Shown in pieces: positions 1 through 64,000 of a stretch of 64,000 bases of DNA. The stretch covers positions 62,001 through 126,000 of the forward strand of contig NZ_FUYL01000004.1 of the NCBI RefSeq assembly GCF_900167935.1. The letters are read 5' to 3'. Positions within the stretch are counted from its first letter, which is position 1, and each line of letters begins with the position of its first letter. Source of the stretch: Maribacter arcticus (GTDB lineage: Bacteria; Bacteroidota; Bacteroidia; Flavobacteriales; Flavobacteriaceae). The notes beneath the pieces are model-generated. The model saw nothing but the letters and a program-made list of their open reading frames with translations, had not been told where the DNA came from and made no database searches. Both the position numbers and the translations under genes were made by a program.

Positions 1-409
1 AGCTATTCTTTCCGACTATTTCAATTTAAAAGATGCTTTGGTAGCAGATGATAATGAAAAGGGAAAAGAATTAGGATTAGTGTTAACAAAATCATTACAA
101 GAACTAGATGTTTCGAGCTTTTCAGATAGTGAGCAAAATGAGCTTAAAGATATTATAGAAGATGCTAATGAACATGCAGAACATATTGGTGAAAGCGATA
201 TCAACCATCAACGTGAGCATTTTAAAATATTGAGTAAAGACATCACTGATATGGTTGCTATTACAGGAACTGAGATTACCTTATACGAGCAGTTTTGCCC
301 AATGTACGATGGCGGTACGGCTTGGTTGAGTACGAAAGAAGAAGTGCGAAATCCTTACTATGGTAGCCAAATGTTGACCTGTGGTAAAGTACAGCGAGAG
401 ATTAACTAG
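1..409 (+). CDS. DUF3347-domain protein, C-terminal part (probable metal efflux adaptor)
   Basis: The reading frame is open from base 2 of the window, so the gene begins upstream and only the last 135 residues are present. The visible part is a DUF3347-like domain: a helical segment followed by a cysteine-containing tail with the pattern [12 protein letters not shown], then NPYYG and MLTCG. The same tail ends the adaptor at 3236-4966 (CPM, IWLS, NPYYG, MLTCG), so the two are homologous at their C-termini. In Bacteroidota this domain is found alone or at the end of CusB-like periplasmic adaptors. Position upstream of a metal P-type ATPase supports a role in copper or silver handling in the periplasm. 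Whether the missing N-terminus is an adaptor or only a short secreted protein cannot be decided here. Confidence 0.8.
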
Positions 410-492
410 TTAGAAAATTAGCCTCAAGGGGGTATAAGAAATTAACCACAGTAAAATACTTTAATGATTGAACCATAATATTAATTTGGATT

Positions 493-594
493 ATGGGTCT
501 TTCGGTAATTACTGCAACAATTTTTATTTCAAAGCAGAATAGAAAAAGGAAGAAACGAAAATTTTATAGTATCCTCCAGGTAAAGGAAATTTGA
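493..594 (+). CDS. possible 33-residue membrane peptide
   Basis: An ATG at 493 opens a 33-codon frame ending with TGA at 592-594, only 18 bases before the P-type ATPase start. It encodes a short hydrophobic stretch (about residues 2-12) followed by a very basic tail (KQNRKRKKRK), the layout of a single-span membrane peptide with a cytosolic positive end. The frame extends open upstream to the TGA at 469-471 but without another ATG. I recognise no family. It may be a real small protein of the metal operon or chance; the remainder of 410-612 shows nothing else. Confidence 0.25.
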   Translation: MGLSVITATIFISKQNRKRKKRKFYSILQVKEI

Positions 595-612
595 ATTTAA
601 GATCATATTAAT

Positions 613-3123
613 ATGAAACACACTTATCACATACATGGTATGACCTGCAATGGTTGTCGCAGTCACGTTGAACAAACACTTTCAGAAGTGGATGGTGTGA
701 AAAACGCATCTGTAGATTTAGAAAAAGCAGAAGCTACGATTGAAATGCAATCACATATTGCTTTAGAGACTTTTCAAAAAGCTTTGCAGAAAGATGGCGG
801 TAACTATTCAATTCATAACCCCGGAGAACAACATCATAATGACACTAACCCGAAAGAAAATATAGAAAAACCAAAAGGCAAAGGGACAGGAACTTTCTAC
901 TGCCCGATGCGTTGCGAAGGTGATAAGACTTATAACAAACCTGGTGATTGCCCAGTCTGCGGAATGGATCTTATAGAAGAACAGAATTTATCGGCTACTT
1001 CAACTGAACAATGGACATGCCCAATGCATCCTGAAGTGATAAAAGACAAACCAGGCGCCTGCCCTATCTGTGGGATGGATCTCGTACCGATGCAGCCAGA
1101 CCTTTCTTCCGAAGAAAAAACATATAAAAAACTATTGAAGAAATTCTGGATAGCTGTAGGTTTTACGCTACCCATTTTCTTGATTGCCATGAGCGAGATG
1201 ATTCCGAGCAATCCCTTATACGATGTGATGGGACAGAAATGGTGGAACTGGATTCAGTTTTGTCTATCGATACCGGTTGTCTTTTATGCAACTTGGATGT
1301 TCTTTGAGCGAGCATACAGAAGTATAAAGACTTGGAATCTTAATATGTTCACACTTATTGGTATTGGAGCAGGAGTTGCGTGGCTTTTCAGTGTATTCGG
1401 CATGTTGTTTCCAGATTTCTTTCCTGAGCAATTTAAAACGGAATCTGGCGCAGTTCATGTATATTTTGAAGCTGCTACGGTCATTCTTACCTTAGTATTG
1501 ATGGGTCAAGTTTTGGAAGCCCGTGCGCACAGTAAAACCAATACAGCAGTTAAAGAACTACTAAAACTCGCACCCAATAAAGCCGTTAAAGTAGTACATG
1601 GTAACGAAGTAGAAGTCTCTATAGACCAAATTCAAAAAGGAGATATTTTACGGGTAAAGCCAGGTGATAAAATTCCTGTTGATGGTGTTCTTACAGAAGG
1701 TCAAACGACCATAGATGAATCTATGATATCGGGAGAACCAATTCCCGTTAATAAAACAGTAGACGATAGGGTAAATAGTGGTACCATCAATGGCAATCAA
1801 TCTTTTTTAATGAAAGCCGAAAAGGTAGGTAGTGAGACCCTGCTTTCACAAATAATACATATGGTAAACGATGCCAGTCGCAGTCGTGCACCAATCCAGA
1901 AATTGGCAGATACGGTTTCTGGATATTTTGTGCCAGTTGTGGTCTTTATTTCGATAATCACTTTTGTAATTTGGTCAATATGGGGTCCAGAACCAGTCTA
2001 TGTTTATGCATTGGTCAATGCCATTGCTGTATTGATTATTGCATGCCCTTGTGCTTTGGGGTTGGCAACACCGATGTCTATAATGGTTGGCGTTGGTAAA
2101 GGTGCTCAAAATGGGGTATTAATCAAAAATGCTGAAGCCCTTGAGAACATGGACAAGGTGGATACACTTATTATTGATAAAACAGGAACGATTACAGAAG
2201 GAAAACCAACAGTTGAGAAAATAGGGGTTTTTGGAGAGCACTTCAACGAAAGCGAAATTTTACATTTTATAGCATCCTTAAATAGTTCGAGTGAGCACCC
2301 ACTTGCAGAAGCTACCGTAAAATATGGTAGGGAACAAAAAATTGAAATTTCAAAAACCGAAAACTTCAGTGCGGTTACAGGAAAAGGTGTCGAAGGAACG
2401 GTTGATGGGAAGAAGCTCGATTTGGGTAATGTAAAAATGATGGAGTATGCAAATGCAACGGTATCATCAGAAATGGAAAGTGAAGTGCAATTTTTTCAGA
2501 AACAAGGGAAGACAGTTTCTTATTTGTCGATAGATAGTAACGTATCAGGGTTTGTGGTAATAGGTGATAAAATTAAATTGACGAGTGCCAAAGCAATCAA
2601 AGAACTACAAGATATAGGCATTGCCGTAATCATGCTAACGGGTGACAATCATGATACTGCTCAAGCCGTAGCTAAAGAACTAAATCTTGCAGACTTCAAA
2701 GCAGGTATGTTACCAGAAGATAAATTGAAAGAAGTCGAAAAATTACAACAACAAGGAAAAGTTGTAGCAATGGCGGGCGATGGTATCAATGATGCTCCAG
2801 CACTTGCTAAGAGCAATGTTGGTATTGCGATGGGAACAGGAACTGATGTCGCTATTAAAAGCGCAATGATCACATTGGTCAAAGGCGATTTACATGGCAT
2901 TGTAAAAGCTCGAAATTTAAGTCATGTCGTCATGAAAAACATCAAACAGAATCTATTTTTTGCATTAATATATAATACGCTAGGCGTACCAATAGCTGCA
3001 GGAGTACTATTCCCCTTTTTTGGGATATTATTGTCGCCTATGATTGCTGCGCTAGCGATGAGCTTTAGCTCTGTTTCAGTTATTGCAAATGCATTGAGAT
3101 TAAAAACAAAGTCAATAGATTAA
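613..3123 (+). CDS. copA: heavy-metal translocating P1B-type ATPase (copper/silver type)
   Basis: A 836-residue ATP-driven exporter moving Cu(I)/Ag(I) out of the cytoplasm. Order of parts: an HMA domain with GMTCNGC at residues 9-15; two short heavy-metal-binding (YHS-like) domains with paired cysteine motifs at about 95-120 (CPM, then CPVCGMDL) and 134-160 (CPMHPE, then CPICGMDL); membrane segments from about 178; actuator SGEP at 373-376; the transmembrane metal site CPC at 478-480; phosphorylation motif DKTGT at 522-526; GDGINDAP in the P domain near the end. All catalytic motifs are intact. The CPC site and the double metal-binding domain point to Cu/Ag rather than Zn/Cd, though specificity is inferred. 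It lies between two proteins with matching DUF3347 ends, so the three probably form one efflux locus. Confidence 0.93.
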   Translation: MKHTYHIHGMTCNGCRSHVEQTLSEVDGVKNASVDLEKAEATIEMQSHIALETFQKALQKDGGNYSIHNPGEQHHNDTNPKENIEKPKGKGTGTFYCPMRCEGDKTYNKPGDCPVCGMDLIEEQNLSATSTEQWTCPMHPEVIKDKPGACPICGMDLVPMQPDLSSEEKTYKKLLKKFWIAVGFTLPIFLIAMSEMIPSNPLYDVMGQKWWNWIQFCLSIPVVFYATWMFFERAYRSIKTWNLNMFTLIGIGAGVAWLFSVFGMLFPDFFPEQFKTESGAVHVYFEAATVILTLVLMGQVLEARAHSKTNTAVKELLKLAPNKAVKVVHGNEVEVSIDQIQKGDILRVKPGDKIPVDGVLTEGQTTIDESMISGEPIPVNKTVDDRVNSGTINGNQSFLMKAEKVGSETLLSQIIHMVNDASRSRAPIQKLADTVSGYFVPVVVFISIITFVIWSIWGPEPVYVYALVNAIAVLIIACPCALGLATPMSIMVGVGKGAQNGVLIKNAEALENMDKVDTLIIDKTGTITEGKPTVEKIGVFGEHFNESEILHFIASLNSSSEHPLAEATVKYGREQKIEISKTENFSAVTGKGVEGTVDGKKLDLGNVKMMEYANATVSSEMESEVQFFQKQGKTVSYLSIDSNVSGFVVIGDKIKLTSAKAIKELQDIGIAVIMLTGDNHDTAQAVAKELNLADFKAGMLPEDKLKEVEKLQQQGKVVAMAGDGINDAPALAKSNVGIAMGTGTDVAIKSAMITLVKGDLHGIVKARNLSHVVMKNIKQNLFFALIYNTLGVPIAAGVLFPFFGILLSPMIAALAMSFSSVSVIANALRLKTKSID

Positions 3124-3235
3124 TACTTATCAAATGTCTGTATTGAATAAATGATGTCGATGATTTCGAGATTGGAAAACAAATAGAATTTGAATTTACA
3201 ATGTTATTACATACATAATTTTAAGAGCCATTAAT

Positions 3236-4966
3236 ATGAAAAAGAACGTTTTATATATAGGAATTGCAGTTGTTGTGGGCTTGTTAGCCGGTTGGATCAT
3301 ATTTGGGAACAATGGTACTGAATCGAAATCAGGGTCAGCCATTTCAGATACACATGACCATTCTAACGAAATTCAAGAAGTATGGACCTGTTCAATGCAC
3401 CCACAGATAATGCAACCAGAACCAGGTAACTGTCCTATATGCGGAATGAATCTAATTCCCGTAGAAACCGGTGGTGAAGGTCTTGCGATGAATGAGATAA
3501 AAATGACTAAAAATGCAATGTCTCTCGCTAATATTCAAACTAGCATTGTGGGGAGCAACATGTCTTCTGAAAAGGATGGAATAATCTCCCTATCAGGGAA
3601 AATTGCTACTAACGAAGAGAACAACTCAGTACAAGCAAGTTATTTTGACGGTCGTATTGAGCAATTGAATGTCAACTATAAAGGACAAAAAGTAAATAAC
3701 CGTCAACTATTAGCTACGATTTACTCCCCTAACCTAGTTGCAGCGCAACAAGAACTCATAACAGCAGCTTCATTAAAAGAATCACAACCTGCATTATACC
3801 AAGCCGTTCGTAACAAATTAAAAAATTGGAAACTTTCAGACACTCAAATCGACGCAATTGAATCCTCAGGTAAAGTCCGTGATAACTTTCCAGTTTACGC
3901 TACAATTAACGGAACGGTTTCAGAGGTCATGGCACGGGAAGGTGACTATGTAAAACAAGGGCAACCTATACTTAAAGTAAGTAATCTAAATTCAGTTTGG
4001 GCAGATTTTGATGCGTATGAAAATCAAATTTCAAATTTAAAAGAAGGACAAAAAATTAAGGTTGAGGCCAATGCCTATAGCAACAAAGAATTTGATGCAA
4101 CCATTACATTTATTGACCCTATGCTAAATAACGCTACGCGTACCGTGACGGTTAGGGCAACAATAAAAAATAATGATAATTTGTTTAAACCCGGGATGTT
4201 TGTAACGGGCAAAGTTCAAGGAACTAAGACACAGTCAGAAATGCTTAGCGTTCCTGCCAGTGCTGTAATGTGGACCGGTGAACGTTCATTAGTCTATGTA
4301 AAAACTAATCCCAACGAACCCGTTTTTGAAATGCGAGAAGTTTCTATCCATAACCGAAATGGCGAAAATTATACGATTAGTTCTGGTGTACAAACTGGTG
4401 AAGAGATAGTTACTAATGGTATTTTCACTGTAGATGCTGCAGCACAATTACAAGGGAAAAAATCAATGATGAACAAGGCAAAGGAAGATGCAACTGAAAT
4501 GCCTAAATCTCAAATGAGATTGAAATTTTCTGAGCGCTTTACAAATAACTTTAACAACGTAATCAAGCCCTACTTAAAAATGAAAGATGCTTTTGTAGCG
4601 ACTGATGCCAAACAAATTTCCGCTTTTGCAAAAATGACTTCTAAAGCTATGAAATCTGCTGACACAAAAGATCTTGGTAAAATGGAACAATCACATATTA
4701 ATAAAACCATTGATATGCTCGATGCTATTGGTAAAAGTGATAATATTAAAAATCAACGTGCAGATTTTATAATATTAAATGAAAATTTAGTTGCTATAGC
4801 TATGAATATCAAGGGAGCAAATCCGTTGTTATATGTTCAAAAATGTCCGATGGCAAACAACAACAAGGGTGCTATTTGGCTAAGTACTGAAAAGGATATT
4901 AAAAATCCTTATTATGGTGATGACATGCTCACTTGTGGTAGTGTAATCGAAGAGATTAATGAATGA
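3236..4966 (+). CDS. CusB-like periplasmic adaptor of a metal RND efflux system, DUF3347 at C-terminus
   Basis: A 576-residue membrane-fusion protein that would link an inner-membrane RND pump to an outer-membrane channel. An N-terminal membrane anchor lies at about residues 5-24. It is followed by a heavy-metal-binding domain (WTCSMHP at 50-56, CPICGMN at 66-72), the adaptor core with hairpin and barrel-sandwich halves (ASYFDGRIEQLNVNYKGQKV; later VYATINGTVSEVMAREGDYV), and from about residue 448 a DUF3347 domain ending in CPMANN, IWLS, NPYYG and MLTCG. No RND pump gene follows: the next gene is convergent, so the CusA and CusC partners must lie upstream of the window or elsewhere. The start at 3236 gives a plausible membrane anchor. 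The metal-binding domain resembles the ones in the preceding ATPase. Confidence 0.9.
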   Translation: MKKNVLYIGIAVVVGLLAGWIIFGNNGTESKSGSAISDTHDHSNEIQEVWTCSMHPQIMQPEPGNCPICGMNLIPVETGGEGLAMNEIKMTKNAMSLANIQTSIVGSNMSSEKDGIISLSGKIATNEENNSVQASYFDGRIEQLNVNYKGQKVNNRQLLATIYSPNLVAAQQELITAASLKESQPALYQAVRNKLKNWKLSDTQIDAIESSGKVRDNFPVYATINGTVSEVMAREGDYVKQGQPILKVSNLNSVWADFDAYENQISNLKEGQKIKVEANAYSNKEFDATITFIDPMLNNATRTVTVRATIKNNDNLFKPGMFVTGKVQGTKTQSEMLSVPASAVMWTGERSLVYVKTNPNEPVFEMREVSIHNRNGENYTISSGVQTGEEIVTNGIFTVDAAAQLQGKKSMMNKAKEDATEMPKSQMRLKFSERFTNNFNNVIKPYLKMKDAFVATDAKQISAFAKMTSKAMKSADTKDLGKMEQSHINKTIDMLDAIGKSDNIKNQRADFIILNENLVAIAMNIKGANPLLYVQKCPMANNNKGAIWLSTEKDIKNPYYGDDMLTCGSVIEEINE

Positions 4967-5004
4967 CAAATAACCATATCACTAATTCCTTTAACTACAA
5001 TACC

Positions 5005-5715
5005 TTACGGCTGAACAAAGGAATTTTCATTATAAATATGCTTAGGTACATACTTATCAATAATGTAGGGTGTAATAGCCTTAAGAGTACTCCCATTAAT
5101 TGGATGAAGCCCAGGAGCAGTAAAATATTCGATTTCATCATTACCCTTTTTGAAATACCAAATCAAAGGTTCGTTGGTTACTTCATCAAAAAAATCTGTG
5201 GTTAACCCTACTGGTGTTTTTTCAAAATTCGTTAATCTTAAAGGGTCTAAAGGAACTACTTTTCCCTTGTAACTTACAGCGCAATCAACCTTTTCAAAAT
5301 GATTCTGTATCCATACCATACACTCACCATTTTTCAAAAGCTTTTCTTCTCCATCTTTATTATAAACAAAAAATAATATTGATCCTGCTAAAAGAACGAG
5401 CCCTATACTACTTAAAAGTATCCGATTTTTTTTTCTAACAATTTCAATTCTTTCTCCCCCATTTTTTTGAACATAATCTGCATATGATCCAAAATTTAAA
5501 TATTGACATAACATATTAATGGTATGTTCACTTTGCTTTCCTACATTACTTTTTTCATCAAAATACTTATCATATAATCTTTCTAAGGTTTTAGAACTTA
5601 AATCTATTGATTTAGAAATATGGTTACACAGTGCATTTTTGCTGTCCCCAGCACATTCAGATTTTGCCTTATCAAAAACTTTCTCAACTATGTCCTTAAT
5701 TATTACCCTTTTCAT
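5005..5715 (-). CDS. membrane-anchored protein of unknown function
   Basis: A 236-residue protein if started at the ATG at 5713-5715 (MKRVIIKDI); the frame stays open for 22 more codons upstream, but those look non-coding. The N-terminal 90 residues are charged and helical, with a stretch (LSSKTLERLYDKYF, then SEHTINMLCQYL) of a type I have seen in Bacteroidota proteins of unknown role. One membrane span lies at about residues 99-117 (ILLSSIGLVLLAGSILFFVY), followed by an extracytoplasmic domain of about 115 residues with two cysteines. This suggests a cytosolic helical module tied to an outside domain, perhaps signalling, but no catalytic motif is visible. It is convergent with the metal adaptor gene and ends 38 bp from it. 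Confidence 0.75.
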   Translation of the reverse strand: MKRVIIKDIVEKVFDKAKSECAGDSKNALCNHISKSIDLSSKTLERLYDKYFDEKSNVGKQSEHTINMLCQYLNFGSYADYVQKNGGERIEIVRKKNRILLSSIGLVLLAGSILFFVYNKDGEEKLLKNGECMVWIQNHFEKVDCAVSYKGKVVPLDPLRLTNFEKTPVGLTTDFFDEVTNEPLIWYFKKGNDEIEYFTAPGLHPINGSTLKAITPYIIDKYVPKHIYNENSFVQP

Positions 5716-6093
5716 ACCGTTAAAATACAATTTTAAAATTACAGCAACATAAACAAAACAGCTCTTATACCCTAAAATCATTGGTGTCTAACAATTGTCT
5801 TATACATGTCTAAGATTTGTCTAGACCAAAATATTCATCATTACTTTTCTTTGTCTCAGATTGATTTAGGCACTGTATTGCAACCTTTGCCATCTAGAAA
5901 GTCAATCTCACGGAAATCTAAAATGCGGTCGGTAAATAACCCGGTTGAGAAGTAGGTTAGGCACTACCGCATTTGGATTTCTACTTCTCAAACTTGGGAG
6001 ACGTCCCTTCATTTTTCAACGCGATAAACATCGCAATAAATCACTGAGTAATAATTCGGACGGCCATTGGCATGTCCAAAATTAACGGACAAA
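5716..6093. other. non-coding region with interleaved inverted repeats
   Basis: No credible gene. It separates the minus-strand membrane protein from the plus-strand lipoprotein. It holds the crossed inverted repeats at 5914-5991 and a small hairpin GCGAT/ATCGC at 6021-6034. It presumably contains the promoter of the lipoprotein, but I see no good TAnnTTTG box close to the start. Confidence 0.6.
5914..5991 (+). repeat. two interleaved inverted repeats (pseudoknot-like order)
   Basis: Arm A at 5914-5929 pairs with A' at 5966-5980: AAATGCGGT at 5921-5929 is perfectly complementary to ACCGCATTT, and AAATC/GATTT extend it beyond a small bulge. Arm B at 5945-5955 (TTGAGAAGTAG) is perfectly complementary to B' at 5981-5991 (CTACTTCTCAA). 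The order A-B-A'-B' means the two helices cross, unlike a nested hairpin. It could be a structured RNA leader or a protein-binding site. Confidence 0.6.
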
Positions 6094-6255
6094 ATGAAAA
6101 AAATATTTATAGTTTTATGTATGGTAATCCTCAATTCAGCATTTATTTCCTGTAATCCAGAAAATTTAGCTGAGGAAGAAGTTGAGCTACAAGCCTGCTG
6201 TAGTGATGGTGAAGACATTCCACCTCCACCTCCGCCACCACCGACAGGAAATTAA
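6094..6255 (+). CDS. small polyproline-tailed lipoprotein
   Basis: A 53-residue protein from the ATG at 6094; the frame is open nine codons further upstream, but MKKIFIVLCM is a clear signal-peptide start. The signal peptide ends in a lipobox (SAFISC), so the mature product would be a lipid-anchored peptide of about 35 residues. It has an acidic part (EEEVELQ), two adjacent cysteines (ACCSDGED) and a C-terminal run of eight prolines followed by TGN. I know of no function. It sits directly upstream of a TPR histidine kinase, and a strong terminator hairpin covers the start of that kinase gene. A signalling or sensing accessory role is only inferred from that position. The lipobox and polyproline tail make chance unlikely. 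Confidence 0.75.
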   Translation: MKKIFIVLCMVILNSAFISCNPENLAEEEVELQACCSDGEDIPPPPPPPPTGN

Positions 6256-6276
6256 TAACTAATTTGTTTTTACATT

Positions 6277-6315
6277 AGAGGAATGAAACCTATTAAAATT
6301 TCATTCCTCTTTTTT
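6277..6315 (+). terminator. intrinsic terminator overlapping the kinase start codon
   Basis: A perfect 12-bp stem, AGAGGAATGAAA at 6277-6288 with TTTCATTCCTCT at 6299-6310, has a 10-nt loop and is followed by a T run to 6315. The ATG of the next gene (6283-6285) lies inside the left arm. It terminates the lipoprotein transcript and, on read-through, would hide the kinase start in a stem. Confidence 0.8.
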
Positions 6316-7947
6316 AATACTATAAAAATAGTATTGCTGTTTTGTACCGCTACCTTTTCTTTTGCCCAAACAGAAATTGATAGTTCACTGTATTATTACA
6401 ATGCAATTATAGCTCCGGAATTGCCGGAAGATCTTCCTTCTGCAATAAATTACTATATCAAAAAGAAACAACAAAATTTAAATACAAAAGATACTCTTAA
6501 AGCTATTAGCAATTTACGGCTATTGGCCATGGGAGAATTTAAAATAGGCAATAATTCCGAGAGCGAAAATCACATTGTTGAAGCCTTAGAACTTATCGAA
6601 TCCATGGCTTTCATGGATACCTTAATCAATGCCAGAGTAGGCTTAAATAATCAATTAGGTCGAATATATAGAGCCTCACGAAATTACCCAGCTGCCCAAA
6701 AATATTTTAACAAGGCTTTGGCTATCGCAAAAAAAGCAAAGGACAGCATCATTATACTTAATAATAAGGCAAATGTGTACAAAGATGAACTGGATTACAA
6801 GAATGCCATTGACATTTATACCATACTTTATCAAAAAAGTTTAAAGACCCAAGACAGTCTCCAAATCGCCTTGGTTCTAGACAATTTAGGCTATGTGCAA
6901 TCAAAAACAAATTCCGCTGAAGCATTAGGCAACCTAAAAAAGGCATTGAAAATCAGAAAGAATAAAAATTATTTGGTCGGGCTGCATTCAAGCAATAGCC
7001 ATTTGGCAGAATATTATTTGGATAGAAACGATACCGCTCAAGCAATAACCTATTCGCAGAATGCCTTGAATTTGGCCAATACTATAAATAGTAGCTCCCT
7101 TAAACTAGACGCACTTTCACTATTTATGAGATTGGACAAAAACCCCTTCGTTAATGAATATAAACGATTAGCAGATAGTATATCCAATGTCAAACAACTT
7201 GTAGAAAACAAGAATGCCTATTTAAAATATAATGTAGCCGAGGAGCAAAAGAAAACACAGGCAAGCCAATTACTACAAGAGATAGAGTCCCGAAAACGTT
7301 TAATATATCAATTCTTGGCTTTGTTTATTCTACTGGCATTAATCGCTTCCTATTTTATATTTAGATATCGATATAAAAAAGCAAAAATTGAAGAAGTCTA
7401 TAAAACTGAAACCAGAATTGCCAAAAAAGTACATGATGAAGTGGCTAATGATATGTACAAGGTCATGACATCACTTGAAAATAATCCTAGTATAGATATT
7501 GGTGTATTGGATGATTTGGAGAGAATTTATTCAAAAACGAGGGACATTTCCCGAGAAAATAGTGCTATAGACCTTCATCAAGATTACGGTCTTCAATTAA
7601 ACGATTTATTGGTGGGCTATAAGAACCAAAGTGTAACCATTGTAACCCGTAATCTTTCAAAAATCGATTGGAAGGACGTCTCAGAAATAAAGAAAACCGC
7701 AATTTACAGGGTCTTACAAGAATTAATGACCAATATGCGCAAACATAGCATGGCCTCTTCTGTTGCCCTTGTTTTCACGCAAGTAGGTTCCAAAATCGTA
7801 ATAAAATATCGTGATAACGGTATAGGATGCGACCTTTTTAAAAAAAATGGTCTACAGAATACGGAAACCCGTATTAAATCAATAAATGGAACCATTAGTT
7901 TTGAATCTAAGAAGAATGACGGATTTAAAGCGACGATAATAATATAG
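6283..7947 (+). CDS. TPR-containing sensor histidine kinase
   Basis: A 554-residue sensor kinase. The signal peptide ends near FSFAQ (residue 29). A periplasmic region of helical TPR-like repeats covers about residues 60-300 (for example INARVGLNNQLGRIYRASRNY and NLKKALKIRK). One membrane span lies at about 345-365 (FLALFILLALIASYFIF), followed by a NarX/DesK-type dimerisation segment with the phospho-acceptor histidine in KKVHDEVANDM. An ATPase domain contains the N box (ELMTNMRKH) and the G1 motif (DNGIGCD). It would phosphorylate the regulator that starts three bases after its stop. The first ATG lies inside a terminator hairpin, so the true start or its translation control deserves checking; no other ATG occurs before the mature part. 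Confidence 0.9.
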   Translation: MKPIKISFLFFNTIKIVLLFCTATFSFAQTEIDSSLYYYNAIIAPELPEDLPSAINYYIKKKQQNLNTKDTLKAISNLRLLAMGEFKIGNNSESENHIVEALELIESMAFMDTLINARVGLNNQLGRIYRASRNYPAAQKYFNKALAIAKKAKDSIIILNNKANVYKDELDYKNAIDIYTILYQKSLKTQDSLQIALVLDNLGYVQSKTNSAEALGNLKKALKIRKNKNYLVGLHSSNSHLAEYYLDRNDTAQAITYSQNALNLANTINSSSLKLDALSLFMRLDKNPFVNEYKRLADSISNVKQLVENKNAYLKYNVAEEQKKTQASQLLQEIESRKRLIYQFLALFILLALIASYFIFRYRYKKAKIEEVYKTETRIAKKVHDEVANDMYKVMTSLENNPSIDIGVLDDLERIYSKTRDISRENSAIDLHQDYGLQLNDLLVGYKNQSVTIVTRNLSKIDWKDVSEIKKTAIYRVLQELMTNMRKHSMASSVALVFTQVGSKIVIKYRDNGIGCDLFKKNGLQNTETRIKSINGTISFESKKNDGFKATIII

Positions 7948-7950
7948 TTC

Positions 7951-8616
7951 ATGTTTAAAAAGGTTTTAATAGCAGAGGATATGGAAGACATCAATAAAGG
8001 TGTACATAGCCTATTGACCGAATTAGGCGTAGCTCATATAAGACAAGTACAATATTGTGATGATGCCTATCTAAAGATTAAAAGAGGCGTATTGGACAAT
8101 GAACCCTTTGAATTGCTTATTACTGACCTATCTTTCAAAGCCGATCATCGTTCGCAAAAATATCCTTCGGGTGAAGCGTTGGTTGAAAAACTTAAAAGCG
8201 AGTTTCCTACGTTAAAGGTTATCGTCTATTCTGTTGAAGATAGGCTACAACCGGTACGCAACCTTTTCAACAAACATGGTATAGATGCCTATGTATGTAA
8301 AAGTAGGGCTGGACTCAAAAATCTTACCACTGCCATTGACAAAGTATTTAGTGGTGCTACTTTTTTATCTGATGAAGTGTCTAATGCATTTAACAGTACT
8401 AACGAGCTGGAAATAGATGATTATGATATTTCATTATTAGACAATCTTAGCAAGGGTCTTTCTCAAGAAGAAATAAGTGCCTTGTATAAAGAAAATCATA
8501 TTACACCTGCTAGTTTAAGCAGCATAGAAAAACGATTGAACAAACTACGCATTCAATTTAATGCGCATAATGCCATTCATTTAGTGGCTATCGTTAAAGA
8601 CCTTGGGCTGATTTAA
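7951..8616 (+). CDS. response regulator, NarL-like
   Basis: A 221-residue regulator with an N-terminal receiver domain: acidic pair in IAEDMED, phospho-acceptor aspartate in LLITDLSF, and lysine in YVCKSRAG. The last 70 residues resemble a LuxR-type helix-turn-helix (LLDNLSKGLSQEEISALY, then SSIEKRLNKLR), though less canonical than usual. It is co-transcribed with the kinase, three bases after its stop codon, so the two form a two-component pair. Target genes are unknown. A strong terminator follows at 8644-8670. Confidence 0.88.
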   Translation: MFKKVLIAEDMEDINKGVHSLLTELGVAHIRQVQYCDDAYLKIKRGVLDNEPFELLITDLSFKADHRSQKYPSGEALVEKLKSEFPTLKVIVYSVEDRLQPVRNLFNKHGIDAYVCKSRAGLKNLTTAIDKVFSGATFLSDEVSNAFNSTNELEIDDYDISLLDNLSKGLSQEEISALYKENHITPASLSSIEKRLNKLRIQFNAHNAIHLVAIVKDLGLI

Positions 8617-8643
8617 TCATTCATTTTTTTAAATTTTCTTCCC

Positions 8644-8670
8644 CCCTTACGGTTACCCGTAAGGGCTTTT
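8644..8670 (+). terminator. intrinsic terminator of the two-component operon
   Basis: CCCTTACGG at 8644-8652 pairs perfectly with CCGTAAGGG at 8657-8665 around a TTAC loop and is followed by CTTTT. Confidence 0.85.
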
Positions 8671-8851
8671 GATTTTATGAACTTATGTTTGAGGACTAAA
8701 AGAAATTGACAGTGCTTAAATAATAAATTCAATCATTTAGACTTTAGGCCAGCCTACCGGAGAGGTGATCGGGGGAAATATCTGATTCGGGAGGTTTGGC
8801 CATTTAGTATGAAGATAGAATACCTATTCATTCAAACATATATCTATACTT

Positions 8852-9574
8852 ATGAAAAACTCAATACTAGCCCTATTTACATTATTAATTTTCATCCCCA
8901 AACATAGTAGTGCTCAAGATAATGGTGCCGTTATTGCAGGAGCCGTCGGTGCTCTAGCTGCAATTGGCGCTGGAGTAGCTGCTGTTGAGCAAATGAAGGA
9001 ACGCGCAGAATTAACAGCTACAGAATGGTTATTGGCCAATAATCCGGAAATCACCAGTTTTTCTTTACAAACCATAGATTTCGATGGCAAAAAATTGAAG
9101 GATATGTCCTCTGCTTCCGTTATTACTTTTAAAATCCAAGAATTTGTACCCAGCGATAAACCAGAATTGGATGGCAAAAAACAAGTATTGCTTGGGTTTA
9201 CAAGCCATGGCTGGATCAATGAATACGGTATTGACTTCAATAAAATAAAATGGTTTTTAATTGATGAGGCAGAATGGACAAAAATGATGGTCGCCTATGT
9301 AAAAGTGGCCTCGAGTGAAAAAAATGATGCTAGTTTGGAATCAATTTTAAGAGATGGTAAAATAGTCAACAAAGGAGTTAGGGTAAAAAGCAAAATGACC
9401 ATCCCATTTTATCAACTATCGGGTGACATGTACGTAGTCACGGACTATTCAAGTGAAATGAAATTTATTTATAACGAAAGATCACTAGGTATTTTTCTTA
9501 AAGACACACGAGATTTGGTTCAAATCAAACGCGGAAGTCTAATTGAGCTTCATGAGTTTTTCTTCGATAATTGA
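8852..9574 (+). CDS. secreted protein of unknown function
   Basis: A 240-residue protein with a signal peptide (ILALFTLLIFIPKHSSAQ). A small-residue-rich hydrophobic stretch follows (AVIAGAVGALAAIGAGVAAV, about residues 26-45), resembling a glycine-zipper segment that could insert into a membrane or mediate packing. The rest is a soluble domain without motifs I recognise. It follows the terminator of the two-component operon after a 235-bp gap and is convergent with the endonuclease-family gene, whose stop lies 5 bp away. The 8671-8851 stretch contains an imperfect GGCCA/TGGCC dyad but nothing else clear. Confidence 0.75.
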   Translation: MKNSILALFTLLIFIPKHSSAQDNGAVIAGAVGALAAIGAGVAAVEQMKERAELTATEWLLANNPEITSFSLQTIDFDGKKLKDMSSASVITFKIQEFVPSDKPELDGKKQVLLGFTSHGWINEYGIDFNKIKWFLIDEAEWTKMMVAYVKVASSEKNDASLESILRDGKIVNKGVRVKSKMTIPFYQLSGDMYVVTDYSSEMKFIYNERSLGIFLKDTRDLVQIKRGSLIELHEFFFDN

Positions 9575-9579
9575 GGTTT

Positions 9580-10392
9580 TTACTTTAGACTGAAATTCAA
9601 ATAAACCGGTAAGTGATCTGATAGCTTTCTAGCTTCCTCTAAATTCTCACACACCTTTACAAAATCGATTGCCCTCCCCTCTATTTTCGAAACATTCTTT
9701 GAATAAAAAATATTATCAATAGGATAATTTAAATAGTCATTTCCGTCACAACTTTGTTTTAATGTAGTGCTCTGATTGTTGATTGATGCTTTATAGCCTA
9801 TAGTTTTTAAACCATTAAAGACTAGTTCTTTTTCATTTACGTTAAAATCACCGGCTAGGATAATTGGGTGCTGTGATGAATTAATTTTCAAATAATCCGT
9901 AATAGCCAATATTTCACTTTCCGGATTTTTATCATAGGGTCTAGAGTGAAAATTGAGTATGGTTAACTTCTTTCCTTTTATATAAAAATCTAGATAGAAA
10001 GGTTCTCGGTCCACAAGAGAATCTAAATCTGCAATCAGTAGCCCTCTGTTTTTAATTTTGATATTCTTTGTCTTCCAAATAAACGCATAACGCTCTGTAA
10101 CGTACTTAGTACTATTGGTGGGGTTGCTAATTACATAATCCCATTTACTCCCTTTTCTATTCAAATTATCCGCAAGTTTAGCTACTGCTTGGGCACCACC
10201 ATAACCTGCTACCACTTCTTGTATAGCAACAATATCTGCATCGCTTACTATTTCTGCCATTTCATCTAATTCTTCATTGCTTTTGGTTCTACCGAAATCT
10301 CTAATATTCCAAGAGATAATACTAATGGCTTCTTGGGATGAAATATTGAAATGGAGAAGAACTAGAAATAGAAACAGGGTCTTTTTAAACAT
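9580..10392 (-). CDS. secreted endonuclease/exonuclease/phosphatase (DNase I fold) family protein
   Basis: A 270-residue protein with signal peptide (FLFLVLLHFNISS). It carries the family motifs in order: SWNIRDFG near the N-terminus, IQEVV with the metal-binding glutamate, NFHSRPY, GDFNVNE with the catalytic Asp and Asn, and a final SDHLPV with the catalytic Asp-His. The catalytic residues are intact, so it should hydrolyse a phosphodiester or phosphomonoester outside the cytoplasm. Substrate (DNA, sugar or lipid phosphate) cannot be told from sequence; extracellular DNase is one possibility. It sits just outside the accessory block that begins near 10.9 kb. Confidence 0.88.
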   Translation of the reverse strand: MFKKTLFLFLVLLHFNISSQEAISIISWNIRDFGRTKSNEELDEMAEIVSDADIVAIQEVVAGYGGAQAVAKLADNLNRKGSKWDYVISNPTNSTKYVTERYAFIWKTKNIKIKNRGLLIADLDSLVDREPFYLDFYIKGKKLTILNFHSRPYDKNPESEILAITDYLKINSSQHPIILAGDFNVNEKELVFNGLKTIGYKASINNQSTTLKQSCDGNDYLNYPIDNIFYSKNVSKIEGRAIDFVKVCENLEEARKLSDHLPVYLNFSLK

Positions 10393-10632
10393 AGAATATT
10401 TTATTACGAAACGAAATTAACATAAATAGATTTTGTTGGTTACGGAATACCGTAATCAATATTAAAAGGAGGTAGTACTTTTCTTGAAAAGTTAAATTCA
10501 AAACGTAATAAAAAAAATATCGCTTCTTAAAAATTAGAATCTATTATAATTCTATGCATCCCAACAATTTGTCGTTGATACAATGCCAGAAAAAGAAACC
10601 AAAAATTCAATTAATCCTACAATACAGATAAA

Positions 10633-10661
10633 AACACCTAATTCTTATAGAATAAGGTGTT
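10633..10661 (+). terminator. terminator-like hairpin
   Basis: AACACCTAATTC pairs with GAATAAGGTGTT with one mismatch around a short loop and is followed by a run of T. No clear plus-strand gene precedes it. Like the other tRNA-tail copies it stands just ahead of a degenerate GAGAAAGAGG. Confidence 0.6.
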
Positions 10662-10845
10662 TTTTTGGATGAAAGCTTCACAACTAACTGAAATTCCGTT
10701 GATCTTACAGAGAAAGAGGAATTACTTTTGGTTTTCCCTACCATGAAAACACCTTACAATAAAGCTCAAAACTGTATAGGCATTTTTTGAATTATTTGTT
10801 TTTATGTTCTTAAAAAAGCAATTTTTTGACATCCTAAAAAACAAA

Positions 10846-10877
10846 AAAGCCCAATTTCTAAAAAGAAATTGGGCTTT
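10846..10877 (-). terminator. intrinsic terminator, minus strand
   Basis: A perfect 14-bp stem, AAAGCCCAATTTCT at 10846-10859 with its complement at 10864-10877. On the minus strand it is followed by a T-rich tract. It ends the porP-like transcript from the right, and it is also placed as the old terminator of the tRNA-Ser would be before integration. Confidence 0.8.
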
Positions 10878-10884
10878 GCTTTAA

Positions 10885-10897
10885 GCGGAGAAAGAGG
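10885..10897. repeat. putative distal attachment site (13-bp tRNA-Ser tail copy)
   Basis: GCGGAGAAAGAGG is identical to 18010-18022 and to the 3' end of tRNA-Ser at 40320-40332, in the same orientation. Inside the element, 10911-10920 (ATTTTTCTAA) also matches 18039-18048, as expected of related element right ends. Confidence 0.65.
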
Positions 10898-10953
10898 AGC
10901 TTTACCTCCTATTTTTCTAAAAACACTGTTGAATACCGTGATACTAAAGATGG

Positions 10954-11841
10954 TTAAAATATAAATCGCATTAAAAATTCATTAGTGTTTTTGGCGCTTG
11001 CCAATTCTGTTCTTGTACTTACTTCATAAGCATAGCCTATCATAAGGTGCTTTTTTATAGTAAAGTTCATCAATGCGGCAAAAGCTGCATCTGTCCTATA
11101 GGTAGCACCTATGGCAAAATCACCGTTAAAAGACAACATGGTATTAATGTCTACCGAAACTGGTGCACCACTTACATACCGCACCATAGTAGATGGCTGC
11201 AGCATAAGGTTATTTCCTGAATTTAACATCAAATCATAACCCGCGGTTGCATACACATGGGGCTTAGCTAATGCCGCCGTGACAATACCTTCCTCATTAT
11301 CTGCACGGTCTGTTGATAACAAACGTGGCATTGCTATAGATGCGTACCAGTCATTTACTTTTAATAATGCACCTACCCCTACATTAGGATTAAAATTAGA
11401 AATGGAATTTACACTTGGATCGGTCATAACATTGTAGGTTTCCAAGCCTGAAGTATTCAAATTATAGAAATTTCCACCCGCTTTTAGACCTAAATATAAG
11501 TCCATTGTCTCCGAGAACTTAAGTCGATATGAAAAATCGACCCCAGTAAAAGTCTGGCTTTCTACAAAGGTATTGCTGTTATAAATAGATACTCCCATGC
11601 CAAGGTTATTGCCCAAAGAGGTTCCGAAAGAAACCGCTTCGGCACTTGGAGCATTCTTTATTCCTGTCCATTGTTGTCTAAAACTTGAGTTGACCATTGT
11701 CACCCCATCTACCCCTACATAAGCCGGGTTATAGAAGTTCATATGATACATATAGTTGGTGATTACACCTTCCTGTTGGGCGAACAATGTACCGCTCACC
11801 ATAAAAAGTGCGCCTAAAATAATCTTATTAAATATCTGCAT
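10954..11841 (-). CDS. PorP/SprF family type IX secretion outer-membrane protein
   Basis: About 295 residues from the ATG at 11839-11841 (MQIFNKIILG); the frame is open another 20 codons into the preceding gene, but the signal peptide (IILGALFMVSGTLFAQ) fixes this start. After the signal comes the family's opening (ITNYMYHMNFYNPAYVG) and beta-strand-rich sequence ending in FLMRFIF, typical of an outer-membrane barrel with a C-terminal aromatic residue. SprF-like proteins are known to be needed for export of specific T9SS cargo with gliding-type C-terminal domains, in the SprB/SprF manner. Its gene lies 35 bp downstream of just such a cargo gene, so the two are very probably a cargo and its dedicated partner. 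Confidence 0.9.
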   Translation of the reverse strand: MQIFNKIILGALFMVSGTLFAQQEGVITNYMYHMNFYNPAYVGVDGVTMVNSSFRQQWTGIKNAPSAEAVSFGTSLGNNLGMGVSIYNSNTFVESQTFTGVDFSYRLKFSETMDLYLGLKAGGNFYNLNTSGLETYNVMTDPSVNSISNFNPNVGVGALLKVNDWYASIAMPRLLSTDRADNEEGIVTAALAKPHVYATAGYDLMLNSGNNLMLQPSTMVRYVSGAPVSVDINTMLSFNGDFAIGATYRTDAAFAALMNFTIKKHLMIGYAYEVSTRTELASAKNTNEFLMRFIF

Positions 11842-11876
11842 GCTAATAATGTCTTTAGTTGAAATTAATGGTTTGG

Positions 11877-14800
11877 TTAATTTGAAGTGATATACAACCA
11901 ACCGTCTTGGTCTACTTTACCATCTCCATCAAAATCTATTTGATAGTAATAAGATCCTGCATCTGGTAATTGAGCTCCTAAATCCTTGTAGTGACCATCC
12001 CAAGTATTCTGGTAGTTCTTAGCGGAGTATACTTCTTTCCCCCAGGAATTAAAGACCCTTACGATGGAGTTCGGATAGTTCTCTATATTGAAAATTGTCC
12101 ACGTGTCATTAATTCCGTCACCGTTGGGCGTGAAGGCTTGAGAAACGTTGAGCTCTATAGTATCGCATATATCGCCTAGGCCGTCTTTGTCCCTATCCTC
12201 TTGCCCAGGATTATAAGCCGAAGGACAATTGTCTAATGAATCTTGAACACCATCGTTATCAGCATCCTTTTGTGATTCAGAACAGCCTTGGATATCCACA
12301 GCTTCATCTTCTGGTGTATTTGCACATTTGTCTTCTGCATCATTTACACCATCAAAATCTGTATCTTTTTGAGTATCTGAACAGCCATTGGCATCTACGG
12401 TCTCACCTGCTTGAGTATCCGGACATACATCCAACTCGTCATTTACCCCATCACCATCTGCATCCAAGTTTGCATCGAAAGGAAAGGCATCTTCGGTATC
12501 TGGAATACCATCATTGTCATCGTCGGTATCGGCATTATCGCCCATACCATCACCATCATTATCGGCAGTTTCTGTATTATCTAACGGGAAGGCATCGTCG
12601 GCATTCAAAACACCATCACCGTCAATATCGGCATCGGTGTTATCACCGGTGCCATCACTATCGGTATCTATATCTTCTGTACCATCTAATGGGAAGGCAT
12701 CATCGGCATTCAAAACACCATCACCGTCAATATCGGCATCGGTATTATCACCGGTACCATCACCATCTGTATCTGTATCTTCTGTACTATCTAATGGGAA
12801 GGCATCGTCGGCATTCAAAACACCATCACCGTCGATATCGGTATCGGTGTTATCACCGGTGCCATCACTATCGGTATCGATAGCTTCTGCACTATCTAAT
12901 GGGAAGGCATCATCGGCATTCAAAACACCATCACCATCAATATCGGTATCCGAATTATCACCGGTTCCATCTCCATCAGTATCTGTATCTTCTGTACCAT
13001 CTAATGGGAAGGCATCATCGGCATTCAAAACACCATCACCGTCAATATCGGCATCGGTATTATCTCCAGTTCCATCACTATCGGTATCGGTATCTTCTGT
13101 ACCATCTAATGGGAAGGCATCATCGGCATTTAAAACACCATCACCGTCGATATCATCATCGCACACATCACCAAAAGCATCATTGTCTAAATTAGCCTGA
13201 TCTGCATTGCTTGTCATAGGGCAATTATCAACATCATCTAGGATACCATCACTATCTTGATCGTAACTAGAACAATCTTTACCACCATCTGTAATGGTCC
13301 AACCATAGGTTGTTGCCAATTCATTTCTACCAGTTTCCCCATAACAATACACACTATTACCACCACTAAAGGTAATACCAGTAGGTATCTGTGTTTCTCC
13401 AGCATCTAGCGTACTCCAGCCATTTAATATTTTATCATAATTCTCTGGAGATAAGGTTACTCCAGTAAACATATTGGTAAGACCTCCTCGCCCACGGCGG
13501 CCACCACCTATGACACTACTTATATTCCAGGAACCAAGATCTTGATTAAAAGAAGTCGCTCCATTGAACATTTCATTCATATTGTTCACATTACTTACAT
13601 CCCAAGAACCAATATCTTGATTAAACGCCGTAGCTCCTTTGAACACATAACTCAAATCTGTGACATTACTCATGTTCCAAGAACCAATGTCTTGATTAAA
13701 AGCAATTGCACCATCAAACATACTAGACATACCTTGTAAGCTCGTTAGATTCCATAAGCTAATGTCTTGATTAAAAGAAGTTGCAGATCTGAACATCCAA
13801 TTCATACTACCTACATTACTAACATTCCATGAACCAATGTCTTGGTTAAAAGAAGTTGCTCCATCAAACATAGAATACATAGCAGTAGCACTACTAACAT
13901 CCCAAGTGCTTATATTCTGATTAAAAGACGTTGCACGGTTGAATAAATTACCCATTTCGGTCACGTTGCTTACATCCCAACCACCAATATCTTGATTAAA
14001 AGCAGTTGCTCGATAAAACATTTGGTTCATAGTTGTCACGGTACTCACATCCCAATTATTAATATTACCATTAAAAGAAGCTGCCCCATCGAACATTGAG
14101 TTCATATTGGTTACCAATGAGAAGTTTGGGATATCTGTAGCATTAACACTTGTTAAATTTATGCAGTCACTAAAACTATGTTCCATAGAGGTCCATTGTT
14201 GTGTACCCCATTGCTCTATCGATAAGATTTTTTCATTATCTCTTGTTCCTATATTCCAATAAAAATATATCCTAGGAAAATCGCCTTTAATGGCCACCGT
14301 ATAGGTGCCTGTAGTTCCATAATCGTGGGTGATATCACCTGCAACTCCAAAATCATCGAAGGTGCCATCGTTATCCCAATCTACATCATAACTATAGCCC
14401 GTACCTGTTGTTGGTATGGTTATAGATGTGGTATTGGAAGTTCCTGGATTATCTGTTTTCCAGGTGGTGATAAAAGAAATTCCAGTACAGTCCAAGCCAC
14501 TATCCGTAATAGTCCAACCATAAGTTGTTACCAAGTCATTTCTAGCTGCTTCCCCATTACAATATGCACTGTTCCCGCCACTAAAGGTAAGACCAGAAGG
14601 TATCTGTGTTTCCCCAGTATCTAAAGTGTTCCAACCTCTTAAAATAGCATCATAATTTATCACAGATAAGGAAACGTTATTAAACATAAAATTTATATCT
14701 GTGGCATTACTCAAATCCCAAGTACCAATATTTTGATTAAAAGCAGATGCTTCTCTAAACATGCCATTAAAGTTGAATACATTACTGACATTCCAAGCAC

Positions 14801-17126
14801 TTAAATCTTGATTAAAAGTAGCAGCACCATTGAGCATATTACTTATACTATTTACACTACTTACGTCCCAAGTACTAATATCTTCATTAAAAGCTAATGC
14901 CCCTGCGAACATATTGTTCATATTGGTAACCAAAATAAGGTCTGGGGAGTCGGTGGCATTACCTACTAAATTGGTACATCCATAAAAACTATTTTCCATC
15001 GATGACCATTGCTGGGTTCCCCATTGCTCAATGGATACAATTTTGTCCTTGTCTCCACCTTTACTGAAATATATCCTCGGAAAATCGCCTTTAATAGCCA
15101 CCGTATAGGTGCCTGTAATTCCATAATCATGGGTGATATTACCGGTAACTCCAAAATCATCGAAGGTGCCATCGTTTTCCCAATCTATGTCGTAGCTATA
15201 GCCTGTGCCTGTTGTTGGTATGGTTATAGATGTGGTATTGGAAGTTCCTGGATTATCTGTTTTCCAGGTGGTGATAAAGAAATCTGTTTCGTTACAAGCT
15301 TGTCCACCATCTGTGATAGACCAACCATAGGTGGTTGCCAAGTTATTTCTGGCAGATTCACCGGTACAATACGTGCTAGTACCGCCATCAAAAAGTTGAT
15401 TGACCGGTATTCTAGTTTCTCCAACATCCAAAGTACTCCAGCCTATCAATAATGAATCGTAATTTGATAGTGATAAAGCGATACTTCTTAACATTCCATC
15501 CATCCTGGTAACATTGCTCACATCCCAACTACCAATATTCTGATTAAATGAAGTGGCACCAAAAAACAAACCGTTCATAAAGTTTACATTGCTTACATCC
15601 CAATTTCCTATGTCTTGATTATAACTAGAAGCTCCTCTAAACATATTACCCATATTGTTCACCGAATTGAGATTAGGAATATCTAATGCATTCCCTTCTA
15701 GATTAATGCAACCAAAAAAACTACGAAACATAGAGGTCCATTGCTGTGTGCCCCATTGTTCAATAGATAAAATTTTGTCTTTATCTCCTTCGTTGTTAAA
15801 ATAGATTGTTGGGAAAGCCCCTTTAATAGCAACTGTATAGGTGCCGGCAGTACCATAATCATGGGTGATATTTCGTGTAATCCCAAAATCATCGAAGGTG
15901 CCATCATTTTCCCAATCTATGTCATAGCTATAGCCTGTGCCTGTTGTTGGGATGGTTATAGAAGTAGAATTGGAGGTTCCTAGATTATCTGTTTTCCAGG
16001 TGGTGATAAAGAAATCTGTTGGGTTACAAGCTTGTCCGCCATCAGTAATGGTCCAGCCATAGTTTGTTGCCAATTGATTTCTGGCAGCTTCCCCATAACA
16101 ATATTTATTTTTACCGCCATGAAAATCAATATTGATTGGTATCTTGGTTTCACCTGTATCCAAGGTGCTCCATCCGTTTAACAAACTGTCATAGTTATCA
16201 ATTGATAATGATAAAATGTTACCAAAAAGTATATTTACCATATTAGTCACATTACCAACATCCCAGCCCCCAATGTCTTGGTTAAAGGATTCTGCGAAGG
16301 CGAACATAGAATGCATACGCGTTACCTTACTCACATTCCAACCCCCAATGTCTTGGTTAAAATTTCTTGCGTCTGAGAACATATAATCCATCGTCGTTAC
16401 ATTCCCGACATTCCAACCCCCAATATTTTGGTTAAATTGCTCCGTAGATGAGAACATACCGTCCATACTAGTTACCTTACTTACATCCCAATTCCCAATA
16501 TCCTGGTTAAAATTAAACGCGGCACCAAACATATCACGCATATTGGTTACATTACCTACATTCCAATTTCCAATGTTCTGGTTAAAGGAATCCGCTAATA
16601 AGAACATGCTACTCATGTTGGTCACATTACTTACATCCCAGTCCCCAATGTCTTGATTGAAAGGTGTAGCCTGAAACATTCCAGACATATTGGTCACCAT
16701 AGAAAGGTCTGGTATATCAGATGCGTTTCCATTTAAATTCCTACAATCAGCAAAACTACGCTCCATAGAGGTCCATTGCTGGATGCCCCATTGTTCAATG
16801 GAAAGTATTTTTTGTTGATCGCTATTAAAACCAAATGTAATATGCGGAAAATTGCCTTTAATGGCCACCGTGAAAGTACCTGCAGTTCCATAATCGTGAG
16901 TAATATTGCCGGTAACTCCAAAATCATCGAAGGTGCCATCGTTTTCCCAATCTACATCATAACTATAGCCTCCACCCATAGTTGGAATGGTTATAGAAGT
17001 AGAATTGGAGGTTCCTGGATTATCTGTTTTCCAGGTGGTGATAAATTCACCTTGTGCTAGTATACTTCCAAAATTTAGGATGCATAAAACAAAAATGAAT
17101 AGTAATTTAAAGTTTGGTTTTTTCAT
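11877..17126 (-). CDS. giant BspA-like/thrombospondin-3 repeat surface protein with T9SS C-terminal domain
   Basis: 1749 residues. After a signal peptide (ending ILAQ, residue 25) come four cassettes beginning FITTWKTDNPG: each has a PKD-like segment (YDVDWENDGTFDDFG), then BspA-type DUF285 repeats of the form MFxxxxxFNQDIGxWDVSNVTNM, then a closing piece with ETQIP and YGWTITD. The cassettes start near 17043, 16009, 15277 and 14473. Next come calcium-binding thrombospondin type 3 repeats (DxDxDGxxDxxD), including six units with a 105-bp period, and finally a type B gliding-type C-terminal domain (QAFTPNGDGINDTW to the end). It should be exported by the T9SS and held on the surface as an adhesin or binding protein; the ligand is unknown. 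The porP-like gene follows 35 bp downstream. Confidence 0.9.
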   Translation of the reverse strand: MKKPNFKLLFIFVLCILNFGSILAQGEFITTWKTDNPGTSNSTSITIPTMGGGYSYDVDWENDGTFDDFGVTGNITHDYGTAGTFTVAIKGNFPHITFGFNSDQQKILSIEQWGIQQWTSMERSFADCRNLNGNASDIPDLSMVTNMSGMFQATPFNQDIGDWDVSNVTNMSSMFLLADSFNQNIGNWNVGNVTNMRDMFGAAFNFNQDIGNWDVSKVTSMDGMFSSTEQFNQNIGGWNVGNVTTMDYMFSDARNFNQDIGGWNVSKVTRMHSMFAFAESFNQDIGGWDVGNVTNMVNILFGNILSLSIDNYDSLLNGWSTLDTGETKIPINIDFHGGKNKYCYGEAARNQLATNYGWTITDGGQACNPTDFFITTWKTDNLGTSNSTSITIPTTGTGYSYDIDWENDGTFDDFGITRNITHDYGTAGTYTVAIKGAFPTIYFNNEGDKDKILSIEQWGTQQWTSMFRSFFGCINLEGNALDIPNLNSVNNMGNMFRGASSYNQDIGNWDVSNVNFMNGLFFGATSFNQNIGSWDVSNVTRMDGMLRSIALSLSNYDSLLIGWSTLDVGETRIPVNQLFDGGTSTYCTGESARNNLATTYGWSITDGGQACNETDFFITTWKTDNPGTSNTTSITIPTTGTGYSYDIDWENDGTFDDFGVTGNITHDYGITGTYTVAIKGDFPRIYFSKGGDKDKIVSIEQWGTQQWSSMENSFYGCTNLVGNATDSPDLILVTNMNNMFAGALAFNEDISTWDVSSVNSISNMLNGAATFNQDLSAWNVSNVFNFNGMFREASAFNQNIGTWDLSNATDINFMFNNVSLSVINYDAILRGWNTLDTGETQIPSGLTFSGGNSAYCNGEAARNDLVTTYGWTITDSGLDCTGISFITTWKTDNPGTSNTTSITIPTTGTGYSYDVDWDNDGTFDDFGVAGDITHDYGTTGTYTVAIKGDFPRIYFYWNIGTRDNEKILSIEQWGTQQWTSMEHSFSDCINLTSVNATDIPNFSLVTNMNSMFDGAASFNGNINNWDVSTVTTMNQMFYRATAFNQDIGGWDVSNVTEMGNLFNRATSFNQNISTWDVSSATAMYSMFDGATSFNQDIGSWNVSNVGSMNWMFRSATSFNQDISLWNLTSLQGMSSMFDGAIAFNQDIGSWNMSNVTDLSYVFKGATAFNQDIGSWDVSNVNNMNEMFNGATSFNQDLGSWNISSVIGGGRRGRGGLTNMFTGVTLSPENYDKILNGWSTLDAGETQIPTGITFSGGNSVYCYGETGRNELATTYGWTITDGGKDCSSYDQDSDGILDDVDNCPMTSNADQANLDNDAFGDVCDDDIDGDGVLNADDAFPLDGTEDTDTDSDGTGDNTDADIDGDGVLNADDAFPLDGTEDTDTDGDGTGDNSDTDIDGDGVLNADDAFPLDSAEAIDTDSDGTGDNTDTDIDGDGVLNADDAFPLDSTEDTDTDGDGTGDNTDADIDGDGVLNADDAFPLDGTEDIDTDSDGTGDNTDADIDGDGVLNADDAFPLDNTETADNDGDGMGDNADTDDDNDGIPDTEDAFPFDANLDADGDGVNDELDVCPDTQAGETVDANGCSDTQKDTDFDGVNDAEDKCANTPEDEAVDIQGCSESQKDADNDGVQDSLDNCPSAYNPGQEDRDKDGLGDICDTIELNVSQAFTPNGDGINDTWTIFNIENYPNSIVRVFNSWGKEVYSAKNYQNTWDGHYKDLGAQLPDAGSYYYQIDFDGDGKVDQDGWLYITSN
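12540..13160 (-). repeat. 105-bp tandem repeat inside the surface protein gene
   Basis: The string GGGAAGGCATC recurs at 12586, 12691, 12796, 12901, 13006 and 13111, exactly 105 bp apart. Each unit encodes 35 residues of thrombospondin-3-type repeat. The near identity of units suggests recent expansion or homogenisation, and copy number could vary between strains. Confidence 0.9.
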
Positions 17127-17889
17127 TGGTTGTGATTGGTTATACTAATAAATGATTTGTGAAATTTTATAAGAATAGTTAGGGAATAATCAGCGGGATG
17201 CCGTTTGTATAACAGCTAATAAACCCTATTTTAAAGGGTATATCGCCTTATTATCTTGGAATCAGTGACTAATTTTTAATCCGTTTCAGAATATGTTACA
17301 GCTTAAAGCTAAGGTATGAGCGCAATGATAATTGGGTCGCACTTTAGGTGGTAGGATAATCTCCACATAAATGGCTTGAACGCCATTTAAGATGAAATTA
17401 GACAGGCAATTTCTGAAGTCACGCTCACTGAGCATAACGCTAGGCCTATTGTACTTAATAAGAAATAAGGGCTTAAAAAGGTAACGGGAGATCGAATACA
17501 TAATTCAGAGATTATTGAGAACATGCAAAAATTCCCAGTACATAACCAATATAATTACTGTTTATTGTATTGAATTTTAAAAGAGCACCTTGCCTATCGG
17601 TCAAAATTTCCCTTTGACCCCGCATATCATTAAAAAAATAATGAAATTTGATAACAGAAATAAAAAACAACACTTTTCATTAAAGGAGGATATTGATTTA
17701 CTATCAAAAATGGTTTTATAATACTGGCATCATAAAAGACTGTTTGTAGGTAACCAAAATGTCTATTAGAATGCCTTTAATCATTGCAATTACCTTGTAT
17801 TTACAACAGAAAAAGACGTTGCACTTTTGCAACTAATTAAATAGCAATATTCTATAAAAATTTATTGTCATTTAAAAGTGAATGACAAT
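17127..17889. other. non-coding stretch, possibly integrase decay
   Basis: By comparison with the end beside tRNA-Ser, an integrase gene would be expected here on the minus strand. Only broken reading frames are present, the longest a 71-codon minus-strand frame at 17286-17501 that I do not recognise. I can identify neither an integrase remnant nor an RNA gene. Confidence 0.4.
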
Positions 17890-18022
17890 TGACACCGAAA
17901 CTGCACCTTTTAATTCGTATTTAAATGATAGTATTTGAAACTAAAGGAAATAATAAACCCTGTAAATCAATAATTTACAGGGTTTATATAAATGTATTAC
18001 CACTTATCAGCGGAGAAAGAGG
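17890..18022. repeat. putative attachment site and element end, paralogous to 40200-40332
   Basis: TGACACCGAA at 17890-17899, a perfect 14-bp hairpin at 17954-17986 (TAAACCCTGTAAAT and its complement) and the 13-bp tRNA-Ser tail at 18010-18022. Bases 17891-18022 align without gaps to 40201-40332 (89 of 132 identical by hand count). It is both the end of the distal element and the far attachment site of the proximal one. Confidence 0.7.
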
Positions 18023-18571
18023 AACTATCCAAATTCTCATTTTTCTAACGATTACAGGGGCTAAAACAAACTTGGAAATTTAGTGACACCTAATTAGCCT
18101 CTTTTTAACAAAAGTTTGGGAATTGTGGGTTCTTTTCCTTCAATTTACCTCCAAATTGGCTCATTTGATAACAAACCAATGAGCATCATTCAATATTGAC
18201 CGCACATATGGTGTGTTTTCAATCGATGACAGGAAGTTTTCAAACTCAGATATGAATTTGAAATTGATGCTTAAAGGTTCTGTTCAAAAGATAATGTTTA
18301 GACTATATTTATTTCAGGGACCGAACAAATACTTTCAAATGAAAGTTGTTTGGTTTCTGATAGTCTAGCTATGTATTGAGTAAGAATTGAATAGTTCGTT
18401 TTAAAATGATAGGTTAAAATTTTACTATCCTTTATTTGAACTTTCCTAAACGTAACGATTTTGAATTATGCTCAGCCCGGTTTAACATGAGGAAATCAAT
18501 CAATACAATGTTTTCACATTTATATAAATTTAACTATTAGTTATTATTTAGATACTTTATGAGTAGTTGTA
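18023..18571. other. non-coding right end of the proximal element
   Basis: No gene seen. It holds a near copy of the arm-type repeat at 18084-18093 (TGACACCTAA, one base different). With flanks, AGTGACACCTAATT differs by one base from AGTGACACCGAATT at 40198-40211. The rest is AT-rich with short broken frames. Confidence 0.5.
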
Positions 18572-18609
18572 GGGGTATGAAGCCCATCGGTGTGAAAATG
18601 TACGCTAAG
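18572..18609 (+). repeat. Tn3-family 38-bp terminal inverted repeat (left end)
   Basis: A 38-bp sequence that starts GGGGTATGAAGCCC and ends GTACGCTAAG, the GGGG...TAAG pattern and length of Tn3-family ends. It matches the copy at 20585-20622 at 35 of 38 positions, in the same orientation. Confidence 0.8.
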
Positions 18610-19045
18610 ATGGTTGATAAGGTATCGAGGTCAAATATTCATCCAACTCATCAACTATGTATCTTTCAGCAGTCTGTTGTTTAATAACTGTGGTTTTTAT
18701 TTTGCTTTAACACCATATTAACCTGTTTTGGAATTTCAATAATGTGTTGTTTGCCCATTACTGGAGTACTTTACCTTTATTTTAACTTTAGTTAAATACT
18801 GTTCGGTTGGCAGATCAAACACTTATAGCATGTGGGGAAATGTTGCCTTAGCAGAAAATCGAACTTCCTGCGTTTTCCTTTGTTGTTATTCTGGGACAGC
18901 ATAATCGAAGATTCGTATACACAGGCAGCTACAATCAGCTAATTCTAATTTAAAACTACCACTTATATGAGATTTTCGTTCGTTGGTCTTGTAAAATTAG
19001 ATAATATTTAAAAACCCCCTAAGTTTGAAGCTTAAATATAATCTT

Positions 19046-19420
19046 ATGAAACTTAACCTTGTAATTGTGGACGATTCAGTGCTATGGTTATCTATTGCAG
19101 AAAAATTAGCAAAAGTTCATCCTAATGTAGCAAGCGTAACTACCTTCGATGATTCCTTAGATGCTTGGATTTTTCTACAGACGAACCAGTCAACAGCATT
19201 AATGACAGATATTGAAATGCCGTGTATGGACGGTCTTTCCTTTCTTTCAATGTTCAGTGCTAAACTACCCGTAATCTCAACATCTACAAAGAAGAATTAT
19301 ACAGAGCACGCAACGAAACTTGGTTGTGTTGATTTTTTATCGAAGCCATTTTCAAAGAAGGAGTTTGATCTTGCCCTGACCAATGTATACGAGAGAGTTT
19401 CCCTCCAAAAAATTTCTTAG
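19046..19420 (+). CDS. stand-alone receiver domain (CheY-like response regulator)
   Basis: 124 residues from the ATG at 19046 (MKLNLVIVDDS); the frame extends seven codons upstream with only a TTG, so the ATG is preferred. It is a single receiver domain: acidic pair in VIVDDS, phospho-acceptor aspartate in ALMTDIEMP, conserved threonine or serine region VISTSTK, and lysine in FLSKPFS. There is no output domain. Its neighbours are a Tn3 end and a resolvase, so it looks like a transposon passenger. Its kinase and its effect are unknown. Similar small receivers occur beside mobile DNA in Bacteroidota, but I cannot name a system. Confidence 0.85.
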   Translation: MKLNLVIVDDSVLWLSIAEKLAKVHPNVASVTTFDDSLDAWIFLQTNQSTALMTDIEMPCMDGLSFLSMFSAKLPVISTSTKKNYTEHATKLGCVDFLSKPFSKKEFDLALTNVYERVSLQKIS

Positions 19421-19461
19421 GGCATCATCTATACAATAGCTGTCAGAAGACTAAGGTTACA

Positions 19462-20079
19462 CTAAGAAACTTTGGTAATACGTTTGTTTACCTTGGAGAT
19501 TGTGTGTCTAGAGCAACCCAATAGGTTCTGGATGTAATTGTAGCTCTTACTGTCTCTTAATAGTCCCTCGATTTTATTCTGTAATTCAATGTTCTCGGGG
19601 CGACCCTTGTATTTTCCCTGCTGCTTGGCTTTTTGTACCCCTTGGGCTTGTCTACGCCTCCGGTCCTCGTAGTCCTTACGCGCAACTGCCGCGAGCACAT
19701 CGAGCAGCATCGAATTAATTGCCGACAACATTCTTTCGGTAAATTCGTCCGAGCTGTCGATGAGTATGTGGCTCGTGGGAAGATCTAATGAAACGATTTT
19801 GATGCCCTTGTCTGCAATGACCAATTTCAAAGTCTCCCAATCCTTAACGTTCAACCTACTTATCCTGTCAATCTGTTCTACGAGCAGTACATCTCCGAGC
19901 TCCGTAATTTCCAACAACCTAAATAGTTCAGGGCGGTCTAATTTGCTACCAGTCTCGTTTTCCATAAACCAGAAAGAGACTTTGATTCCCTTTTTATCAG
20001 CAAAGTCCGTAAGCTCGTTCTTGGCCCTGTCGGCATCTTGTTCTTTGGTGGATGCCCTTAAATATCCATATACCCTCAT
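19462..20079 (-). CDS. tnpR: serine recombinase, Tn3-type resolvase
   Basis: 205 residues. The N-terminal catalytic domain carries the nucleophile serine in YLRASTKEQ, the EQIDRISR motif and the arginine-rich region (ARKDYEDRRRRQAQGV). The C-terminal 40 residues form a helix-turn-helix (YNYIQNLLGCSRHTISKVNK). It would resolve cointegrates during transposition by recombining res sites. It is transcribed away from the tnpA fragment; the 126 bp between them should hold the res site and both promoters, as in known Tn3-type elements. Apparently intact although its transposase is not. Confidence 0.88.
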   Translation of the reverse strand: MRVYGYLRASTKEQDADRAKNELTDFADKKGIKVSFWFMENETGSKLDRPELFRLLEITELGDVLLVEQIDRISRLNVKDWETLKLVIADKGIKIVSLDLPTSHILIDSSDEFTERMLSAINSMLLDVLAAVARKDYEDRRRRQAQGVQKAKQQGKYKGRPENIELQNKIEGLLRDSKSYNYIQNLLGCSRHTISKVNKRITKVS

Positions 20080-20205
20080 AAGTGCATTATAAATGGTTTA
20101 TAAATATTATTGCACCAACAAATAGGTGGTAGCGAAAAGGTATACCCAAAATGCACTATTTTAAATGACAAGACTTTATGGAACAAATAACTTAACAATC
20201 AACCA
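20080..20205. promoter_or_regulatory. putative res site between tnpR and tnpA
   Basis: A dyad GTGCATTATAAAT...TATTATTGCAC spans about 20082-20115 directly at the resolvase start, and AATGCACTATT at about 20150-20160 repeats one half. Position between divergent tnpR and tnpA fits a multi-subsite resolution region. Subsite limits are not certain. Confidence 0.5.
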
Positions 20206-20661
20206 ATGTCAAATGAAATTTTAACCCAAGAGCAGGAAAAAAATTATGGGAAGTTCCCAGAGGTTCTGAACGACAATCAGATTTCCAAATATTTTACATT
20301 GGACAATTTAGATTTAGAGTTTGTTCACAAACGAAGAGGAAATGCCAATAAGTTTGGAGTAGCGCTTCAATTAACTTGTGTTCGTTTTTTGGGAACATTC
20401 TTAAGAGATCTCTCCGAAATTCCAGATATCGTAAAAGAATTTGTTGCTGACCAATTGTTTATTGGTAACATAACAATATTAGAATTATACGCTAAAAGGG
20501 AAACTACCAAACGAGAGCACCGCGCCTTGATTAAGAAACAATATAATTATCGAGAGTATACCAAAGGGCATCTGTCCTTTAGATGGGGTATGAAGCCCAA
20601 CGGTGCGAAAACGTACGCTAAGGATGGAAATGTAACAAAAAACCGGATAATATTTCTTTAG
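20206..20661 (+). pseudogene. tnpA: Tn3-family transposase, N-terminal fragment
   Basis: The frame begins MSNEILTQEQ and shows the DUF4158-type N-terminus of Tn3 transposases (FTLDNLDLEFVHKRRGNANKFGVALQLTCVRFLG; then REHRALIKKQYNYREY). Full-length proteins are near 1000 residues; here only about 126 codons are genuine. At 20585 the sequence enters a 38-bp Tn3 end, whose translation (GMKPNGAKTYAKDG and on) supplies an unrelated tail up to the stop at 20661. The catalytic region is absent from the window, so the gene is dead. Confidence 0.85.
20585..20622 (+). repeat. second Tn3-family 38-bp end, inserted in tnpA
   Basis: It begins GGGGTATGAAGCCC, ends GTACGCTAAG and is in direct orientation to the copy at 18572. 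It marks the left end of another element, or a rearrangement junction, extending rightwards. The toxin-antitoxin pair that follows may be its passenger. Confidence 0.75.
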
Positions 20662-20835
20662 ATCTAAAGATGGGATATGCTATGAGCCGGTGATGCACGG
20701 TTACATACTTTTAGTGACAGCTATCCCTTCCGTTAAGCTAAACTGTTCGATTTTCGTCTAAATACCGTTTTTTCGGAATATCTAGAAGGCAATAAAAACC
20801 CACGTTTAATTGTACTTTGAAAACTGCAACATCGG

Positions 20836-21126
20836 TTAAAGATGTCTCTTGAAATCCCGTATTTGACCTAAAACACGAACAACGAATATTCCCTTTCTGG
20901 TTGGTTCATAGAAAATAGTATGCGCCTTGTAATTGTATCTTTTCAAAGGTGCCGCAAATTCAGAAGCGCTGCGACCAAGGTCAGAATTATCTGCAAGAGT
21001 CTGTAAAAATTGGTATAACTCGGTAACATAATTATGAGTCTGTGATTCACCCCAAGTCTCCAAAGTATAATCTACTATATCGTCGATATCACCATCTACT
21101 TTCGATGATAAATGATAACTAGACAT
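20836..21126 (-). CDS. ParE/RelE-type toxin
   Basis: 96 residues of the RelE/ParE fold: N-terminal helix with DIDDIVDYTLETWG, a middle helix (YVTELYQFLQTLADN), GRSASEF, and the beta strands HTIFYEPT and IFVVRVLGQIRDFKRHL. Family members inhibit gyrase (ParE) or cleave mRNA (RelE); the motif pattern is closer to ParE. It overlaps the end of the antitoxin gene by 8 bp, the standard arrangement. It probably stabilises the element or the Tn3 derivative. Complete by length. Confidence 0.88.
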   Translation of the reverse strand: MSSYHLSSKVDGDIDDIVDYTLETWGESQTHNYVTELYQFLQTLADNSDLGRSASEFAAPLKRYNYKAHTIFYEPTRKGIFVVRVLGQIRDFKRHL

Positions 21127-21379
21127 TTCTGTTCTTTTTGCGAATTATTGCAGCTTCAATAATTTCATCAACAGACCTAATTTTAAAGCTCATTCCACTA
21201 TCATATCCTGCTTGTATAGCCGCCTTGGTGATTAAAAACTCTCTATTACGTTCCTCATCTAAACGTATTAGATGTCGCATGTATTCGCTATCGTTCGCGA
21301 AACCACCATTTTCAATTTGTAGCTTTATCCATTCTTCCTGAGCGGTAGTAATAGTCAATGATTTTCTGATTGTCGCCAT
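21119..21379 (-). CDS. ParD-type ribbon-helix-helix antitoxin
   Basis: 86 residues. The N-terminal half is a ribbon-helix-helix DNA-binding domain (RKSLTITTAQEEWIKLQIENG, then NDSEYMRHLIR). The C-terminal tail (AAIQAGYDSGMSFKIRSVDE) is the type that wraps around the ParE toxin. It is first gene of a two-gene operon, so it should repress its own promoter just upstream (21380-21420). Confidence 0.88.
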   Translation of the reverse strand: MATIRKSLTITTAQEEWIKLQIENGGFANDSEYMRHLIRLDEERNREFLITKAAIQAGYDSGMSFKIRSVDEIIEAAIIRKKNRNV

Positions 21380-22378
21380 AATTACAATATTTAATTACAT
21401 ACAATATACGCAATATAACATATTATTAGCGCACGATTAACTGAAATTTTATTAAACTAGCACTTAAGACCTGTAACCAAATAACATTGATCCCACCCAT
21501 ATTTAAACTTTAAGGATTGCGTTCAAAGTTTATAAAAAGGTCTTTATTATTATACTACTGCTAAAGTCTTTTAAATAGTTCAATTGTCAATCCCTATCGC
21601 TAATCTCTTGGAAAGTTCACTGAAAGGTCATTTTTCATAGGGGTCAAACGGTAGTTTAAATGAACTCTTAAAGTTCCAAATCGATGTATGAACCGAAAAA
21701 TTACAATAAACGATTATTGGGAATTGCATTATTTATTTGAAAGTCTTCCTAATCTAGTCACATAAAACAGCTGATATGAAAACCATAAGAGACTTATAAA
21801 ACATCGTGGGTATAAAGAACATAATGTTCTTTATACAATTGATAATAAATTTGTGGGGAACCTGCCCTTAAAATTATTCGTTTTATTGAACCCTGAAATT
21901 ATGGTATCAAGCAAAGCAGTTAATGTAAAGAAATAGGGTTAACATTTTATATTATACACGTTTAAATCCCCTTAAGCATTACTTATGTTGTTGTTGGAAA
22001 TTATGGTGCACATCCTTTCGCCGATAATTTTGCATCCCAATTAGGAAATGATTCTTAGGGCTAAGTAGAAGAGTAGATAACACATGGTATAGGTAACTAT
22101 CCTTGGAATAAATAATATGGTTATTAGGTAAATGTTGGCTCAGTAACTAAAGTAAAGAAAGGTTTTGGAATCGTTCAAGGAATTTCTAAAAATCTACCAT
22201 CATTAATTTGACCTAATATTTAATAGTTACTGAGTTAACCCAAATTCAATACAAAGTGATGGCTGCAAAATATTGGGAAAGCTTCAGTGAATTGAGTTCC
22301 TGCACCAATACAATAATGGCGCAGAAATCATCACAAAAATAACTCTGTTATTCCTTATCCTATATTTACCCAGAACTG
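21380..22378. other. about 1 kb non-coding, possible gene remains
   Basis: No intact gene. On the plus strand at about 21976-22052 a short stretch reads TYVVVGNYGAHPFADNFASQ before a stop; this resembles the start of a SPOR-type domain but the frame is closed on both sides. It may be decayed coding sequence or chance. Nothing else recognised. Confidence 0.35.
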
Positions 22379-25300
22379 TCATCTGTATAAGGTAAAATGA
22401 CCTACAAATTCTTTCATATTATCTTCGTTAAAGTTAACAACGTACCAATAGTCTCCCGTAGGCACTTCCTTCCCATCATAGGTCCCGTTCCAGCCCTGAA
22501 TATTGGATAATCTAGCCACCACCCTGCCATAGCGATCATATATTAATACTTCTAGGTTAGGGAAATATTCCGCATTCCTTGGCCTCCAGGAATCGTTCAT
22601 GTTGTCACCATCCGGTGTAAAGAAGTTGGGCATCTCTATATCAATGAACTCCATGTATATCGATGCAACGGCCTCACAACCATTTTCATCGACTACCCTA
22701 ACTTCATACGTACCCGTTTCTCTTATACTATAGGTATTATCTGTACCGTTGTCAAATCCATTGAAGTAGAATGTATATTCCAATCTGCCACCTTCTGCAA
22801 TCGCAATTATCTCGTTTGGGGTCTGCTCCAATGTCAATATTAGTGGTTCATAACCAATAATATCAAAATCCACGGTTTCAACACATCCGTTGGCATGTGC
22901 TATTGTTATATAATGGCTTCCAGGATAAATATTACTAAAATTAGGGTCTAATTGCATAGCCGTTTGATCTGTGGAATCAAGGGCATACATTACATCACCT
23001 GAAACTGAGATATCTTCCAATACGACGTTCACATAATTATTGGGCGTATCACCGGTACATTCGTATACTGGTTCTACGGTCGCACTAAGGTTGACACCTC
23101 TTTCAATATCTAGTACAACATTGGTCTCACATCCGTTAGCATCCCTTATGAATATGAGATAAGTGCCAGCCGTTAGATTATTGAAGTCCACACGATCTAG
23201 GACAAAATCGGCATCGGAATTTGAGTTCATTGCAGTACGATAGGGAGCGGTACCGCCCGCAATTATCAAACTAATCGAACCATCCTCACTTCCAACACAA
23301 ATCTCCGGGGTAATCGTAGCACTAACGTCTATGATGGTTGGCTCCGAAATGGTATATTCCAAATATTCGAAGCATCCATTTCCATCCTGTGCTATTACCG
23401 CATAATCTCCTGGGGCCAAATCGGTAAACGTGTTTATGGTATCAAACTTATCCAGATCAGGAGAAATGGAATAGATGTAGCTACCGGCCCCACCGGCAAG
23501 TGTCACCGTAATACTTCCGTTTTCTTCGCCGAAACAACTGACATCTACAATATGGTCGGTATAGGTCAAAGGTATAGGCTCCATGATTATGACCTGTTCA
23601 GGCGCCGTAGTACAATCTTCACTTACTACGTTGACCCAATAAGTACCTGCCGTTAGACCCGAAAATTGCCCTAAAGGTTGAGGCCCGGCTATTCTATTGC
23701 CAATTGTTACACTATTGCTATAGAGTTCGTATTGATAATTGCCCAATCCTCCGTCTGCAGCCGCATAAATTATTGCGGTGCTTTCTCCGGTACAATTGAT
23801 GAAAGCCGCGGTATTGTCCACACTCAAAGTCAATGGAATAATCGGGTTCTCGGTAATTGCGTTCGAAGCTACCGCCTCACAACCATTAATTGCGTCCCTA
23901 ACATAGTATTGATAGGTACCGGCGCCTAAAATACCTGTTAAAGGCAACCCGATACTATTGCCCATCATTGGCAGAAAGTTAACGTTATCAGTGCTGTATG
24001 CATATGTTCCGCTTCCTCCCGTAGCGGTTAGTTCAAATTCCGCACCGGTAGCACAAGTTAAAGGGTCTGTCCGAACCAAGGAAGCAAATACTCTGGCAGG
24101 TTGGGTTATAGCTACTGGATTGGTTTCAACATCACAATTCCATTCATCGGTTACGGTGATGCTATAGATTCCAGCTCCTAACCCGGTAAATGTTTCTGAT
24201 ATCTGTTCGCCTGAAGTGAATTCGATTACTGCTCCAGCCGCATCATAATAATTCAATTTATATTCATAGTTGCCACTACCACCACCGGTAACAATTGCCG
24301 TTATGGTTGCATCATTATCACCAAAGCAATCTAAAGTTGTTACTAACGGAATAGCGTTGGCGACAATAGGTGTCGCTGGAACCAATGCTTCGGTAGCGAT
24401 AAAAACACAGCCACTATTATCCGTAATTTGTATACCAAAATTTCCTGCTGACAGCCCAGTAAATACCATAACTTGTACATCAAGGGCAGCATATACTTGC
24501 CCTGTAATCGTATTGGTCAGTACAATATCGTAGGGCGCATATCCACCTATTGGATCTACTAGCATCTCCCCTTGACCATTGGTACATTCTGCTTCCGCTA
24601 GCGGATTAACGAAAGCGGTTAAAGGTATATTTGGCGAAGAAATCGTGATTATATTCGAGTCTTCCGAACATAGGGGTAATTCAGTTTCGGTTACCCTAAC
24701 ATAATAATTGCCTCCCGATAGTCCGGTTATGGAAAGAGGATTTGTAGTTGCCGGTCCAGATTGGACACTAACTCCTGCTTGTGTAAACACCTCGTATTCA
24801 TAAGCACCCGAGTATCCTATAATGTTGATTTCCAAGGTACCATTACCATCACCGTAACACGTAACAGGTGAGGTAGCGATTGCAACAACATCAATTAAAT
24901 CATACGGTGCAATAGAATGGGCCAGTGTATCTACATAACAACCGGTATCCAAATCAGTTACTCTGAATGTATAGTTGCCCACTGCACTAAGATAGAATGT
25001 TGCTGTTGTCCCAGTCATTGGGCCTGGTGTTCCATTGCTATTGCCTAATGGCAACAATTCAAAGCTATAATTATGAGGGTTTCCGTCATCTGTTACTGTT
25101 ATCAAAACTTCCTCTGGACCGGCACATGAAATTGCTGAAGTTTTGGTAACGGCAGCGGTAAAGGTGTTTATTGGATCAATCAATTGCGTAGGCAAGGCGA
25201 ATAAACATCCATTAGCATCCCTGATAATGATATCATAATTTCCAGCACTCCATGCATTATAGGTAAAAACCGACCCGCCTGTTGGCAAGAAACTACTACC

Positions 25301-28300
25301 GTTTACGCTAAAGAAATAATTTGGGGTACCCGTACCTGCAGTTATGGTAACCTCTATGACTGCAGACTGTTGTGCGTTGTTCATATCACATGCAAACGGT
25401 ATCACTTTCGTAATTGCAGCATCAAGGGCCGTAGGTTCACCGATCGTAACTTGATCCATCGCCGTACAATTTCGGTTGGACGTTACCGTAATGTTCCATA
25501 CTCCTTCAGATAGCCCTGTAAAGAGTTTTATACTTTGGGTAAAGGTCAAAGTGCCATTAGTTATTTGGAAAGTGTAAAGTGGATTATCATTGACACCTGC
25601 ACTTGAAGGTTCCATCTTAATAGTTATAGAACCATCTGAAGCACCCGCACAACTAACATTCGTCCATTCGGTGTCCAATAAGGTAACCGGGGTTGGCTCT
25701 TCCAAGGAAATAGGTACATCGATAAAACAATTGGGCGTTGCCAAAGAGGCATCCGTTACACGGACCACATAATCTCCAAAGGGAACGCCTACAAATTGGT
25801 TCCCGCTAGGTGAAATGCTAGTTGGCGTAAGGTCTGATTGTAATAGTTCAGTTAGATAGGAACCTGAACCTCCAGTTATAGTAAACCCAATTACACCATC
25901 ATCAGTTGTGCAGGTAGGTTGTGTTAGAACAATAGCAGTTGCTTCTAATTCTGGGGCTATTGCTATACCCTTTATTTCACCACAGCCATTACTGTCAAGG
26001 ATTTCAATAGAATGACTTCCTGAATTTAAACCTGAAATGGTAATCGTATTACCTAACGCATTCAAACCTGTTGCGGCTCTAAGCGCACCGTTATCGACAC
26101 GAATGCTATAGGGCGCAATACCTTCGGCGGTTAATGTGATGTCCATAGCGTAGTTTCCTTCCGATCCAGAACATTGATTGTTTATAGAAAGGCTTATTTC
26201 TGGAGAGGAATCTGTTGGCACCAAGACATTATCCTGTTGAATACAGTTATTTGCATCCTTGATATAAACAATATAGTCGCCCCCTTCCACATTAAAAACA
26301 TTGGTAGAACTACCGGCCCAGGTCATCAGTGTTGGTGCAGCAACTGTTGCTAAGGCAATTTGATATTCATAGGGCGGGGTACCAAATTGGCCTATTGCCG
26401 AAACCTGGCTGGCATTCAGATTACAATTATCATTTGTATCAAGCGTTGCCGTAACCTGTAAAGTGTTGGTAGATTCTGAAATAGTAAAAACTTCAGACCC
26501 TACCGAGCAACCATCAAAGGTGCCGCCTATCTCATTAAATAAAATGTAATAAACACCAGGGGCCAACGGGCCTACATTGGTTACCGATACCACCGTACCT
26601 ATGCTAGGTGGGTTTACGGCCTCAGAACCTGTAATACCGGTCGTAGCATTGGATTGAAAATTAAAAATTTCATAATTGACACTTGTAGTATCAGCTGCAT
26701 AATTATCAAAACTGAAGCTCACACCTCCATCAGCATTTCCGGTACAGGTGACATTGTTAACCGTATCTAAGCTAGTGGTGAGATTAGATGGCGAATCAAT
26801 AGGTGTATCCGCCATTTCAAAATAATAACAGTTGTTAGTTAAGTCATGTACGACGAAGGTGTACGTTATACCAGGGATCAGACCATCAAACGTTGCGGTA
26901 TTACCGCCTGGAGAATCTGCAGATTGGTAATCATTAACAGGATCATCAACGTAGGGAACTAAATAGTTTTCAAGAATAGCGAATTCATAATTACCACTCC
27001 CAACGGTTGAGTTTACCGTAATTATGGCCGTACCACCTAAACTACAGTCTACGGTCGTTGTAGTAACATCAATATTCAAATCCTCGGGCGGAGAGGCAAT
27101 AATATTGATGGTCTTTACAGAACAACCATTGGCATCGACCACATCAACTTCGTAAATGCCGAATTCTAAAATTGTAAACGTATAGTCCTCTCCCCCGGAG
27201 GTTGTAGGGTAAAAATCAGTATGCCCATTATTTCCGGTGAGATAGTAGTTGTATTCATTGGTTCCTCCACTTAAATTGGTGACGCTAATGGAACCTGGAT
27301 CGGTACCATTGGCCGGGTCGCATGTAATAGGCATTACGATAATGTCATAGTAAATAGGGTCTGGTTCATTTATTACGATTGTTTCCGTACCAGAGCAAGA
27401 CTGAGCATCGGTTACAGTAACTTCATAAATACCTGCGGGCAGACCAGAAGTCTGTGTGTCATAAGCTGTTGCCGTTGTAATATTTTCTACAGATACGGTA
27501 TAGGGTGGTAACCCTGTTGTACCGTCAATATTTACTTGAATAGTTGCTCCATCATCACCATGGCATAGAATTTCAGTAGTCTGGACCAACGTAAAGGTTG
27601 GGGGCACATATAGATCGACAGTTTCAGTGGTATTTACCGAACATGCGCTATCGTCGGTAATACTAAAAGTATAGATACCCGCTGTTGGGGTAACATAAGA
27701 GAATGGAATACTGGGTACTATTGTACTAGCTTGTACAAGATTACCATCCAAAAAAACTTCATAAGTATAATTAGTGGACCCACCTGCTATGGAAATTTCT
27801 ATTTCTGCATCGGGCGAACCACTAGTACAATCCAAGCCTTTGATTAGGCTAGATGAAGCGATTAAGGTAGGGAATACCTCAATGCTTGCCGCACTTGTAC
27901 AGTTTTTGCTATCAATAACTTCTACCGTATGACTACCGGGTCCAAGACCTGTAAAACTTGTATTGGATTGATAGTCACCACCGTTGAGGCGATATTGAAA
28001 AGGTACACTACCTCCGGAAGTAACATTGGCGGTCAATACTAGCCCCGTAGTACTGTCATAACATATATTATTAGCAGTTACCTCTAATACGGGTGCTTCT
28101 GCAGGGGTAAGACTGAACGTTTGGGTGATTTCACAACCTCCAGCGTCTATTACATTAATAGAATAATTACCTGTGTCCGTAAGCCCAGTAAACGAGTTAT
28201 TTCCTTGCGGTCCTGTTATTGCTCCTGTTGGGCTCTCCAATACGTATTCAAATCCACCCCAACCTCCTGTCGCTGTTACGGTTACAGCACCAGGAACTGT

Positions 28301-31300
28301 TCCTGATGGAGAACAGGAAAGGTCTGTACTATCTAAATCAGAAATAATAAGTTCAGAAAGCGGGGCAGTAACGGCAATGTTTTCCGTTGCCGTACAATTC
28401 GTAGTATTATCCGTTACCTCAATACTATAGGTTCCTTCTCCCAGTCCTGTAAGGGCCAGCGTATTAGCCGTCACTGCTGTACCTGAAAAAGTAGAAGGAC
28501 CCGTTACCGTATAATCATACGAGGTGGTAAATCCGCTCACATTGAAGGTAACTGCTCCATCGGATATACCAAAACAGGTTACATTATTATTAATTTTTCC
28601 TACAGCGGCAATACGGTTTACAGCAGCTATTGTAAAATCTTCTTGAATACTACATCCTTTAGCATCACTGACCCTAAACGTATATGTTCCTGGTTCAAGT
28701 GACGAAAAAGTATTGCTTGTTCCATTGTCAATAGCATTCGCTAAAGGAGCTATGATTTCATAATTAAAAGGAGCGGTACCATCCACGACGGTGACGGTGA
28801 CTTCTGAGGTCAACGCGGGACAAACTGGCTGGGTCGCATTAAATGTTAGGTCACTAGGTTCTATTCGAGGGTCTATTGTAACATCATCGGTAGCAAAAGT
28901 ACACCCATTGGCATCCCTGATAGTAACGGTGTAAGTGCCATCAATTAATCCAGTGAACCTCTCGGCACCAGGTCCAGAGAAGAAATTTACTCCATCTATA
29001 CTGTATTCATAGGGAGCTGTTCCACCTGATACATTTTGTGCCTCTATAATTCCGTCTTGCGTACAGGTATAACCTTGAATCAATACCGCATTCCCGAAAA
29101 GCGCATTGGCCGGTGTAGAAATAGTATGGTATTCAAAATAATCACAAGAAGCACTTCCCTTTCGCTGATTTATAACAATGGCATAATCACCTGCTGGCAA
29201 GCCGGGAAAATAGCCTGATGTATTGGTTGCCAAAGCATTGATATACTCATAATTTTGTTCATCGAATGTGGCTGCATCAAACAAGTAGTAAGTTAGCTGG
29301 TACCCATTACTATTGACAAGATTGAATTCTATTGACCCTGTTGAGTCTCCAAAACATAGTACATTGGTTACCGAAGTAGCATTGTATTCAGCTGCTGGTC
29401 TAAACTCTATGGTCACCATATTGGAAATGGATACACAGTTAAATCTATCGATTACGGCGAATGTATAATCCCCTGGATTTAGAATATCAAATATCTGACT
29501 GGTTTGATACGATGATGCCGGAATATCATTAACGCTTGGGTATGAGATTACGGCTGCACCGTCATCATCTACAAAGGACCAAATAGCATAGGTATGCGGA
29601 GTCTTTCCACCACCGGAATCCATAAGAATATTCCCTTCTTTACAGGTTATGTGTTGTGAAACCCTCGCGATTAAATATAGGTTGTCTTCAACTATAGATA
29701 CCTGTTCAGAATAAGAACAGCCATCATCGGTACGTGCAATAGCGATATAGTTTCCTGGATTCAGGTCGTTAAATGTAAAATTATTGTTTGGTTGGGCAGT
29801 TTCACTGTCCAAAAGTGTTCCTAGCCCGCCGTTAGAACCATCATCAAGCCTAATTTCGTATTCATAATTGGGCTCGGCGTTGTTTATTTGAATATTGATT
29901 GACCCAAAACCAGTACAGCTATTAAGAGCTGCCGAAATTGAGTAATTTACATTCCGTTCAAGGATTCCTATATCGGGAGTACTAAAAATACAGGCTCCTG
30001 CTATTGGAACACTAGAATTATCCAATTGTACGACTTCTACGCGGTATCCTCCATTTTCGCCCGGGTTAAAATCAAAACTTGGTCCGTTGTTCGAACTAAA
30101 GGGTATGATTACCGTTCCACTTATGGCATCTACCAATTGGTAACCATAACCATTGCCCAAGTTGGTAATGGTAATGTTTCCTGGAGAGGTACAAATAATG
30201 TCTTTTTTGTTGTATTGAATATCCAAATCGTTCTGAAAAGCATTGAAATAGAAGCGATTGCTACAGCCATTCTGATAGTTGACAAACAAACGATATTTAC
30301 CAGGGCTATTAAGGGTATAGTTGTTGCCAGAACCAACTTGATTCCAGGTACAGGTCAAATTTTTATTGGCACAGTCGTCCCCAGAGGGACTACAGCTTGC
30401 TTCGTCCAATTTTTGCCATACAATACTTTGGGCATCCAAAATATTCACTTGTAAAAGCCTAGAGTCACTTATACCGCAGAGGAATAATTTAGGAAGCAAC
30501 GCATTGTCTATACTACATTGCACTATTTCTCCAAAAAGGTCATTTGATGGGTCTGCATCATTGTTTACTGTATTGTAATACTCTATTATAGGGTTGGTAA
30601 TGGTTCCTGAACCGTATTGCACTACATTGATGATTTCTTTAAAGCCTTTACACGGATCGGCAACAATTTTGTCCACAATATAGGTACCTTCACCGTTGAC
30701 CAATATGGTACTTGAATCATTATCCGGATCTCCATCGTTCAAAACGGTATCCGTACTATCTATAACATTATTATTGTTATCGTCCCGTACCCAAATATAA
30801 TCGTCAAAATGATCACCCGCATTTAATAAAACATTGGTACCACATAGTTCTACGCTGCGCGTGAAGTTACAGTCAGCAAGATCATCTAAAAGAAAATTGG
30901 TTGCACCGGGCAGCACAAATCCACAATTATCAAAGTCAGATACACTCGGGTCATCTGTAATTATATTGGAATTAATAGCTCCCGCGTAGGTGGAATAGGC
31001 CAAATTTTGTATCAGATCCGTACAAGCATCCACAAAATCAAAACAATTTTCGGCAACCTTCACGCGCATGCGTATCGTATAAATAGGATCTTGTTTATTT
31101 ACGAGATTGTCTGAAATAGTAAAAATCACAGTTCTACTAGGCGCATCATAAGTATAGGTTACGCCTGTGGGAAGCACTAAATTTGCCTCGTCCAATGTAA
31201 CGTTTATGGGGAGTACATCACGTATGGTATAATTTACGGTATCGTCATTTCCTAAATTTTGGAACGAAAGTACATAATCAAGTGTTTGGCCAAGGTTGAC

Positions 31301-32548
31301 CCCCATACCAGTGATATCATTACCTCCAATATCCTCTACCCTTTTTTCAAGAACAATGTTCGGCTCTATTTGCTCGACCAAGAACGTGGCCAAGAAAGAG
31401 CCGTAACCATCTCCTGATGATGTAAATTGCAAGGTAGCACCCGTTTCATCGTTGGGAAGTATGGCATTATTGGGGTTACTAAGGTCAAATACGTCTAAAT
31501 CAAGACCTAAGGTATTTGTGCCATAAGGTGTTCTATCAATGACTTGGCCGTCGTTTATAGAGATGGTCGAATTAAAAAAGTTATTGGCGGGGTTCAAATT
31601 GGTTGTCGATAAGTCTGTAAACGTAGCGTTCATATTCGCCTTGATCTTGAACCTATCGTTTGTAATACTTCTATCCCCTTCAAGCGCACCGACCCCTATC
31701 CTTGCATTTACGGGAAACCCCGTAGGTAAAGTCTTAAAGCCATTAACCGCTACGTTTACGGTGCCAACCGAGCCAGACATCCCGGCATAACCGTCGAATG
31801 TGGATATAAACTTGCCGGTTTCGTTGGGGTTTTCATAAATGACCACCATGACCCATCCTGCTGAGCTAGAGCCATTTCTTGTTCCTTTTGTGGCGCGGAT
31901 ATTGGCCACAGTATATTCTCCAATAGGATTGGTATTAGAACGAACAATGTCCGTTATATTTTTATAGCATATATAAGGAGAATCCTTAAATGAATTATTG
32001 ATGTCATTATAATCATATCCGTCGAAAATTATGTCATCTTCATCACCAATAGGGTCCGCGGTCGTATCGGCTGTTAGTTCAACATAGCTGCCTCCTGGTA
32101 TTTTAAATTTAATAGTGAACCAGTCTTCAATTCTCGGTGTACCATTAAAGGGAGCACTGCTATCAGTACTACGTTCATTTGGATATGTAGCCGCCCAATA
32201 TAGACCGGCATAACGGACCTGAGAGCAGGACGGGTCAGCCAAATTAAGCGCTGCACTACTAGAACTGAAGGTCGAGGAATCCCCATCGATATCGATATAT
32301 TCCATCCAAAGGGAGTTGTTGTTCTGTGTACCGTTATAAGCTATATTGGCCTCTCCCGGATCAGCTTGGGAGGCCCTATTAAGAATATTATTTCCCGCAA
32401 AAATGATATTCCCCCTAATTTCTAAACTACCTCCGTCCAGTCTGGGGGTAAAGGGAACGGCTTCCTGTGCGTTGGATGCAAAAAAGCAACCAGTTAAAAG
32501 CACATAAAGCATCATCGACCATTTTAAATTGAGTCTATTAGTTTGCAT
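22379..32548 (-). CDS. giant SprB-repeat adhesin-like protein with T9SS C-terminal domain
   Basis: About 3389 residues from the ATG at 32546-32548 (MQTNRLNLKWSMM); the nine codons before it begin with TTG only. Signal peptide ends at SNAQ. The first 500 residues are beta-rich surface sequence, including DUF11-like parts (LDYVLSFQNLGNDDTVNYTIRDVLP). From about residue 900 come dozens of SprB-type repeats of the form VTCFGxxDGSI...Y.Y...L.G.YTV.V.D..GC. The end (FFTPDGDNMNDSW, then YDRYGRVVARL, GTYDGKEVPTGDYWYVV) is a type B gliding-type secretion domain. SprB repeats occur in the mobile gliding adhesin of flavobacteria; whether this one moves or only binds is unknown. No porP-like gene adjoins it. 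Codon use is visibly more GC-rich than the flanking backbone. Confidence 0.9.
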   Translation of the reverse strand: MQTNRLNLKWSMMLYVLLTGCFFASNAQEAVPFTPRLDGGSLEIRGNIIFAGNNILNRASQADPGEANIAYNGTQNNNSLWMEYIDIDGDSSTFSSSSAALNLADPSCSQVRYAGLYWAATYPNERSTDSSAPFNGTPRIEDWFTIKFKIPGGSYVELTADTTADPIGDEDDIIFDGYDYNDINNSFKDSPYICYKNITDIVRSNTNPIGEYTVANIRATKGTRNGSSSAGWVMVVIYENPNETGKFISTFDGYAGMSGSVGTVNVAVNGFKTLPTGFPVNARIGVGALEGDRSITNDRFKIKANMNATFTDLSTTNLNPANNFFNSTISINDGQVIDRTPYGTNTLGLDLDVFDLSNPNNAILPNDETGATLQFTSSGDGYGSFLATFLVEQIEPNIVLEKRVEDIGGNDITGMGVNLGQTLDYVLSFQNLGNDDTVNYTIRDVLPINVTLDEANLVLPTGVTYTYDAPSRTVIFTISDNLVNKQDPIYTIRMRVKVAENCFDFVDACTDLIQNLAYSTYAGAINSNIITDDPSVSDFDNCGFVLPGATNFLLDDLADCNFTRSVELCGTNVLLNAGDHFDDYIWVRDDNNNNVIDSTDTVLNDGDPDNDSSTILVNGEGTYIVDKIVADPCKGFKEIINVVQYGSGTITNPIIEYYNTVNNDADPSNDLFGEIVQCSIDNALLPKLFLCGISDSRLLQVNILDAQSIVWQKLDEASCSPSGDDCANKNLTCTWNQVGSGNNYTLNSPGKYRLFVNYQNGCSNRFYFNAFQNDLDIQYNKKDIICTSPGNITITNLGNGYGYQLVDAISGTVIIPFSSNNGPSFDFNPGENGGYRVEVVQLDNSSVPIAGACIFSTPDIGILERNVNYSISAALNSCTGFGSINIQINNAEPNYEYEIRLDDGSNGGLGTLLDSETAQPNNNFTFNDLNPGNYIAIARTDDGCSYSEQVSIVEDNLYLIARVSQHITCKEGNILMDSGGGKTPHTYAIWSFVDDDGAAVISYPSVNDIPASSYQTSQIFDILNPGDYTFAVIDRFNCVSISNMVTIEFRPAAEYNATSVTNVLCFGDSTGSIEFNLVNSNGYQLTYYLFDAATFDEQNYEYINALATNTSGYFPGLPAGDYAIVINQRKGSASCDYFEYHTISTPANALFGNAVLIQGYTCTQDGIIEAQNVSGGTAPYEYSIDGVNFFSGPGAERFTGLIDGTYTVTIRDANGCTFATDDVTIDPRIEPSDLTFNATQPVCPALTSEVTVTVVDGTAPFNYEIIAPLANAIDNGTSNTFSSLEPGTYTFRVSDAKGCSIQEDFTIAAVNRIAAVGKINNNVTCFGISDGAVTFNVSGFTTSYDYTVTGPSTFSGTAVTANTLALTGLGEGTYSIEVTDNTTNCTATENIAVTAPLSELIISDLDSTDLSCSPSGTVPGAVTVTATGGWGGFEYVLESPTGAITGPQGNNSFTGLTDTGNYSINVIDAGGCEITQTFSLTPAEAPVLEVTANNICYDSTTGLVLTANVTSGGSVPFQYRLNGGDYQSNTSFTGLGPGSHTVEVIDSKNCTSAASIEVFPTLIASSSLIKGLDCTSGSPDAEIEISIAGGSTNYTYEVFLDGNLVQASTIVPSIPFSYVTPTAGIYTFSITDDSACSVNTTETVDLYVPPTFTLVQTTEILCHGDDGATIQVNIDGTTGLPPYTVSVENITTATAYDTQTSGLPAGIYEVTVTDAQSCSGTETIVINEPDPIYYDIIVMPITCDPANGTDPGSISVTNLSGGTNEYNYYLTGNNGHTDFYPTTSGGEDYTFTILEFGIYEVDVVDANGCSVKTINIIASPPEDLNIDVTTTTVDCSLGGTAIITVNSTVGSGNYEFAILENYLVPYVDDPVNDYQSADSPGGNTATFDGLIPGITYTFVVHDLTNNCYYFEMADTPIDSPSNLTTSLDTVNNVTCTGNADGGVSFSFDNYAADTTSVNYEIFNFQSNATTGITGSEAVNPPSIGTVVSVTNVGPLAPGVYYILFNEIGGTFDGCSVGSEVFTISESTNTLQVTATLDTNDNCNLNASQVSAIGQFGTPPYEYQIALATVAAPTLMTWAGSSTNVFNVEGGDYIVYIKDANNCIQQDNVLVPTDSSPEISLSINNQCSGSEGNYAMDITLTAEGIAPYSIRVDNGALRAATGLNALGNTITISGLNSGSHSIEILDSNGCGEIKGIAIAPELEATAIVLTQPTCTTDDGVIGFTITGGSGSYLTELLQSDLTPTSISPSGNQFVGVPFGDYVVRVTDASLATPNCFIDVPISLEEPTPVTLLDTEWTNVSCAGASDGSITIKMEPSSAGVNDNPLYTFQITNGTLTFTQSIKLFTGLSEGVWNITVTSNRNCTAMDQVTIGEPTALDAAITKVIPFACDMNNAQQSAVIEVTITAGTGTPNYFFSVNGSSFLPTGGSVFTYNAWSAGNYDIIIRDANGCLFALPTQLIDPINTFTAAVTKTSAISCAGPEEVLITVTDDGNPHNYSFELLPLGNSNGTPGPMTGTTATFYLSAVGNYTFRVTDLDTGCYVDTLAHSIAPYDLIDVVAIATSPVTCYGDGNGTLEINIIGYSGAYEYEVFTQAGVSVQSGPATTNPLSITGLSGGNYYVRVTETELPLCSEDSNIITISSPNIPLTAFVNPLAEAECTNGQGEMLVDPIGGYAPYDIVLTNTITGQVYAALDVQVMVFTGLSAGNFGIQITDNSGCVFIATEALVPATPIVANAIPLVTTLDCFGDNDATITAIVTGGGSGNYEYKLNYYDAAGAVIEFTSGEQISETFTGLGAGIYSITVTDEWNCDVETNPVAITQPARVFASLVRTDPLTCATGAEFELTATGGSGTYAYSTDNVNFLPMMGNSIGLPLTGILGAGTYQYYVRDAINGCEAVASNAITENPIIPLTLSVDNTAAFINCTGESTAIIYAAADGGLGNYQYELYSNSVTIGNRIAGPQPLGQFSGLTAGTYWVNVVSEDCTTAPEQVIIMEPIPLTYTDHIVDVSCFGEENGSITVTLAGGAGSYIYSISPDLDKFDTINTFTDLAPGDYAVIAQDGNGCFEYLEYTISEPTIIDVSATITPEICVGSEDGSISLIIAGGTAPYRTAMNSNSDADFVLDRVDFNNLTAGTYLIFIRDANGCETNVVLDIERGVNLSATVEPVYECTGDTPNNYVNVVLEDISVSGDVMYALDSTDQTAMQLDPNFSNIYPGSHYITIAHANGCVETVDFDIIGYEPLILTLEQTPNEIIAIAEGGRLEYTFYFNGFDNGTDNTYSIRETGTYEVRVVDENGCEAVASIYMEFIDIEMPNFFTPDGDNMNDSWRPRNAEYFPNLEVLIYDRYGRVVARLSNIQGWNGTYDGKEVPTGDYWYVVNFNEDNMKEFVGHFTLYR

Positions 32549-33091
32549 AGGTTGATAAGGTTTGGGGCCAAACAAAATTGGGGTTCGATTAATTCCTCTT
32601 GAAAAAAATCAATGAAACTCCTTTTTTATGTAAGGTTAAACTTACTAATCTAAAACCTCAATGAATGTTGTGAAAAGTACTATTCGTGTTGTCAAAAGCT
32701 CGGCTGTGTGTTCTTCAACGATACTTTGCAAAAAATGATTTTATAAATTTGGTTAGTAATACAATTTTAAAATGTAAAACAAATTAGAAATACGAATTGT
32801 ATGGTTGCCCCCTTTTGTTGTATAAAATAAAATACGGTTTTACTGTTGATCAAATGGATAGGAACTTTGTGTAAAGGCGATTTCAAATTTTCACAGAAGT
32901 ATCTTGAATATTGCAATTTCCCCATCGCAACTATCTTTCTACCACTACCTTGACGAGAACTTGTTCCATTAGTTTAATGGTTACAGTCCTTCAAAGCCAA
33001 TATTTCAACACCTGTATGTTAGGTTCTAATGAAAGGTAATCGACCGTGATCTCGCTTCAAATTTTATGTAATTTGGTGTAAGTTTTGAACT
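32549..33091. other. non-coding gap between the two large surface protein genes
   Basis: It presumably carries the promoter of the SprB-like gene (minus strand) and the terminator of the upstream gene. I see no small gene, repeat or clear hairpin. Confidence 0.4.
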
Positions 33092-35614
33092 CTAATTCTT
33101 CTTTATTCGATAGGTAATCCTGCTATTGGTAATAACTGTACGCACCCGTACGAAAAGAGTAGCTGCATCTGACGTAAGCGGTAATGCACAGTAATATGCA
33201 GAATTGGAGGTTATTACACGGTATTGATATTTGTTCATGGTAAGTGCTACCGAACTTAATGTCAGAGTCGATGTGTTAGTGCCTAAATAGGTCGCTCCAT
33301 CCGTAAGGTCTGTAAATGTTGCACCCTCATCAATACTTAACTGCCATTGATAGGTGTTCGTATCATTTGCCGATACCGTAAAATTAGTTCCTGAACCATC
33401 AAAAACCGTGACATTGGTCGGTTGGGAATTTATTGAGGGAGCCGCCCCTGATTCTAAATAATCTGCCGTACCGCTTGAATCTGCATCAGTGGGGGCTGTA
33501 TAGCCATCCACTCGATTGGTGCCGGTAACCTGTCCATTAACATCCACAGTCGTAGGCAGCTCGGCCAATATACCGTCATTATTATCATCCGTAAATCCTC
33601 CTTCCAAAACGTCGTTACAGCCATCCCCATCAGAATCCAAGTCAAAATGATTAGGTATACCATCACCATCTACATCCAAGTTGGTACAGATGGAAAACGC
33701 GTTCAAAGAACAAAAATCGGGATCCTGATAATTGGGCATACCGTCGTTATCGGCATCTCCACTTGGGTCGATTCCGTTGGATTCCACTGTATCCAATATC
33801 CCATCATTGTCATCATCAAGATCATCTATATCCCCGACCCCGTCACCATCGTTATCGTTGGAAACCGTAATTGTCACCACAGCGGTATCGCATAAATTCG
33901 AATTGCTGTCATCACAGACTTGGTAGGTAAACGAATCAACACCTGTAAAGCCGGGATTTGGAATATAGGTGAAACTTCCATCAGTGGACAAGGTTAAAGT
34001 TCCGTTCGTCACATCGACCACGGGAGTCGTATTGACTGTCAGTACGTCGCCCGTTTCCAAATCGGTATCGTTCGCCAAAACCCCCTTGGCAGAAATGTTT
34101 AAGGTCGTATTCTCAACCGCATTGTATGAATCCATTACAGCACAAGGACTTGCATTGACACTGATAATATTCGTCGGTTCGGTTGTTGGGCTGCAACCTA
34201 ATAATGGGGCGATGCCCAATTGGTAATCCCCCGGAGTGTCAATTAAAACATTATCCATTCCGACCCCAGATATTTCTGAAAGTCCGTTTGCGGGAAACAC
34301 AACACCTGGGGTCAGGGAATACCAGATATACTCTGCAGTAGTAGAAATAAATTCGGCTTGTAGGGTAAAAGTTTCACCAGAGGCACAGGAATCAAAACTA
34401 CCTGGATCCGTAATGGTGGTATTCACTTGTGTTCCAGCAGCACTACCCAAGAAATCATAGGGCCCTGCGAAATCCTTCAAAGAAGAAGTAAAGGAGGAGG
34501 ATGTTCTGGATTTTGTAAGTATCGCGCTGAATGGGGAGTCACAGGCAGCACCACTTCCAAATAGGGCACGAGGGTCGAAGCCTAACTGCGTAAAATTGAT
34601 ACCAACCTCGGCAAAATAGTCACTGCTATAATTAGCTGTATAACCCGAAGTATTTGTCGTCCCCCAAGGCGGTGCCGCAGTGGAAAGGGCATTTACATTG
34701 TTCAACAAAGCGGCAACCGGAACGATTATTTCCCCATATCCATACGTACTGCCTCCATCGATATTAGAACCCCAGGTAAAGGTCGAAGTCCCACCCGGGG
34801 AACTTCCTGGGTTGAAAATGGAACGATCTACCCATATCCGTATCTCTAAACCGGATACACCGCCACCACCGAAGGCAAAACCGATGACCATGTCGCCGAT
34901 ATTGGTAACATTACCGCTACCGTCAAACGTCCAAGCCGTGTGCCCTTCCTGACTTCCGGAATTGATAAACCCTGATCCGGAAAGTGCGACCTTGGATACA
35001 AAAAGTTCAAAATCTATAAAATGACTCCCCGATGAGGACAAGGTCGAAACCATCATATCTACCCATAGGTCGTCGGTCACGTTAATACCATCCCTACGCA
35101 TATGGACACCTGTATCCACGATATCGGTTTTTGAAGGAACAGAACCACTACCCGCGCCCCATGAGGTGGTTGGGTCATCCCCATTCTTCCCAGAAGTAAA
35201 TATGGTCAAGTCATTTGAGCTTTGGTTGGTATAATCCCTGCCATATCTCGTACTATACCATATATAACCTGAGTTTGAAGCATAGTTGGGAATACTCTGG
35301 CTAAGGTCGAAGGCAATGTTGTTTCCTGCTGCCAATTGGGCAGCATAGCCATTGCTAATGGCGGTGGCTTCATCAATCACTCCAGCGCCTGAAATTCCAT
35401 TATAAAACCAATCGTCTGTAAGTACACCGGAAAGCACATCCCCGGAACGGGTATCCGCTTCGATTCCGAAGTTAGCCCCTACTCCTATTTGTCCATAAAC
35501 CGATCCGGCAACAACTAAAAATATTAGTAAGGAAAATCGCCTAATTAGAACAAGTCTGAAGCACCTTCTAAAAAATAAAAGATTAATGATTTTATTTATG
35601 TTCATTCTATGCAT
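33092..35614 (-). CDS. large secreted protein with cadherin-like and thrombospondin-3 segments
   Basis: 840 residues; a second ATG at 35603-35605 (MNINKII) could be the real start. The signal sequence is long and basic first ([13 protein letters not shown]) and ends at VYGQ. The N-terminal 350 residues are a secreted domain I cannot name. A tandem-85/cadherin-like Ig segment follows ([22 protein letters not shown] to [14 protein letters not shown], roughly residues 495-585). Next are calcium-binding repeats ([32 protein letters not shown]), a further Ig-like part ([14 protein letters not shown]), and a basic tail [16 protein letters not shown]. There is no ordinary T9SS CTD, but I have seen comparable tails end other flavobacterial secreted proteins. 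Divergent from the lipoprotein gene at 35901. Confidence 0.8.
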
Positions 35615-35900
35615 GGTTGGATTTATTTATCGCCATCTCCAAATATTTTCTCGGCCTATATCTTGCAAGATGGGAATTCAACCCTGAATATCGAATTTAT
35701 TGTTGTGAAATTGTTCAACCAAAGGGTGTGCCAATTAAATACCGTTGTATGCACAATAAATATAGAAGTGTGTTTCATCGAAAAATTGAAAAAAATTCAA
35801 TTTTTGGGTAGGGTTTGGAAACCTTTGGTTGTTATGATTAGTAACAAGCTCTTAAAAGTGCAAAACCTACTTATTGATGTTAAACAAAAAATTAAAAATT

Positions 35901-36758
35901 ATGAGATTCAATTTTTTTTCAATTATGCTATTGGCATCATTTGCAATGGTCGTTAGTTGTTCCAATGGGGACGATATGAGCTCTGATACGGGGAAAATGA
36001 CCATATTATTAACCGATGCCCCCTTTCCACACGACTTAGTGGCCGAGGCCAATGTGACCATATTCAAAATAGATGCCCGTAATAAGGACGAAGAAACCGA
36101 TGATTCATTTGTTGTATTAATGGAACAAGAAATTAAGGTAAATCTTTTGGAACTAACAAATGGAATAACCGAAACCTTGGTAAACACTGACGTACCTGTT
36201 GGAACGTATGATTTGGTAAGGGTCTACGTAAAAGGTGTCAATGTGGTTCTTACCGACGGAACTTCCTATAACCTAGATGTGCCCAGTGGAGAACAAACAG
36301 GGATAAAATTGTTTATAAAGCCAGGGCTTACCGTAAACGGTGGACTTAGTGCCGATCTTCTTTTAGATTTTGATGTAAGCCGTTCGTTTGTTGCCAAAGG
36401 CGATAGCAAAGACTTAGCGGGTATTACCGGCTTTAATTTTAAACCTGTTATTAAGGCCAGTAACATGTCCTCCGCCGGTACTTTATATGGCGAAGTCATC
36501 ACTCTAGAAGAAGAAATGGCGGTTTCGCTTGAAGGGGCCCAAGTGTCCATTTTTACCGCCGACACATTGAACACCACTACTTTTACTGATGAAACTGGGG
36601 CCTACATGGTTATGGGCCTTATGGCCGGAAGTTACGATGTAACCGTAGATATTGATGGGTATGGTTCCCAAACCGCCGAAGATGTGGAGATAATCGCTGC
36701 CAATAAAACGTCACAGGATTTTGAACTGATCGTTTCGGAAGAAGCGACAGGAAATTAA
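35901..36758 (+). CDS. DUF4382 lipoprotein with carboxypeptidase-regulatory-like domain
   Basis: 285 residues from the ATG at 35901 (MRFNFFSIMLLASFAMVVSC); nine more open codons precede it, but the lipoprotein signal fixes this start. Lipobox AMVVSC is followed by a short acidic linker. Residues about 24-180 form a DUF4382 domain (GKMTILLTDAPFPHDLVAEANVTI; VRVYVKGVNVVL; LLLDFDVSRSFV; FKPVIKA). The C-terminal 85 residues are a carboxypeptidase-regulatory-like beta-sandwich (LEGAQVSIF, FTDETGAYMVMGLMAGSYDVTVDIDGY). DUF4382 has no assigned enzymatic role; such proteins are thought to bind carbohydrate or act on the cell surface, but this is not established. A strong terminator follows at 36822. 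Confidence 0.85.
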   Translation: MRFNFFSIMLLASFAMVVSCSNGDDMSSDTGKMTILLTDAPFPHDLVAEANVTIFKIDARNKDEETDDSFVVLMEQEIKVNLLELTNGITETLVNTDVPVGTYDLVRVYVKGVNVVLTDGTSYNLDVPSGEQTGIKLFIKPGLTVNGGLSADLLLDFDVSRSFVAKGDSKDLAGITGFNFKPVIKASNMSSAGTLYGEVITLEEEMAVSLEGAQVSIFTADTLNTTTFTDETGAYMVMGLMAGSYDVTVDIDGYGSQTAEDVEIIAANKTSQDFELIVSEEATGN

Positions 36759-36821
36759 AAATTATACGAGTTATACTGAGTCGTCCTAAAATAGGTTGAC
36801 AGTTTTTAAAGAATTGATATT

Positions 36822-36850
36822 AAACCTGAGAAGCTAGCTTCTCAGGTTTT
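36822..36850 (+). terminator. intrinsic terminator after the DUF4382 gene
   Basis: A perfect 28-nt palindrome, AAACCTGAGAAGCT followed by its complement, with a T run on the plus strand. Confidence 0.85.
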
Positions 36851-37777
36851 TTGTTGTGTATAAAATTAGGTGTTTTAAATACCAATCAGCCCATTCCCCT
36901 TCATTTCGCGCCAGCCTGCCGAACAGGCAGGAAAAGCTATATTTCGGAAAAAGAGCTTCACTCCAAGTGGTCTTGAACACAATCCTCAATTTTGACTTAT
37001 CATTTCGTTGATTCTTTCCGTCCCGAAACTTCGGGACTGGAAAAAAACACTCCATTCCCAAGTAAAAATTAAGAAGCAAGTTCGCTAACCACTTGTGCAA
37101 GCTTCTACTTTCTTGCACAAAGATTTAAAATTTAGTCTGAGACGGACTGCATAACCATTCGCAAGCTCTTTTTTATAAGTCCTTACGCAACCAAAATTTT
37201 AGATGCAGGTACAGAAAAGGAACAGCGAAGGCCTATGGGAAGTAAATTGGAACATCTCAAAAACCAATATAGGTGTCAGCTAATATTGAAAGACCCTGCT
37301 GCCAGAGAAATACAATCTACCATCAAAAAAAGGAAAAGGAAAACGCTCGGGATATAATAAGTAGTTAGATAAATGACATTTTGGCAACTAATTGACATCA
37401 AATAAAACCATTGAATATGGCTTCGATTTTGTGGTAATTTAATAAGGTAAGGAGCTGCATAAATATCATCGTTTTCTTTTGAATACTAAGGATTCATCAA
37501 AAACAGATATAATCCATGCTAAAAAAAGTGGTCGAATTGCCTATTTCAATTCGCTTTTTAGCTTCCGGTGAAAAGTTCGAAATCCCGAAATGAAATGAAG
37601 GGATGGAGAAGCAAGAGGGTAACACGCTGACGCAATGTTTCGTTTTGATTTTTTCTCCATCATCAATGAGAATAGGGGTTTTGGGAGTATTTACCTTTTA
37701 TGGATTTTGGGATTTGATCTCGATTTTCAGAAAAAACGCTTACAGCCCAATAAAAACGGCATAAAATTTCAGAAAAA
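36851..37777. other. non-coding region with short palindromes and possible remnants
   Basis: Two small palindromes: CCTGCCGAACAGGCAGG (36913-36929) and TCCCGAAACTTCGGGA (37021-37036), of a kind dispersed in flavobacterial genomes. A 40-codon plus-strand frame at 37235-37357 (starting MGSKLEHLKN, ending basic) has no recognised relatives. Being just upstream of the mobilization gene, the stretch 37360-37777 is a reasonable place to look for an oriT, but I cannot identify one. Confidence 0.4.
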
Positions 37778-38194
37778 ATGGATGAAGAATTAAAAAAAGA
37801 GCGATTTGAGAAGCTAGGAATAAAGACTTCGGTAGCGCTACGGTTTCGAAAATTCTGCAAGAAAATGTCAAAATCACAATCCATGACTTTGATACTCATG
37901 TTGGACTTTTTTGAGGAGAATGGAATTTCTCCTGCAGAATCTATGGGACCGCGAATGGAGACCTTGGAAATGAGAATGTCTTTACTTATCAAAAAACGTA
38001 TGAACGGAATGATTGCCATACTAAAGGATATTGAAAAATCTCAGACCAAACCTACAGCGGCAATGTTGTATTCGCTTTTCGAACAAACAGCACCGGTAAA
38101 AAAGCCATTACTAATAGAGAAAAAGTATAGCACAGAAAAAACGCAAGTGCGTTATCGGGAAAGAATTAGTTATAACGAAATGCCCGAGAACTGA
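37778..38194 (+). CDS. BfmA/BtgA family mobilization protein
   Basis: 138 residues. Matches the Bacteroidota BfmA/BtgA pattern: basic helical N-terminus (TSVALRFRKFCKKMSKSQSMTLILMLDFFEENGISP), a hydrophilic helix with KKRMNGMIAILKDIEKSQTKPT, and LYSLFEQ. Such proteins assist a relaxase at the origin of transfer of mobilizable elements. No relaxase gene follows in the window. The stop codon overlaps the start of the next gene (TGATG), so the two are translationally coupled. Plausibly a relic of a former mobilizable element. Confidence 0.8.
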   Translation: MDEELKKERFEKLGIKTSVALRFRKFCKKMSKSQSMTLILMLDFFEENGISPAESMGPRMETLEMRMSLLIKKRMNGMIAILKDIEKSQTKPTAAMLYSLFEQTAPVKKPLLIEKKYSTEKTQVRYRERISYNEMPEN

Positions 38195-38865
38195 TGGAAA
38201 AAGTAAATTACATCATTCACCTAAATGCGGTCTTTGAAAGATTCAACAACGACGAGCGAATCAAACAAGGACATATTACCTTATACCTGGCGTTCTTCCA
38301 GAAATGGAATCGTGAATTCTTCAAAAAGACGCTTACCATCAATAGGCAGTTCATTATGGAAAAAGCAAAGTTCAAGTCAAAAACTACATATCATAATTAT
38401 CTGAAAGATTTGAATGATTGGGGCTATCTAAACTATTTTCGTTCTTTTCACCCGGCAAGAGGTTCAAAAGTGAGGATGCCCATATTTGGGACAACTAGTG
38501 GTACAAGCTCTGGGACACAAGCGTATCAAAAAATGGCCAACAGCGTCCCAGAACCAGGCCAAAATCTGGTACCTTCTTATAAACATAAAACAAAAGAAAA
38601 CTTAAATAAACAGGCCAAGCCAAAAAATGAATTGGCTGTTTTAATTTTTTTTAAAGAAAATAATTGGCCTGAAATGGAGGGTAGAAAATTCTATGCCTAT
38701 TACCATGCGAGAAAATGGAAATTACAAAGGGGATTAAACGTTAGAAACTGGAAATTACAAGCTAAAAATTTTGTCGAAAATGGTTATGAAATAAGACAAG
38801 AAGCGACCACGCCAATTTCTGGCTATCTATCAAACATGAGGAAGAATTATAATGAACCGCTTTAA
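38194..38865 (+). CDS. integrative-element protein of unknown function
   Basis: 223 residues, basic. N-terminal half: HITLYLAFFQKWNREFFKKTLTINRQFIMEKAKFKSKTTYHNYLKDLNDWGYLNY, which reads as a winged-helix-like DNA-binding fold. Middle: low-complexity serine/threonine-rich linker (GTTSGTSSGTQ). C-terminal: NNWPEMEGRKFYAYYHARKWKLQRGLNVRNWKLQAKNF, a motif I associate with proteins encoded beside integrases and bfmA in Bacteroidota elements. It could control replication, excision or transfer, but this is inference from position. Coupled to bfmA by a one-base overlap and convergent with the integrase gene, one base apart. Confidence 0.7.
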   Translation: MEKVNYIIHLNAVFERFNNDERIKQGHITLYLAFFQKWNREFFKKTLTINRQFIMEKAKFKSKTTYHNYLKDLNDWGYLNYFRSFHPARGSKVRMPIFGTTSGTSSGTQAYQKMANSVPEPGQNLVPSYKHKTKENLNKQAKPKNELAVLIFFKENNWPEMEGRKFYAYYHARKWKLQRGLNVRNWKLQAKNFVENGYEIRQEATTPISGYLSNMRKNYNEPL

Positions 38866-38866
38866 T

Positions 38867-40081
38867 TTATTCTGCATACTTTGATCTTAAGATTGCCATA
38901 TCTTTTCCAACTTTCATATCCAAAATTTTAGCATAATGTTGGGTTGTTCTTAAGTTAGTGTGGCCAAGCATTTTGCTTACCGATTCAATAGGCACGCCAT
39001 TGGTTAGGGTAACGGTAGTAGCAAAGGTATGTCTGGCCAAATGAAACGTTAGATTCTTGGCAATCCCTGCCAAAGTTGCAATCTCTTTGATGTAAGCATT
39101 CATTTTTTGATTGCTGAGCACAGGTAAAACCAAATCTTTTTCTTTCAGCAGCTCATTATCTTTGTACTTTTCGATGATTGTTTTAGCGATAGGTAAAATC
39201 GGAATATTACTTCTGGTATCAGTTTTAGAGCGTTTGGTTTTTACCCATTCTTCACCATCTGCACCTAAAACAATGTCACTTTTATTTAGTTTTTTCACAT
39301 CAGCATAGGCTAGACCCGTAAAACAGCAAAAGATAAAAATATCGCGTACTTGGTCAAGCCGCTCCATAAGGAGCTCTAGTTCAATAATCTTTTGAATTTC
39401 CCCTTCGGTTAGAAATTCGCGTTCTACAATTTTTAATTTTCCTTTCCAATGAACAAAGGGGTCTTTATCAATCCAGTCATTTGCATGGGCTATGCGAATT
39501 ATCTTTTTAAAATTGGTGATATACTTAATGGTAGAGTTATGTGCGCAGTTGCGAGTTGTCTTCAAATAGTATTCTAGCCCTGTGATGAACTTATGATCTA
39601 CATCTTGTACAGGTATGTCATTTTTCTTGTATTTCTTCTTTATGAAGGCTGTTACGTGTTTTTTGCAAGTACGATAGCGTTCTGCAGTTCCGGCAGCAAA
39701 ATCTTTTCCAATCAGACTTTCAACTTTGTCATTATGCTCTTGAAAGATATCCAAGAGCAATTTTAAAGTTTTCCCTTTCCCTAGATAAGTATCGCGCAAA
39801 TCGATGGCTGTATATTCCTTCTCAACTCTTTGAAATTGATGTTGAATTAAGTAAATCTTATTTTTAATTACGCCAAGCTCTCGATTAACTTCTTGTGATA
39901 CCATGGAATTACCCAATGCAAGTTGGGTTTTGGAGTTCCATTCACTAGAATGAATTTTTCTATGAATACTACACTCAGCCCTTCGACCATCAAGGGTTAT
40001 GCGCAGATAAATGTTAGCCATACCGTATTCATCGGCCTTACTTTTTTTTACATAAAACAGAAGAGATAGAGAATGTGACAC
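38867..40081 (-). CDS. tyrosine recombinase (integrase)
   Basis: 404 residues with a GTG start at 40079-40081; the N-terminus SHSLSLLFYVKKSKADEYGMANIYLRITLDGRRAEC is the arm-binding segment usual in Bacteroidota integrases, which supports this start over the ATG 20 codons later. A SAM-like core-binding domain follows (about 105-205). In the catalytic domain I see the first arginine region (FCCFTGLAYADV), HLARHTFA with the H-x-x-R pair, LGHTNLRTTQHYAKI with the second histidine and the nucleophile tyrosine. All are intact. It lies 240 bp from the tRNA-Ser 3' end and should catalyse integration and excision there. The start codon overlaps a TGACACCGAA repeat, which suggests autoregulation. Confidence 0.93.
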   Translation of the reverse strand: MSHSLSLLFYVKKSKADEYGMANIYLRITLDGRRAECSIHRKIHSSEWNSKTQLALGNSMVSQEVNRELGVIKNKIYLIQHQFQRVEKEYTAIDLRDTYLGKGKTLKLLLDIFQEHNDKVESLIGKDFAAGTAERYRTCKKHVTAFIKKKYKKNDIPVQDVDHKFITGLEYYLKTTRNCAHNSTIKYITNFKKIIRIAHANDWIDKDPFVHWKGKLKIVEREFLTEGEIQKIIELELLMERLDQVRDIFIFCCFTGLAYADVKKLNKSDIVLGADGEEWVKTKRSKTDTRSNIPILPIAKTIIEKYKDNELLKEKDLVLPVLSNQKMNAYIKEIATLAGIAKNLTFHLARHTFATTVTLTNGVPIESVSKMLGHTNLRTTQHYAKILDMKVGKDMAILRSKYAE

Positions 40082-40210
40082 CGAATAAATTTAAAGTTCT
40101 CTTCAATTTACAAAAAAAACATTAAACGCAACCAATCGTAAGTATTTGTTAATCAATTTGTTAACTTCAATTCGGTGTCAGTTGGAGTAAGCTTTTAAGT
40201 GACACCGAAT
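40076..40210. repeat. TGACACCGAA repeats, putative integrase arm sites
   Basis: TGACACCGAAT occurs at 40076-40086 (over the integrase start) and 40200-40210, with the inverted copy ATTCGGTGTCA at 40170-40180. Further copies are at 17890-17899 and, with one change, 18084-18093. Distribution near both putative ends and nowhere else that I noticed fits arm-type binding sites. Confidence 0.6.
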
Positions 40211-40263
40211 TTGCCCCTTTTTAAATGGTTTTAGATGATGTTATTTGATATCATCTAAAATGA

Positions 40264-40296
40264 AAAACCCTCTAAATCATTGATTTAGAGGGTTTT
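40264..40296 (-). terminator. terminator of tRNA-Ser
   Basis: A 16-bp perfect stem, AAAACCCTCTAAATCA and its complement, with T run on the minus strand, 25 bp past the tRNA 3' end. Its counterpart at 17954-17986 lies at the same distance from the distal tRNA tail copy. Confidence 0.85.
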
Positions 40297-40319
40297 AGCT
40301 TCCGTTTATAGGACTTTCC

Positions 40320-40332
40320 GCGGAGAAAGAGG
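40320..40332. repeat. attachment core within tRNA-Ser 3' end
   Basis: GCGGAGAAAGAGG: one flanking base and the last 12 bases of the tRNA (minus strand), identical to 18010-18022 and 10885-10897. Confidence 0.65.
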
Positions 40333-40405
40333 GATTCGAACCCCCGGAGGTGTGACCCTCAACAGTTTTCAAGACTGCCGCATTCGACCACTCTGCCATT
40401 TCTCC
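40321..40405 (-). tRNA. tRNA-Ser (anticodon TGA)
   Basis: 85 nt on the minus strand. The acceptor arm GGAGAAA pairs with TTTCTCC, with G as discriminator. The anticodon loop is CTTGAAA (anticodon TGA), the long variable arm is typical of serine tRNAs, and the T arm contains GGTTCGAATCC. CCA is not encoded. The 3' end serves as the probable integration site of two elements. A TATATTTG box lies upstream at 40441-40448 and a strong terminator downstream. Confidence 0.95.
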
Positions 40406-40440
40406 TGAGTGCCTCATCAGGTATTCCCTGAATGCGGGTG

Positions 40441-40448
40441 CAAATATA
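40441..40448 (-). promoter_or_regulatory. -7 box for tRNA-Ser
   Basis: Minus-strand TATATTTG matches the Bacteroidota -7 consensus TAnnTTTG, 36 bp before the tRNA 5' end. No convincing -33 box. Confidence 0.5.
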
Positions 40449-40564
40449 GAAATGATTTCTTATCTAATAAAGCCTTTTCTTAATTAATTTTCATCCTAAT
40501 TAATATCACCTAATTACTTTTAGTGTGAAAAGGCTGAGATTCAGTTTTTAAGTAACTTGCCAGC

Positions 40565-41572
40565 ATGGTAAATCCATTAGTAAGTATATTGATTCCTTTT
40601 AAGAATGTTGAAGAATATTTAGAGGAATGCTTAGAATCTATCCGCAGTCAAACCTACCAAAACTGGGAAGTTCTTGCTATAAATGACCATTCTGATGATA
40701 ATAGCCTAGCAATTGCCGAACGTTTTTCACAATTAGATAATCGTTTTAAAATATTCACCAATACTGAATCGGGTATTATAACTGCTCTTCGAAAAGCATA
40801 TAAACATAGCAGTGGTGAATTTATAACCCGAATGGATGCTGATGACTGTATGACAAAAGACAGAATCCAAACAATGCTAACATCTTTGAAAGAGAAAGGT
40901 GAGGGTTCACTAGCCATTGGTCAAGTAAAATACTTTGCTGAAAACGGAGTGAACGACGGCTATGATCGCTATGAAAAATGGCTGAACCAATTGACTGCCG
41001 ACGGAACCAACTTTAAAGAGATATATAAGGAATGTGTTATCCCCTCCCCTTGTTGGATGGTTCATAAAACAGATTTAGATCTCTGTGGATCATTTTTGCC
41101 AGACCGATATCCAGAAGATTATGATCTTGCATTTCGGTTTTATGAAAAAGGTCTTACTTGTATTTCTTGCAACAAAACACTTCACTATTGGCGAGATTAT
41201 GACACACGAACCTCGAGAACCAGCGAACACTACGCGCAAAATTACTTTCTAGAAATTAAACTACATTATTTTCTAAAATTAGAATACAACCCCAACAACA
41301 CCCTTGTGGTATGGGGAGCTGGAAAAAAGGGGAAAGCAATCGCCAAATCACTCACAGAAAACAACATAGATTTTAAATGGGTATGCGATAATCCAAAGAA
41401 AATTGGGAAAGATATTTATGGGGTAAAATTGATTCACTATTCTGAATTGCAAACCATTGAAAACCCTCAAAGTATTATTACCGTAGCAAATGAGGAAGAA
41501 CAGATGAGTATAAAATTCTTTTTTTCCGAACTAAAGAAAAAGCCTGCAGAAGATTATCACTTCTTCTGTTAG
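40565..41572 (+). CDS. family 2 glycosyltransferase with C-terminal Rossmann-like domain
   Basis: 335 residues. The GT-A fold is seen in VSILIPFKNVEEYLEECLESI at the start, AINDHSDDNS, and RMDADDCMT with the DxD-like metal site. The acceptor part contains ECVIPSPCWMVHK and DRYPEDYDLAFRFYEKG. The last 90 residues (TLVVWGAGKKGKAIAKSL, then VCDNPKKIGKDIYG) look like a nucleotide-binding Rossmann module with GxGxxG, an extension seen in some flavobacterial enzymes. It should transfer a sugar from a nucleotide donor in the cytoplasm; the acceptor is unknown. It stands alone between the tRNA and the BatA-type gene. Confidence 0.88.
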   Translation: MVNPLVSILIPFKNVEEYLEECLESIRSQTYQNWEVLAINDHSDDNSLAIAERFSQLDNRFKIFTNTESGIITALRKAYKHSSGEFITRMDADDCMTKDRIQTMLTSLKEKGEGSLAIGQVKYFAENGVNDGYDRYEKWLNQLTADGTNFKEIYKECVIPSPCWMVHKTDLDLCGSFLPDRYPEDYDLAFRFYEKGLTCISCNKTLHYWRDYDTRTSRTSEHYAQNYFLEIKLHYFLKLEYNPNNTLVVWGAGKKGKAIAKSLTENNIDFKWVCDNPKKIGKDIYGVKLIHYSELQTIENPQSIITVANEEEQMSIKFFFSELKKKPAEDYHFFC

Positions 41573-41653
41573 TTACCTTTACTTTTAAAAATTTAGGTTT
41601 TGAATTGTATAAATAATAGTTGCCATCGAACAAGCTCGTAAATTCAAAATAAT

Positions 41654-41661
41654 TATCTTTG
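41654..41661 (+). promoter_or_regulatory. -7 box upstream of the BatA-type gene
   Basis: TATCTTTG matches TAnnTTTG and lies 18 bp before the ATG at 41680. The -33 element is unclear. Confidence 0.5.
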
Positions 41662-41679
41662 ACTTAATCAAAAACAGGA

Positions 41680-43593
41680 ATGCAATTTAAATATCCAGAA
41701 ATTCTTTGGGGTCTTTTACTACTACTCATTCCTACATTAATTCATCTTTTTCAATTACGTCGTTTTAAGAAAACACCTTTTACCAATGTAAAATTCTTAA
41801 AACAAGTGGTTACAGAATCACGAAAAAGCAGCACCCTAAAAAAATGGTTGTTACTTCTTGCACGTTTAGGCTTGCTTGCAGCCCTTGTAATTGCCTTTGC
41901 ACAACCCTTCATTGCAAATGAATCTGCCCTACAAGAAAAAGAAACTGTTTTCTATTTAGATAATTCTTTTAGCATGAATGGTGAGATTGAAAACGGTAAT
42001 CTTTTTAAAAACACTATTCAAGAGTTTATAAAAGCTATACCAAAAGATCAGCGTTTTACGCTATTTACGAATAATCAAGTTTTTAAAGATGTAGAAATTA
42101 AGGATATTCAGAACGATTTACTTAACCTTAATGTTACTTCTGAACAACTTGGCGTAGCTGAAATTGTACTGAAAGGCAATACCTACTTTTCTAATGAGGC
42201 TGGTATTCAAAAAAACTTAGTCCTCATATCAGATTTTCAACAGCGAATGGGTGCTATTCAAAAAGTAGATAGCATTAGTAATGTTAACATCACCTATATA
42301 AAACCAGCAAATAACAAAATCATCAATACCTCAATTGACTCTGTTTTTATTGGTGATAGAACTAATGGGACTATAGAATTGGTTGCACAATTATCAACCA
42401 ATTCTTCTGAACAGACAGTTCCTGTTTCTTTATTTAATGAAGAGGTACTTATAGCTAAAACAGCGGCTAAATTTGATGACATTAAAAATGCCGAAGTACG
42501 ATTCACAGTCAATGCCAATGATGTTATTTTAGGAAAAGTAGCGCTAACCGATACAGGGCTAGATTATGATAATCAGTTTTATTTTAATCTGGATAAAAAG
42601 TCTAAGATAAAGGTCTTGGTTATTAGCAATTCATCTGCCGATTTTTTAAATCGAATTTATTCAAATGATGAATTTACTTTAACAAGTAGCTCATTAGAGC
42701 AATTGAATTATAGCACCATTGATAATCAAGATTTGGTAGTCTTAAACGAAATACAAAAAATACCTAATTCACTCATAACTGCTATAAAATCGTTTAGTAC
42801 AAATGGTGGTACCTATGTTTTAATACCTGCAATTGATGGAGATTTAAATTCATACAATGAATTAGCTACACTAAACAATAGCCGGTATGTAAATGCTATA
42901 GTTCAAGAAATGGCTATTTCTACTATTAAAACTGAACACCCAATTTTTGCTAACGTTTTCGATAAAAATGTGACCGATTTTCAATTTCCAAAGGTTAAAG
43001 AACGTTTTAAAATAACTACAAAAAATCCTATTGCTATTGAGTTTCAGAATAAAGAACCTTTTTTAATCGGCTCTAATAATGCCTATTTCTTTGCAGCATC
43101 TATCAATAATGATAATTCTAATTTTAAAAATTCACCATTAATAGTTCCTACATTTTATAATATGGGTATTAATAGTTTAAAATTGCTTCCTTTATACGCA
43201 AGTCTTAGAAATCAGGTTGAAATAGAATTACCTATTACATTGCAACAGGATGACATCATAAAAATAGCCAACGAAAAAAATGAATTCATTCCCCAGCAAC
43301 GCGTATTACCCAAAAAGGTTCAAATCAATTTTATAGAAAACCCTAAAGAAGCTGGTATCTATAGAATTATGCACAACGACAATACAATAAGACATATAAG
43401 TTTTAATGACAATAGAAAAGAAAGCGAATTGCTCTATTCTCAAATACCGGTAGAAAATAACAATTCTTCATTGTCCGATTTCTTTTTAGAAAGTCAAAAA
43501 AACAATGCTATAAATGAGTTTTGGAAATGGTTTGCTATTTTAGCATTAGCATTTGTACTGATAGAAACATTACTTCAAAGATTTTTAAAATAA
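41680..43593 (+). CDS. BatA-domain membrane protein
   Basis: 637 residues. The N-terminal BatA-type double membrane domain covers residues 1-80 (FKYPEILWGLLLLLIPTLIHLFQLRRFKKTPFTNVKFL, then LLLLARLGLLAALVIAFAQP). A von Willebrand A-like region begins ETVFYLDNSFSMNG, with the DxSxS metal-site pattern. The middle is beta-rich and extracytoplasmic, and a final membrane span (FAILALAFVLIETLL) lies near residue 620. BatA proteins of Bacteroides were first linked to aerotolerance; the precise role is unresolved. It heads a run of plus-strand genes with the dihydroorotase-like gene 26 bp downstream, an order I believe common in flavobacteria. Confidence 0.88.
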   Translation: MQFKYPEILWGLLLLLIPTLIHLFQLRRFKKTPFTNVKFLKQVVTESRKSSTLKKWLLLLARLGLLAALVIAFAQPFIANESALQEKETVFYLDNSFSMNGEIENGNLFKNTIQEFIKAIPKDQRFTLFTNNQVFKDVEIKDIQNDLLNLNVTSEQLGVAEIVLKGNTYFSNEAGIQKNLVLISDFQQRMGAIQKVDSISNVNITYIKPANNKIINTSIDSVFIGDRTNGTIELVAQLSTNSSEQTVPVSLFNEEVLIAKTAAKFDDIKNAEVRFTVNANDVILGKVALTDTGLDYDNQFYFNLDKKSKIKVLVISNSSADFLNRIYSNDEFTLTSSSLEQLNYSTIDNQDLVVLNEIQKIPNSLITAIKSFSTNGGTYVLIPAIDGDLNSYNELATLNNSRYVNAIVQEMAISTIKTEHPIFANVFDKNVTDFQFPKVKERFKITTKNPIAIEFQNKEPFLIGSNNAYFFAASINNDNSNFKNSPLIVPTFYNMGINSLKLLPLYASLRNQVEIELPITLQQDDIIKIANEKNEFIPQQRVLPKKVQINFIENPKEAGIYRIMHNDNTIRHISFNDNRKESELLYSQIPVENNNSSLSDFFLESQKNNAINEFWKWFAILALAFVLIETLLQRFLK

Positions 43594-43619
43594 GCGATAA
43601 CTGAACCACCCATAGCCCT

Positions 43620-44879
43620 ATGAACACACTTTTAAAATCAGTAACGATAGTAAATGGGAGCACTAAGAACCTTCACCTTAAGAAGAGAGATATTCTTATT
43701 AAAAACGGAGTAATTGAAGCTATTGAGACTTCTATTGAACCTACGGGTAAAATAAAAGTGATTGATATTGAGAACCTACACGTTTCTATTGGTTGGTTTG
43801 ATAGTGGTGTCAGCTTTGGTGAGCCGGGTTATGAAGAAAGAGAAACCATTGAAAACGGGTTGCTTACTGCGGCTAAAAGTGGTTTTACAGATATTATTTT
43901 AAATACCAGTAGTTACCCAACGCCAGATTCGTCTTCAGACATCGTATATCTTAAAAATGCAGCCAAAGACCAATTAACAAGTTTATATCCATTAGGTAAC
44001 CTTACTGTTAAAGGTGATGGGGAAGCACTTGCCGAGCTTTATGATATGAAAAATGCAGGTGCATTAGGCTTTTACGATTACAAACATCCGATAAGCAATG
44101 CCAACCTTTTTAAAATTGCATTACAATATGCTCAGAATTTTGAAGGTTTAGTTTTTTCATTTCCGATGGATAAAAGTATCTCAGGAAAAGGAATTGTAAA
44201 TGAAGGAGTTATTAGTACTAAACTAGGCTTAAAAGGTATTCCTGCACTGGCAGAAGAATTACAGATAGCGAGAGATTTATTTATATTAGAATATACAGGT
44301 GGTAAATTATTTATACCAACAATCTCAACGGCAAATTCGGTTAAGCTGATAGCAGAAGCGAAGAAGAAAGGTCTTGAAGTTTACTGTAGTGTTACGGCTC
44401 ATAATTTGTCAATTACAGATGATGAGCTTCAAGAATTTGACACACAATTTAAAGTAATGCCGCCTTTAAGAACATCCTTAGATATAAAAGCCCTAAAAAA
44501 AGGGCTTGAAAATGGCACTATTGATTTAGTAACCTCTGACCATACACCTTTAAACATTGAATTAAAGCATGTCGAATTTGATAATGCCGATTATGGTTCG
44601 ATTGGACTTGAAAGTGCTTTTGGACTGGTAAATGAATTATTCGGCACTGAAGAAACAATTGCTTTATTAACTAAAGGAAGGTCTATTTTCGGAATTGAAA
44701 CTCCTAAACTTGAGGTTGGCGAAATAGCAAATTTGACACTTTTTACTCCCGATGAAGCTTACGAATTTTCTGAGAAACATATTTATAGCAGTAGTAAAAA
44801 CTCAATTGCATTAGGTAGGAATATGAAAGGCAAGGTAATAGGCACAATTGCAAACAATCAATTAGTAGTTAATCAATAG
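43620..44879 (+). CDS. dihydroorotase-like protein lacking metal-binding histidines
   Basis: 419 residues of the cyclic amidohydrolase superfamily, class I dihydroorotase type. In active enzymes the first beta strand carries the metal pair in D-x-H-x-H-x-R-E-P-G; here residues 58-70 read GWFDSGVSFGEPG, so both histidines and the arginine are replaced while the surrounding EPG is kept. Near the end the SDHTP motif keeps Asp and His but the following histidine is Leu. It is therefore probably not a metal-dependent dihydroorotase. Non-catalytic PyrC-like proteins are known as structural partners of aspartate carbamoyltransferase in some bacteria; that is a possible role here. It lies between the BatA-type gene and a small membrane protein gene two bases downstream. 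Confidence 0.85.
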   Translation: MNTLLKSVTIVNGSTKNLHLKKRDILIKNGVIEAIETSIEPTGKIKVIDIENLHVSIGWFDSGVSFGEPGYEERETIENGLLTAAKSGFTDIILNTSSYPTPDSSSDIVYLKNAAKDQLTSLYPLGNLTVKGDGEALAELYDMKNAGALGFYDYKHPISNANLFKIALQYAQNFEGLVFSFPMDKSISGKGIVNEGVISTKLGLKGIPALAEELQIARDLFILEYTGGKLFIPTISTANSVKLIAEAKKKGLEVYCSVTAHNLSITDDELQEFDTQFKVMPPLRTSLDIKALKKGLENGTIDLVTSDHTPLNIELKHVEFDNADYGSIGLESAFGLVNELFGTEETIALLTKGRSIFGIETPKLEVGEIANLTLFTPDEAYEFSEKHIYSSSKNSIALGRNMKGKVIGTIANNQLVVNQ

Positions 44880-44881
44880 AG

Positions 44882-45211
44882 ATGGAAAATAAGAATAACA
44901 TACCAGGTAAAACTACCGCAGTAATCGCTTACTTAACCATCATTGGCGCCATTATAGCAATGTCTATGAATATGGAACCTAAACATAGTTTTGCAAGATT
45001 TCATACACGCCAAGCATTTGGGCTTCATTTAATGTTTCATGGTTTTGCCCTTTTTTCAAGCGTCTGGTTCAACCAATATGCACTTTATGGTCTTTACTTA
45101 TGCTATATAGTTCTTTGGGTTTATGGCTTTTTAGGAGCCCTAAGCGACAAAAAACAAGAGGTTCCTATAGTAGGTCCTTACTTTCAAAAATGGTTCACTT
45201 TTATTCAATAA
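44882..45211 (+). CDS. small membrane protein, DUF4870/Tic20-like
   Basis: 109 residues with about three membrane segments (TAVIAYLTIIGAIIAMSMN; GLHLMFHGFALFSSVWF; ALYGLYLCYIVLWVYGFLGAL). The pattern FARFHTRQAFGLHL between the first two and PIVGPYFQKW at the end is that of the DUF4870/Tic20-like family, whose bacterial role is unknown. It begins two bases after the previous stop and ends four bases before the next gene, so it is inside a tight operon. Confidence 0.8.
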   Translation: MENKNNIPGKTTAVIAYLTIIGAIIAMSMNMEPKHSFARFHTRQAFGLHLMFHGFALFSSVWFNQYALYGLYLCYIVLWVYGFLGALSDKKQEVPIVGPYFQKWFTFIQ

Positions 45212-45215
45212 TTAA

Positions 45216-45875
45216 ATGACAACAGCTCCCCTATCTTTAGAACACATTATTAAACCATCTAGCCTAACCGATAAAAAACCACCAGTGCTTTTTATGCTTC
45301 ATGGTTATGGTAGTAACGAAGAAGATTTATTTTCTTTTGCTCCAGAATTACCAGAAGAATTATGCATTATTGCAATGCGTGCACCCTATATTTTACAACC
45401 GTACGGATATGCTTGGTATGCCATAAATTTTGATGCCGAAAAAGGAAAATGGAGCGATGATGACCAAGCCATAGAATCTCGTGAGAAAATAATAAATTTT
45501 ATTGATGAGGCCTGTTCTACCTATGGTTTAGATGACCAAAATGTAAATTTATTAGGTTTTAGTCAAGGTACCATTCTCAGCTATGCCGTAGCGCTATCGT
45601 ACCCAGAAAAAATTAAAAATATTATTGCTTTAAGCGGATATATCAATGAAAAAATATTGAGAAATTCGTATGCAGAAAGTAATTTTGAGAATCTAAACTT
45701 CTATTGCTCTCATGGTGACATGGACCAAGTTATACCAGTCGAATGGGCAAGAAAAGCACCTAACTTTTTGAAAACGTTAGGTATCGAACATGTTTATGAA
45801 GAGTTTCCTGCAGGGCACGGCGTTTTACCTCAAAACTTCCATTCATTTAAAAAATGGATTTCCAATAAAATTTAG
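45216..45875 (+). CDS. alpha/beta hydrolase, phospholipase/carboxylesterase family
   Basis: 219 residues. Shows the fold's markers: FMLHGYGSNEEDL (oxyanion region), LLGFSQGTILSYAVALSYPE with the nucleophile serine in GFSQG, the acid region HGDMDQVIPVEWA, and the catalytic histidine in PAGHGVLP. It should cleave an ester or thioester in the cytoplasm; there is no signal peptide. It is the last gene of the plus-strand operon and its 3' end overlaps the convergent gene at 45872 by four bases. Confidence 0.9.
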   Translation: MTTAPLSLEHIIKPSSLTDKKPPVLFMLHGYGSNEEDLFSFAPELPEELCIIAMRAPYILQPYGYAWYAINFDAEKGKWSDDDQAIESREKIINFIDEACSTYGLDDQNVNLLGFSQGTILSYAVALSYPEKIKNIIALSGYINEKILRNSYAESNFENLNFYCSHGDMDQVIPVEWARKAPNFLKTLGIEHVYEEFPAGHGVLPQNFHSFKKWISNKI

Positions 45876-46366
45876 TTGCTACGGGTATATAACAAATGAT
45901 CAACTAGGGTGAAATCTACTCCTAAGTCATCTTTTAACTCGTATTTAATTAAAAGTTCTCCCCAATATTTTCCATCAGAAAAATCGGTTAGGATCCATTT
46001 ATGGTTCAATACCTTAATCTTATTTATCTTAAAATCGTTCTGCATACCTTCATAAGGCACTAAAGGATTATCTCCTTTTTGTTCATTGGTTTCCAATAGT
46101 TTATCAGCAATATATCCTGATGGATTCTCCAATTTAAGATGGTCAAAATAAGCAAGGGCATCGTCATTATTTTCTAATGAAAAGTACTGCATATCTAACA
46201 CCTTTAAATTCGATTTCTGAACAGAATCTTTAAGATTAACTATTTCACTTTCCAACTTTGAGATTCTGTTTCCGCTTGCTTCAGCCATGTTACCGCTACT
46301 TACGAACAGATATAGACAGATTAAAGAAACAAATAAAAACAGATAAAGAAATATTTTGCTTTTCAT
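45872..46366 (-). CDS. membrane-anchored protein of unknown function
   Basis: 164 residues. An N-terminal membrane anchor (FLYLFLFVSLICLYLFV) is followed by a short coiled coil (RISKLESEIVNLKDSVQKSN) and a soluble domain with YFDHLKLENPSGYIADKLLET and KYWGELLIKYEL. No catalytic motif is seen. I have seen comparable proteins conserved in flavobacteria without function. It is two bases downstream of the metallo-hydrolase gene, so the two are co-transcribed. The last four bases overlap the opposite gene. Confidence 0.75.
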   Translation of the reverse strand: MKSKIFLYLFLFVSLICLYLFVSSGNMAEASGNRISKLESEIVNLKDSVQKSNLKVLDMQYFSLENNDDALAYFDHLKLENPSGYIADKLLETNEQKGDNPLVPYEGMQNDFKINKIKVLNHKWILTDFSDGKYWGELLIKYELKDDLGVDFTLVDHLLYTRSN

Positions 46367-46368
46367 AG

Positions 46369-47145
46369 TTATAAGGTAATAGTTAAATTATCGTAGGCTA
46401 AATGTACATTCTTTGGTAAACTTTTTTCTACCTCGTCATGAAAACCTAGTAAGTGGCTTATATGTGTAAAATAGGCTTTCTCTGGCTTCACCTTTTCAAT
46501 AAAAGCCAACGCTTCTTTTAAATTAAAATGAGATAAATGTGGGTCTAGTCGCAATGCATTAACAACAACTACTTTAGAACCTTTAATTTTTTCAAGTTCC
46601 TTTTCCTTAATTGTTTTCACGTCGGTAAGATAAGTGAAATCCCCTATCCTGTATCCAAAGACTTGAAGCTTGTTATGCAGCACATTTACAGGAGTCACCT
46701 CTTTATCTCCTATTAAAAATGGTAGATTATTTTTCACTTTATTAATGTGAACCGATGGTGCACCAGGGTATTTATCTTTTTCATTTAAAATGTAACCAAA
46801 ACGTTTCTTTAAGGATTTTACTACTCGTTTATGTGCATAAATAGGAATATCACCTTGTTTAAAGAAAAAAGGTCGAATATCATCAAGGCCAGCAGTATGA
46901 TCCGAATGCTCGTGTGTATACAATATACCGTTCAAGTGACTCATTTTCTGCCGTAGCATCTGTTGTCGAAAATCTGGACCACAGTCTATAACATAATTAT
47001 AATCTTTCCATGAAAGTAATACAGAAACTCTAAGACGCTTGTCTTTTGGATTATCACTTAAACAAACAGGATGGGTACTACCAATGACTGGAATACCTTG
47101 TGAAGTCCCCGTTCCTAAAAAAGTAACACGTAAATCGTCTGTCAT
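46369..47145 (-). CDS. MBL-fold metallo-hydrolase, PhnP-like
   Basis: 258 residues. The metal-binding motif HxHxDH is intact as THEHSDHTAG, preceded by LGTGTSQGIPVIG at the start and YVIDCGPDFRQQML. Later ligands are seen in LTDVKTI, LSHFNL and THISHLLGFHDEV. The N-terminal GTGTSQGIP and the overall layout match PhnP-type phosphodiesterases and their relatives that act on cyclic or capped phosphates; the exact substrate is unknown. A TAAATTTG box lies upstream on the minus strand at 47152-47159. Confidence 0.9.
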   Translation of the reverse strand: MTDDLRVTFLGTGTSQGIPVIGSTHPVCLSDNPKDKRLRVSVLLSWKDYNYVIDCGPDFRQQMLRQKMSHLNGILYTHEHSDHTAGLDDIRPFFFKQGDIPIYAHKRVVKSLKKRFGYILNEKDKYPGAPSVHINKVKNNLPFLIGDKEVTPVNVLHNKLQVFGYRIGDFTYLTDVKTIKEKELEKIKGSKVVVVNALRLDPHLSHFNLKEALAFIEKVKPEKAYFTHISHLLGFHDEVEKSLPKNVHLAYDNLTITL

Positions 47146-47151
47146 GTGCTA

Positions 47152-47159
47152 CAAATTTA
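47152..47159 (-). promoter_or_regulatory. -7 box for the metallo-hydrolase gene
   Basis: Minus-strand TAAATTTG fits TAnnTTTG, 6 bp before the start codon, which implies a nearly leaderless transcript. Moderate confidence. Confidence 0.4.
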
Positions 47160-47285
47160 ATTCCTTTTTAGTAAAATAGGTGTTTGAAAATAAGAAGATC
47201 ACTGTAATTAAATAGCATTCGAAATAATTAGCGAATCTTATGCCTTTTTTTTCGGGCTATTGCCCTTTGTCACAACCATTCTTTA

Positions 47286-47293
47286 TAACTTTG
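47286..47293 (+). promoter_or_regulatory. Bacteroidota-type promoter
   Basis: TAACTTTG (-7 box) with TTTG at 47266-47269 as a -33 element, 16 bp apart and 22 bp before the ATG at 47316. Confidence 0.6.
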
Positions 47294-47315
47294 TTAAAAG
47301 CTAAACAGGTAAAAA

Positions 47316-48776
47316 ATGGCATCGGTATTGAAAAGAGATAGTGTCTTCGAAAACATTCCCTCCATAAAAGCAAAGACCTTACGTATAAATCTGAATCCAG
47401 ATATATACGGAACCTTCGCAGAAATTGGTGCGGGACAAGAAACTGCCCGTCATTTCTTTAGATCCGGTGGAGCTTCAGGAACCATCGCAAAAGCGATGAG
47501 CGCATATGACAAAGATTTTAGTGATGCTATTTATGGCATCGAGACAGATGGTAGATATGTGACACAAGCACGTTTAAAAACTATGCTTTCTTATGAAATG
47601 CAGTTGATGGAAGAACGTATTAGTCGTAAGAACCATCCTGACCGATTATTCTTTTCATACGCCAATACGGTTGCGACAATCGATTTTTCAAAACGATATA
47701 AAGGTCATGGTTGGATTGGTATTCGTTATCAATTAGACCCTAAGCAAAAGGAGTTTGATGAAATCATACTCCATATTCGATTTAAGCAGAACGAGGCTAG
47801 GTTACAGCAAGAAACACTTGGTATTCTTGGTGTCAACTTAATATATGGCGCCTTTTATAAATATGACAAGCCTAAGAAAATGTTGAAATATCTATATGAC
47901 CATATAGATAAGGATACATTAGAAGTTGACATGGTAAATTTTTCTGGCCCTAATTTTAAAGATGTCGATAACCGTTTAATGAGTTTACAACTTATTAAAA
48001 ATGACATGACAGATGCTGTTATGTTCGGTCCTGATGGCAATAACCTTTTACCAGCAGCAGTGCTTTACAAGAAAAACATTTTGGCTTTACGTGGTAGTTT
48101 TAGACCCGTAACCAAAGTGAATCTAGATATGTTTGAAAAGTCATATGATATTTTCATTAGAGATAAGCAAGTTGACCAAAATAATACAATCGTAATTTTT
48201 GAAATTACACTTTCTAACTTAAAAGCATCTGGAGAAATTGATGAGCAAGATTTTATGGACCGAGCGGAACTATTATGTTCACTTGGCCATTCTGTAATGA
48301 TCTCTAAATTTCAAGAGTATTATAAACTAGTTGAATACTTTAATAATTTTACCAAAAATAGAATTGGCCTTACCATGGGCGTTAATAATTTGGTAGATAT
48401 ATTTGATGAAAAATATTATCGCCATTTAAGCGGAGGCATACTTGAAGCATTCGGTAAACTATTCTTTAAAGATTTACAGGTTTATTTATACCCAATGAAA
48501 AACCCTGATACTGGTCAAATAATGACTAGTAACAATGTTAAGGTTCATCCACGTATGAAAGAATTATATAAATTCTTTAAATACAATGGTAAGGTTATGG
48601 ATATCATAGATTACGAGCCTGATGTAATGCATATATTCTCAAGAGATGTTCTTAAGAAATTAATGAATAATGAAGAAGGCTGGGAAAAAATGTTACCAGA
48701 AGGAATTGCAGAAATTATTAAAGAAAAAAATCTATTCGTTAGAAAAACGATTGAAATAGATGCCGAAGAATCTTAA
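47316..48776 (+). CDS. conserved protein of unknown function (about 486 residues)
   Basis: A soluble 486-residue protein without signal peptide or membrane span. It opens ASVLKRDSVFENIPSIKAKTLRINLNPDIYGTFAEIGAGQETARHFFRSGGASGTIAKAMSAYDKDFSD; the FAEIGAGQE segment looks nucleotide- or cofactor-binding but is not a standard motif. Similar proteins are widespread in Bacteroidota and carry doubtful database names, so I leave the function open. Monocistronic: its own promoter at 47286 and a bidirectional terminator at 48809. Confidence 0.8.
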   Translation: MASVLKRDSVFENIPSIKAKTLRINLNPDIYGTFAEIGAGQETARHFFRSGGASGTIAKAMSAYDKDFSDAIYGIETDGRYVTQARLKTMLSYEMQLMEERISRKNHPDRLFFSYANTVATIDFSKRYKGHGWIGIRYQLDPKQKEFDEIILHIRFKQNEARLQQETLGILGVNLIYGAFYKYDKPKKMLKYLYDHIDKDTLEVDMVNFSGPNFKDVDNRLMSLQLIKNDMTDAVMFGPDGNNLLPAAVLYKKNILALRGSFRPVTKVNLDMFEKSYDIFIRDKQVDQNNTIVIFEITLSNLKASGEIDEQDFMDRAELLCSLGHSVMISKFQEYYKLVEYFNNFTKNRIGLTMGVNNLVDIFDEKYYRHLSGGILEAFGKLFFKDLQVYLYPMKNPDTGQIMTSNNVKVHPRMKELYKFFKYNGKVMDIIDYEPDVMHIFSRDVLKKLMNNEEGWEKMLPEGIAEIIKEKNLFVRKTIEIDAEES

Positions 48777-48808
48777 TGTAAATCGTTCACGTCTAGATAT
48801 TTAAAATA

Positions 48809-48840
48809 AAAAAGCGACCATTTAAAAATAGTCGCTTTTT
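48809..48840. terminator. bidirectional terminator
   Basis: AAAAAGCGAC at 48809-48818 pairs with GTCGCTTTTT at 48831-48840. It serves the plus-strand 486-residue protein gene and the minus-strand bcp gene. Confidence 0.85.
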
Positions 48841-48857
48841 TATTAGCTTTTAATTTG

Positions 48858-49310
48858 CTATTCTAATAATTGAGCAGCGTGGTCTTTTGTCTTCACTTTA
48901 TCAATAACCTTTGTAACAATTGCATCACCATCAATTACAAAGGTCTTTCTATGTATACCATCATATTCTCGGCCCATAAATTTCTTAGGGCCCCAAACGC
49001 CGAATGCATTAATAACCGTATGGTCTTCATCTGCCAATAATGGAAATGGAAATTTATATTTATCCTTAAATTTCCCTTGCCTTGCCTCAGAATCGGCACT
49101 TACTCCTAAAAGTTCATAACCTTCCGTTTGCAATTCTTTATAATTATCCCTTAAATTACATGCTTCGGCAGTGCAACCAGGTGTGCTTGCTTTTGGGTAG
49201 AAAAATACAATTATTTTTTTTCCTTTATAATCATCTAAACTAATGGTATTACCATCTTGGTCTTTAGCTGTAAATGCAGGTACTTTATCGCCAATTTTTA
49301 ACGTATTCAT
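48858..49310 (-). CDS. bcp: thioredoxin-dependent thiol peroxidase (BCP-type peroxiredoxin)
   Basis: 150 residues of the peroxiredoxin fold that reduce hydrogen and organic peroxides in the cytoplasm using thioredoxin. The peroxidatic cysteine is C46 in ASTPGCTAEAC and the resolving cysteine is C51, the atypical two-cysteine BCP arrangement. FFYPKAST and the preceding DYKGKKIIVF are typical. Length is normal. It is divergent from nth and its promoter lies in the 55-bp gap 49311-49365. Confidence 0.95.
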   Translation of the reverse strand: MNTLKIGDKVPAFTAKDQDGNTISLDDYKGKKIIVFFYPKASTPGCTAEACNLRDNYKELQTEGYELLGVSADSEARQGKFKDKYKFPFPLLADEDHTVINAFGVWGPKKFMGREYDGIHRKTFVIDGDAIVTKVIDKVKTKDHAAQLLE

Positions 49311-49365
49311 AAATGAAGTTTTATAAATTTGTGTTTAAATATTTTCAATCAAAATTAAACAATTA

Positions 49366-50028
49366 ATGACTAAGGCAGAAAAAATAGCATTTACAATTTC
49401 GACACTTCAAGAACTTTATCCTGAAATACCCGTACCCTTAGATCATAAAGACCCTTATACCCTGCTCATTGCTGTTTTGATGTCTGCACAAAGTACCGAT
49501 GTGCGCGTAAATAAAATCACGCCGTTATTATTTGCAAAAGCTGACAACCCATATGATATGGTAAAATTAACGGTAGATGAAATAAGGGCGATTATAAAAC
49601 CAGTGGGTTTGTCACCTATGAAAGCAAAAGGTATACACGGACTTTCAAGAATTTTGATTGATAAACATAATGGTATTGTACCTCAAGAACTCGAATATTT
49701 AGAAGAACTACCTGCTGTTGGTCATAAAACTGCTAGTGTAGTGGTATCACAAGCATTTGGCATTCCCGCATTTCCTGTAGACACTCATATTCATAGATTA
49801 CTATATAGATGGGGCTTTACCAATGGCAAAAATGTAGTGCAGACAGAAAAAGATGCAAAGAGATTATTTCCAAGAGAGTTATGGAATGATCTTCATTTAC
49901 AAATTATTTGGTACGGGCGCGAATACTCCCCTGCTAGAGGCTGGGATATGGATAAAGACATTATTACGAAGACAATTGGGAGAAAAACCGTATTAAATGA
50001 ATACTATAAAAATAAAAAGACCCGTTAA
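49366..50028 (+). CDS. nth: endonuclease III-like DNA glycosylase without the iron-sulfur cysteines
   Basis: 220 residues. The helix-hairpin-helix and catalytic lysine are in LEELPAVGHKTASVV, the catalytic aspartate in FPVDTHIHRL. It removes oxidised pyrimidines and nicks the abasic site in base-excision repair. The usual four cysteines of the C-terminal [4Fe-4S] loop are absent: the region reads IWYGREYSPARGWDMDKDIITKTIG. Such cluster-less forms occur in some flavobacteria as I recall. The TAA stop lies in the loop of a terminator hairpin. A TAAATTTG box is at 49324-49331. Confidence 0.9.
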   Translation: MTKAEKIAFTISTLQELYPEIPVPLDHKDPYTLLIAVLMSAQSTDVRVNKITPLLFAKADNPYDMVKLTVDEIRAIIKPVGLSPMKAKGIHGLSRILIDKHNGIVPQELEYLEELPAVGHKTASVVVSQAFGIPAFPVDTHIHRLLYRWGFTNGKNVVQTEKDAKRLFPRELWNDLHLQIIWYGREYSPARGWDMDKDIITKTIGRKTVLNEYYKNKKTR

Positions 50029-50042
50029 AAACGGGTCTTTTT
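50014..50042. terminator. bidirectional terminator over the nth stop codon
   Basis: AAAAAGACCCGT at 50014-50025 pairs with ACGGGTCTTTTT at 50031-50042; the TAA stop of nth is in the loop. It also ends the minus-strand 47-codon gene. Confidence 0.85.
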
Positions 50043-50043
50043 A

Positions 50044-50187
50044 TTAATTTAAAAAGGTTTCGAAACTTAAATCTTCGTACTCAAATTCAAAAAGTGCCTG
50101 TGAATAACTCAACAAGAAGTTAATTGTCTTGGGACATACTTTATTAAATTCGGTCTGTTCTTGGTAATTAGAGTAAATTTTTTCCAT
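50044..50187 (-). CDS. 47-residue protein paired with ECF sigma factor (copy 1)
   Basis: MEKIYSNYQEQTEFNKVCPK... 47 codons, ATG at 50185-50187, TAA at 50044-50046. It lies 72 bp downstream of the sigma gene on the same strand and ends at a terminator. It is 22/47 identical, with no gaps, to the 47-codon frame at 51229-51372, the core being TIxFLLSYS. Equal length, equal spacing and protein-level similarity strongly suggest a real gene. No known family; a role in sigma control is only inferred from position. Confidence 0.75.
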   Translation of the reverse strand: MEKIYSNYQEQTEFNKVCPKTINFLLSYSQALFEFEYEDLSFETFLN

Positions 50188-50259
50188 ACTTCCTACGTTG
50201 TTACAATAAAATAACGACGCAAATTTGGAAATATTGTTTATTCTATTTTTCTACTACTG

Positions 50260-50841
50260 TTAATTAGTAAGAACTATATTATTTTTCTCAATGATTTTTC
50301 TAAGATTAATTAATGCATAACGCATTCTTCCTAACGCTGTATTGATACTAACTCCTGTGTTTTCAGAGATTTCCTTAAAACTCATATCCTTATAGATACG
50401 CATTAAAAGAACTTCTTTTTGATCATCTGGTAATTCTTCAACTAATTGTCTTAAATCGGTATCGATTTGATCTTTTATTAATTGTTTTTCGGCATTTAAC
50501 TTATCATCACCTATAACAGAGAAAATATTAAAGTCATCGCTACCTTCAAACATTGGCATTCTCTTATTTCTTCTAAAGTGGTCTATTATAAGGTTATGAG
50601 ATATTCTCATTACCCAAGGTAAAAATTTACCTTCCTCACTATACTTACCCCTTTTTAAAGTTTTGATAACCTTAATAAAGGTATCTTGAAAAATGTCTTC
50701 GGTGATATCCCTATCTAGAACCTTAGAATAGATAAAACTAGTAATACGTTGATTGTGTCTGTTGATTAATACTTCTAAGGCACCTTCGTTACCGCTGATA
50801 TAATCCCTAACTAATTCTGAGTCTTCAATTTGTAGTTTCAT
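50260..50841 (-). CDS. ECF-type RNA polymerase sigma factor (copy 1)
   Basis: 193 residues. Region 2 is seen in GALEVLINRHNQRITSFIYSKV, DITEDIFQDTFIKVI and GKFLPWVMRISHNLIIDHFRR. Region 4 is in LPDDQKEVLLMRIYKDMSFKEISENTGVSINTALGRMRYALINLRK. About three quarters identical to the neighbouring sigma at 51447-52028, so a tandem duplicate. No transmembrane anti-sigma gene adjoins either copy, only a 47-codon gene 72 bp downstream. Target promoters unknown. Confidence 0.93.
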   Translation of the reverse strand: MKLQIEDSELVRDYISGNEGALEVLINRHNQRITSFIYSKVLDRDITEDIFQDTFIKVIKTLKRGKYSEEGKFLPWVMRISHNLIIDHFRRNKRMPMFEGSDDFNIFSVIGDDKLNAEKQLIKDQIDTDLRQLVEELPDDQKEVLLMRIYKDMSFKEISENTGVSINTALGRMRYALINLRKIIEKNNIVLTN

Positions 50842-51182
50842 ACGAGTTACTTTCTTTAATTGGTTAAGATTGGGGAAATCTTGTTAGTTAAATGGTTTGT
50901 TTCTTATTTCTGATATAAAACTAGAGAAAAGGGCTGCTGTGCAAAAAAGTATGTTGTCAAACCACGCATTTTTGATGTGAAACATCGAAAAAGTATATTT
51001 CGATACAATAAAAGCAGATTTGGAAAGTTCCGAGGACAATTTCAGGAGCCTGAAATTCTAAACATAAATTAATAGTACATATAATAGATACGTACAATTC
51101 ATATCATTTAAGTGGATGTGTTTTGCTTATAAAGAAGTCACAATAACATCTAATTACCTTTAATAATGGGATTAAACTAAAA
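50842..51182. other. gap between the two sigma/small-protein units
   Basis: No gene. A small palindrome AATTTCAGG/CCTGAAATT sits at 51038-51057. The promoter of sigma copy 1 should lie near 50850-50900 on the minus strand, but I see no clear box. Confidence 0.4.
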
Positions 51183-51207
51183 AACCCCTAGACAAAGCCT
51201 AAGGGTT
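51183..51207 (-). terminator. terminator after the 47-codon gene, copy 2
   Basis: On the minus strand an 11-bp stem with two G-T pairs (AACCCTTAGGC with GTCTAGGGGTT) around a 3-nt loop is followed by a run of T. Confidence 0.7.
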
Positions 51208-51228
51208 ATATATAATTGTAAGGTAGTT

Positions 51229-51372
51229 TTAGTTTAAGTTACTTTCAAACTGCAAACCATTTGATTCTATTATTTCTAAGGATTTTGAATATGATAGTAA
51301 AAACTGAATTGTTTCAGGTTTAGCCTTCACTAATACAGTCTTATTATTATCCTCTGTGTAAATATTTTCCAT
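51229..51372 (-). CDS. 47-residue protein paired with ECF sigma factor (copy 2)
   Basis: Begins MENIYTEDNNKTVLVKAKPE; 47 codons, ATG at 51370-51372, TAA at 51229-51231. It lies 74 bp downstream of the second sigma gene. It shares with copy 1 the start ME-x-IY, the core TIxFLLSYSxxL and the end FExxLN. Followed by a terminator. Unknown function. Confidence 0.75.
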   Translation of the reverse strand: MENIYTEDNNKTVLVKAKPETIQFLLSYSKSLEIIESNGLQFESNLN

Positions 51373-51446
51373 GTTACTTGTTGTTTAGGTTCAACTAAAG
51401 AACGACACATGAATGAAGATAGTAGATCCACTCGACCTGTAACCTA

Positions 51447-52028
51447 TTAATTCGTTAAAACAATACTATTGGCCTCTACTAACTTTCTAAGGTTAATTAA
51501 AGCATATCTCATTCTTCCTAATGCGGTATTAATACTCACACCCGTATTATCAGAAATTTCCTTAAAACTCATGTCCTTATATATACGCATTTCCAAAACC
51601 TCTTGCTGATCTTCTGGTAACTCTTTAATCATCTTCAACAAATCTGAATCTATTTGTTCTTTGATCAATTGCTTTTCAGCATTTAGTTTATCATCACCTA
51701 ATAAAGAAAAGATGTTATAGCTTTCTTTGCTATTATACATTGGCATTCTATTATGCTTTCTAAAATGATCAATAACCAAGTTATGTGCTATACGCATAAC
51801 CCAAGGTAAAAATTTACCTTCTTCATTGTAAGCACCTTTTTTTAAGGTACGAATAACCTTCATAAAAGTATCTTGAAAAATATCTTCGGTTAGTTCTCGG
51901 TCTCCTACTTTAGAATAGATAAAACCTGTTAGACGAGAATTATGACGATTGATAAGTGCTTCAATCGCTCTTTCATCACCTTGTATATATTGTTTTACTA
52001 ATTGGGAATCTTCAATTTGTACTACCAT
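51447..52028 (-). CDS. ECF-type RNA polymerase sigma factor (copy 2)
   Basis: 193 residues, with the same architecture and near-identical region 2 and 4 motifs as copy 1 (LTEDIFQDTFMKVI; MSFKEISDNTGVSINTALGRM). Differences cluster at residues 105-125 (MPMYNSKESYNIFSLLGDD) between the two DNA-binding regions. Divergent from uvrA; the 242-bp gap holds both promoters. Whether the copies recognise the same promoters is unknown, but the DNA-contacting helices are almost the same. Confidence 0.93.
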   Translation of the reverse strand: MVVQIEDSQLVKQYIQGDERAIEALINRHNSRLTGFIYSKVGDRELTEDIFQDTFMKVIRTLKKGAYNEEGKFLPWVMRIAHNLVIDHFRKHNRMPMYNSKESYNIFSLLGDDKLNAEKQLIKEQIDSDLLKMIKELPEDQQEVLEMRIYKDMSFKEISDNTGVSINTALGRMRYALINLRKLVEANSIVLTN

Positions 52029-52245
52029 AAACTTTACTTTAGGGGTTAAAATATAGTCCCAAATTCAATGAATAAGGGTCTAGTGGTTAAATTCTAACTT
52101 TAAAAAGTAATGTTGCGTTATAGGCTAATTGAATTTTTGTGAGATTCCAAAGATATAAAAAAATAGATACTCTTATAAAAATGTGAAAATTTCTTACGTT
52201 ATTTTAGATAAACTACATTTTTTAGTTCAGAAAAAAGGCAAATCG

Positions 52246-52253
52246 TATCTTTG
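52246..52253 (+). promoter_or_regulatory. -7 box of uvrA
   Basis: TATCTTTG, a good TAnnTTTG match, 17 bp before the ATG at 52271. Confidence 0.6.
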
Positions 52254-52270
52254 CAAAATTAGATATTCGT

Positions 52271-55051
52271 ATGCCTACACTATCCCAAATAAATCCGAAA
52301 GAAAACATCATAATTAAGGGTGCCAAACTACACAATCTTAAAAATATAGATGTAGTTATTCCTAGATACAAACTTGTTGTAATTACCGGGCTATCGGGAT
52401 CCGGAAAATCTAGCTTAGCTTTTGACACGCTATATGCAGAAGGTCAAAGACGGTATGTAGAAAGTCTTTCTTCATATGCAAGACAATTTTTAGGGAAACT
52501 AGACAAACCTAAAGTTGATTATATAAAAGGTATTGCCCCTGCAATTGCTATTGAACAAAAGGTAAATTCAACCAATCCTAGATCAACGGTTGGCACAACT
52601 ACTGAAATTTATGATTATATAAAACTACTGTATGCCCGTATTGGGAAAACATTTTCTCCTGTTTCTGGTAAAGAAGTAAAAAAACATACCGTTACAGATG
52701 TTGTCAATCATGTTAGAACCTTTGAAAAACAAACTAAACTATTACTTCTTGCCCCTATCACCATTCGTGATGATAGAGATGCAATTAAATCGTTGGAGTT
52801 ATTTTCAAAACAGGGTTATGCTCGTATTAAATACAAAAACGAGGTATTACGTATTGACCAAGCCCCAGAAGATATTGGTAAAACCTTTGATCTTGTAATT
52901 GATAGAATTATCACCAAAGATGATGAAGACTTTTACAATCGACTAGCAAATGCAGTAGATACGGCATTTTTTGAAGGTAAGGGTAATTGTATCGTTGAAG
53001 AATTGGGGAATGGTAATCAGACACCATTTAGTAATAAGTTTGAGCTTGATGGAATAACCTTTTTAGAGCCAAATGTACATTTGTTTAGTTTTAATAATCC
53101 TTATGGAGCATGTCCTAAATGTGAAGGTTACGGTGATGTAATTGGTATAGACCAAGATTTAGTAGTGCCCAACACTGCACTATCTGTTTATGAAAATGCA
53201 ATTTTTCCATGGCGTGGTGAAAGCATGAGCTGGTACCGTGATCAATTGGTAAACTCTGCATATAAATATGATTTCCCTATTCATAAACCTTGGTATGAAC
53301 TATCAGAAGATCAACAACAACTTGTATGGAAAGGTAATGCTCATTTTATAGGCTTGCATAAGTTCTTCGGAATGTTAGAAGAGAAAAGTTATAAGATACA
53401 GAATAGGGTAATGCTATCTAGATACCGTGGTAAAACCAAATGCGATGTCTGTAATGGTAAGCGTTTACGACCCGAAACTGATTATGTAAAAGTTGGTGGC
53501 GCTTCAATTTCATCGTTAGTAGGTTTATCTATAGAAAAACTGATTATTTTCTTTAACGAGCTGAAATTAAACGAAAATGATGCAACGATTGCAGCTAGGT
53601 TATTGATAGAAATAAATACACGATTTGGTTTTCTAGAAAAAGTCGGCTTAGATTATCTTACCATAAATCGTAAATCGAACACGCTATCAGGTGGTGAAAG
53701 TCAACGAATAAACCTTGCTACATCTTTAGGAAGTAGTCTGGTAGGCTCAATGTATATATTAGACGAACCAAGTATAGGTCTACATCCAAAAGACACAGAG
53801 AACCTTATTGAGATTCTAATAGCTCTACGGAATTTAGGAAATACGGTTATTGTTGTAGAACATGATGAAGATATCATGAAGGCCGCTGATATGGTAATTG
53901 ATATAGGCCCCGAAGCAGGTACACATGGTGGAAAGGTTGTCGCACAAGGAACGTTGAGTGAGATACTAAAATCTAAATCTCTTACAGCTCAATATTTAAA
54001 TGGAAAAATGAAAATTAAGGTTCCTAAAGAACGAAGATCTTCTAAAAACCATATTACCATAAAAGGTGTTAGGGAGCATAACCTTAAAAATATAGATGTG
54101 ACGTTTCCGCTAGATATGCTTACCTTAGTTACAGGAGTCTCTGGTAGTGGAAAAAGTACTTTAGTAAAAAAATTACTATATCCTATCATATTAAAAGAAG
54201 TTGGTGGTTATGGTGAAAAAGCTGGCCAATTTACTTCTGTAGAGGGTAAATACCAGCATATAAAGCATGTAGAATTTGTAGACCAAAATCCGATCGGTAG
54301 GTCTTCACGCTCTAATCCTGTTACCTATATTAAGGCATACGATGATATTAGAAACTTATATGCAAGTCAGAAATTAAGCAAAATTAGAAATTATCAGGCC
54401 AAACACTTTTCTTTTAATGTTGATGGCGGACGTTGTGAAAAATGTAAAGGCGAAGGTGAGATTACGGTAGAGATGCAGTTTATGGCCGATGTTCATTTAG
54501 AATGTGAAACATGTGGCGGTAAACGCTTTAAGAAAGAAGTATTAGAAGTTACCTTCAATAACGCTAATATCGATGATGTTCTAAATATGACCATCGACGA
54601 TGCAATTTTATTTTTTGAAACTGGAGACCAGACTAAAATTGTAACCAAGCTTAAACCATTACAAGATGTAGGGCTAGGCTATGTTACATTGGGGCAATCG
54701 TCTTCTACTCTTTCTGGCGGTGAAGCGCAGCGAATTAAATTGGCATCATTCTTAATAAAAGGAAGCACTAAAGATAAAGCCTTGTTCATTTTCGATGAGC
54801 CTACTACAGGTTTACACTTTCATGATATTCAAAAACTTTTAAAATCATTTAATGCTCTGATCAAAAAAGGGCATTCAATTGTGGTAATCGAACATAATAT
54901 AGATTTAATTAAATGTGCCGACTATATCATTGACCTCGGCCCAGGTGGTGGTGAAAATGGTGGGCAATTATTAGCTGAAGGCACACCAGAAGAGGTAGTT
55001 AAAAGTAAAAAATCTTTTACCGCTGGTTACTTGAAAGCGAAATTACAATAG
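52271..55051 (+). CDS. uvrA: excinuclease ABC subunit A
   Basis: 926 residues, normal length. Two ABC ATPase halves: Walker A motifs [17 protein letters not shown] (near residue 40) and [16 protein letters not shown]; signature motifs [11 protein letters not shown] and [11 protein letters not shown]; Walker B regions [13 protein letters not shown] and [13 protein letters not shown]. Two zinc-binding cysteine modules: [10 protein letters not shown] with CDVCNGKR, and CEKCKGEGE with CETCGGKR. It recognises bulky DNA lesions with UvrB in nucleotide-excision repair. Monocistronic, with a strong -7 box just upstream. UvrA is often present in more than one copy in flavobacteria; this is the canonical type. 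Confidence 0.97.
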
Positions 55052-55117
55052 TTCTTCAAACATTAAACAAATCATAATCAACTGATTATCAAATACATAT
55101 TCAGTTACTTGTTTTTT

Positions 55118-55132
55118 TGGCACGCTGTTTGT
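55118..55132 (+). promoter_or_regulatory. putative sigma54 (-24/-12) promoter
   Basis: TGGCACGCTGTTTGT matches TGGCAC-N5-TTGC except for the last base (T for C). It lies 52 bp before the ATG at 55185, in the right orientation. Confidence 0.5.
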
Positions 55133-55184
55133 AATATGATAATCGAGTGTGAATATTTATACTCAAAATTTAAAACCTTATATC

Positions 55185-56462
55185 ATGAAGAACTTAGTAC
55201 TCCTTTTTACGGCGATGATTTTAGGCACCACAGGTGTTTTTGCCACAGGTATTAACGAAGATAAGGTTGCTACCAGCAATGCTTATAGATACGACAACTC
55301 ATTTATTTTTATAGAAAATGGAATTACATTTTCTGTATATCCTGACGGAGAATTTGATTTTTATATAGAGAATCAAGTATCGGGCAGAAGAGATGGCATT
55401 ACTTTTAACTCTGGTTTTGACTATAGCCCATATGCTCAATATGATGATTACGGAGCGGTAATACAAGTTGAAAATGTTCCAATTTATTATGATTATTATG
55501 GGCGTGTAAATCAAATTGGAGATGTAGACATCAATTACTTAAACAATCGTGTACGTAGAGTTGGTGGTATGAATGTATACTATAACAACCGTGGTTTTTA
55601 TGATTACCACACTGGTTATATCAATATTTACAATAGAAACTATGTGTACCAACCATTTCACAGATGGTTTGCAAGACCAGCTATTAGTCTTTGCTTAGTG
55701 TATAACAGACCTTATAGAAGGTATTATGCTCCAGTACGATATTCTTACTATAGTCCTTATAGAAATAACTATAGAAATGCATATGTAAATGTTGGTAAGC
55801 AACATAGATATAACAATGTAAGAAATGACAGAGCTACTATTTATAGAAACGACAAGAGAGTTGCTGCTAGAGATAATTCTTATAGAAGTAATAGAACTGT
55901 AGCTAAAAGAGATAATGGTTTAAGAACTAACAGAACGTTAGCATCTAATAATAAGACCAGATCTAATAGAGATGCTGTATCAAATAGATCTACTACATCA
56001 CGTAGTAATCAAGGTAGAACATTTACCAATAAAGAAGTTACAAGAACTAATAGAAACAATGGTACAGTGAACAGGTCAAATAATTCTGCGGCACGTAGTA
56101 ATCAAGGTAGAACGGTTACCAAAAAAGAGGTTACAAGAACTACTAGAAACAATGGTACAGTGAACAGAGCGAATAATTCTACGGCACGTAGTAGTCAAGG
56201 TAGAACGGTTACTAAAAGAGAGGTGACAAGTACACCTAGAAGTACAACTGTAAAAAGAAGTACCACTACCTATAAAAAACCCGTAGCTAGAAGTTCGAAT
56301 ACAAGAACTCAACGTAGTAGCACTGCAAGAACAGCTACTAAGAGTCCTTCTAGAACTAAAAGCACCGTAAGTAGAAGCACAATATCAAGATCAGTAAGTA
56401 AAGCTCCTTCAAGAAGCTCAACTTCAAGATCAGCTACAACTAGAAGTAGTAGAAGAAATTAA
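55185..56462 (+). CDS. secreted basic low-complexity protein of unknown function
   Basis: 425 residues from the ATG at 55185 (MKNLVLLFTAMILGTTGVFATG); the frame is open 12 codons earlier, but the signal peptide marks this start. Residues about 30-190 form a tyrosine- and glycine-rich domain with repeated elements (NVPIYYDYYGRVNQIGDVDINY, NVYYNNRGFYDYHTGYINIY). The rest, about 230 residues, is almost only R, S, T, N and K, with three imperfect repeats (SNQGRTVTKKEVTRTTRNN). It is very basic and should bind polyanions or cell-wall material; function unknown. A sigma54-like promoter upstream suggests stress or growth-phase control. Ends before a strong terminator at 56491. Confidence 0.8.
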   Translation: MKNLVLLFTAMILGTTGVFATGINEDKVATSNAYRYDNSFIFIENGITFSVYPDGEFDFYIENQVSGRRDGITFNSGFDYSPYAQYDDYGAVIQVENVPIYYDYYGRVNQIGDVDINYLNNRVRRVGGMNVYYNNRGFYDYHTGYINIYNRNYVYQPFHRWFARPAISLCLVYNRPYRRYYAPVRYSYYSPYRNNYRNAYVNVGKQHRYNNVRNDRATIYRNDKRVAARDNSYRSNRTVAKRDNGLRTNRTLASNNKTRSNRDAVSNRSTTSRSNQGRTFTNKEVTRTNRNNGTVNRSNNSAARSNQGRTVTKKEVTRTTRNNGTVNRANNSTARSSQGRTVTKREVTSTPRSTTVKRSTTTYKKPVARSSNTRTQRSSTARTATKSPSRTKSTVSRSTISRSVSKAPSRSSTSRSATTRSSRRN

Positions 56463-56490
56463 GATAGTTTTTAGGTTGGTTAGTTGTTTA

Positions 56491-56520
56491 GCGCCGTAAT
56501 GAATACGTTCATTACGGCGC
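56491..56520. terminator. bidirectional terminator with TACG loop
   Basis: GCGCCGTAATGAA pairs perfectly over 13 bp with TTCATTACGGCGC around TACG, between convergent genes. Confidence 0.88.
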
Positions 56521-56525
56521 TTTCT

Positions 56526-57410
56526 TTATGAACCTTTTGTTTCTGAAATATAGTTTGGAAAAAGTTTTATAAACTTTTTATCGCATAAGGCTGTTATAAA
56601 CATTCTCCCTTCAGAAATGGGATGAGTAAATTCCAAAGAATGCGCCTGTAAATAAAGCCCCTTTCCTGTTAAAAGTAAATCTTTTAAAAAATAAGTGGCA
56701 TCACCTAAGATAGGGTTTCCAATTGCTAACATATGCTTTCTTAATTGATGCCGACGACCTGTTTTAGGGCTTAATTTTACCAAATTCAAAAATTTAAATC
56801 GCTGAGAAGCAATCGTTTCTAAAACTTGAAAGGTTGAAATAGCAGGTTTACCATCTATAGGTATATCTATGGTACCTGATGATTTCATACTTCCAATAGT
56901 GACTGCGTAGTAGGTTTTATGAATCTTCTTGCTCTCAAATAATTGATTCAATGCAATTATTGAGGTATTCGTTTTACCTACCAAAAGACAACCAGTGGTA
57001 GCAAAATCTAAACGATGAACAGGTTGTGGTTGTACAGCATCGAAAACAGGACTTTTCTCTAGGTTTTGGCTTAAAGCATTCGCTACAGTCTTAAAACCGT
57101 TTCCACTAGCCAATATGCCCGCTGGCTTATTAACTACCGCTAAGTAATCATCTTCATAAATAACATTTAGCTTTAATTTAAGGCGTGTGTCTAAATTATC
57201 ATCTATGGTATAACGAAATTCAATTTTTTCTCCCCCTTTAATGAAGGTAGCAGTAGACGCAACTTTACCATCAACAAAAACCATTTCTTTTTTAATAGCC
57301 TTTTTTAACGCAGACTTTGTGGTAATTCTTTTGAAGATACCTACCCCATATTCTTGCAATCTTTTTACTTCTAAAGTAATTTCTGCGATATGTGTTTCTA
57401 CCAATTGCAT
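56526..57410 (-). CDS. RluA-family pseudouridine synthase
   Basis: 294 residues. An S4-like N-terminal part (GVGIFKRITTKSALKKAIKKEMVFVDGK) binds RNA. The catalytic domain begins DDYLAVVNKPAGI, with the conserved aspartate in HRLDFATTGCLLVGKT. It should convert specific uridines in rRNA or tRNA into pseudouridine. The exact target cannot be read from sequence. Convergent with the basic secreted protein gene, sharing the terminator. Confidence 0.92.
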   Translation of the reverse strand: MQLVETHIAEITLEVKRLQEYGVGIFKRITTKSALKKAIKKEMVFVDGKVASTATFIKGGEKIEFRYTIDDNLDTRLKLKLNVIYEDDYLAVVNKPAGILASGNGFKTVANALSQNLEKSPVFDAVQPQPVHRLDFATTGCLLVGKTNTSIIALNQLFESKKIHKTYYAVTIGSMKSSGTIDIPIDGKPAISTFQVLETIASQRFKFLNLVKLSPKTGRRHQLRKHMLAIGNPILGDATYFLKDLLLTGKGLYLQAHSLEFTHPISEGRMFITALCDKKFIKLFPNYISETKGS

Positions 57411-57764
57411 ATATGAATGACTGTACTGTAATTATTATCGTTGTTAAGGCTATCTAGTTATTTCTGAATCACAAAATTAAGGATGTGAGATAATTGAAAT
57501 AGCATACTACTTATAGCTTTCACCGAGTTTTAATTTCTCTAGAAAAGCCCCATATATGAAAAGAATAAATCACAAGATTATTAGACAGCTTATAATTCTG
57601 ACTTTTATCCTATTTCTAGGTAGGTTGATTTTAACATATATGCTCCCATATACCTCTTGTTACTTAGGACTTCAATCACAAGTATTTTCTTAATTATCGC
57701 GGAAATTCATAAGCAGCAATACGGTATACAACTTTCCCATGAAAAAGCAGAAACTAAGATCTAA
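57411..57764. other. non-coding gap with a possible 45-codon membrane peptide
   Basis: On the plus strand a frame at 57556-57693 starts MKRINHKIIRQLIIL and encodes one membrane span (LIILTFILFLGRLILTYML) and two cysteine/tyrosine-rich turns. There is no recognised family; it could be a small membrane protein or a gene remnant. Nothing else seen here. Confidence 0.3.
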
Positions 57765-59219
57765 TTATCGGCTTAAGTATTTGTTTAAAAAGCCATATAC
57801 ATCTTCAGATATCTTAAATCTATAAAGTACACCTAGATACATAATTATCATCAATATACTTTTGACCGCAATATTAATGATGGGATGAAAAGGGAGCGAG
57901 AATATTGAAAATAATACACCGACAATAATCAATAATGCAAAAACTTTCCAAGTTTCATGGGTGAAAGGAACAATTTTAAACTTTGCCTTCACATAAATTA
58001 ATTTCAACGTATTATAAATAAAAAATGCAGTAAAACTTGCTATTGCAGCACCATCTATACCATAAGTTGGTATAAGCCATAAGTTGAAAACTATTGCCAA
58101 GGCAGCTAATAAAACTCCGAAAAACAATATAGACCTATAGTAGTCTGAATTAAATAATATGGAATTATTATTACCCAAAAGAGAATCGTAAACTTTTGCC
58201 AATCCTATCCAAAAAACAATCATAAAACCACCTGAATAATTTTCAGGAAGCAATTCATATAATTCACTTAGATTAAGAAGAATTAATAGAAAAAGTAGGC
58301 CTGATATAATGAAAAGCGTCAAAGAACTTTTTTGATACAATTCTTTCAAAGCTGATTTATTTTTATCATTTAAATATGTTGCCGTTAACGGATAAGTTAT
58401 TTGATGCATGGCTCTAGATGGTACAGCAATGGTCGATGCAATAAATCCGGCAACAGCATAATAAGCAACATTTTCAATCTTTAGAAAATTATTCAACATA
58501 ACCTTGTCAACCTCCATAAGAACTATGGCCGTTGAACCTCCTAAAATAATTAAAGCACTATACTTTACAATGCTCTGCCAGTTTTCTGGAAAACTAAAAT
58601 TAAGTTTTGGTTTACGCAGTTGGTAAGCATAGATTTTCATGATTACAGTTCTTACTATATAGCACCCAACCAAGCCATTAATAAAAAACTCAATATCAAT
58701 AATCTTGAACCATAATAGTATTAGCAAAATGGTTTGAGCGATTCTGCAAAAAACCTCTTTCATAAAATTGCCAAACATAGACTTCATTCGAATTCTTGCC
58801 CAAGCATAAAATACTTCGAAATAAGCCATGGCCATACCTACAAAGAAAATATGCCATACATAATCTCTAACTATATCATTCTCTTTCGATAGCAGGTTAC
58901 CTATAGCTTCATTTGCAAAATAACTGAGTATGCCTATAGGAATTATGAGTACTAATGGAAGAACAAGCATTAAAGTTAAAAAACCGTCTTGAGAACTATC
59001 ATTCTTAAAACTAGAATAGAATTTCACTAAACTATTAGGCACCCCAAATGCAAGAATTGGCATCAGCACAGCAGAAACCGATAAAATAACTTGAATAAGT
59101 CCGTAATTATTGGGCTGCATAAAATTTGTATACAAAAACAAGGTATTGACCGCCCCTATCGCAAAACCGATATAGGTTACAATAGTATTATTCAATGATT
59201 GTTTTAGTATGATACCCAT
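57765..59219 (-). CDS. oligosaccharide flippase (Wzx-like), MATE/MOP superfamily
   Basis: 484 residues with about 12-14 membrane spans over the whole length. The start (LKQSLNNTIVTYIGFAIGAVNTLFLYTNFM) and internal patterns (FGVPNSLVKFYS; GGSTAIVLMEVDKVMLNNFL) are typical of polysaccharide flippases. It should move lipid-linked glycan across the inner membrane for surface polysaccharide assembly. The ATG overlaps the stop of the glycosyltransferase by one base (TAATG), so translation is coupled. The preceding YfhO-like and transferase genes fit one biosynthetic operon. Confidence 0.92.
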   Translation of the reverse strand: MGIILKQSLNNTIVTYIGFAIGAVNTLFLYTNFMQPNNYGLIQVILSVSAVLMPILAFGVPNSLVKFYSSFKNDSSQDGFLTLMLVLPLVLIIPIGILSYFANEAIGNLLSKENDIVRDYVWHIFFVGMAMAYFEVFYAWARIRMKSMFGNFMKEVFCRIAQTILLILLWFKIIDIEFFINGLVGCYIVRTVIMKIYAYQLRKPKLNFSFPENWQSIVKYSALIILGGSTAIVLMEVDKVMLNNFLKIENVAYYAVAGFIASTIAVPSRAMHQITYPLTATYLNDKNKSALKELYQKSSLTLFIISGLLFLLILLNLSELYELLPENYSGGFMIVFWIGLAKVYDSLLGNNNSILFNSDYYRSILFFGVLLAALAIVFNLWLIPTYGIDGAAIASFTAFFIYNTLKLIYVKAKFKIVPFTHETWKVFALLIIVGVLFSIFSLPFHPIINIAVKSILMIIMYLGVLYRFKISEDVYGFLNKYLSR

Positions 59220-60490
59220 TAAATATATTCAGCCAATTTTCGAGTGAGTTCTCTTCTGCTATATTCCTCTATATTTTTAGAGGATACTGATAATTCCCCT
59301 TTTTGAAATTGAGCAAACCAATCTAAAAGTACGTTTTTAAGGGCAATATCATCTGAATGTTCAAATATGCAACCTGATTTGGTACTGGTTACAATATCAG
59401 CAACTTCCCAATTTTTAGGTCCTACCCCTAAAATAGGTCGTTTTGCCGCCATATATTCGAATAATTTCCCGGGTATTATTCCAATAGTTTCTTGTGAATC
59501 TATCTCTACTAAAAGCAAAATTTGCGAAACCTTTTGATATTCTAAAGCTTTTTCATGCGAAACGTATCCAATAACCTCAATATGGTTTTGTAAACCTAAA
59601 TCATTCAACGACTGCAATACATCATTACTAATTACGCCAATAAATTGTAACTGTAAGGCATTTTTAAAATCACTATTCTGTTTCAACAATTCTGATAAAA
59701 CCTGCCATAATTTAGTAGGGTTACGCCCTGTAAGCATAGACCCAATATGAGAAATGGTAAATTTTTCATCAAGATTTTGATTCATTGAGACATTACTATC
59801 AAAACCATTAGTAATTACTTGAATGGGCTGATTCGTAATTTGCTGAAACTCTCTTTTAGTAGTAGCACTGGTTACTATAATTTTATCGGCAGAATTAAGT
59901 ACAGTAGACTCTAGTCGCTTATGTTTTTTTTCAGAAGAAGAAGTAAGCTTTAATTTTTTATGATAACCTATTGTAGTCCAAGGATCTCTAAAATCAGCAA
60001 TCCAATTTACAGCTTTTGTCTGCTTTAAATAATAACCAATAAGATGAACACTATGCGGCGGTCCAGTAGTAATTATCGTATCTATTCCTTCTTTTTCTAA
60101 TACACCCTTCAAATAATTAACTGATGGTTTTATCCAAAACTTTCTAGCATCAGGAATAAAGAGGTTACCCCGAATCCAAAGAAATATTTTTTCAGTAAAC
60201 GACTGATTCTTAGACTGAATGATACCTGAACTAATACGTTTCGTCTTCTTACTAGAAAATATAGAAGCCAATCGATATGGTTCCTTTATAAGATGCTTGT
60301 AGATAATTAAATCGTTCGGAATCTCCTTTAAAAATGTATTGTCGATAAGAGGATAATCAGGATTCTCAGGAATGTACAGTACGGGTTCAATATCAAAATC
60401 TCTAAGATACTTTACGAATTTGAGCCAACGCTGTACACCTGGTCCGCCAGCGGGTGGCCAATAATACGTAATGACCAGAACTTTTCTCAT
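59219..60490 (-). CDS. glycosyltransferase family 4-type (GT-B)
   Basis: 423 residues. The N-terminus (VITYYWPPAGGPGVQRWLKF) and the donor-binding half (IGSMLTGRNPTKLWQVLSEL; LLLVEIDSQETIGIIPGKLFEYMAAKRPILGVGP with the E-x7-E-like pattern) are those of GT-B retaining transferases. It should add a sugar to a lipid-linked intermediate. Start and stop are each joined to neighbours by one-base overlaps (TAATG at 60490 and 59219). Confidence 0.9.
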   Translation of the reverse strand: MRKVLVITYYWPPAGGPGVQRWLKFVKYLRDFDIEPVLYIPENPDYPLIDNTFLKEIPNDLIIYKHLIKEPYRLASIFSSKKTKRISSGIIQSKNQSFTEKIFLWIRGNLFIPDARKFWIKPSVNYLKGVLEKEGIDTIITTGPPHSVHLIGYYLKQTKAVNWIADFRDPWTTIGYHKKLKLTSSSEKKHKRLESTVLNSADKIIVTSATTKREFQQITNQPIQVITNGFDSNVSMNQNLDEKFTISHIGSMLTGRNPTKLWQVLSELLKQNSDFKNALQLQFIGVISNDVLQSLNDLGLQNHIEVIGYVSHEKALEYQKVSQILLLVEIDSQETIGIIPGKLFEYMAAKRPILGVGPKNWEVADIVTSTKSGCIFEHSDDIALKNVLLDWFAQFQKGELSVSSKNIEEYSRRELTRKLAEYI

Positions 60491-62925
60491 TAATTTTCTT
60501 CTTCTTTTTTAGGCTTCCAAAAAGAAAAACCCAAACCGCCAACGATTACAAGGCCTAGTAAAATTGTACTTGCAAGGGTTATTTTACTACCCTGAACAAC
60601 AACTTGAGGTTCAAACTTAAATTCTATTTTATGCGCTCCTGAAGGAACAGTTAGAGCTCTAAGCACATAATCAACTTTAAAATAATCACGCTTTACACCA
60701 TCTATATAAGCATTCCATCCATTCTTATAATACATCTCTGAAAAAACGGCAACACCTTCATTACTATTCTTTGATGCATAGGTAAGATGATTTGGCTCAT
60801 AATCAATTAAAGAAATTGATGCTGTAGAATCAACTTGAAATTGTAATTGAGTAATATCTTTAAATGTAGATGTATTTACAACTGCAACATTCTTGGTGTC
60901 TAAACTGTCTAACGCCATAATCTCAGCGTCGGCATTTTCAACAGGTCTTAGCTGTTTTACAAACCAGGCATTACCATTTGTATTCGGATTTTCGATTGGA
61001 AAAGAATTACCTTCTTGATCTTGCCTAATTACATATTTTACATTTAACATGTTCAAAACGGTCAGATTTCCATTGTACACATGAAAATTGAATAAATCTT
61101 GCATGCCAGCTGGTTTTGCAGCATGATAGCCAGTTATACTCTGATGAAAATATGCTGTTTTAGCTGAATCAAAACCGTCGGTTTGGTCAAAAACACGAAA
61201 TACTCCATCGTCTTTAGCAATCAGCTTGTCTGCATCAGTTTCTTGAAATGGTTCTAACATTTTACGTTTAGAAACAAAGTTATCGTTGTTCACATAACGC
61301 AAATCGACTCCGACTAAATCAACCACAACTAGAACTCCAATAGCAATAATTATGAAATTCATCTTCAATTTCTCCTTCAAATAAAACCATATCAGTACTG
61401 AAGTAACCAAAACATACCCCAGCGAGCGTAATAAATCACTTGTATAAACACTTTTACGATCCAAGCGTAACATCTCAGGTAGCTCTTCTAACCCTGTCAT
61501 TCGCAAATTATCATCATTTGCACCAACGAAATTAAAAGCTCCCTTAAATACGAATAATAATACGCCTAAGCCAAAAACAGTTCCCGCAGCTAAAGTCAAA
61601 GATTTAATTTTATCCGCTTGCGGAACTTTGTCCATAAACAACTTTTTCAACGCTAACATTGCCAAAATAGGTACACAAAGCTCTAATACAATTTGAATGG
61701 AAGAAACTGCCCTAAACTTATCATATAACGGAAAATAGTCAATCATGAAATCAGTAAGCGAGCTGAAATTTTTTCCCCACGACAATAACAAGGATACTAA
61801 CGAACCTATTAATAGCCACCATTTGTGCCTACCTTTTACCAAAAACAATCCTAAGACAAAAAGAAAAAATATTACAGCACCTAAATAAGCCGGTCCTGAC
61901 GTACCTGGTTGATCACCCCAATATAAAGGTAAACCACTTACAAAATTTAAAGCGCTTGATCTTGGCAAGCCTTTGTCAATTAAATAATTAAAAGATTTCG
62001 AATCTTCACCTAAGTTTTCTTGACTTGCTCCACCAAAAAGACGAGGCACAAACAAATTCAATGATTCTGTAATACCGTAACTCCAATTCGTTATATATTC
62101 TTTACTTAAACCACCCGTATCTTCTTTTGCAGAACCATCTGGATTTATGGTCAATTCACTTTTACCACGTGTACTCCAATCCGCATACTCTTTAGTAGCC
62201 ATTAGGCCCGTAGCATTTGCCGAGATACCAAGAGTAACTGCCAGTAACAAGATACCCACAGAAATGAAAAAATGCTTAATTTGTCTTTCCTTAATTGCAT
62301 AAATAAAATACACCATACCCAAGACAAGTACCAGTAGCATAAAGTAATAGGTCATTTGATAATGATTGGCAGTAATTTCTAAAGCCATTGCCAAAGCCGT
62401 TAAAACAAAACCCCAAAGATATTTTTTCCTAAAAACAAGAACAATACCTGCCAAAAGAACTGGCAAATAGGCTATAGCATGAGCTTTTGCGTTGTGCCCC
62501 GCACCTAATATAATTATAAGGTATGTTGAAAAACCAAAAGCTAAAGCTCCTACTATGGCTAAACGATAATCGACTTTCAAACAACAAAGAAGAATATAAA
62601 ATCCTATAAAATATAAAAATAGATAATCTGCAGGTCTTGGTAAAAATCGAATTAATCGGTCGAGTTGTTTAATATAATTATGAGGATAATTTGCGCCTAA
62701 TTGATAAGTGGGCATACCACCGAATGCGCTATTTGTCCAATATGGTTCTTGGTCCTTCGATTTTCTGAAATCGTTCTGTTCCTTTGCCATCCCAGTGTAT
62801 TGGGCAATATCATGCTGGTACATTACTTTACCTTGAAGCACAGGGCTGAAGTATGCCAAAGCACCAATGATAAAAAATACAATTACAAAAAAATGGATGA
62901 AAAAGAATTTTAAGCCTTGCTTCAT
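60490..62925 (-). CDS. YfhO-like large membrane protein
   Basis: 811 residues from the ATG at 62923-62925 (MKQGLKFFFIHFF); two more open codons precede it from a TTG. About a dozen membrane spans, then a large extracytoplasmic part (about 530-770) and a last span (ITLASTILLGLVIVGGLGFSF). The pattern YFSPVLQGKVMYQHDIAQYTGMAKEQNDFR near the start and YYKNGWNAYIDGVKRDYFKVDYVLRALTVPSGAHKIEF near the end is that of YfhO proteins, linked in Gram-positives to lipoteichoic acid glycosylation. Here it heads a glycan operon and may be a lipid-linked sugar transferase. A TATCTTTG box lies upstream at 62949. Confidence 0.88.
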   Translation of the reverse strand: MKQGLKFFFIHFFVIVFFIIGALAYFSPVLQGKVMYQHDIAQYTGMAKEQNDFRKSKDQEPYWTNSAFGGMPTYQLGANYPHNYIKQLDRLIRFLPRPADYLFLYFIGFYILLCCLKVDYRLAIVGALAFGFSTYLIIILGAGHNAKAHAIAYLPVLLAGIVLVFRKKYLWGFVLTALAMALEITANHYQMTYYFMLLVLVLGMVYFIYAIKERQIKHFFISVGILLLAVTLGISANATGLMATKEYADWSTRGKSELTINPDGSAKEDTGGLSKEYITNWSYGITESLNLFVPRLFGGASQENLGEDSKSFNYLIDKGLPRSSALNFVSGLPLYWGDQPGTSGPAYLGAVIFFLFVLGLFLVKGRHKWWLLIGSLVSLLLSWGKNFSSLTDFMIDYFPLYDKFRAVSSIQIVLELCVPILAMLALKKLFMDKVPQADKIKSLTLAAGTVFGLGVLLFVFKGAFNFVGANDDNLRMTGLEELPEMLRLDRKSVYTSDLLRSLGYVLVTSVLIWFYLKEKLKMNFIIIAIGVLVVVDLVGVDLRYVNNDNFVSKRKMLEPFQETDADKLIAKDDGVFRVFDQTDGFDSAKTAYFHQSITGYHAAKPAGMQDLFNFHVYNGNLTVLNMLNVKYVIRQDQEGNSFPIENPNTNGNAWFVKQLRPVENADAEIMALDSLDTKNVAVVNTSTFKDITQLQFQVDSTASISLIDYEPNHLTYASKNSNEGVAVFSEMYYKNGWNAYIDGVKRDYFKVDYVLRALTVPSGAHKIEFKFEPQVVVQGSKITLASTILLGLVIVGGLGFSFWKPKKEEEN

Positions 62926-62948
62926 GTGCAAAATAAGTAGTGTTTTAG

Positions 62949-62956
62949 CAAAGATA
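62949..62956 (-). promoter_or_regulatory. -7 box of the glycan operon
   Basis: Minus-strand TATCTTTG, 23 bp before the YfhO start, just after the DUF4834 stop. Confidence 0.55.
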
Positions 62957-62957
62957 A

Positions 62958-63212
62958 CTAGTCTAGCTCTTCAAAATCAATGTAATCGCCTACTTTTTCT
63001 GAATCGTTTTTTTTCTTTGAAGTTTTTTTATTTATAATAACGTCTCCAATATTTTCCTCCTCTGAAGCTCGTTGATTATCAAAAGCTTGCTTAAAATGCG
63101 ATTCTGTTTTCTTTGCTGCATAGCTTAAAATTTTTGGCGCAAATAACTTTACTAAAAATTTTAGTAAGTAATACACCAAAAGAATTATCAATATAGTTTT
63201 TAAAAAAGCCAT
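62958..63212 (-). CDS. DUF4834 family small membrane protein
   Basis: 84 residues from the ATG at 63210-63212 (MAFLKTILIILLVYYLLKFLV); 13 open codons upstream look non-coding. One N-terminal membrane segment, then a charged cytosolic tail (AAKKTESHFKQAFDNQ; KKTSKKKNDSEKVGDYIDFEELD). The final GDYIDFEE is the family's hallmark. Function is unknown. The YfhO-like gene starts 32 bp downstream but has its own -7 box. A TATTTTTG-like box at 63234-63241 may serve this gene. Confidence 0.85.
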   Translation of the reverse strand: MAFLKTILIILLVYYLLKFLVKLFAPKILSYAAKKTESHFKQAFDNQRASEEENIGDVIINKKTSKKKNDSEKVGDYIDFEELD

Positions 63213-63299
63213 TTTATTACTGTCTAAGTATATCAAAAATACAATTATCACGTTGTATAAATAGAATCATAATATTAAAATAATTATAAAATCGTGTTC

Positions 63300-64000
63300 A
63301 TGAATAGTTTATTTGTCTACTCTAAATTATATCAATACGTATTAAGCATTCTACTATTACTACCCTTGGCTGTTATTTCACAATACACAGATGTTATAAA
63401 TTCTAACAGACCAGGTCTTTCGGTAAGTGCATACGCCGTTGGAAAAAATGTAGTCCAAGCAGAGTTAGGTGTATTCTATGAACAGCGCGACCACACTTTA
63501 TTAAACACTCAATCTGATATTTGGGCGAGTGACATTTCATTACGTTATGGATTATTATTTGAACGATTAGAAATCAATTTTGAAGGTACTTTTCAAGATC
63601 AAGATATCACTTACACAAATTTTAATCTCTTAGCAAAGCGTAGAGATTTTTCTAGAAACCGATTGGGTCTAAAATATTTAATCTACGATCCGTTCAAAAA
63701 TCCAGAAGCGAATAAACCAAATTTATATAGCTGGAGAGCAAATAATAAATTTCAGTTTAAAAATTTAATACCGGCTGTTTCATTATATGGTGGTGCTAAT
63801 TTCGTGCTTGGCGACAATCCTTTTTATGTTGGCGAACCAACCCTATCATACCGAGGTATGATAGCTACTCAAAGTCGTATTACACCAAGATTCGTTCTTA
63901 TAACCAATACTGCTTACGACCGTATTAGTTCTGATGACCCTGAGTTAAGTTATTTAATTTCCTTATCTCACGCTTTTAGAAACCCAAAGTGGAGTGTATT
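63300..64000 (+). CDS. outer-membrane transporter-like protein, N-terminal part
   Basis: The ATG at 63300 opens a frame still open at the window end (233 codons seen). Signal peptide MNSLFVYSKLYQYVLSILLLL, ending at VISQ. The mature start YTDVINSNRPGLSVSAYAVGKNVVQAELGVFYEQ and alternating beta strands (SDISLRYGLLFERLEINFEG) are typical of the Bacteroidota transporter family related to the MetA-pathway proteins of phenol degradation (beta-barrel, substrate unknown). Divergent from DUF4834. The C-terminus lies outside. Confidence 0.8.
   Translation, partial: MNSLFVYSKLYQYVLSILLLLPLAVISQYTDVINSNRPGLSVSAYAVGKNVVQAELGVFYEQRDHTLLNTQSDIWASDISLRYGLLFERLEINFEGTFQDQDITYTNFNLLAKRRDFSRNRLGLKYLIYDPFKNPEANKPNLYSWRANNKFQFKNLIPAVSLYGGANFVLGDNPFYVGEPTLSYRGMIATQSRITPRFVLITNTAYDRISSDDPELSYLISLSHAFRNPKWSV

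Follow-up and report, generated by a model that had tools for sequence, protein, structure and literature searches.

Tandem accretion of integrative mobilizable elements (IMEs) and CIMEs in the 3' ends of tRNA genes has been described for streptococcal ICE/IME arrays (PMC5704250). Here we describe a region within a 64,000-nucleotide stretch of the Maribacter arcticus genome (contig NZ_FUYL01000004.1, hereafter the window) that resembles these arrays in having an intact element by the target gene with a decayed, integrase-less element behind it, and in sharing att cores and a stepwise mode of insertion. It differs from them in its Bacteroidota host, in an outer element from which both the integrase and one arm site are missing, in its cargo of giant T9SS adhesins, and in elements that seem to bring replacement terminators for the tRNA. 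Stacking of this kind is already known, and the interest lies in the unusual adhesin cargo.

This cargo recalls the SprB-SprF gliding adhesin locus of Flavobacteriia, which likewise pairs a giant protein bearing a type B signal with a PorP-like partner (PMC9143113). The inner adhesin described below differs from SprB-SprF-type copies in lying on a mobile element, in its length (3398 aa vs open frames of 3661-4895) and in the absence of a PorP/SprF neighbour. Among the matches listed for literature titles, none concerned Maribacter islands at tRNA-Ser or mobile elements carrying PorP/SprF cassettes. Closely comparable are the tRNA-Ser(TGA) elements of Maribacter sp. ACAM166 (G018) and of G011, which have the same core, an integrase 83% identical, a similar arm layout and an orf138/orf223 module; in a scan of nine of their proteins, their cargo, unlike that found here, proved to include genes for restriction and defence, with type I RM in G018 and type IIG RM plus a DRT2-like reverse transcriptase in G011. 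With its ends mapped to the base, the region presents a marine Bacteroidota genome in which a tRNA-Ser hot spot houses additional giant type IX surface proteins, while sister islands at this hot spot carry restriction and defence genes.

Organization of the tRNA-Ser(TGA) region

The final 13 bp of a minus-strand tRNA-Ser(TGA) gene, GCGGAGAAAGAGG on the plus strand, occur exactly at 10885, 18010 and 40320, all in one orientation as a first-pass annotation of this DNA had reported, with no further exact copy anywhere in the 4.2-Mb genome. The limits of the region are as follows.

40320-40405, minus strand: tRNA-Ser(TGA); its last 13 bp (40320-40332) form the innermost att core
18010-18022, plus strand: middle att core, the far end of the inner element and the tRNA-side end of the outer element
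10885-10897, plus strand: outer att core, the far end of the outer element, an exact copy in the genome-wide count
10846-10877, no strand assigned: putative native tRNA-Ser terminator hairpin, which now lies beyond the outermost core and marks the original chromosomal junction

We estimate a probability of roughly 0.87 that 10885-40319 represents two stacked insertions of related elements at the tRNA-Ser 3' end. This reading, made from sequence, draws on the cores, the homology of the arms, integrases at the same site in relatives, and the state of the site in G018, where another island occupies it, and in G014, where it is empty. It agrees with the first-pass proposal of two related elements integrated in sequence, which is strengthened by an arm profile built from foreign genomes and by the left flank of the G018 island. 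The region shows what is expected of a genomic island at a tRNA gene: the tRNA 3' end is directly repeated, and occupied and empty sites can be compared. A further sequence that had been noted as common to the right ends, ATTTTTCTAA, was located at 10911 and 18039, although a third copy lies at 50294, outside the region.

A core-like place at 10707 was considered as a fourth, decayed core and rejected as chance: it has 2 mismatches, the shuffled window averages 0.49 matches at up to 2 mismatches, and the arm match behind it is absent.

Attachment arms and arm-type sites

The tRNA-side ends of the two elements (17891-18022 and 40201-40332) align over 132 bp without gaps with 89/132 identities, reproducing the earlier hand alignment. 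With the core removed, 76/119 positions agree (64%), compared with a mean of 34.9 and a maximum of 56 among 5000 dinucleotide-shuffled pairs; elsewhere in the window the best matches to the two ends reach 56 and 54. Each end also contains the hairpin previously described, at nearly equal distance from the core.

40081-40319, minus strand: inner element arm, with putative terminator hairpin 40264-40296 and arm site 40198-40221
17786-18009, minus strand: outer element arm, nearly full-length, with putative terminator hairpin 17953-17987, weak arm site 17888-17911 and no integrase behind it
18082-18105, minus strand: distal arm-type site belonging to the inner element (34.6 bits), at offset 72, a position shared with most relatives

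An nhmmer arm profile without rows from this genome (the rows had initially been aligned together with this genome's two arms, which were then taken out) matches both the inner arm (40332-40081) and the outer arm (18022-17786; 237 bp, E 1.3e-25). The outer arm is also detected, with E 2.0e-19, by model R1, which was aligned without it; RNAalifold predicted zero base pairs on the arm, so R1 was kept as a sequence-only model and a structure-based RNA model was dropped.

The inner element carries mirrored arm-type sites at +111 and +72. Its tRNA-side site scores 41.0 bits, being itself among the 25 rows of the scoring matrix, whereas its outer counterpart scores a weak 19.4 bits. The first 230 bp from the 10885 end contain no arm-type site (top score -3.4 bits, where -0.7 bits would be needed to exceed 95% of 400 random 230-mers), whereas 14 of 19 other far ends have one at offset 71-73 (12.6-41.8 bits). 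The remaining five lack a good site by this matrix; in G176 and G413 the expected position holds a variant with a low score, and in G003, G096 and G098 none was found. The missing far site may therefore partly reflect a site type foreign to the scoring matrix. The outer far end is also only weakly like those of relatives, with AGCTTTACC after the core vs AACTAWCC in the common type, so it is identified chiefly by its exact core, together with ATTTTTCTAA and the displaced native terminator.

These sites bear on the first-pass suggestion that the outer part could still be moved by the inner integrase acting on 10885 and 40320, in which case 10885-40319 would be a living composite, excised and transferred as a whole with the outer part mobilized in cis. 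Identical cores stand at both outer limits, and in Streptococcus agalactiae composites are excised although their att sites are dissimilar (PMC5704250); nevertheless, the missing site at 10885 and the weakness of the outer tRNA-side site speak against such mobility, which we regard as unlikely. This alternative concerns present mobility and is compatible with a history of stacked insertions. Far less probable is that the 29 kb form one island with an internal duplicate of its tRNA-side end, as might be suggested by the presence of one integrase for the whole region and of T9SS giant proteins in both parts. The arms do not appear to be recent copies of each other, since they are just 64% identical outside the core, the outer arm is closer to that of G016 (80% over 96 bp, 83 bits) than to the inner arm (74% over 136 bp, 67 bits), and a separate arm site is present at the inner far end.

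Together, the 13-bp core, terminator-like hairpin and 24-bp arm sites near +111 and +72 form an attachment layout common to many relatives, which suggests a simple rule for separating probably mobile from dead islands in Flavobacteriaceae.

The inner element

Under the reading of two stacked insertions, the inner element spans 18010-40319 and contains the following genes.

38867-40081, minus strand: tyrosine integrase, 404 aa, with arm-binding, core-binding and catalytic Pfam domains
38194-38865, plus strand: orf223, which accompanies orf138 in sister elements
37778-38194, plus strand: orf138, BfmA/BtgA family mobilization protein domain (NF041200, 106 bits vs cut-off 24)
35874-36758, plus strand: DUF4382 protein (PF14321)
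33092-35614, minus strand: 840-aa protein with bacterial Ig/cadherin-like domains (Pfam)
22379-32575, minus strand: SprB-like giant adhesin, 3398 aa, with T9SS type B sorting domain (PF13573, PF13585, TIGR04131)
20836-21379, minus strand: ParE-like toxin and ParD-like antitoxin genes (PF05016 above cut-off; PF03693 20.9 vs cut-off 21)
20206-20661, plus strand: DUF4158 open frame (PF13700)
19462-20079, minus strand: serine resolvase (PF00239)

The integrase adjoining the tRNA appears intact, as first annotated. In an alignment of 37 integrases including this one, the H, R and H of HLARH, the LGH motif and the Y are invariant (37/37), and the L of HLARH is kept in 34/37. At the FTGLAYAD position, which we take to be the place of the first catalytic arginine in other tyrosine recombinases, 34/37 have A and 3/37 have S; as this holds for all 37, it is a family trait and no defect of this copy. 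A phage origin was rejected, as every one of 116 phage records matching the integrase by tblastn falls below 60% identity (top row 41%).

Over its first 400 aa the inner adhesin shows 70-72% identity to copies in G006, G018 and G022, which share a gene neighbourhood and are directly followed by a PorP-family gene; beside the inner adhesin there is none. The resolvase probably derives from a Tn3-like remnant, and the DUF4158 frame is presumably a fragment of a Tn3-type transposase N-terminus.

Possessing its own site-specific integrase and both att arms, together with the BfmA/BtgA domain, the inner element is probably an IME, a label that is incomplete in that no relaxase or conjugation protein was recognised among the 11 inner proteins scanned. 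It is the only part of the region predicted to be readily excised by its integrase.

The outer element

As the first-pass annotation had it, the 7.1-kb outer segment (10885-18022) holds one giant surface protein and its export partner, neither of them a transfer gene; other open frames of at least 100 aa were discounted as antisense within the giant gene.

11877-17126, minus strand: giant surface protein, 1749 aa (PF03382, PF02412, PF13585, TIGR02167, TIGR04131), with PARCEL/DUF285 repeats, thrombospondin type 3 repeats and a T9SS type B sorting domain
10954-11901, minus strand: PorP/SprF family T9SS outer-membrane protein, 315 aa (PF11751 9e-60; TIGR03519 above cut-off), its stop codon 56 bp from the 10885 core

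Type B signals and a PorP/SprF neighbour are marks of T9SS export, which is predicted for the giant proteins on the basis of their type B signals and the outer PorP/SprF neighbour; the outer pair combines substrate with adjacent partner, while the inner adhesin has the sorting domain alone.

The earlier claim that the outer element lost its integrase is upheld: the near-complete arm reaches the expected integrase start, and a six-frame maximum-sensitivity search of 10885-18022 found nothing significant (hmmsearch best E 0.27), with tblastn for integrase remnants giving short chance-level matches only. Two att cores bound a segment without integration or transfer genes, as in a CIME. Since the far arm site is absent and the near one weak, whereas a CIME has arm-type sites in both att sites, we name the outer element a putative decayed, CIME-like remnant around the PARCEL-repeat giant protein and its PorP/SprF partner.

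Occupied and empty sites in related genomes

Integrases 77-83% identical lie beside this tRNA in four other Maribacter, and all five full-length matches in other Maribacter genomes (58-83%) adjoin tRNA-Ser(TGA); the G016 integrase is 58% identical and its core has one mismatch. In a named-genome scan of 43 integrase loci, which counts G018, G019 and G013 again, tRNA-Ser(TGA) lies 237-249 bp upstream of 28, other tRNAs accompany 4, and 11 have no tRNA within 600 bp.

G018 has five left-flank genes in common with this genome and its own 21-kb island starting from the same core, with no giant gene at its tRNA-Ser site. Empty sites, which the first-pass annotation had advised seeking, are represented by G014, with one core and the native terminator. 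The core-adjacent flank on the 10846-10877 side is 79% identical over 68 bp to the G014 site and 80% over 88 bp to the G018 flank. The segment 5005-10392, absent beside the G014 tRNA, was rejected as an older third element because the native-type terminator directly adjoins the 10885 core.

Related giant-protein/PorP cassettes occur away from tRNA-Ser at 8 loci in 7 other Maribacter, and two shared gene neighbourhoods account for five of these. These cassettes lend a little weight to the least credible alternative, that the outer cassette is ordinary chromosome next to the tRNA and the core at 10885 either coincidental or an ancient copy, against which stand the exact core adjoining the displaced native terminator, the lack of the pair here in G018 and G014, and the lack of a cassette in this genome at two places that relatives use. 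Consequently, the relatives do not show the giant-protein genes as syntenic backbone, whereas such a backbone had been named as what would contradict the two-element proposal.

Proposed history of the region

From what is directly established (cores, homologous arms, same-site relatives, an empty site, and an outer element without integrase or far arm site), we infer an order of insertion events and decay by deletion. The ancestor of the outer element would have entered the 3' end of tRNA-Ser(TGA), restoring the tRNA tail and bringing its own terminator, and then shed the integrase, the far arm site and whatever mobilization genes it had, leaving the surface-protein cassette of PARCEL-repeat giant and PorP/SprF between two cores. 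A second element of the same site specificity, probably an IME, would later have entered the restored tRNA end, displacing the first outward and introducing the SprB-like adhesin. Each insertion would duplicate the 13-bp core and place a new hairpin behind the tRNA, so that the native terminator now lies 29 kb off, beside 10885. This suggests that the islands each supply a replacement terminator for the tRNA they occupy, the terminator role of the hairpins being presumed.

Counting somewhat against this history, other Maribacter carry relatives of the outer cassette elsewhere in their chromosomes.

Elements without an integrase

Comparable arms without a full integrase are found in 14 of 38 cases. 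One contig of G241 carries such an arm together with an integrase gene, the two about 10 kb apart. G249 has a 44-kb stretch from tRNA-Ser to a far core (its middle 20 kb covered by search, not read), each end of which bears a strong arm site, and integrase matches in this one-contig genome do not exceed 43% identity; it is the best hint of a recurrent class of integrase-less elements that keep their arms and are moved in trans by visiting sister integrases. We consider such a class doubtful; if it exists, large adhesin or defence cassettes would circulate among marine Flavobacteriia without carrying a recombinase.

Attachment cores, arms and the original junction

The tRNA-Ser(TGA) gene and the two stacked insertions behind it are arranged as follows:

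40320-40405, minus strand: tRNA-Ser(TGA)
18010-40319: inner element, 22.3 kb
10885-18009: outer element, 7.1 kb, with one arm and two cores
40264-40296, 17953-17987 and 10846-10877: core-adjacent hairpins

As the first-pass annotation had claimed, the tRNA tail is present in three copies of one orientation, with perfect same-strand matches to its last 13 bases (the core) at 18010 and at 10885; elsewhere in the genome (4,211,145 bases) there are 0 exact copies. Its hand alignment of the two element ends is likewise correct to the base (89/132; 76/119 without the core), and 5000 shuffled pairs gave a mean of 34.9 and a maximum of 56 against the 76/119 observed. An alignment of arms, the stretches leading from the core towards the integrase start (253 bases, 39 rows, some being one locus under two names), displays a single layout of core, about 22 bases, hairpin, AT-rich stretch, 24-bp arm-type site near +111 and integrase start, with an inverted second arm-type site before the integrase start in most rows. 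A profile without the M. arcticus rows, which had been aligned jointly with the others before their removal, recovers both arms, the inner one at 40332-40081 and the outer one at 18022-17786 (E 1.3e-25). R1, an arm model that includes the inner arm and was aligned without the outer one, also detects the outer arm (E 2.0e-19). The two ends are homologous attachment arms.

Of 60 stretches next to a core, from both occupied and empty sites, 55 have a strong hairpin within 100 bp of it, strong meaning a simple stem score above the 95th percentile for 300 stretches drawn at random from the window; the 60 are not independent, some loci being included under two names. It appears that each island supplies the tRNA with a new terminator: each insertion remakes the tRNA tail and puts the element's own hairpin behind it, and the newer element would lie next to the tRNA with the older one outside. 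The same three-step history is described for IME-CIME tandems (PMC5704250). Only the inner element is expected to move; the main fact against this expectation, reported in the same review, is an S. agalactiae composite whose att sites differ greatly and which is nevertheless excised as one piece (PMC5704250).

Among relatives (one genome per species, with contig breaks in some), the exact core is present in 28 of 36 genus genomes, some copies lying away from any tRNA. Besides M. arcticus, 8 genomes (G003, G004, G005, G007, G011, G018, G034 and G035) have a second core in line with the first at a distance of 7.1 to 32.7 kb, a tally that leaves out G013 (Maribacter litoralis) and G019 (Maribacter sp. 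HyVt-319), whose second core is on another contig, and the fragmentary G021, with two cores 2.9 kb apart. We infer that 10885 is the original chromosomal junction, because the far core of G018 (Maribacter sp. ACAM166) adjoins the same left-flank genes as in M. arcticus (orf258, HK554, RR221, orf240, EEP), followed by a different island with no giant gene; because the empty site envisaged among relatives by the first-pass annotation is found in G014 as a single core and then a native-type terminator; and because the flank at 10885 resembles both (79% identity over 68 bp to G014, core included; 80% over 88 bp to the G018 flank). Five genes at 5005-10392 are near the site in M. arcticus and G018 and absent at the G014 site, where a relative of orf576 lies about 250 bp from the core.

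Integrase and same-site relatives

The inner arm directly precedes an intact tyrosine integrase, with no break. Its five best full-length matches outside M. arcticus, among 36 Maribacter genomes including M. arcticus (83, 83, 77, 77 and 58% identity; a 59% match in G019 to residues 251-402 only is left out), all adjoin tRNA-Ser(TGA), and the more distant integrase loci inspected in Maribacter are at other tRNAs or none. A scan of named genomes placed tRNA-Ser(TGA) 237-249 bp from the integrase in 28 of 43 loci, the other 15 having tRNA-Ala (2), tRNA-Asp (1), tRNA-Pro (1) or no tRNA within 600 bp (11). At tRNA-Ser there is also a second architecture, in which the island carries a distant relative of the M. 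arcticus integrase at its far end (loci L063 in G034, L064 in G035, L071-L072 in G007, L073-L074 in G005 and L075-L076 in G004). The 7.07-kb island of G034 seems to back onto another element's arm, and tandems would therefore recur.

The inner element

Arm-type sites were scored with a matrix built from one type of arm only (25 rows, the inner tRNA-side arm among them), for which random 230-mers of the window gave a mean of -8.4 and a 95th percentile of -0.7. In the inner element the site near the tRNA scores 41.0 bits, its arm being one of those 25 rows, and the far end has a 34.6-bit site at offset 72. Among the first five far ends of other genomes, the offset-72 site is positive in G011, G018, G013 and G019 (16.7-35.7 bits; G013 and G019 are identical over the stretch) and G003 is without it. 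In 14 further far ends from 397 family genomes, located by one pattern favouring the common type, it scores 12.6-41.8 bits at offset 71-73 in 10; G176 and G413 have their best match there but low-scoring (-2.4 and -7.3), and none was found at this offset in G096 and G098 with the matrix from one type of arm. By these scores the offset-72 site is a family feature.

In the orf138 product a BfmA/BtgA mobilization domain scores 106 bits (cut-off 24), and the orf138/orf223 module is also present in G011, G018, G013, G019 and part of the named loci. The cargo comprises a 3398-aa SprB-like adhesin, an 840-aa Ig-type protein, a DUF4382 protein, a ParDE-like pair and a Tn3-like remnant. Over its first 400 aa the adhesin shares 70-72% identity with the G006, G018 and G022 copies, which lie in a common gene neighbourhood, each with a PorP-family gene downstream; the next group stands at 42-55%, mostly 50-55%, and M. 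arcticus itself holds a second, 55%-identical copy running into a contig end. In the sister elements of G011 and G018, restriction/defence proteins are among the nine proteins scanned. The inner element probably contains the wreck of a Tn3-type transposon: there is a 38-bp direct repeat of 92% identity (18572-18609 and 20585-20622), and a serine resolvase gene has a short open frame with DUF4158 close by.

The outer element and its cargo

The outer element encodes a 1749-aa PARCEL/DUF285 protein (the giant) with a T9SS type B sorting domain, together with a PorP/SprF gene for an outer-membrane partner. The proposed loss of its integrase was borne out by a six-frame HMM search of 10885-18022 at maximum sensitivity (best E 0.27). 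The near arm site scores a weak 19.4 bits, and the matrix, built from a single arm type, found no far one (best -3.4 bits); the place where that site is expected is taken by the end of the PorP gene, 56 bp from the 10885 core. The stacked arrangement itself is already known. New, as far as the literature looked at shows, are the host group, the common arm geometry and the cargo, in which an SprB-type adhesin is joined by a PARCEL giant that has an SprF-like partner of its own. Type B proteins bind PorP-like partners (PMC9143113), and PARCEL repeats are described with Psychroflexus torquis and a Flavobacteria bacterium among their carriers (PMC2996958).

Related giant/PorP pairs are present at 8 loci (L172-L179) in 7 other Maribacter, 0 of 8 beside tRNA-Ser. 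Because one neighbourhood is common to three pairs (one of the two G014 loci, G018 and G019) and another to two (G033 and G020), these pairs look, by gene context, like settled chromosomal genes. Exceptions to this picture are G033 and G020, where a tRNA-Leu and the PorP gene are about 300 bp apart; G034, where about 0.5 kb separates that gene from an open frame resembling an integrase (23% identity to the M. arcticus one); G013, with a tRNA-Met about 2.7 kb away; and the second G014 locus, which a contig end interrupts. The places occupied differ between Maribacter genomes, M. arcticus cleanly lacks the pair at the two places inspected, beside genes flanking the two G014 loci, and the pair behaves as if it were a presence/absence cassette. 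The nearest relative of the outer PorP (79%) is in G014, at the same contig end, which cuts off its upstream side.

Integrase loss among other arms

We sampled 40 of the 41 other arms scoring above the outer arm in a family list, leaving out G303:C4, which has an integrase match beside it; the list is incomplete because it used stricter filters and few candidates per genome, and the 40 include arms away from tRNA-Ser. Setting aside two arms that run into a contig border leaves 38, of which 24 are followed by a complete or almost complete integrase; the other 14 have none within 2.16-2.24 kb (9) or an N-terminal piece only (5). Many integrase-less arms are probably scars, since several adjoin, as judged by eye, apparent chromosomal genes; the names given to open frames such as anmK, or to chromosomal genes beside arms, are putative.

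As in the window, one contig of G241 has both an integrase gene (58% identity) and, about 10 kb away, an arm lacking one. G096 holds another stacked array, recombinase-free in the parts read: two integrase-less arms stand in line, 43 kb apart (L272 4005 and L271 377), the core of one doubling as the far end of its neighbour. An 11-kb core-bounded stretch in G003 retains only about 34 integrase residues, and in G249 a 44-kb stretch from tRNA-Ser to a far core has a strong arm, at 168 bits, and a far site of 41.8 bits, with no integrase match above 43% identity in that genome. At four loci with no full integrase (L210, L217, L225 and L230), the N-terminal piece breaks off around residues 82-103, close to where the arm-binding domain ends, and L210 also has a separate open frame resembling a recombinase C-terminus. 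Such a stop is perhaps chance, or perhaps marks a stand-alone arm-binding protein.
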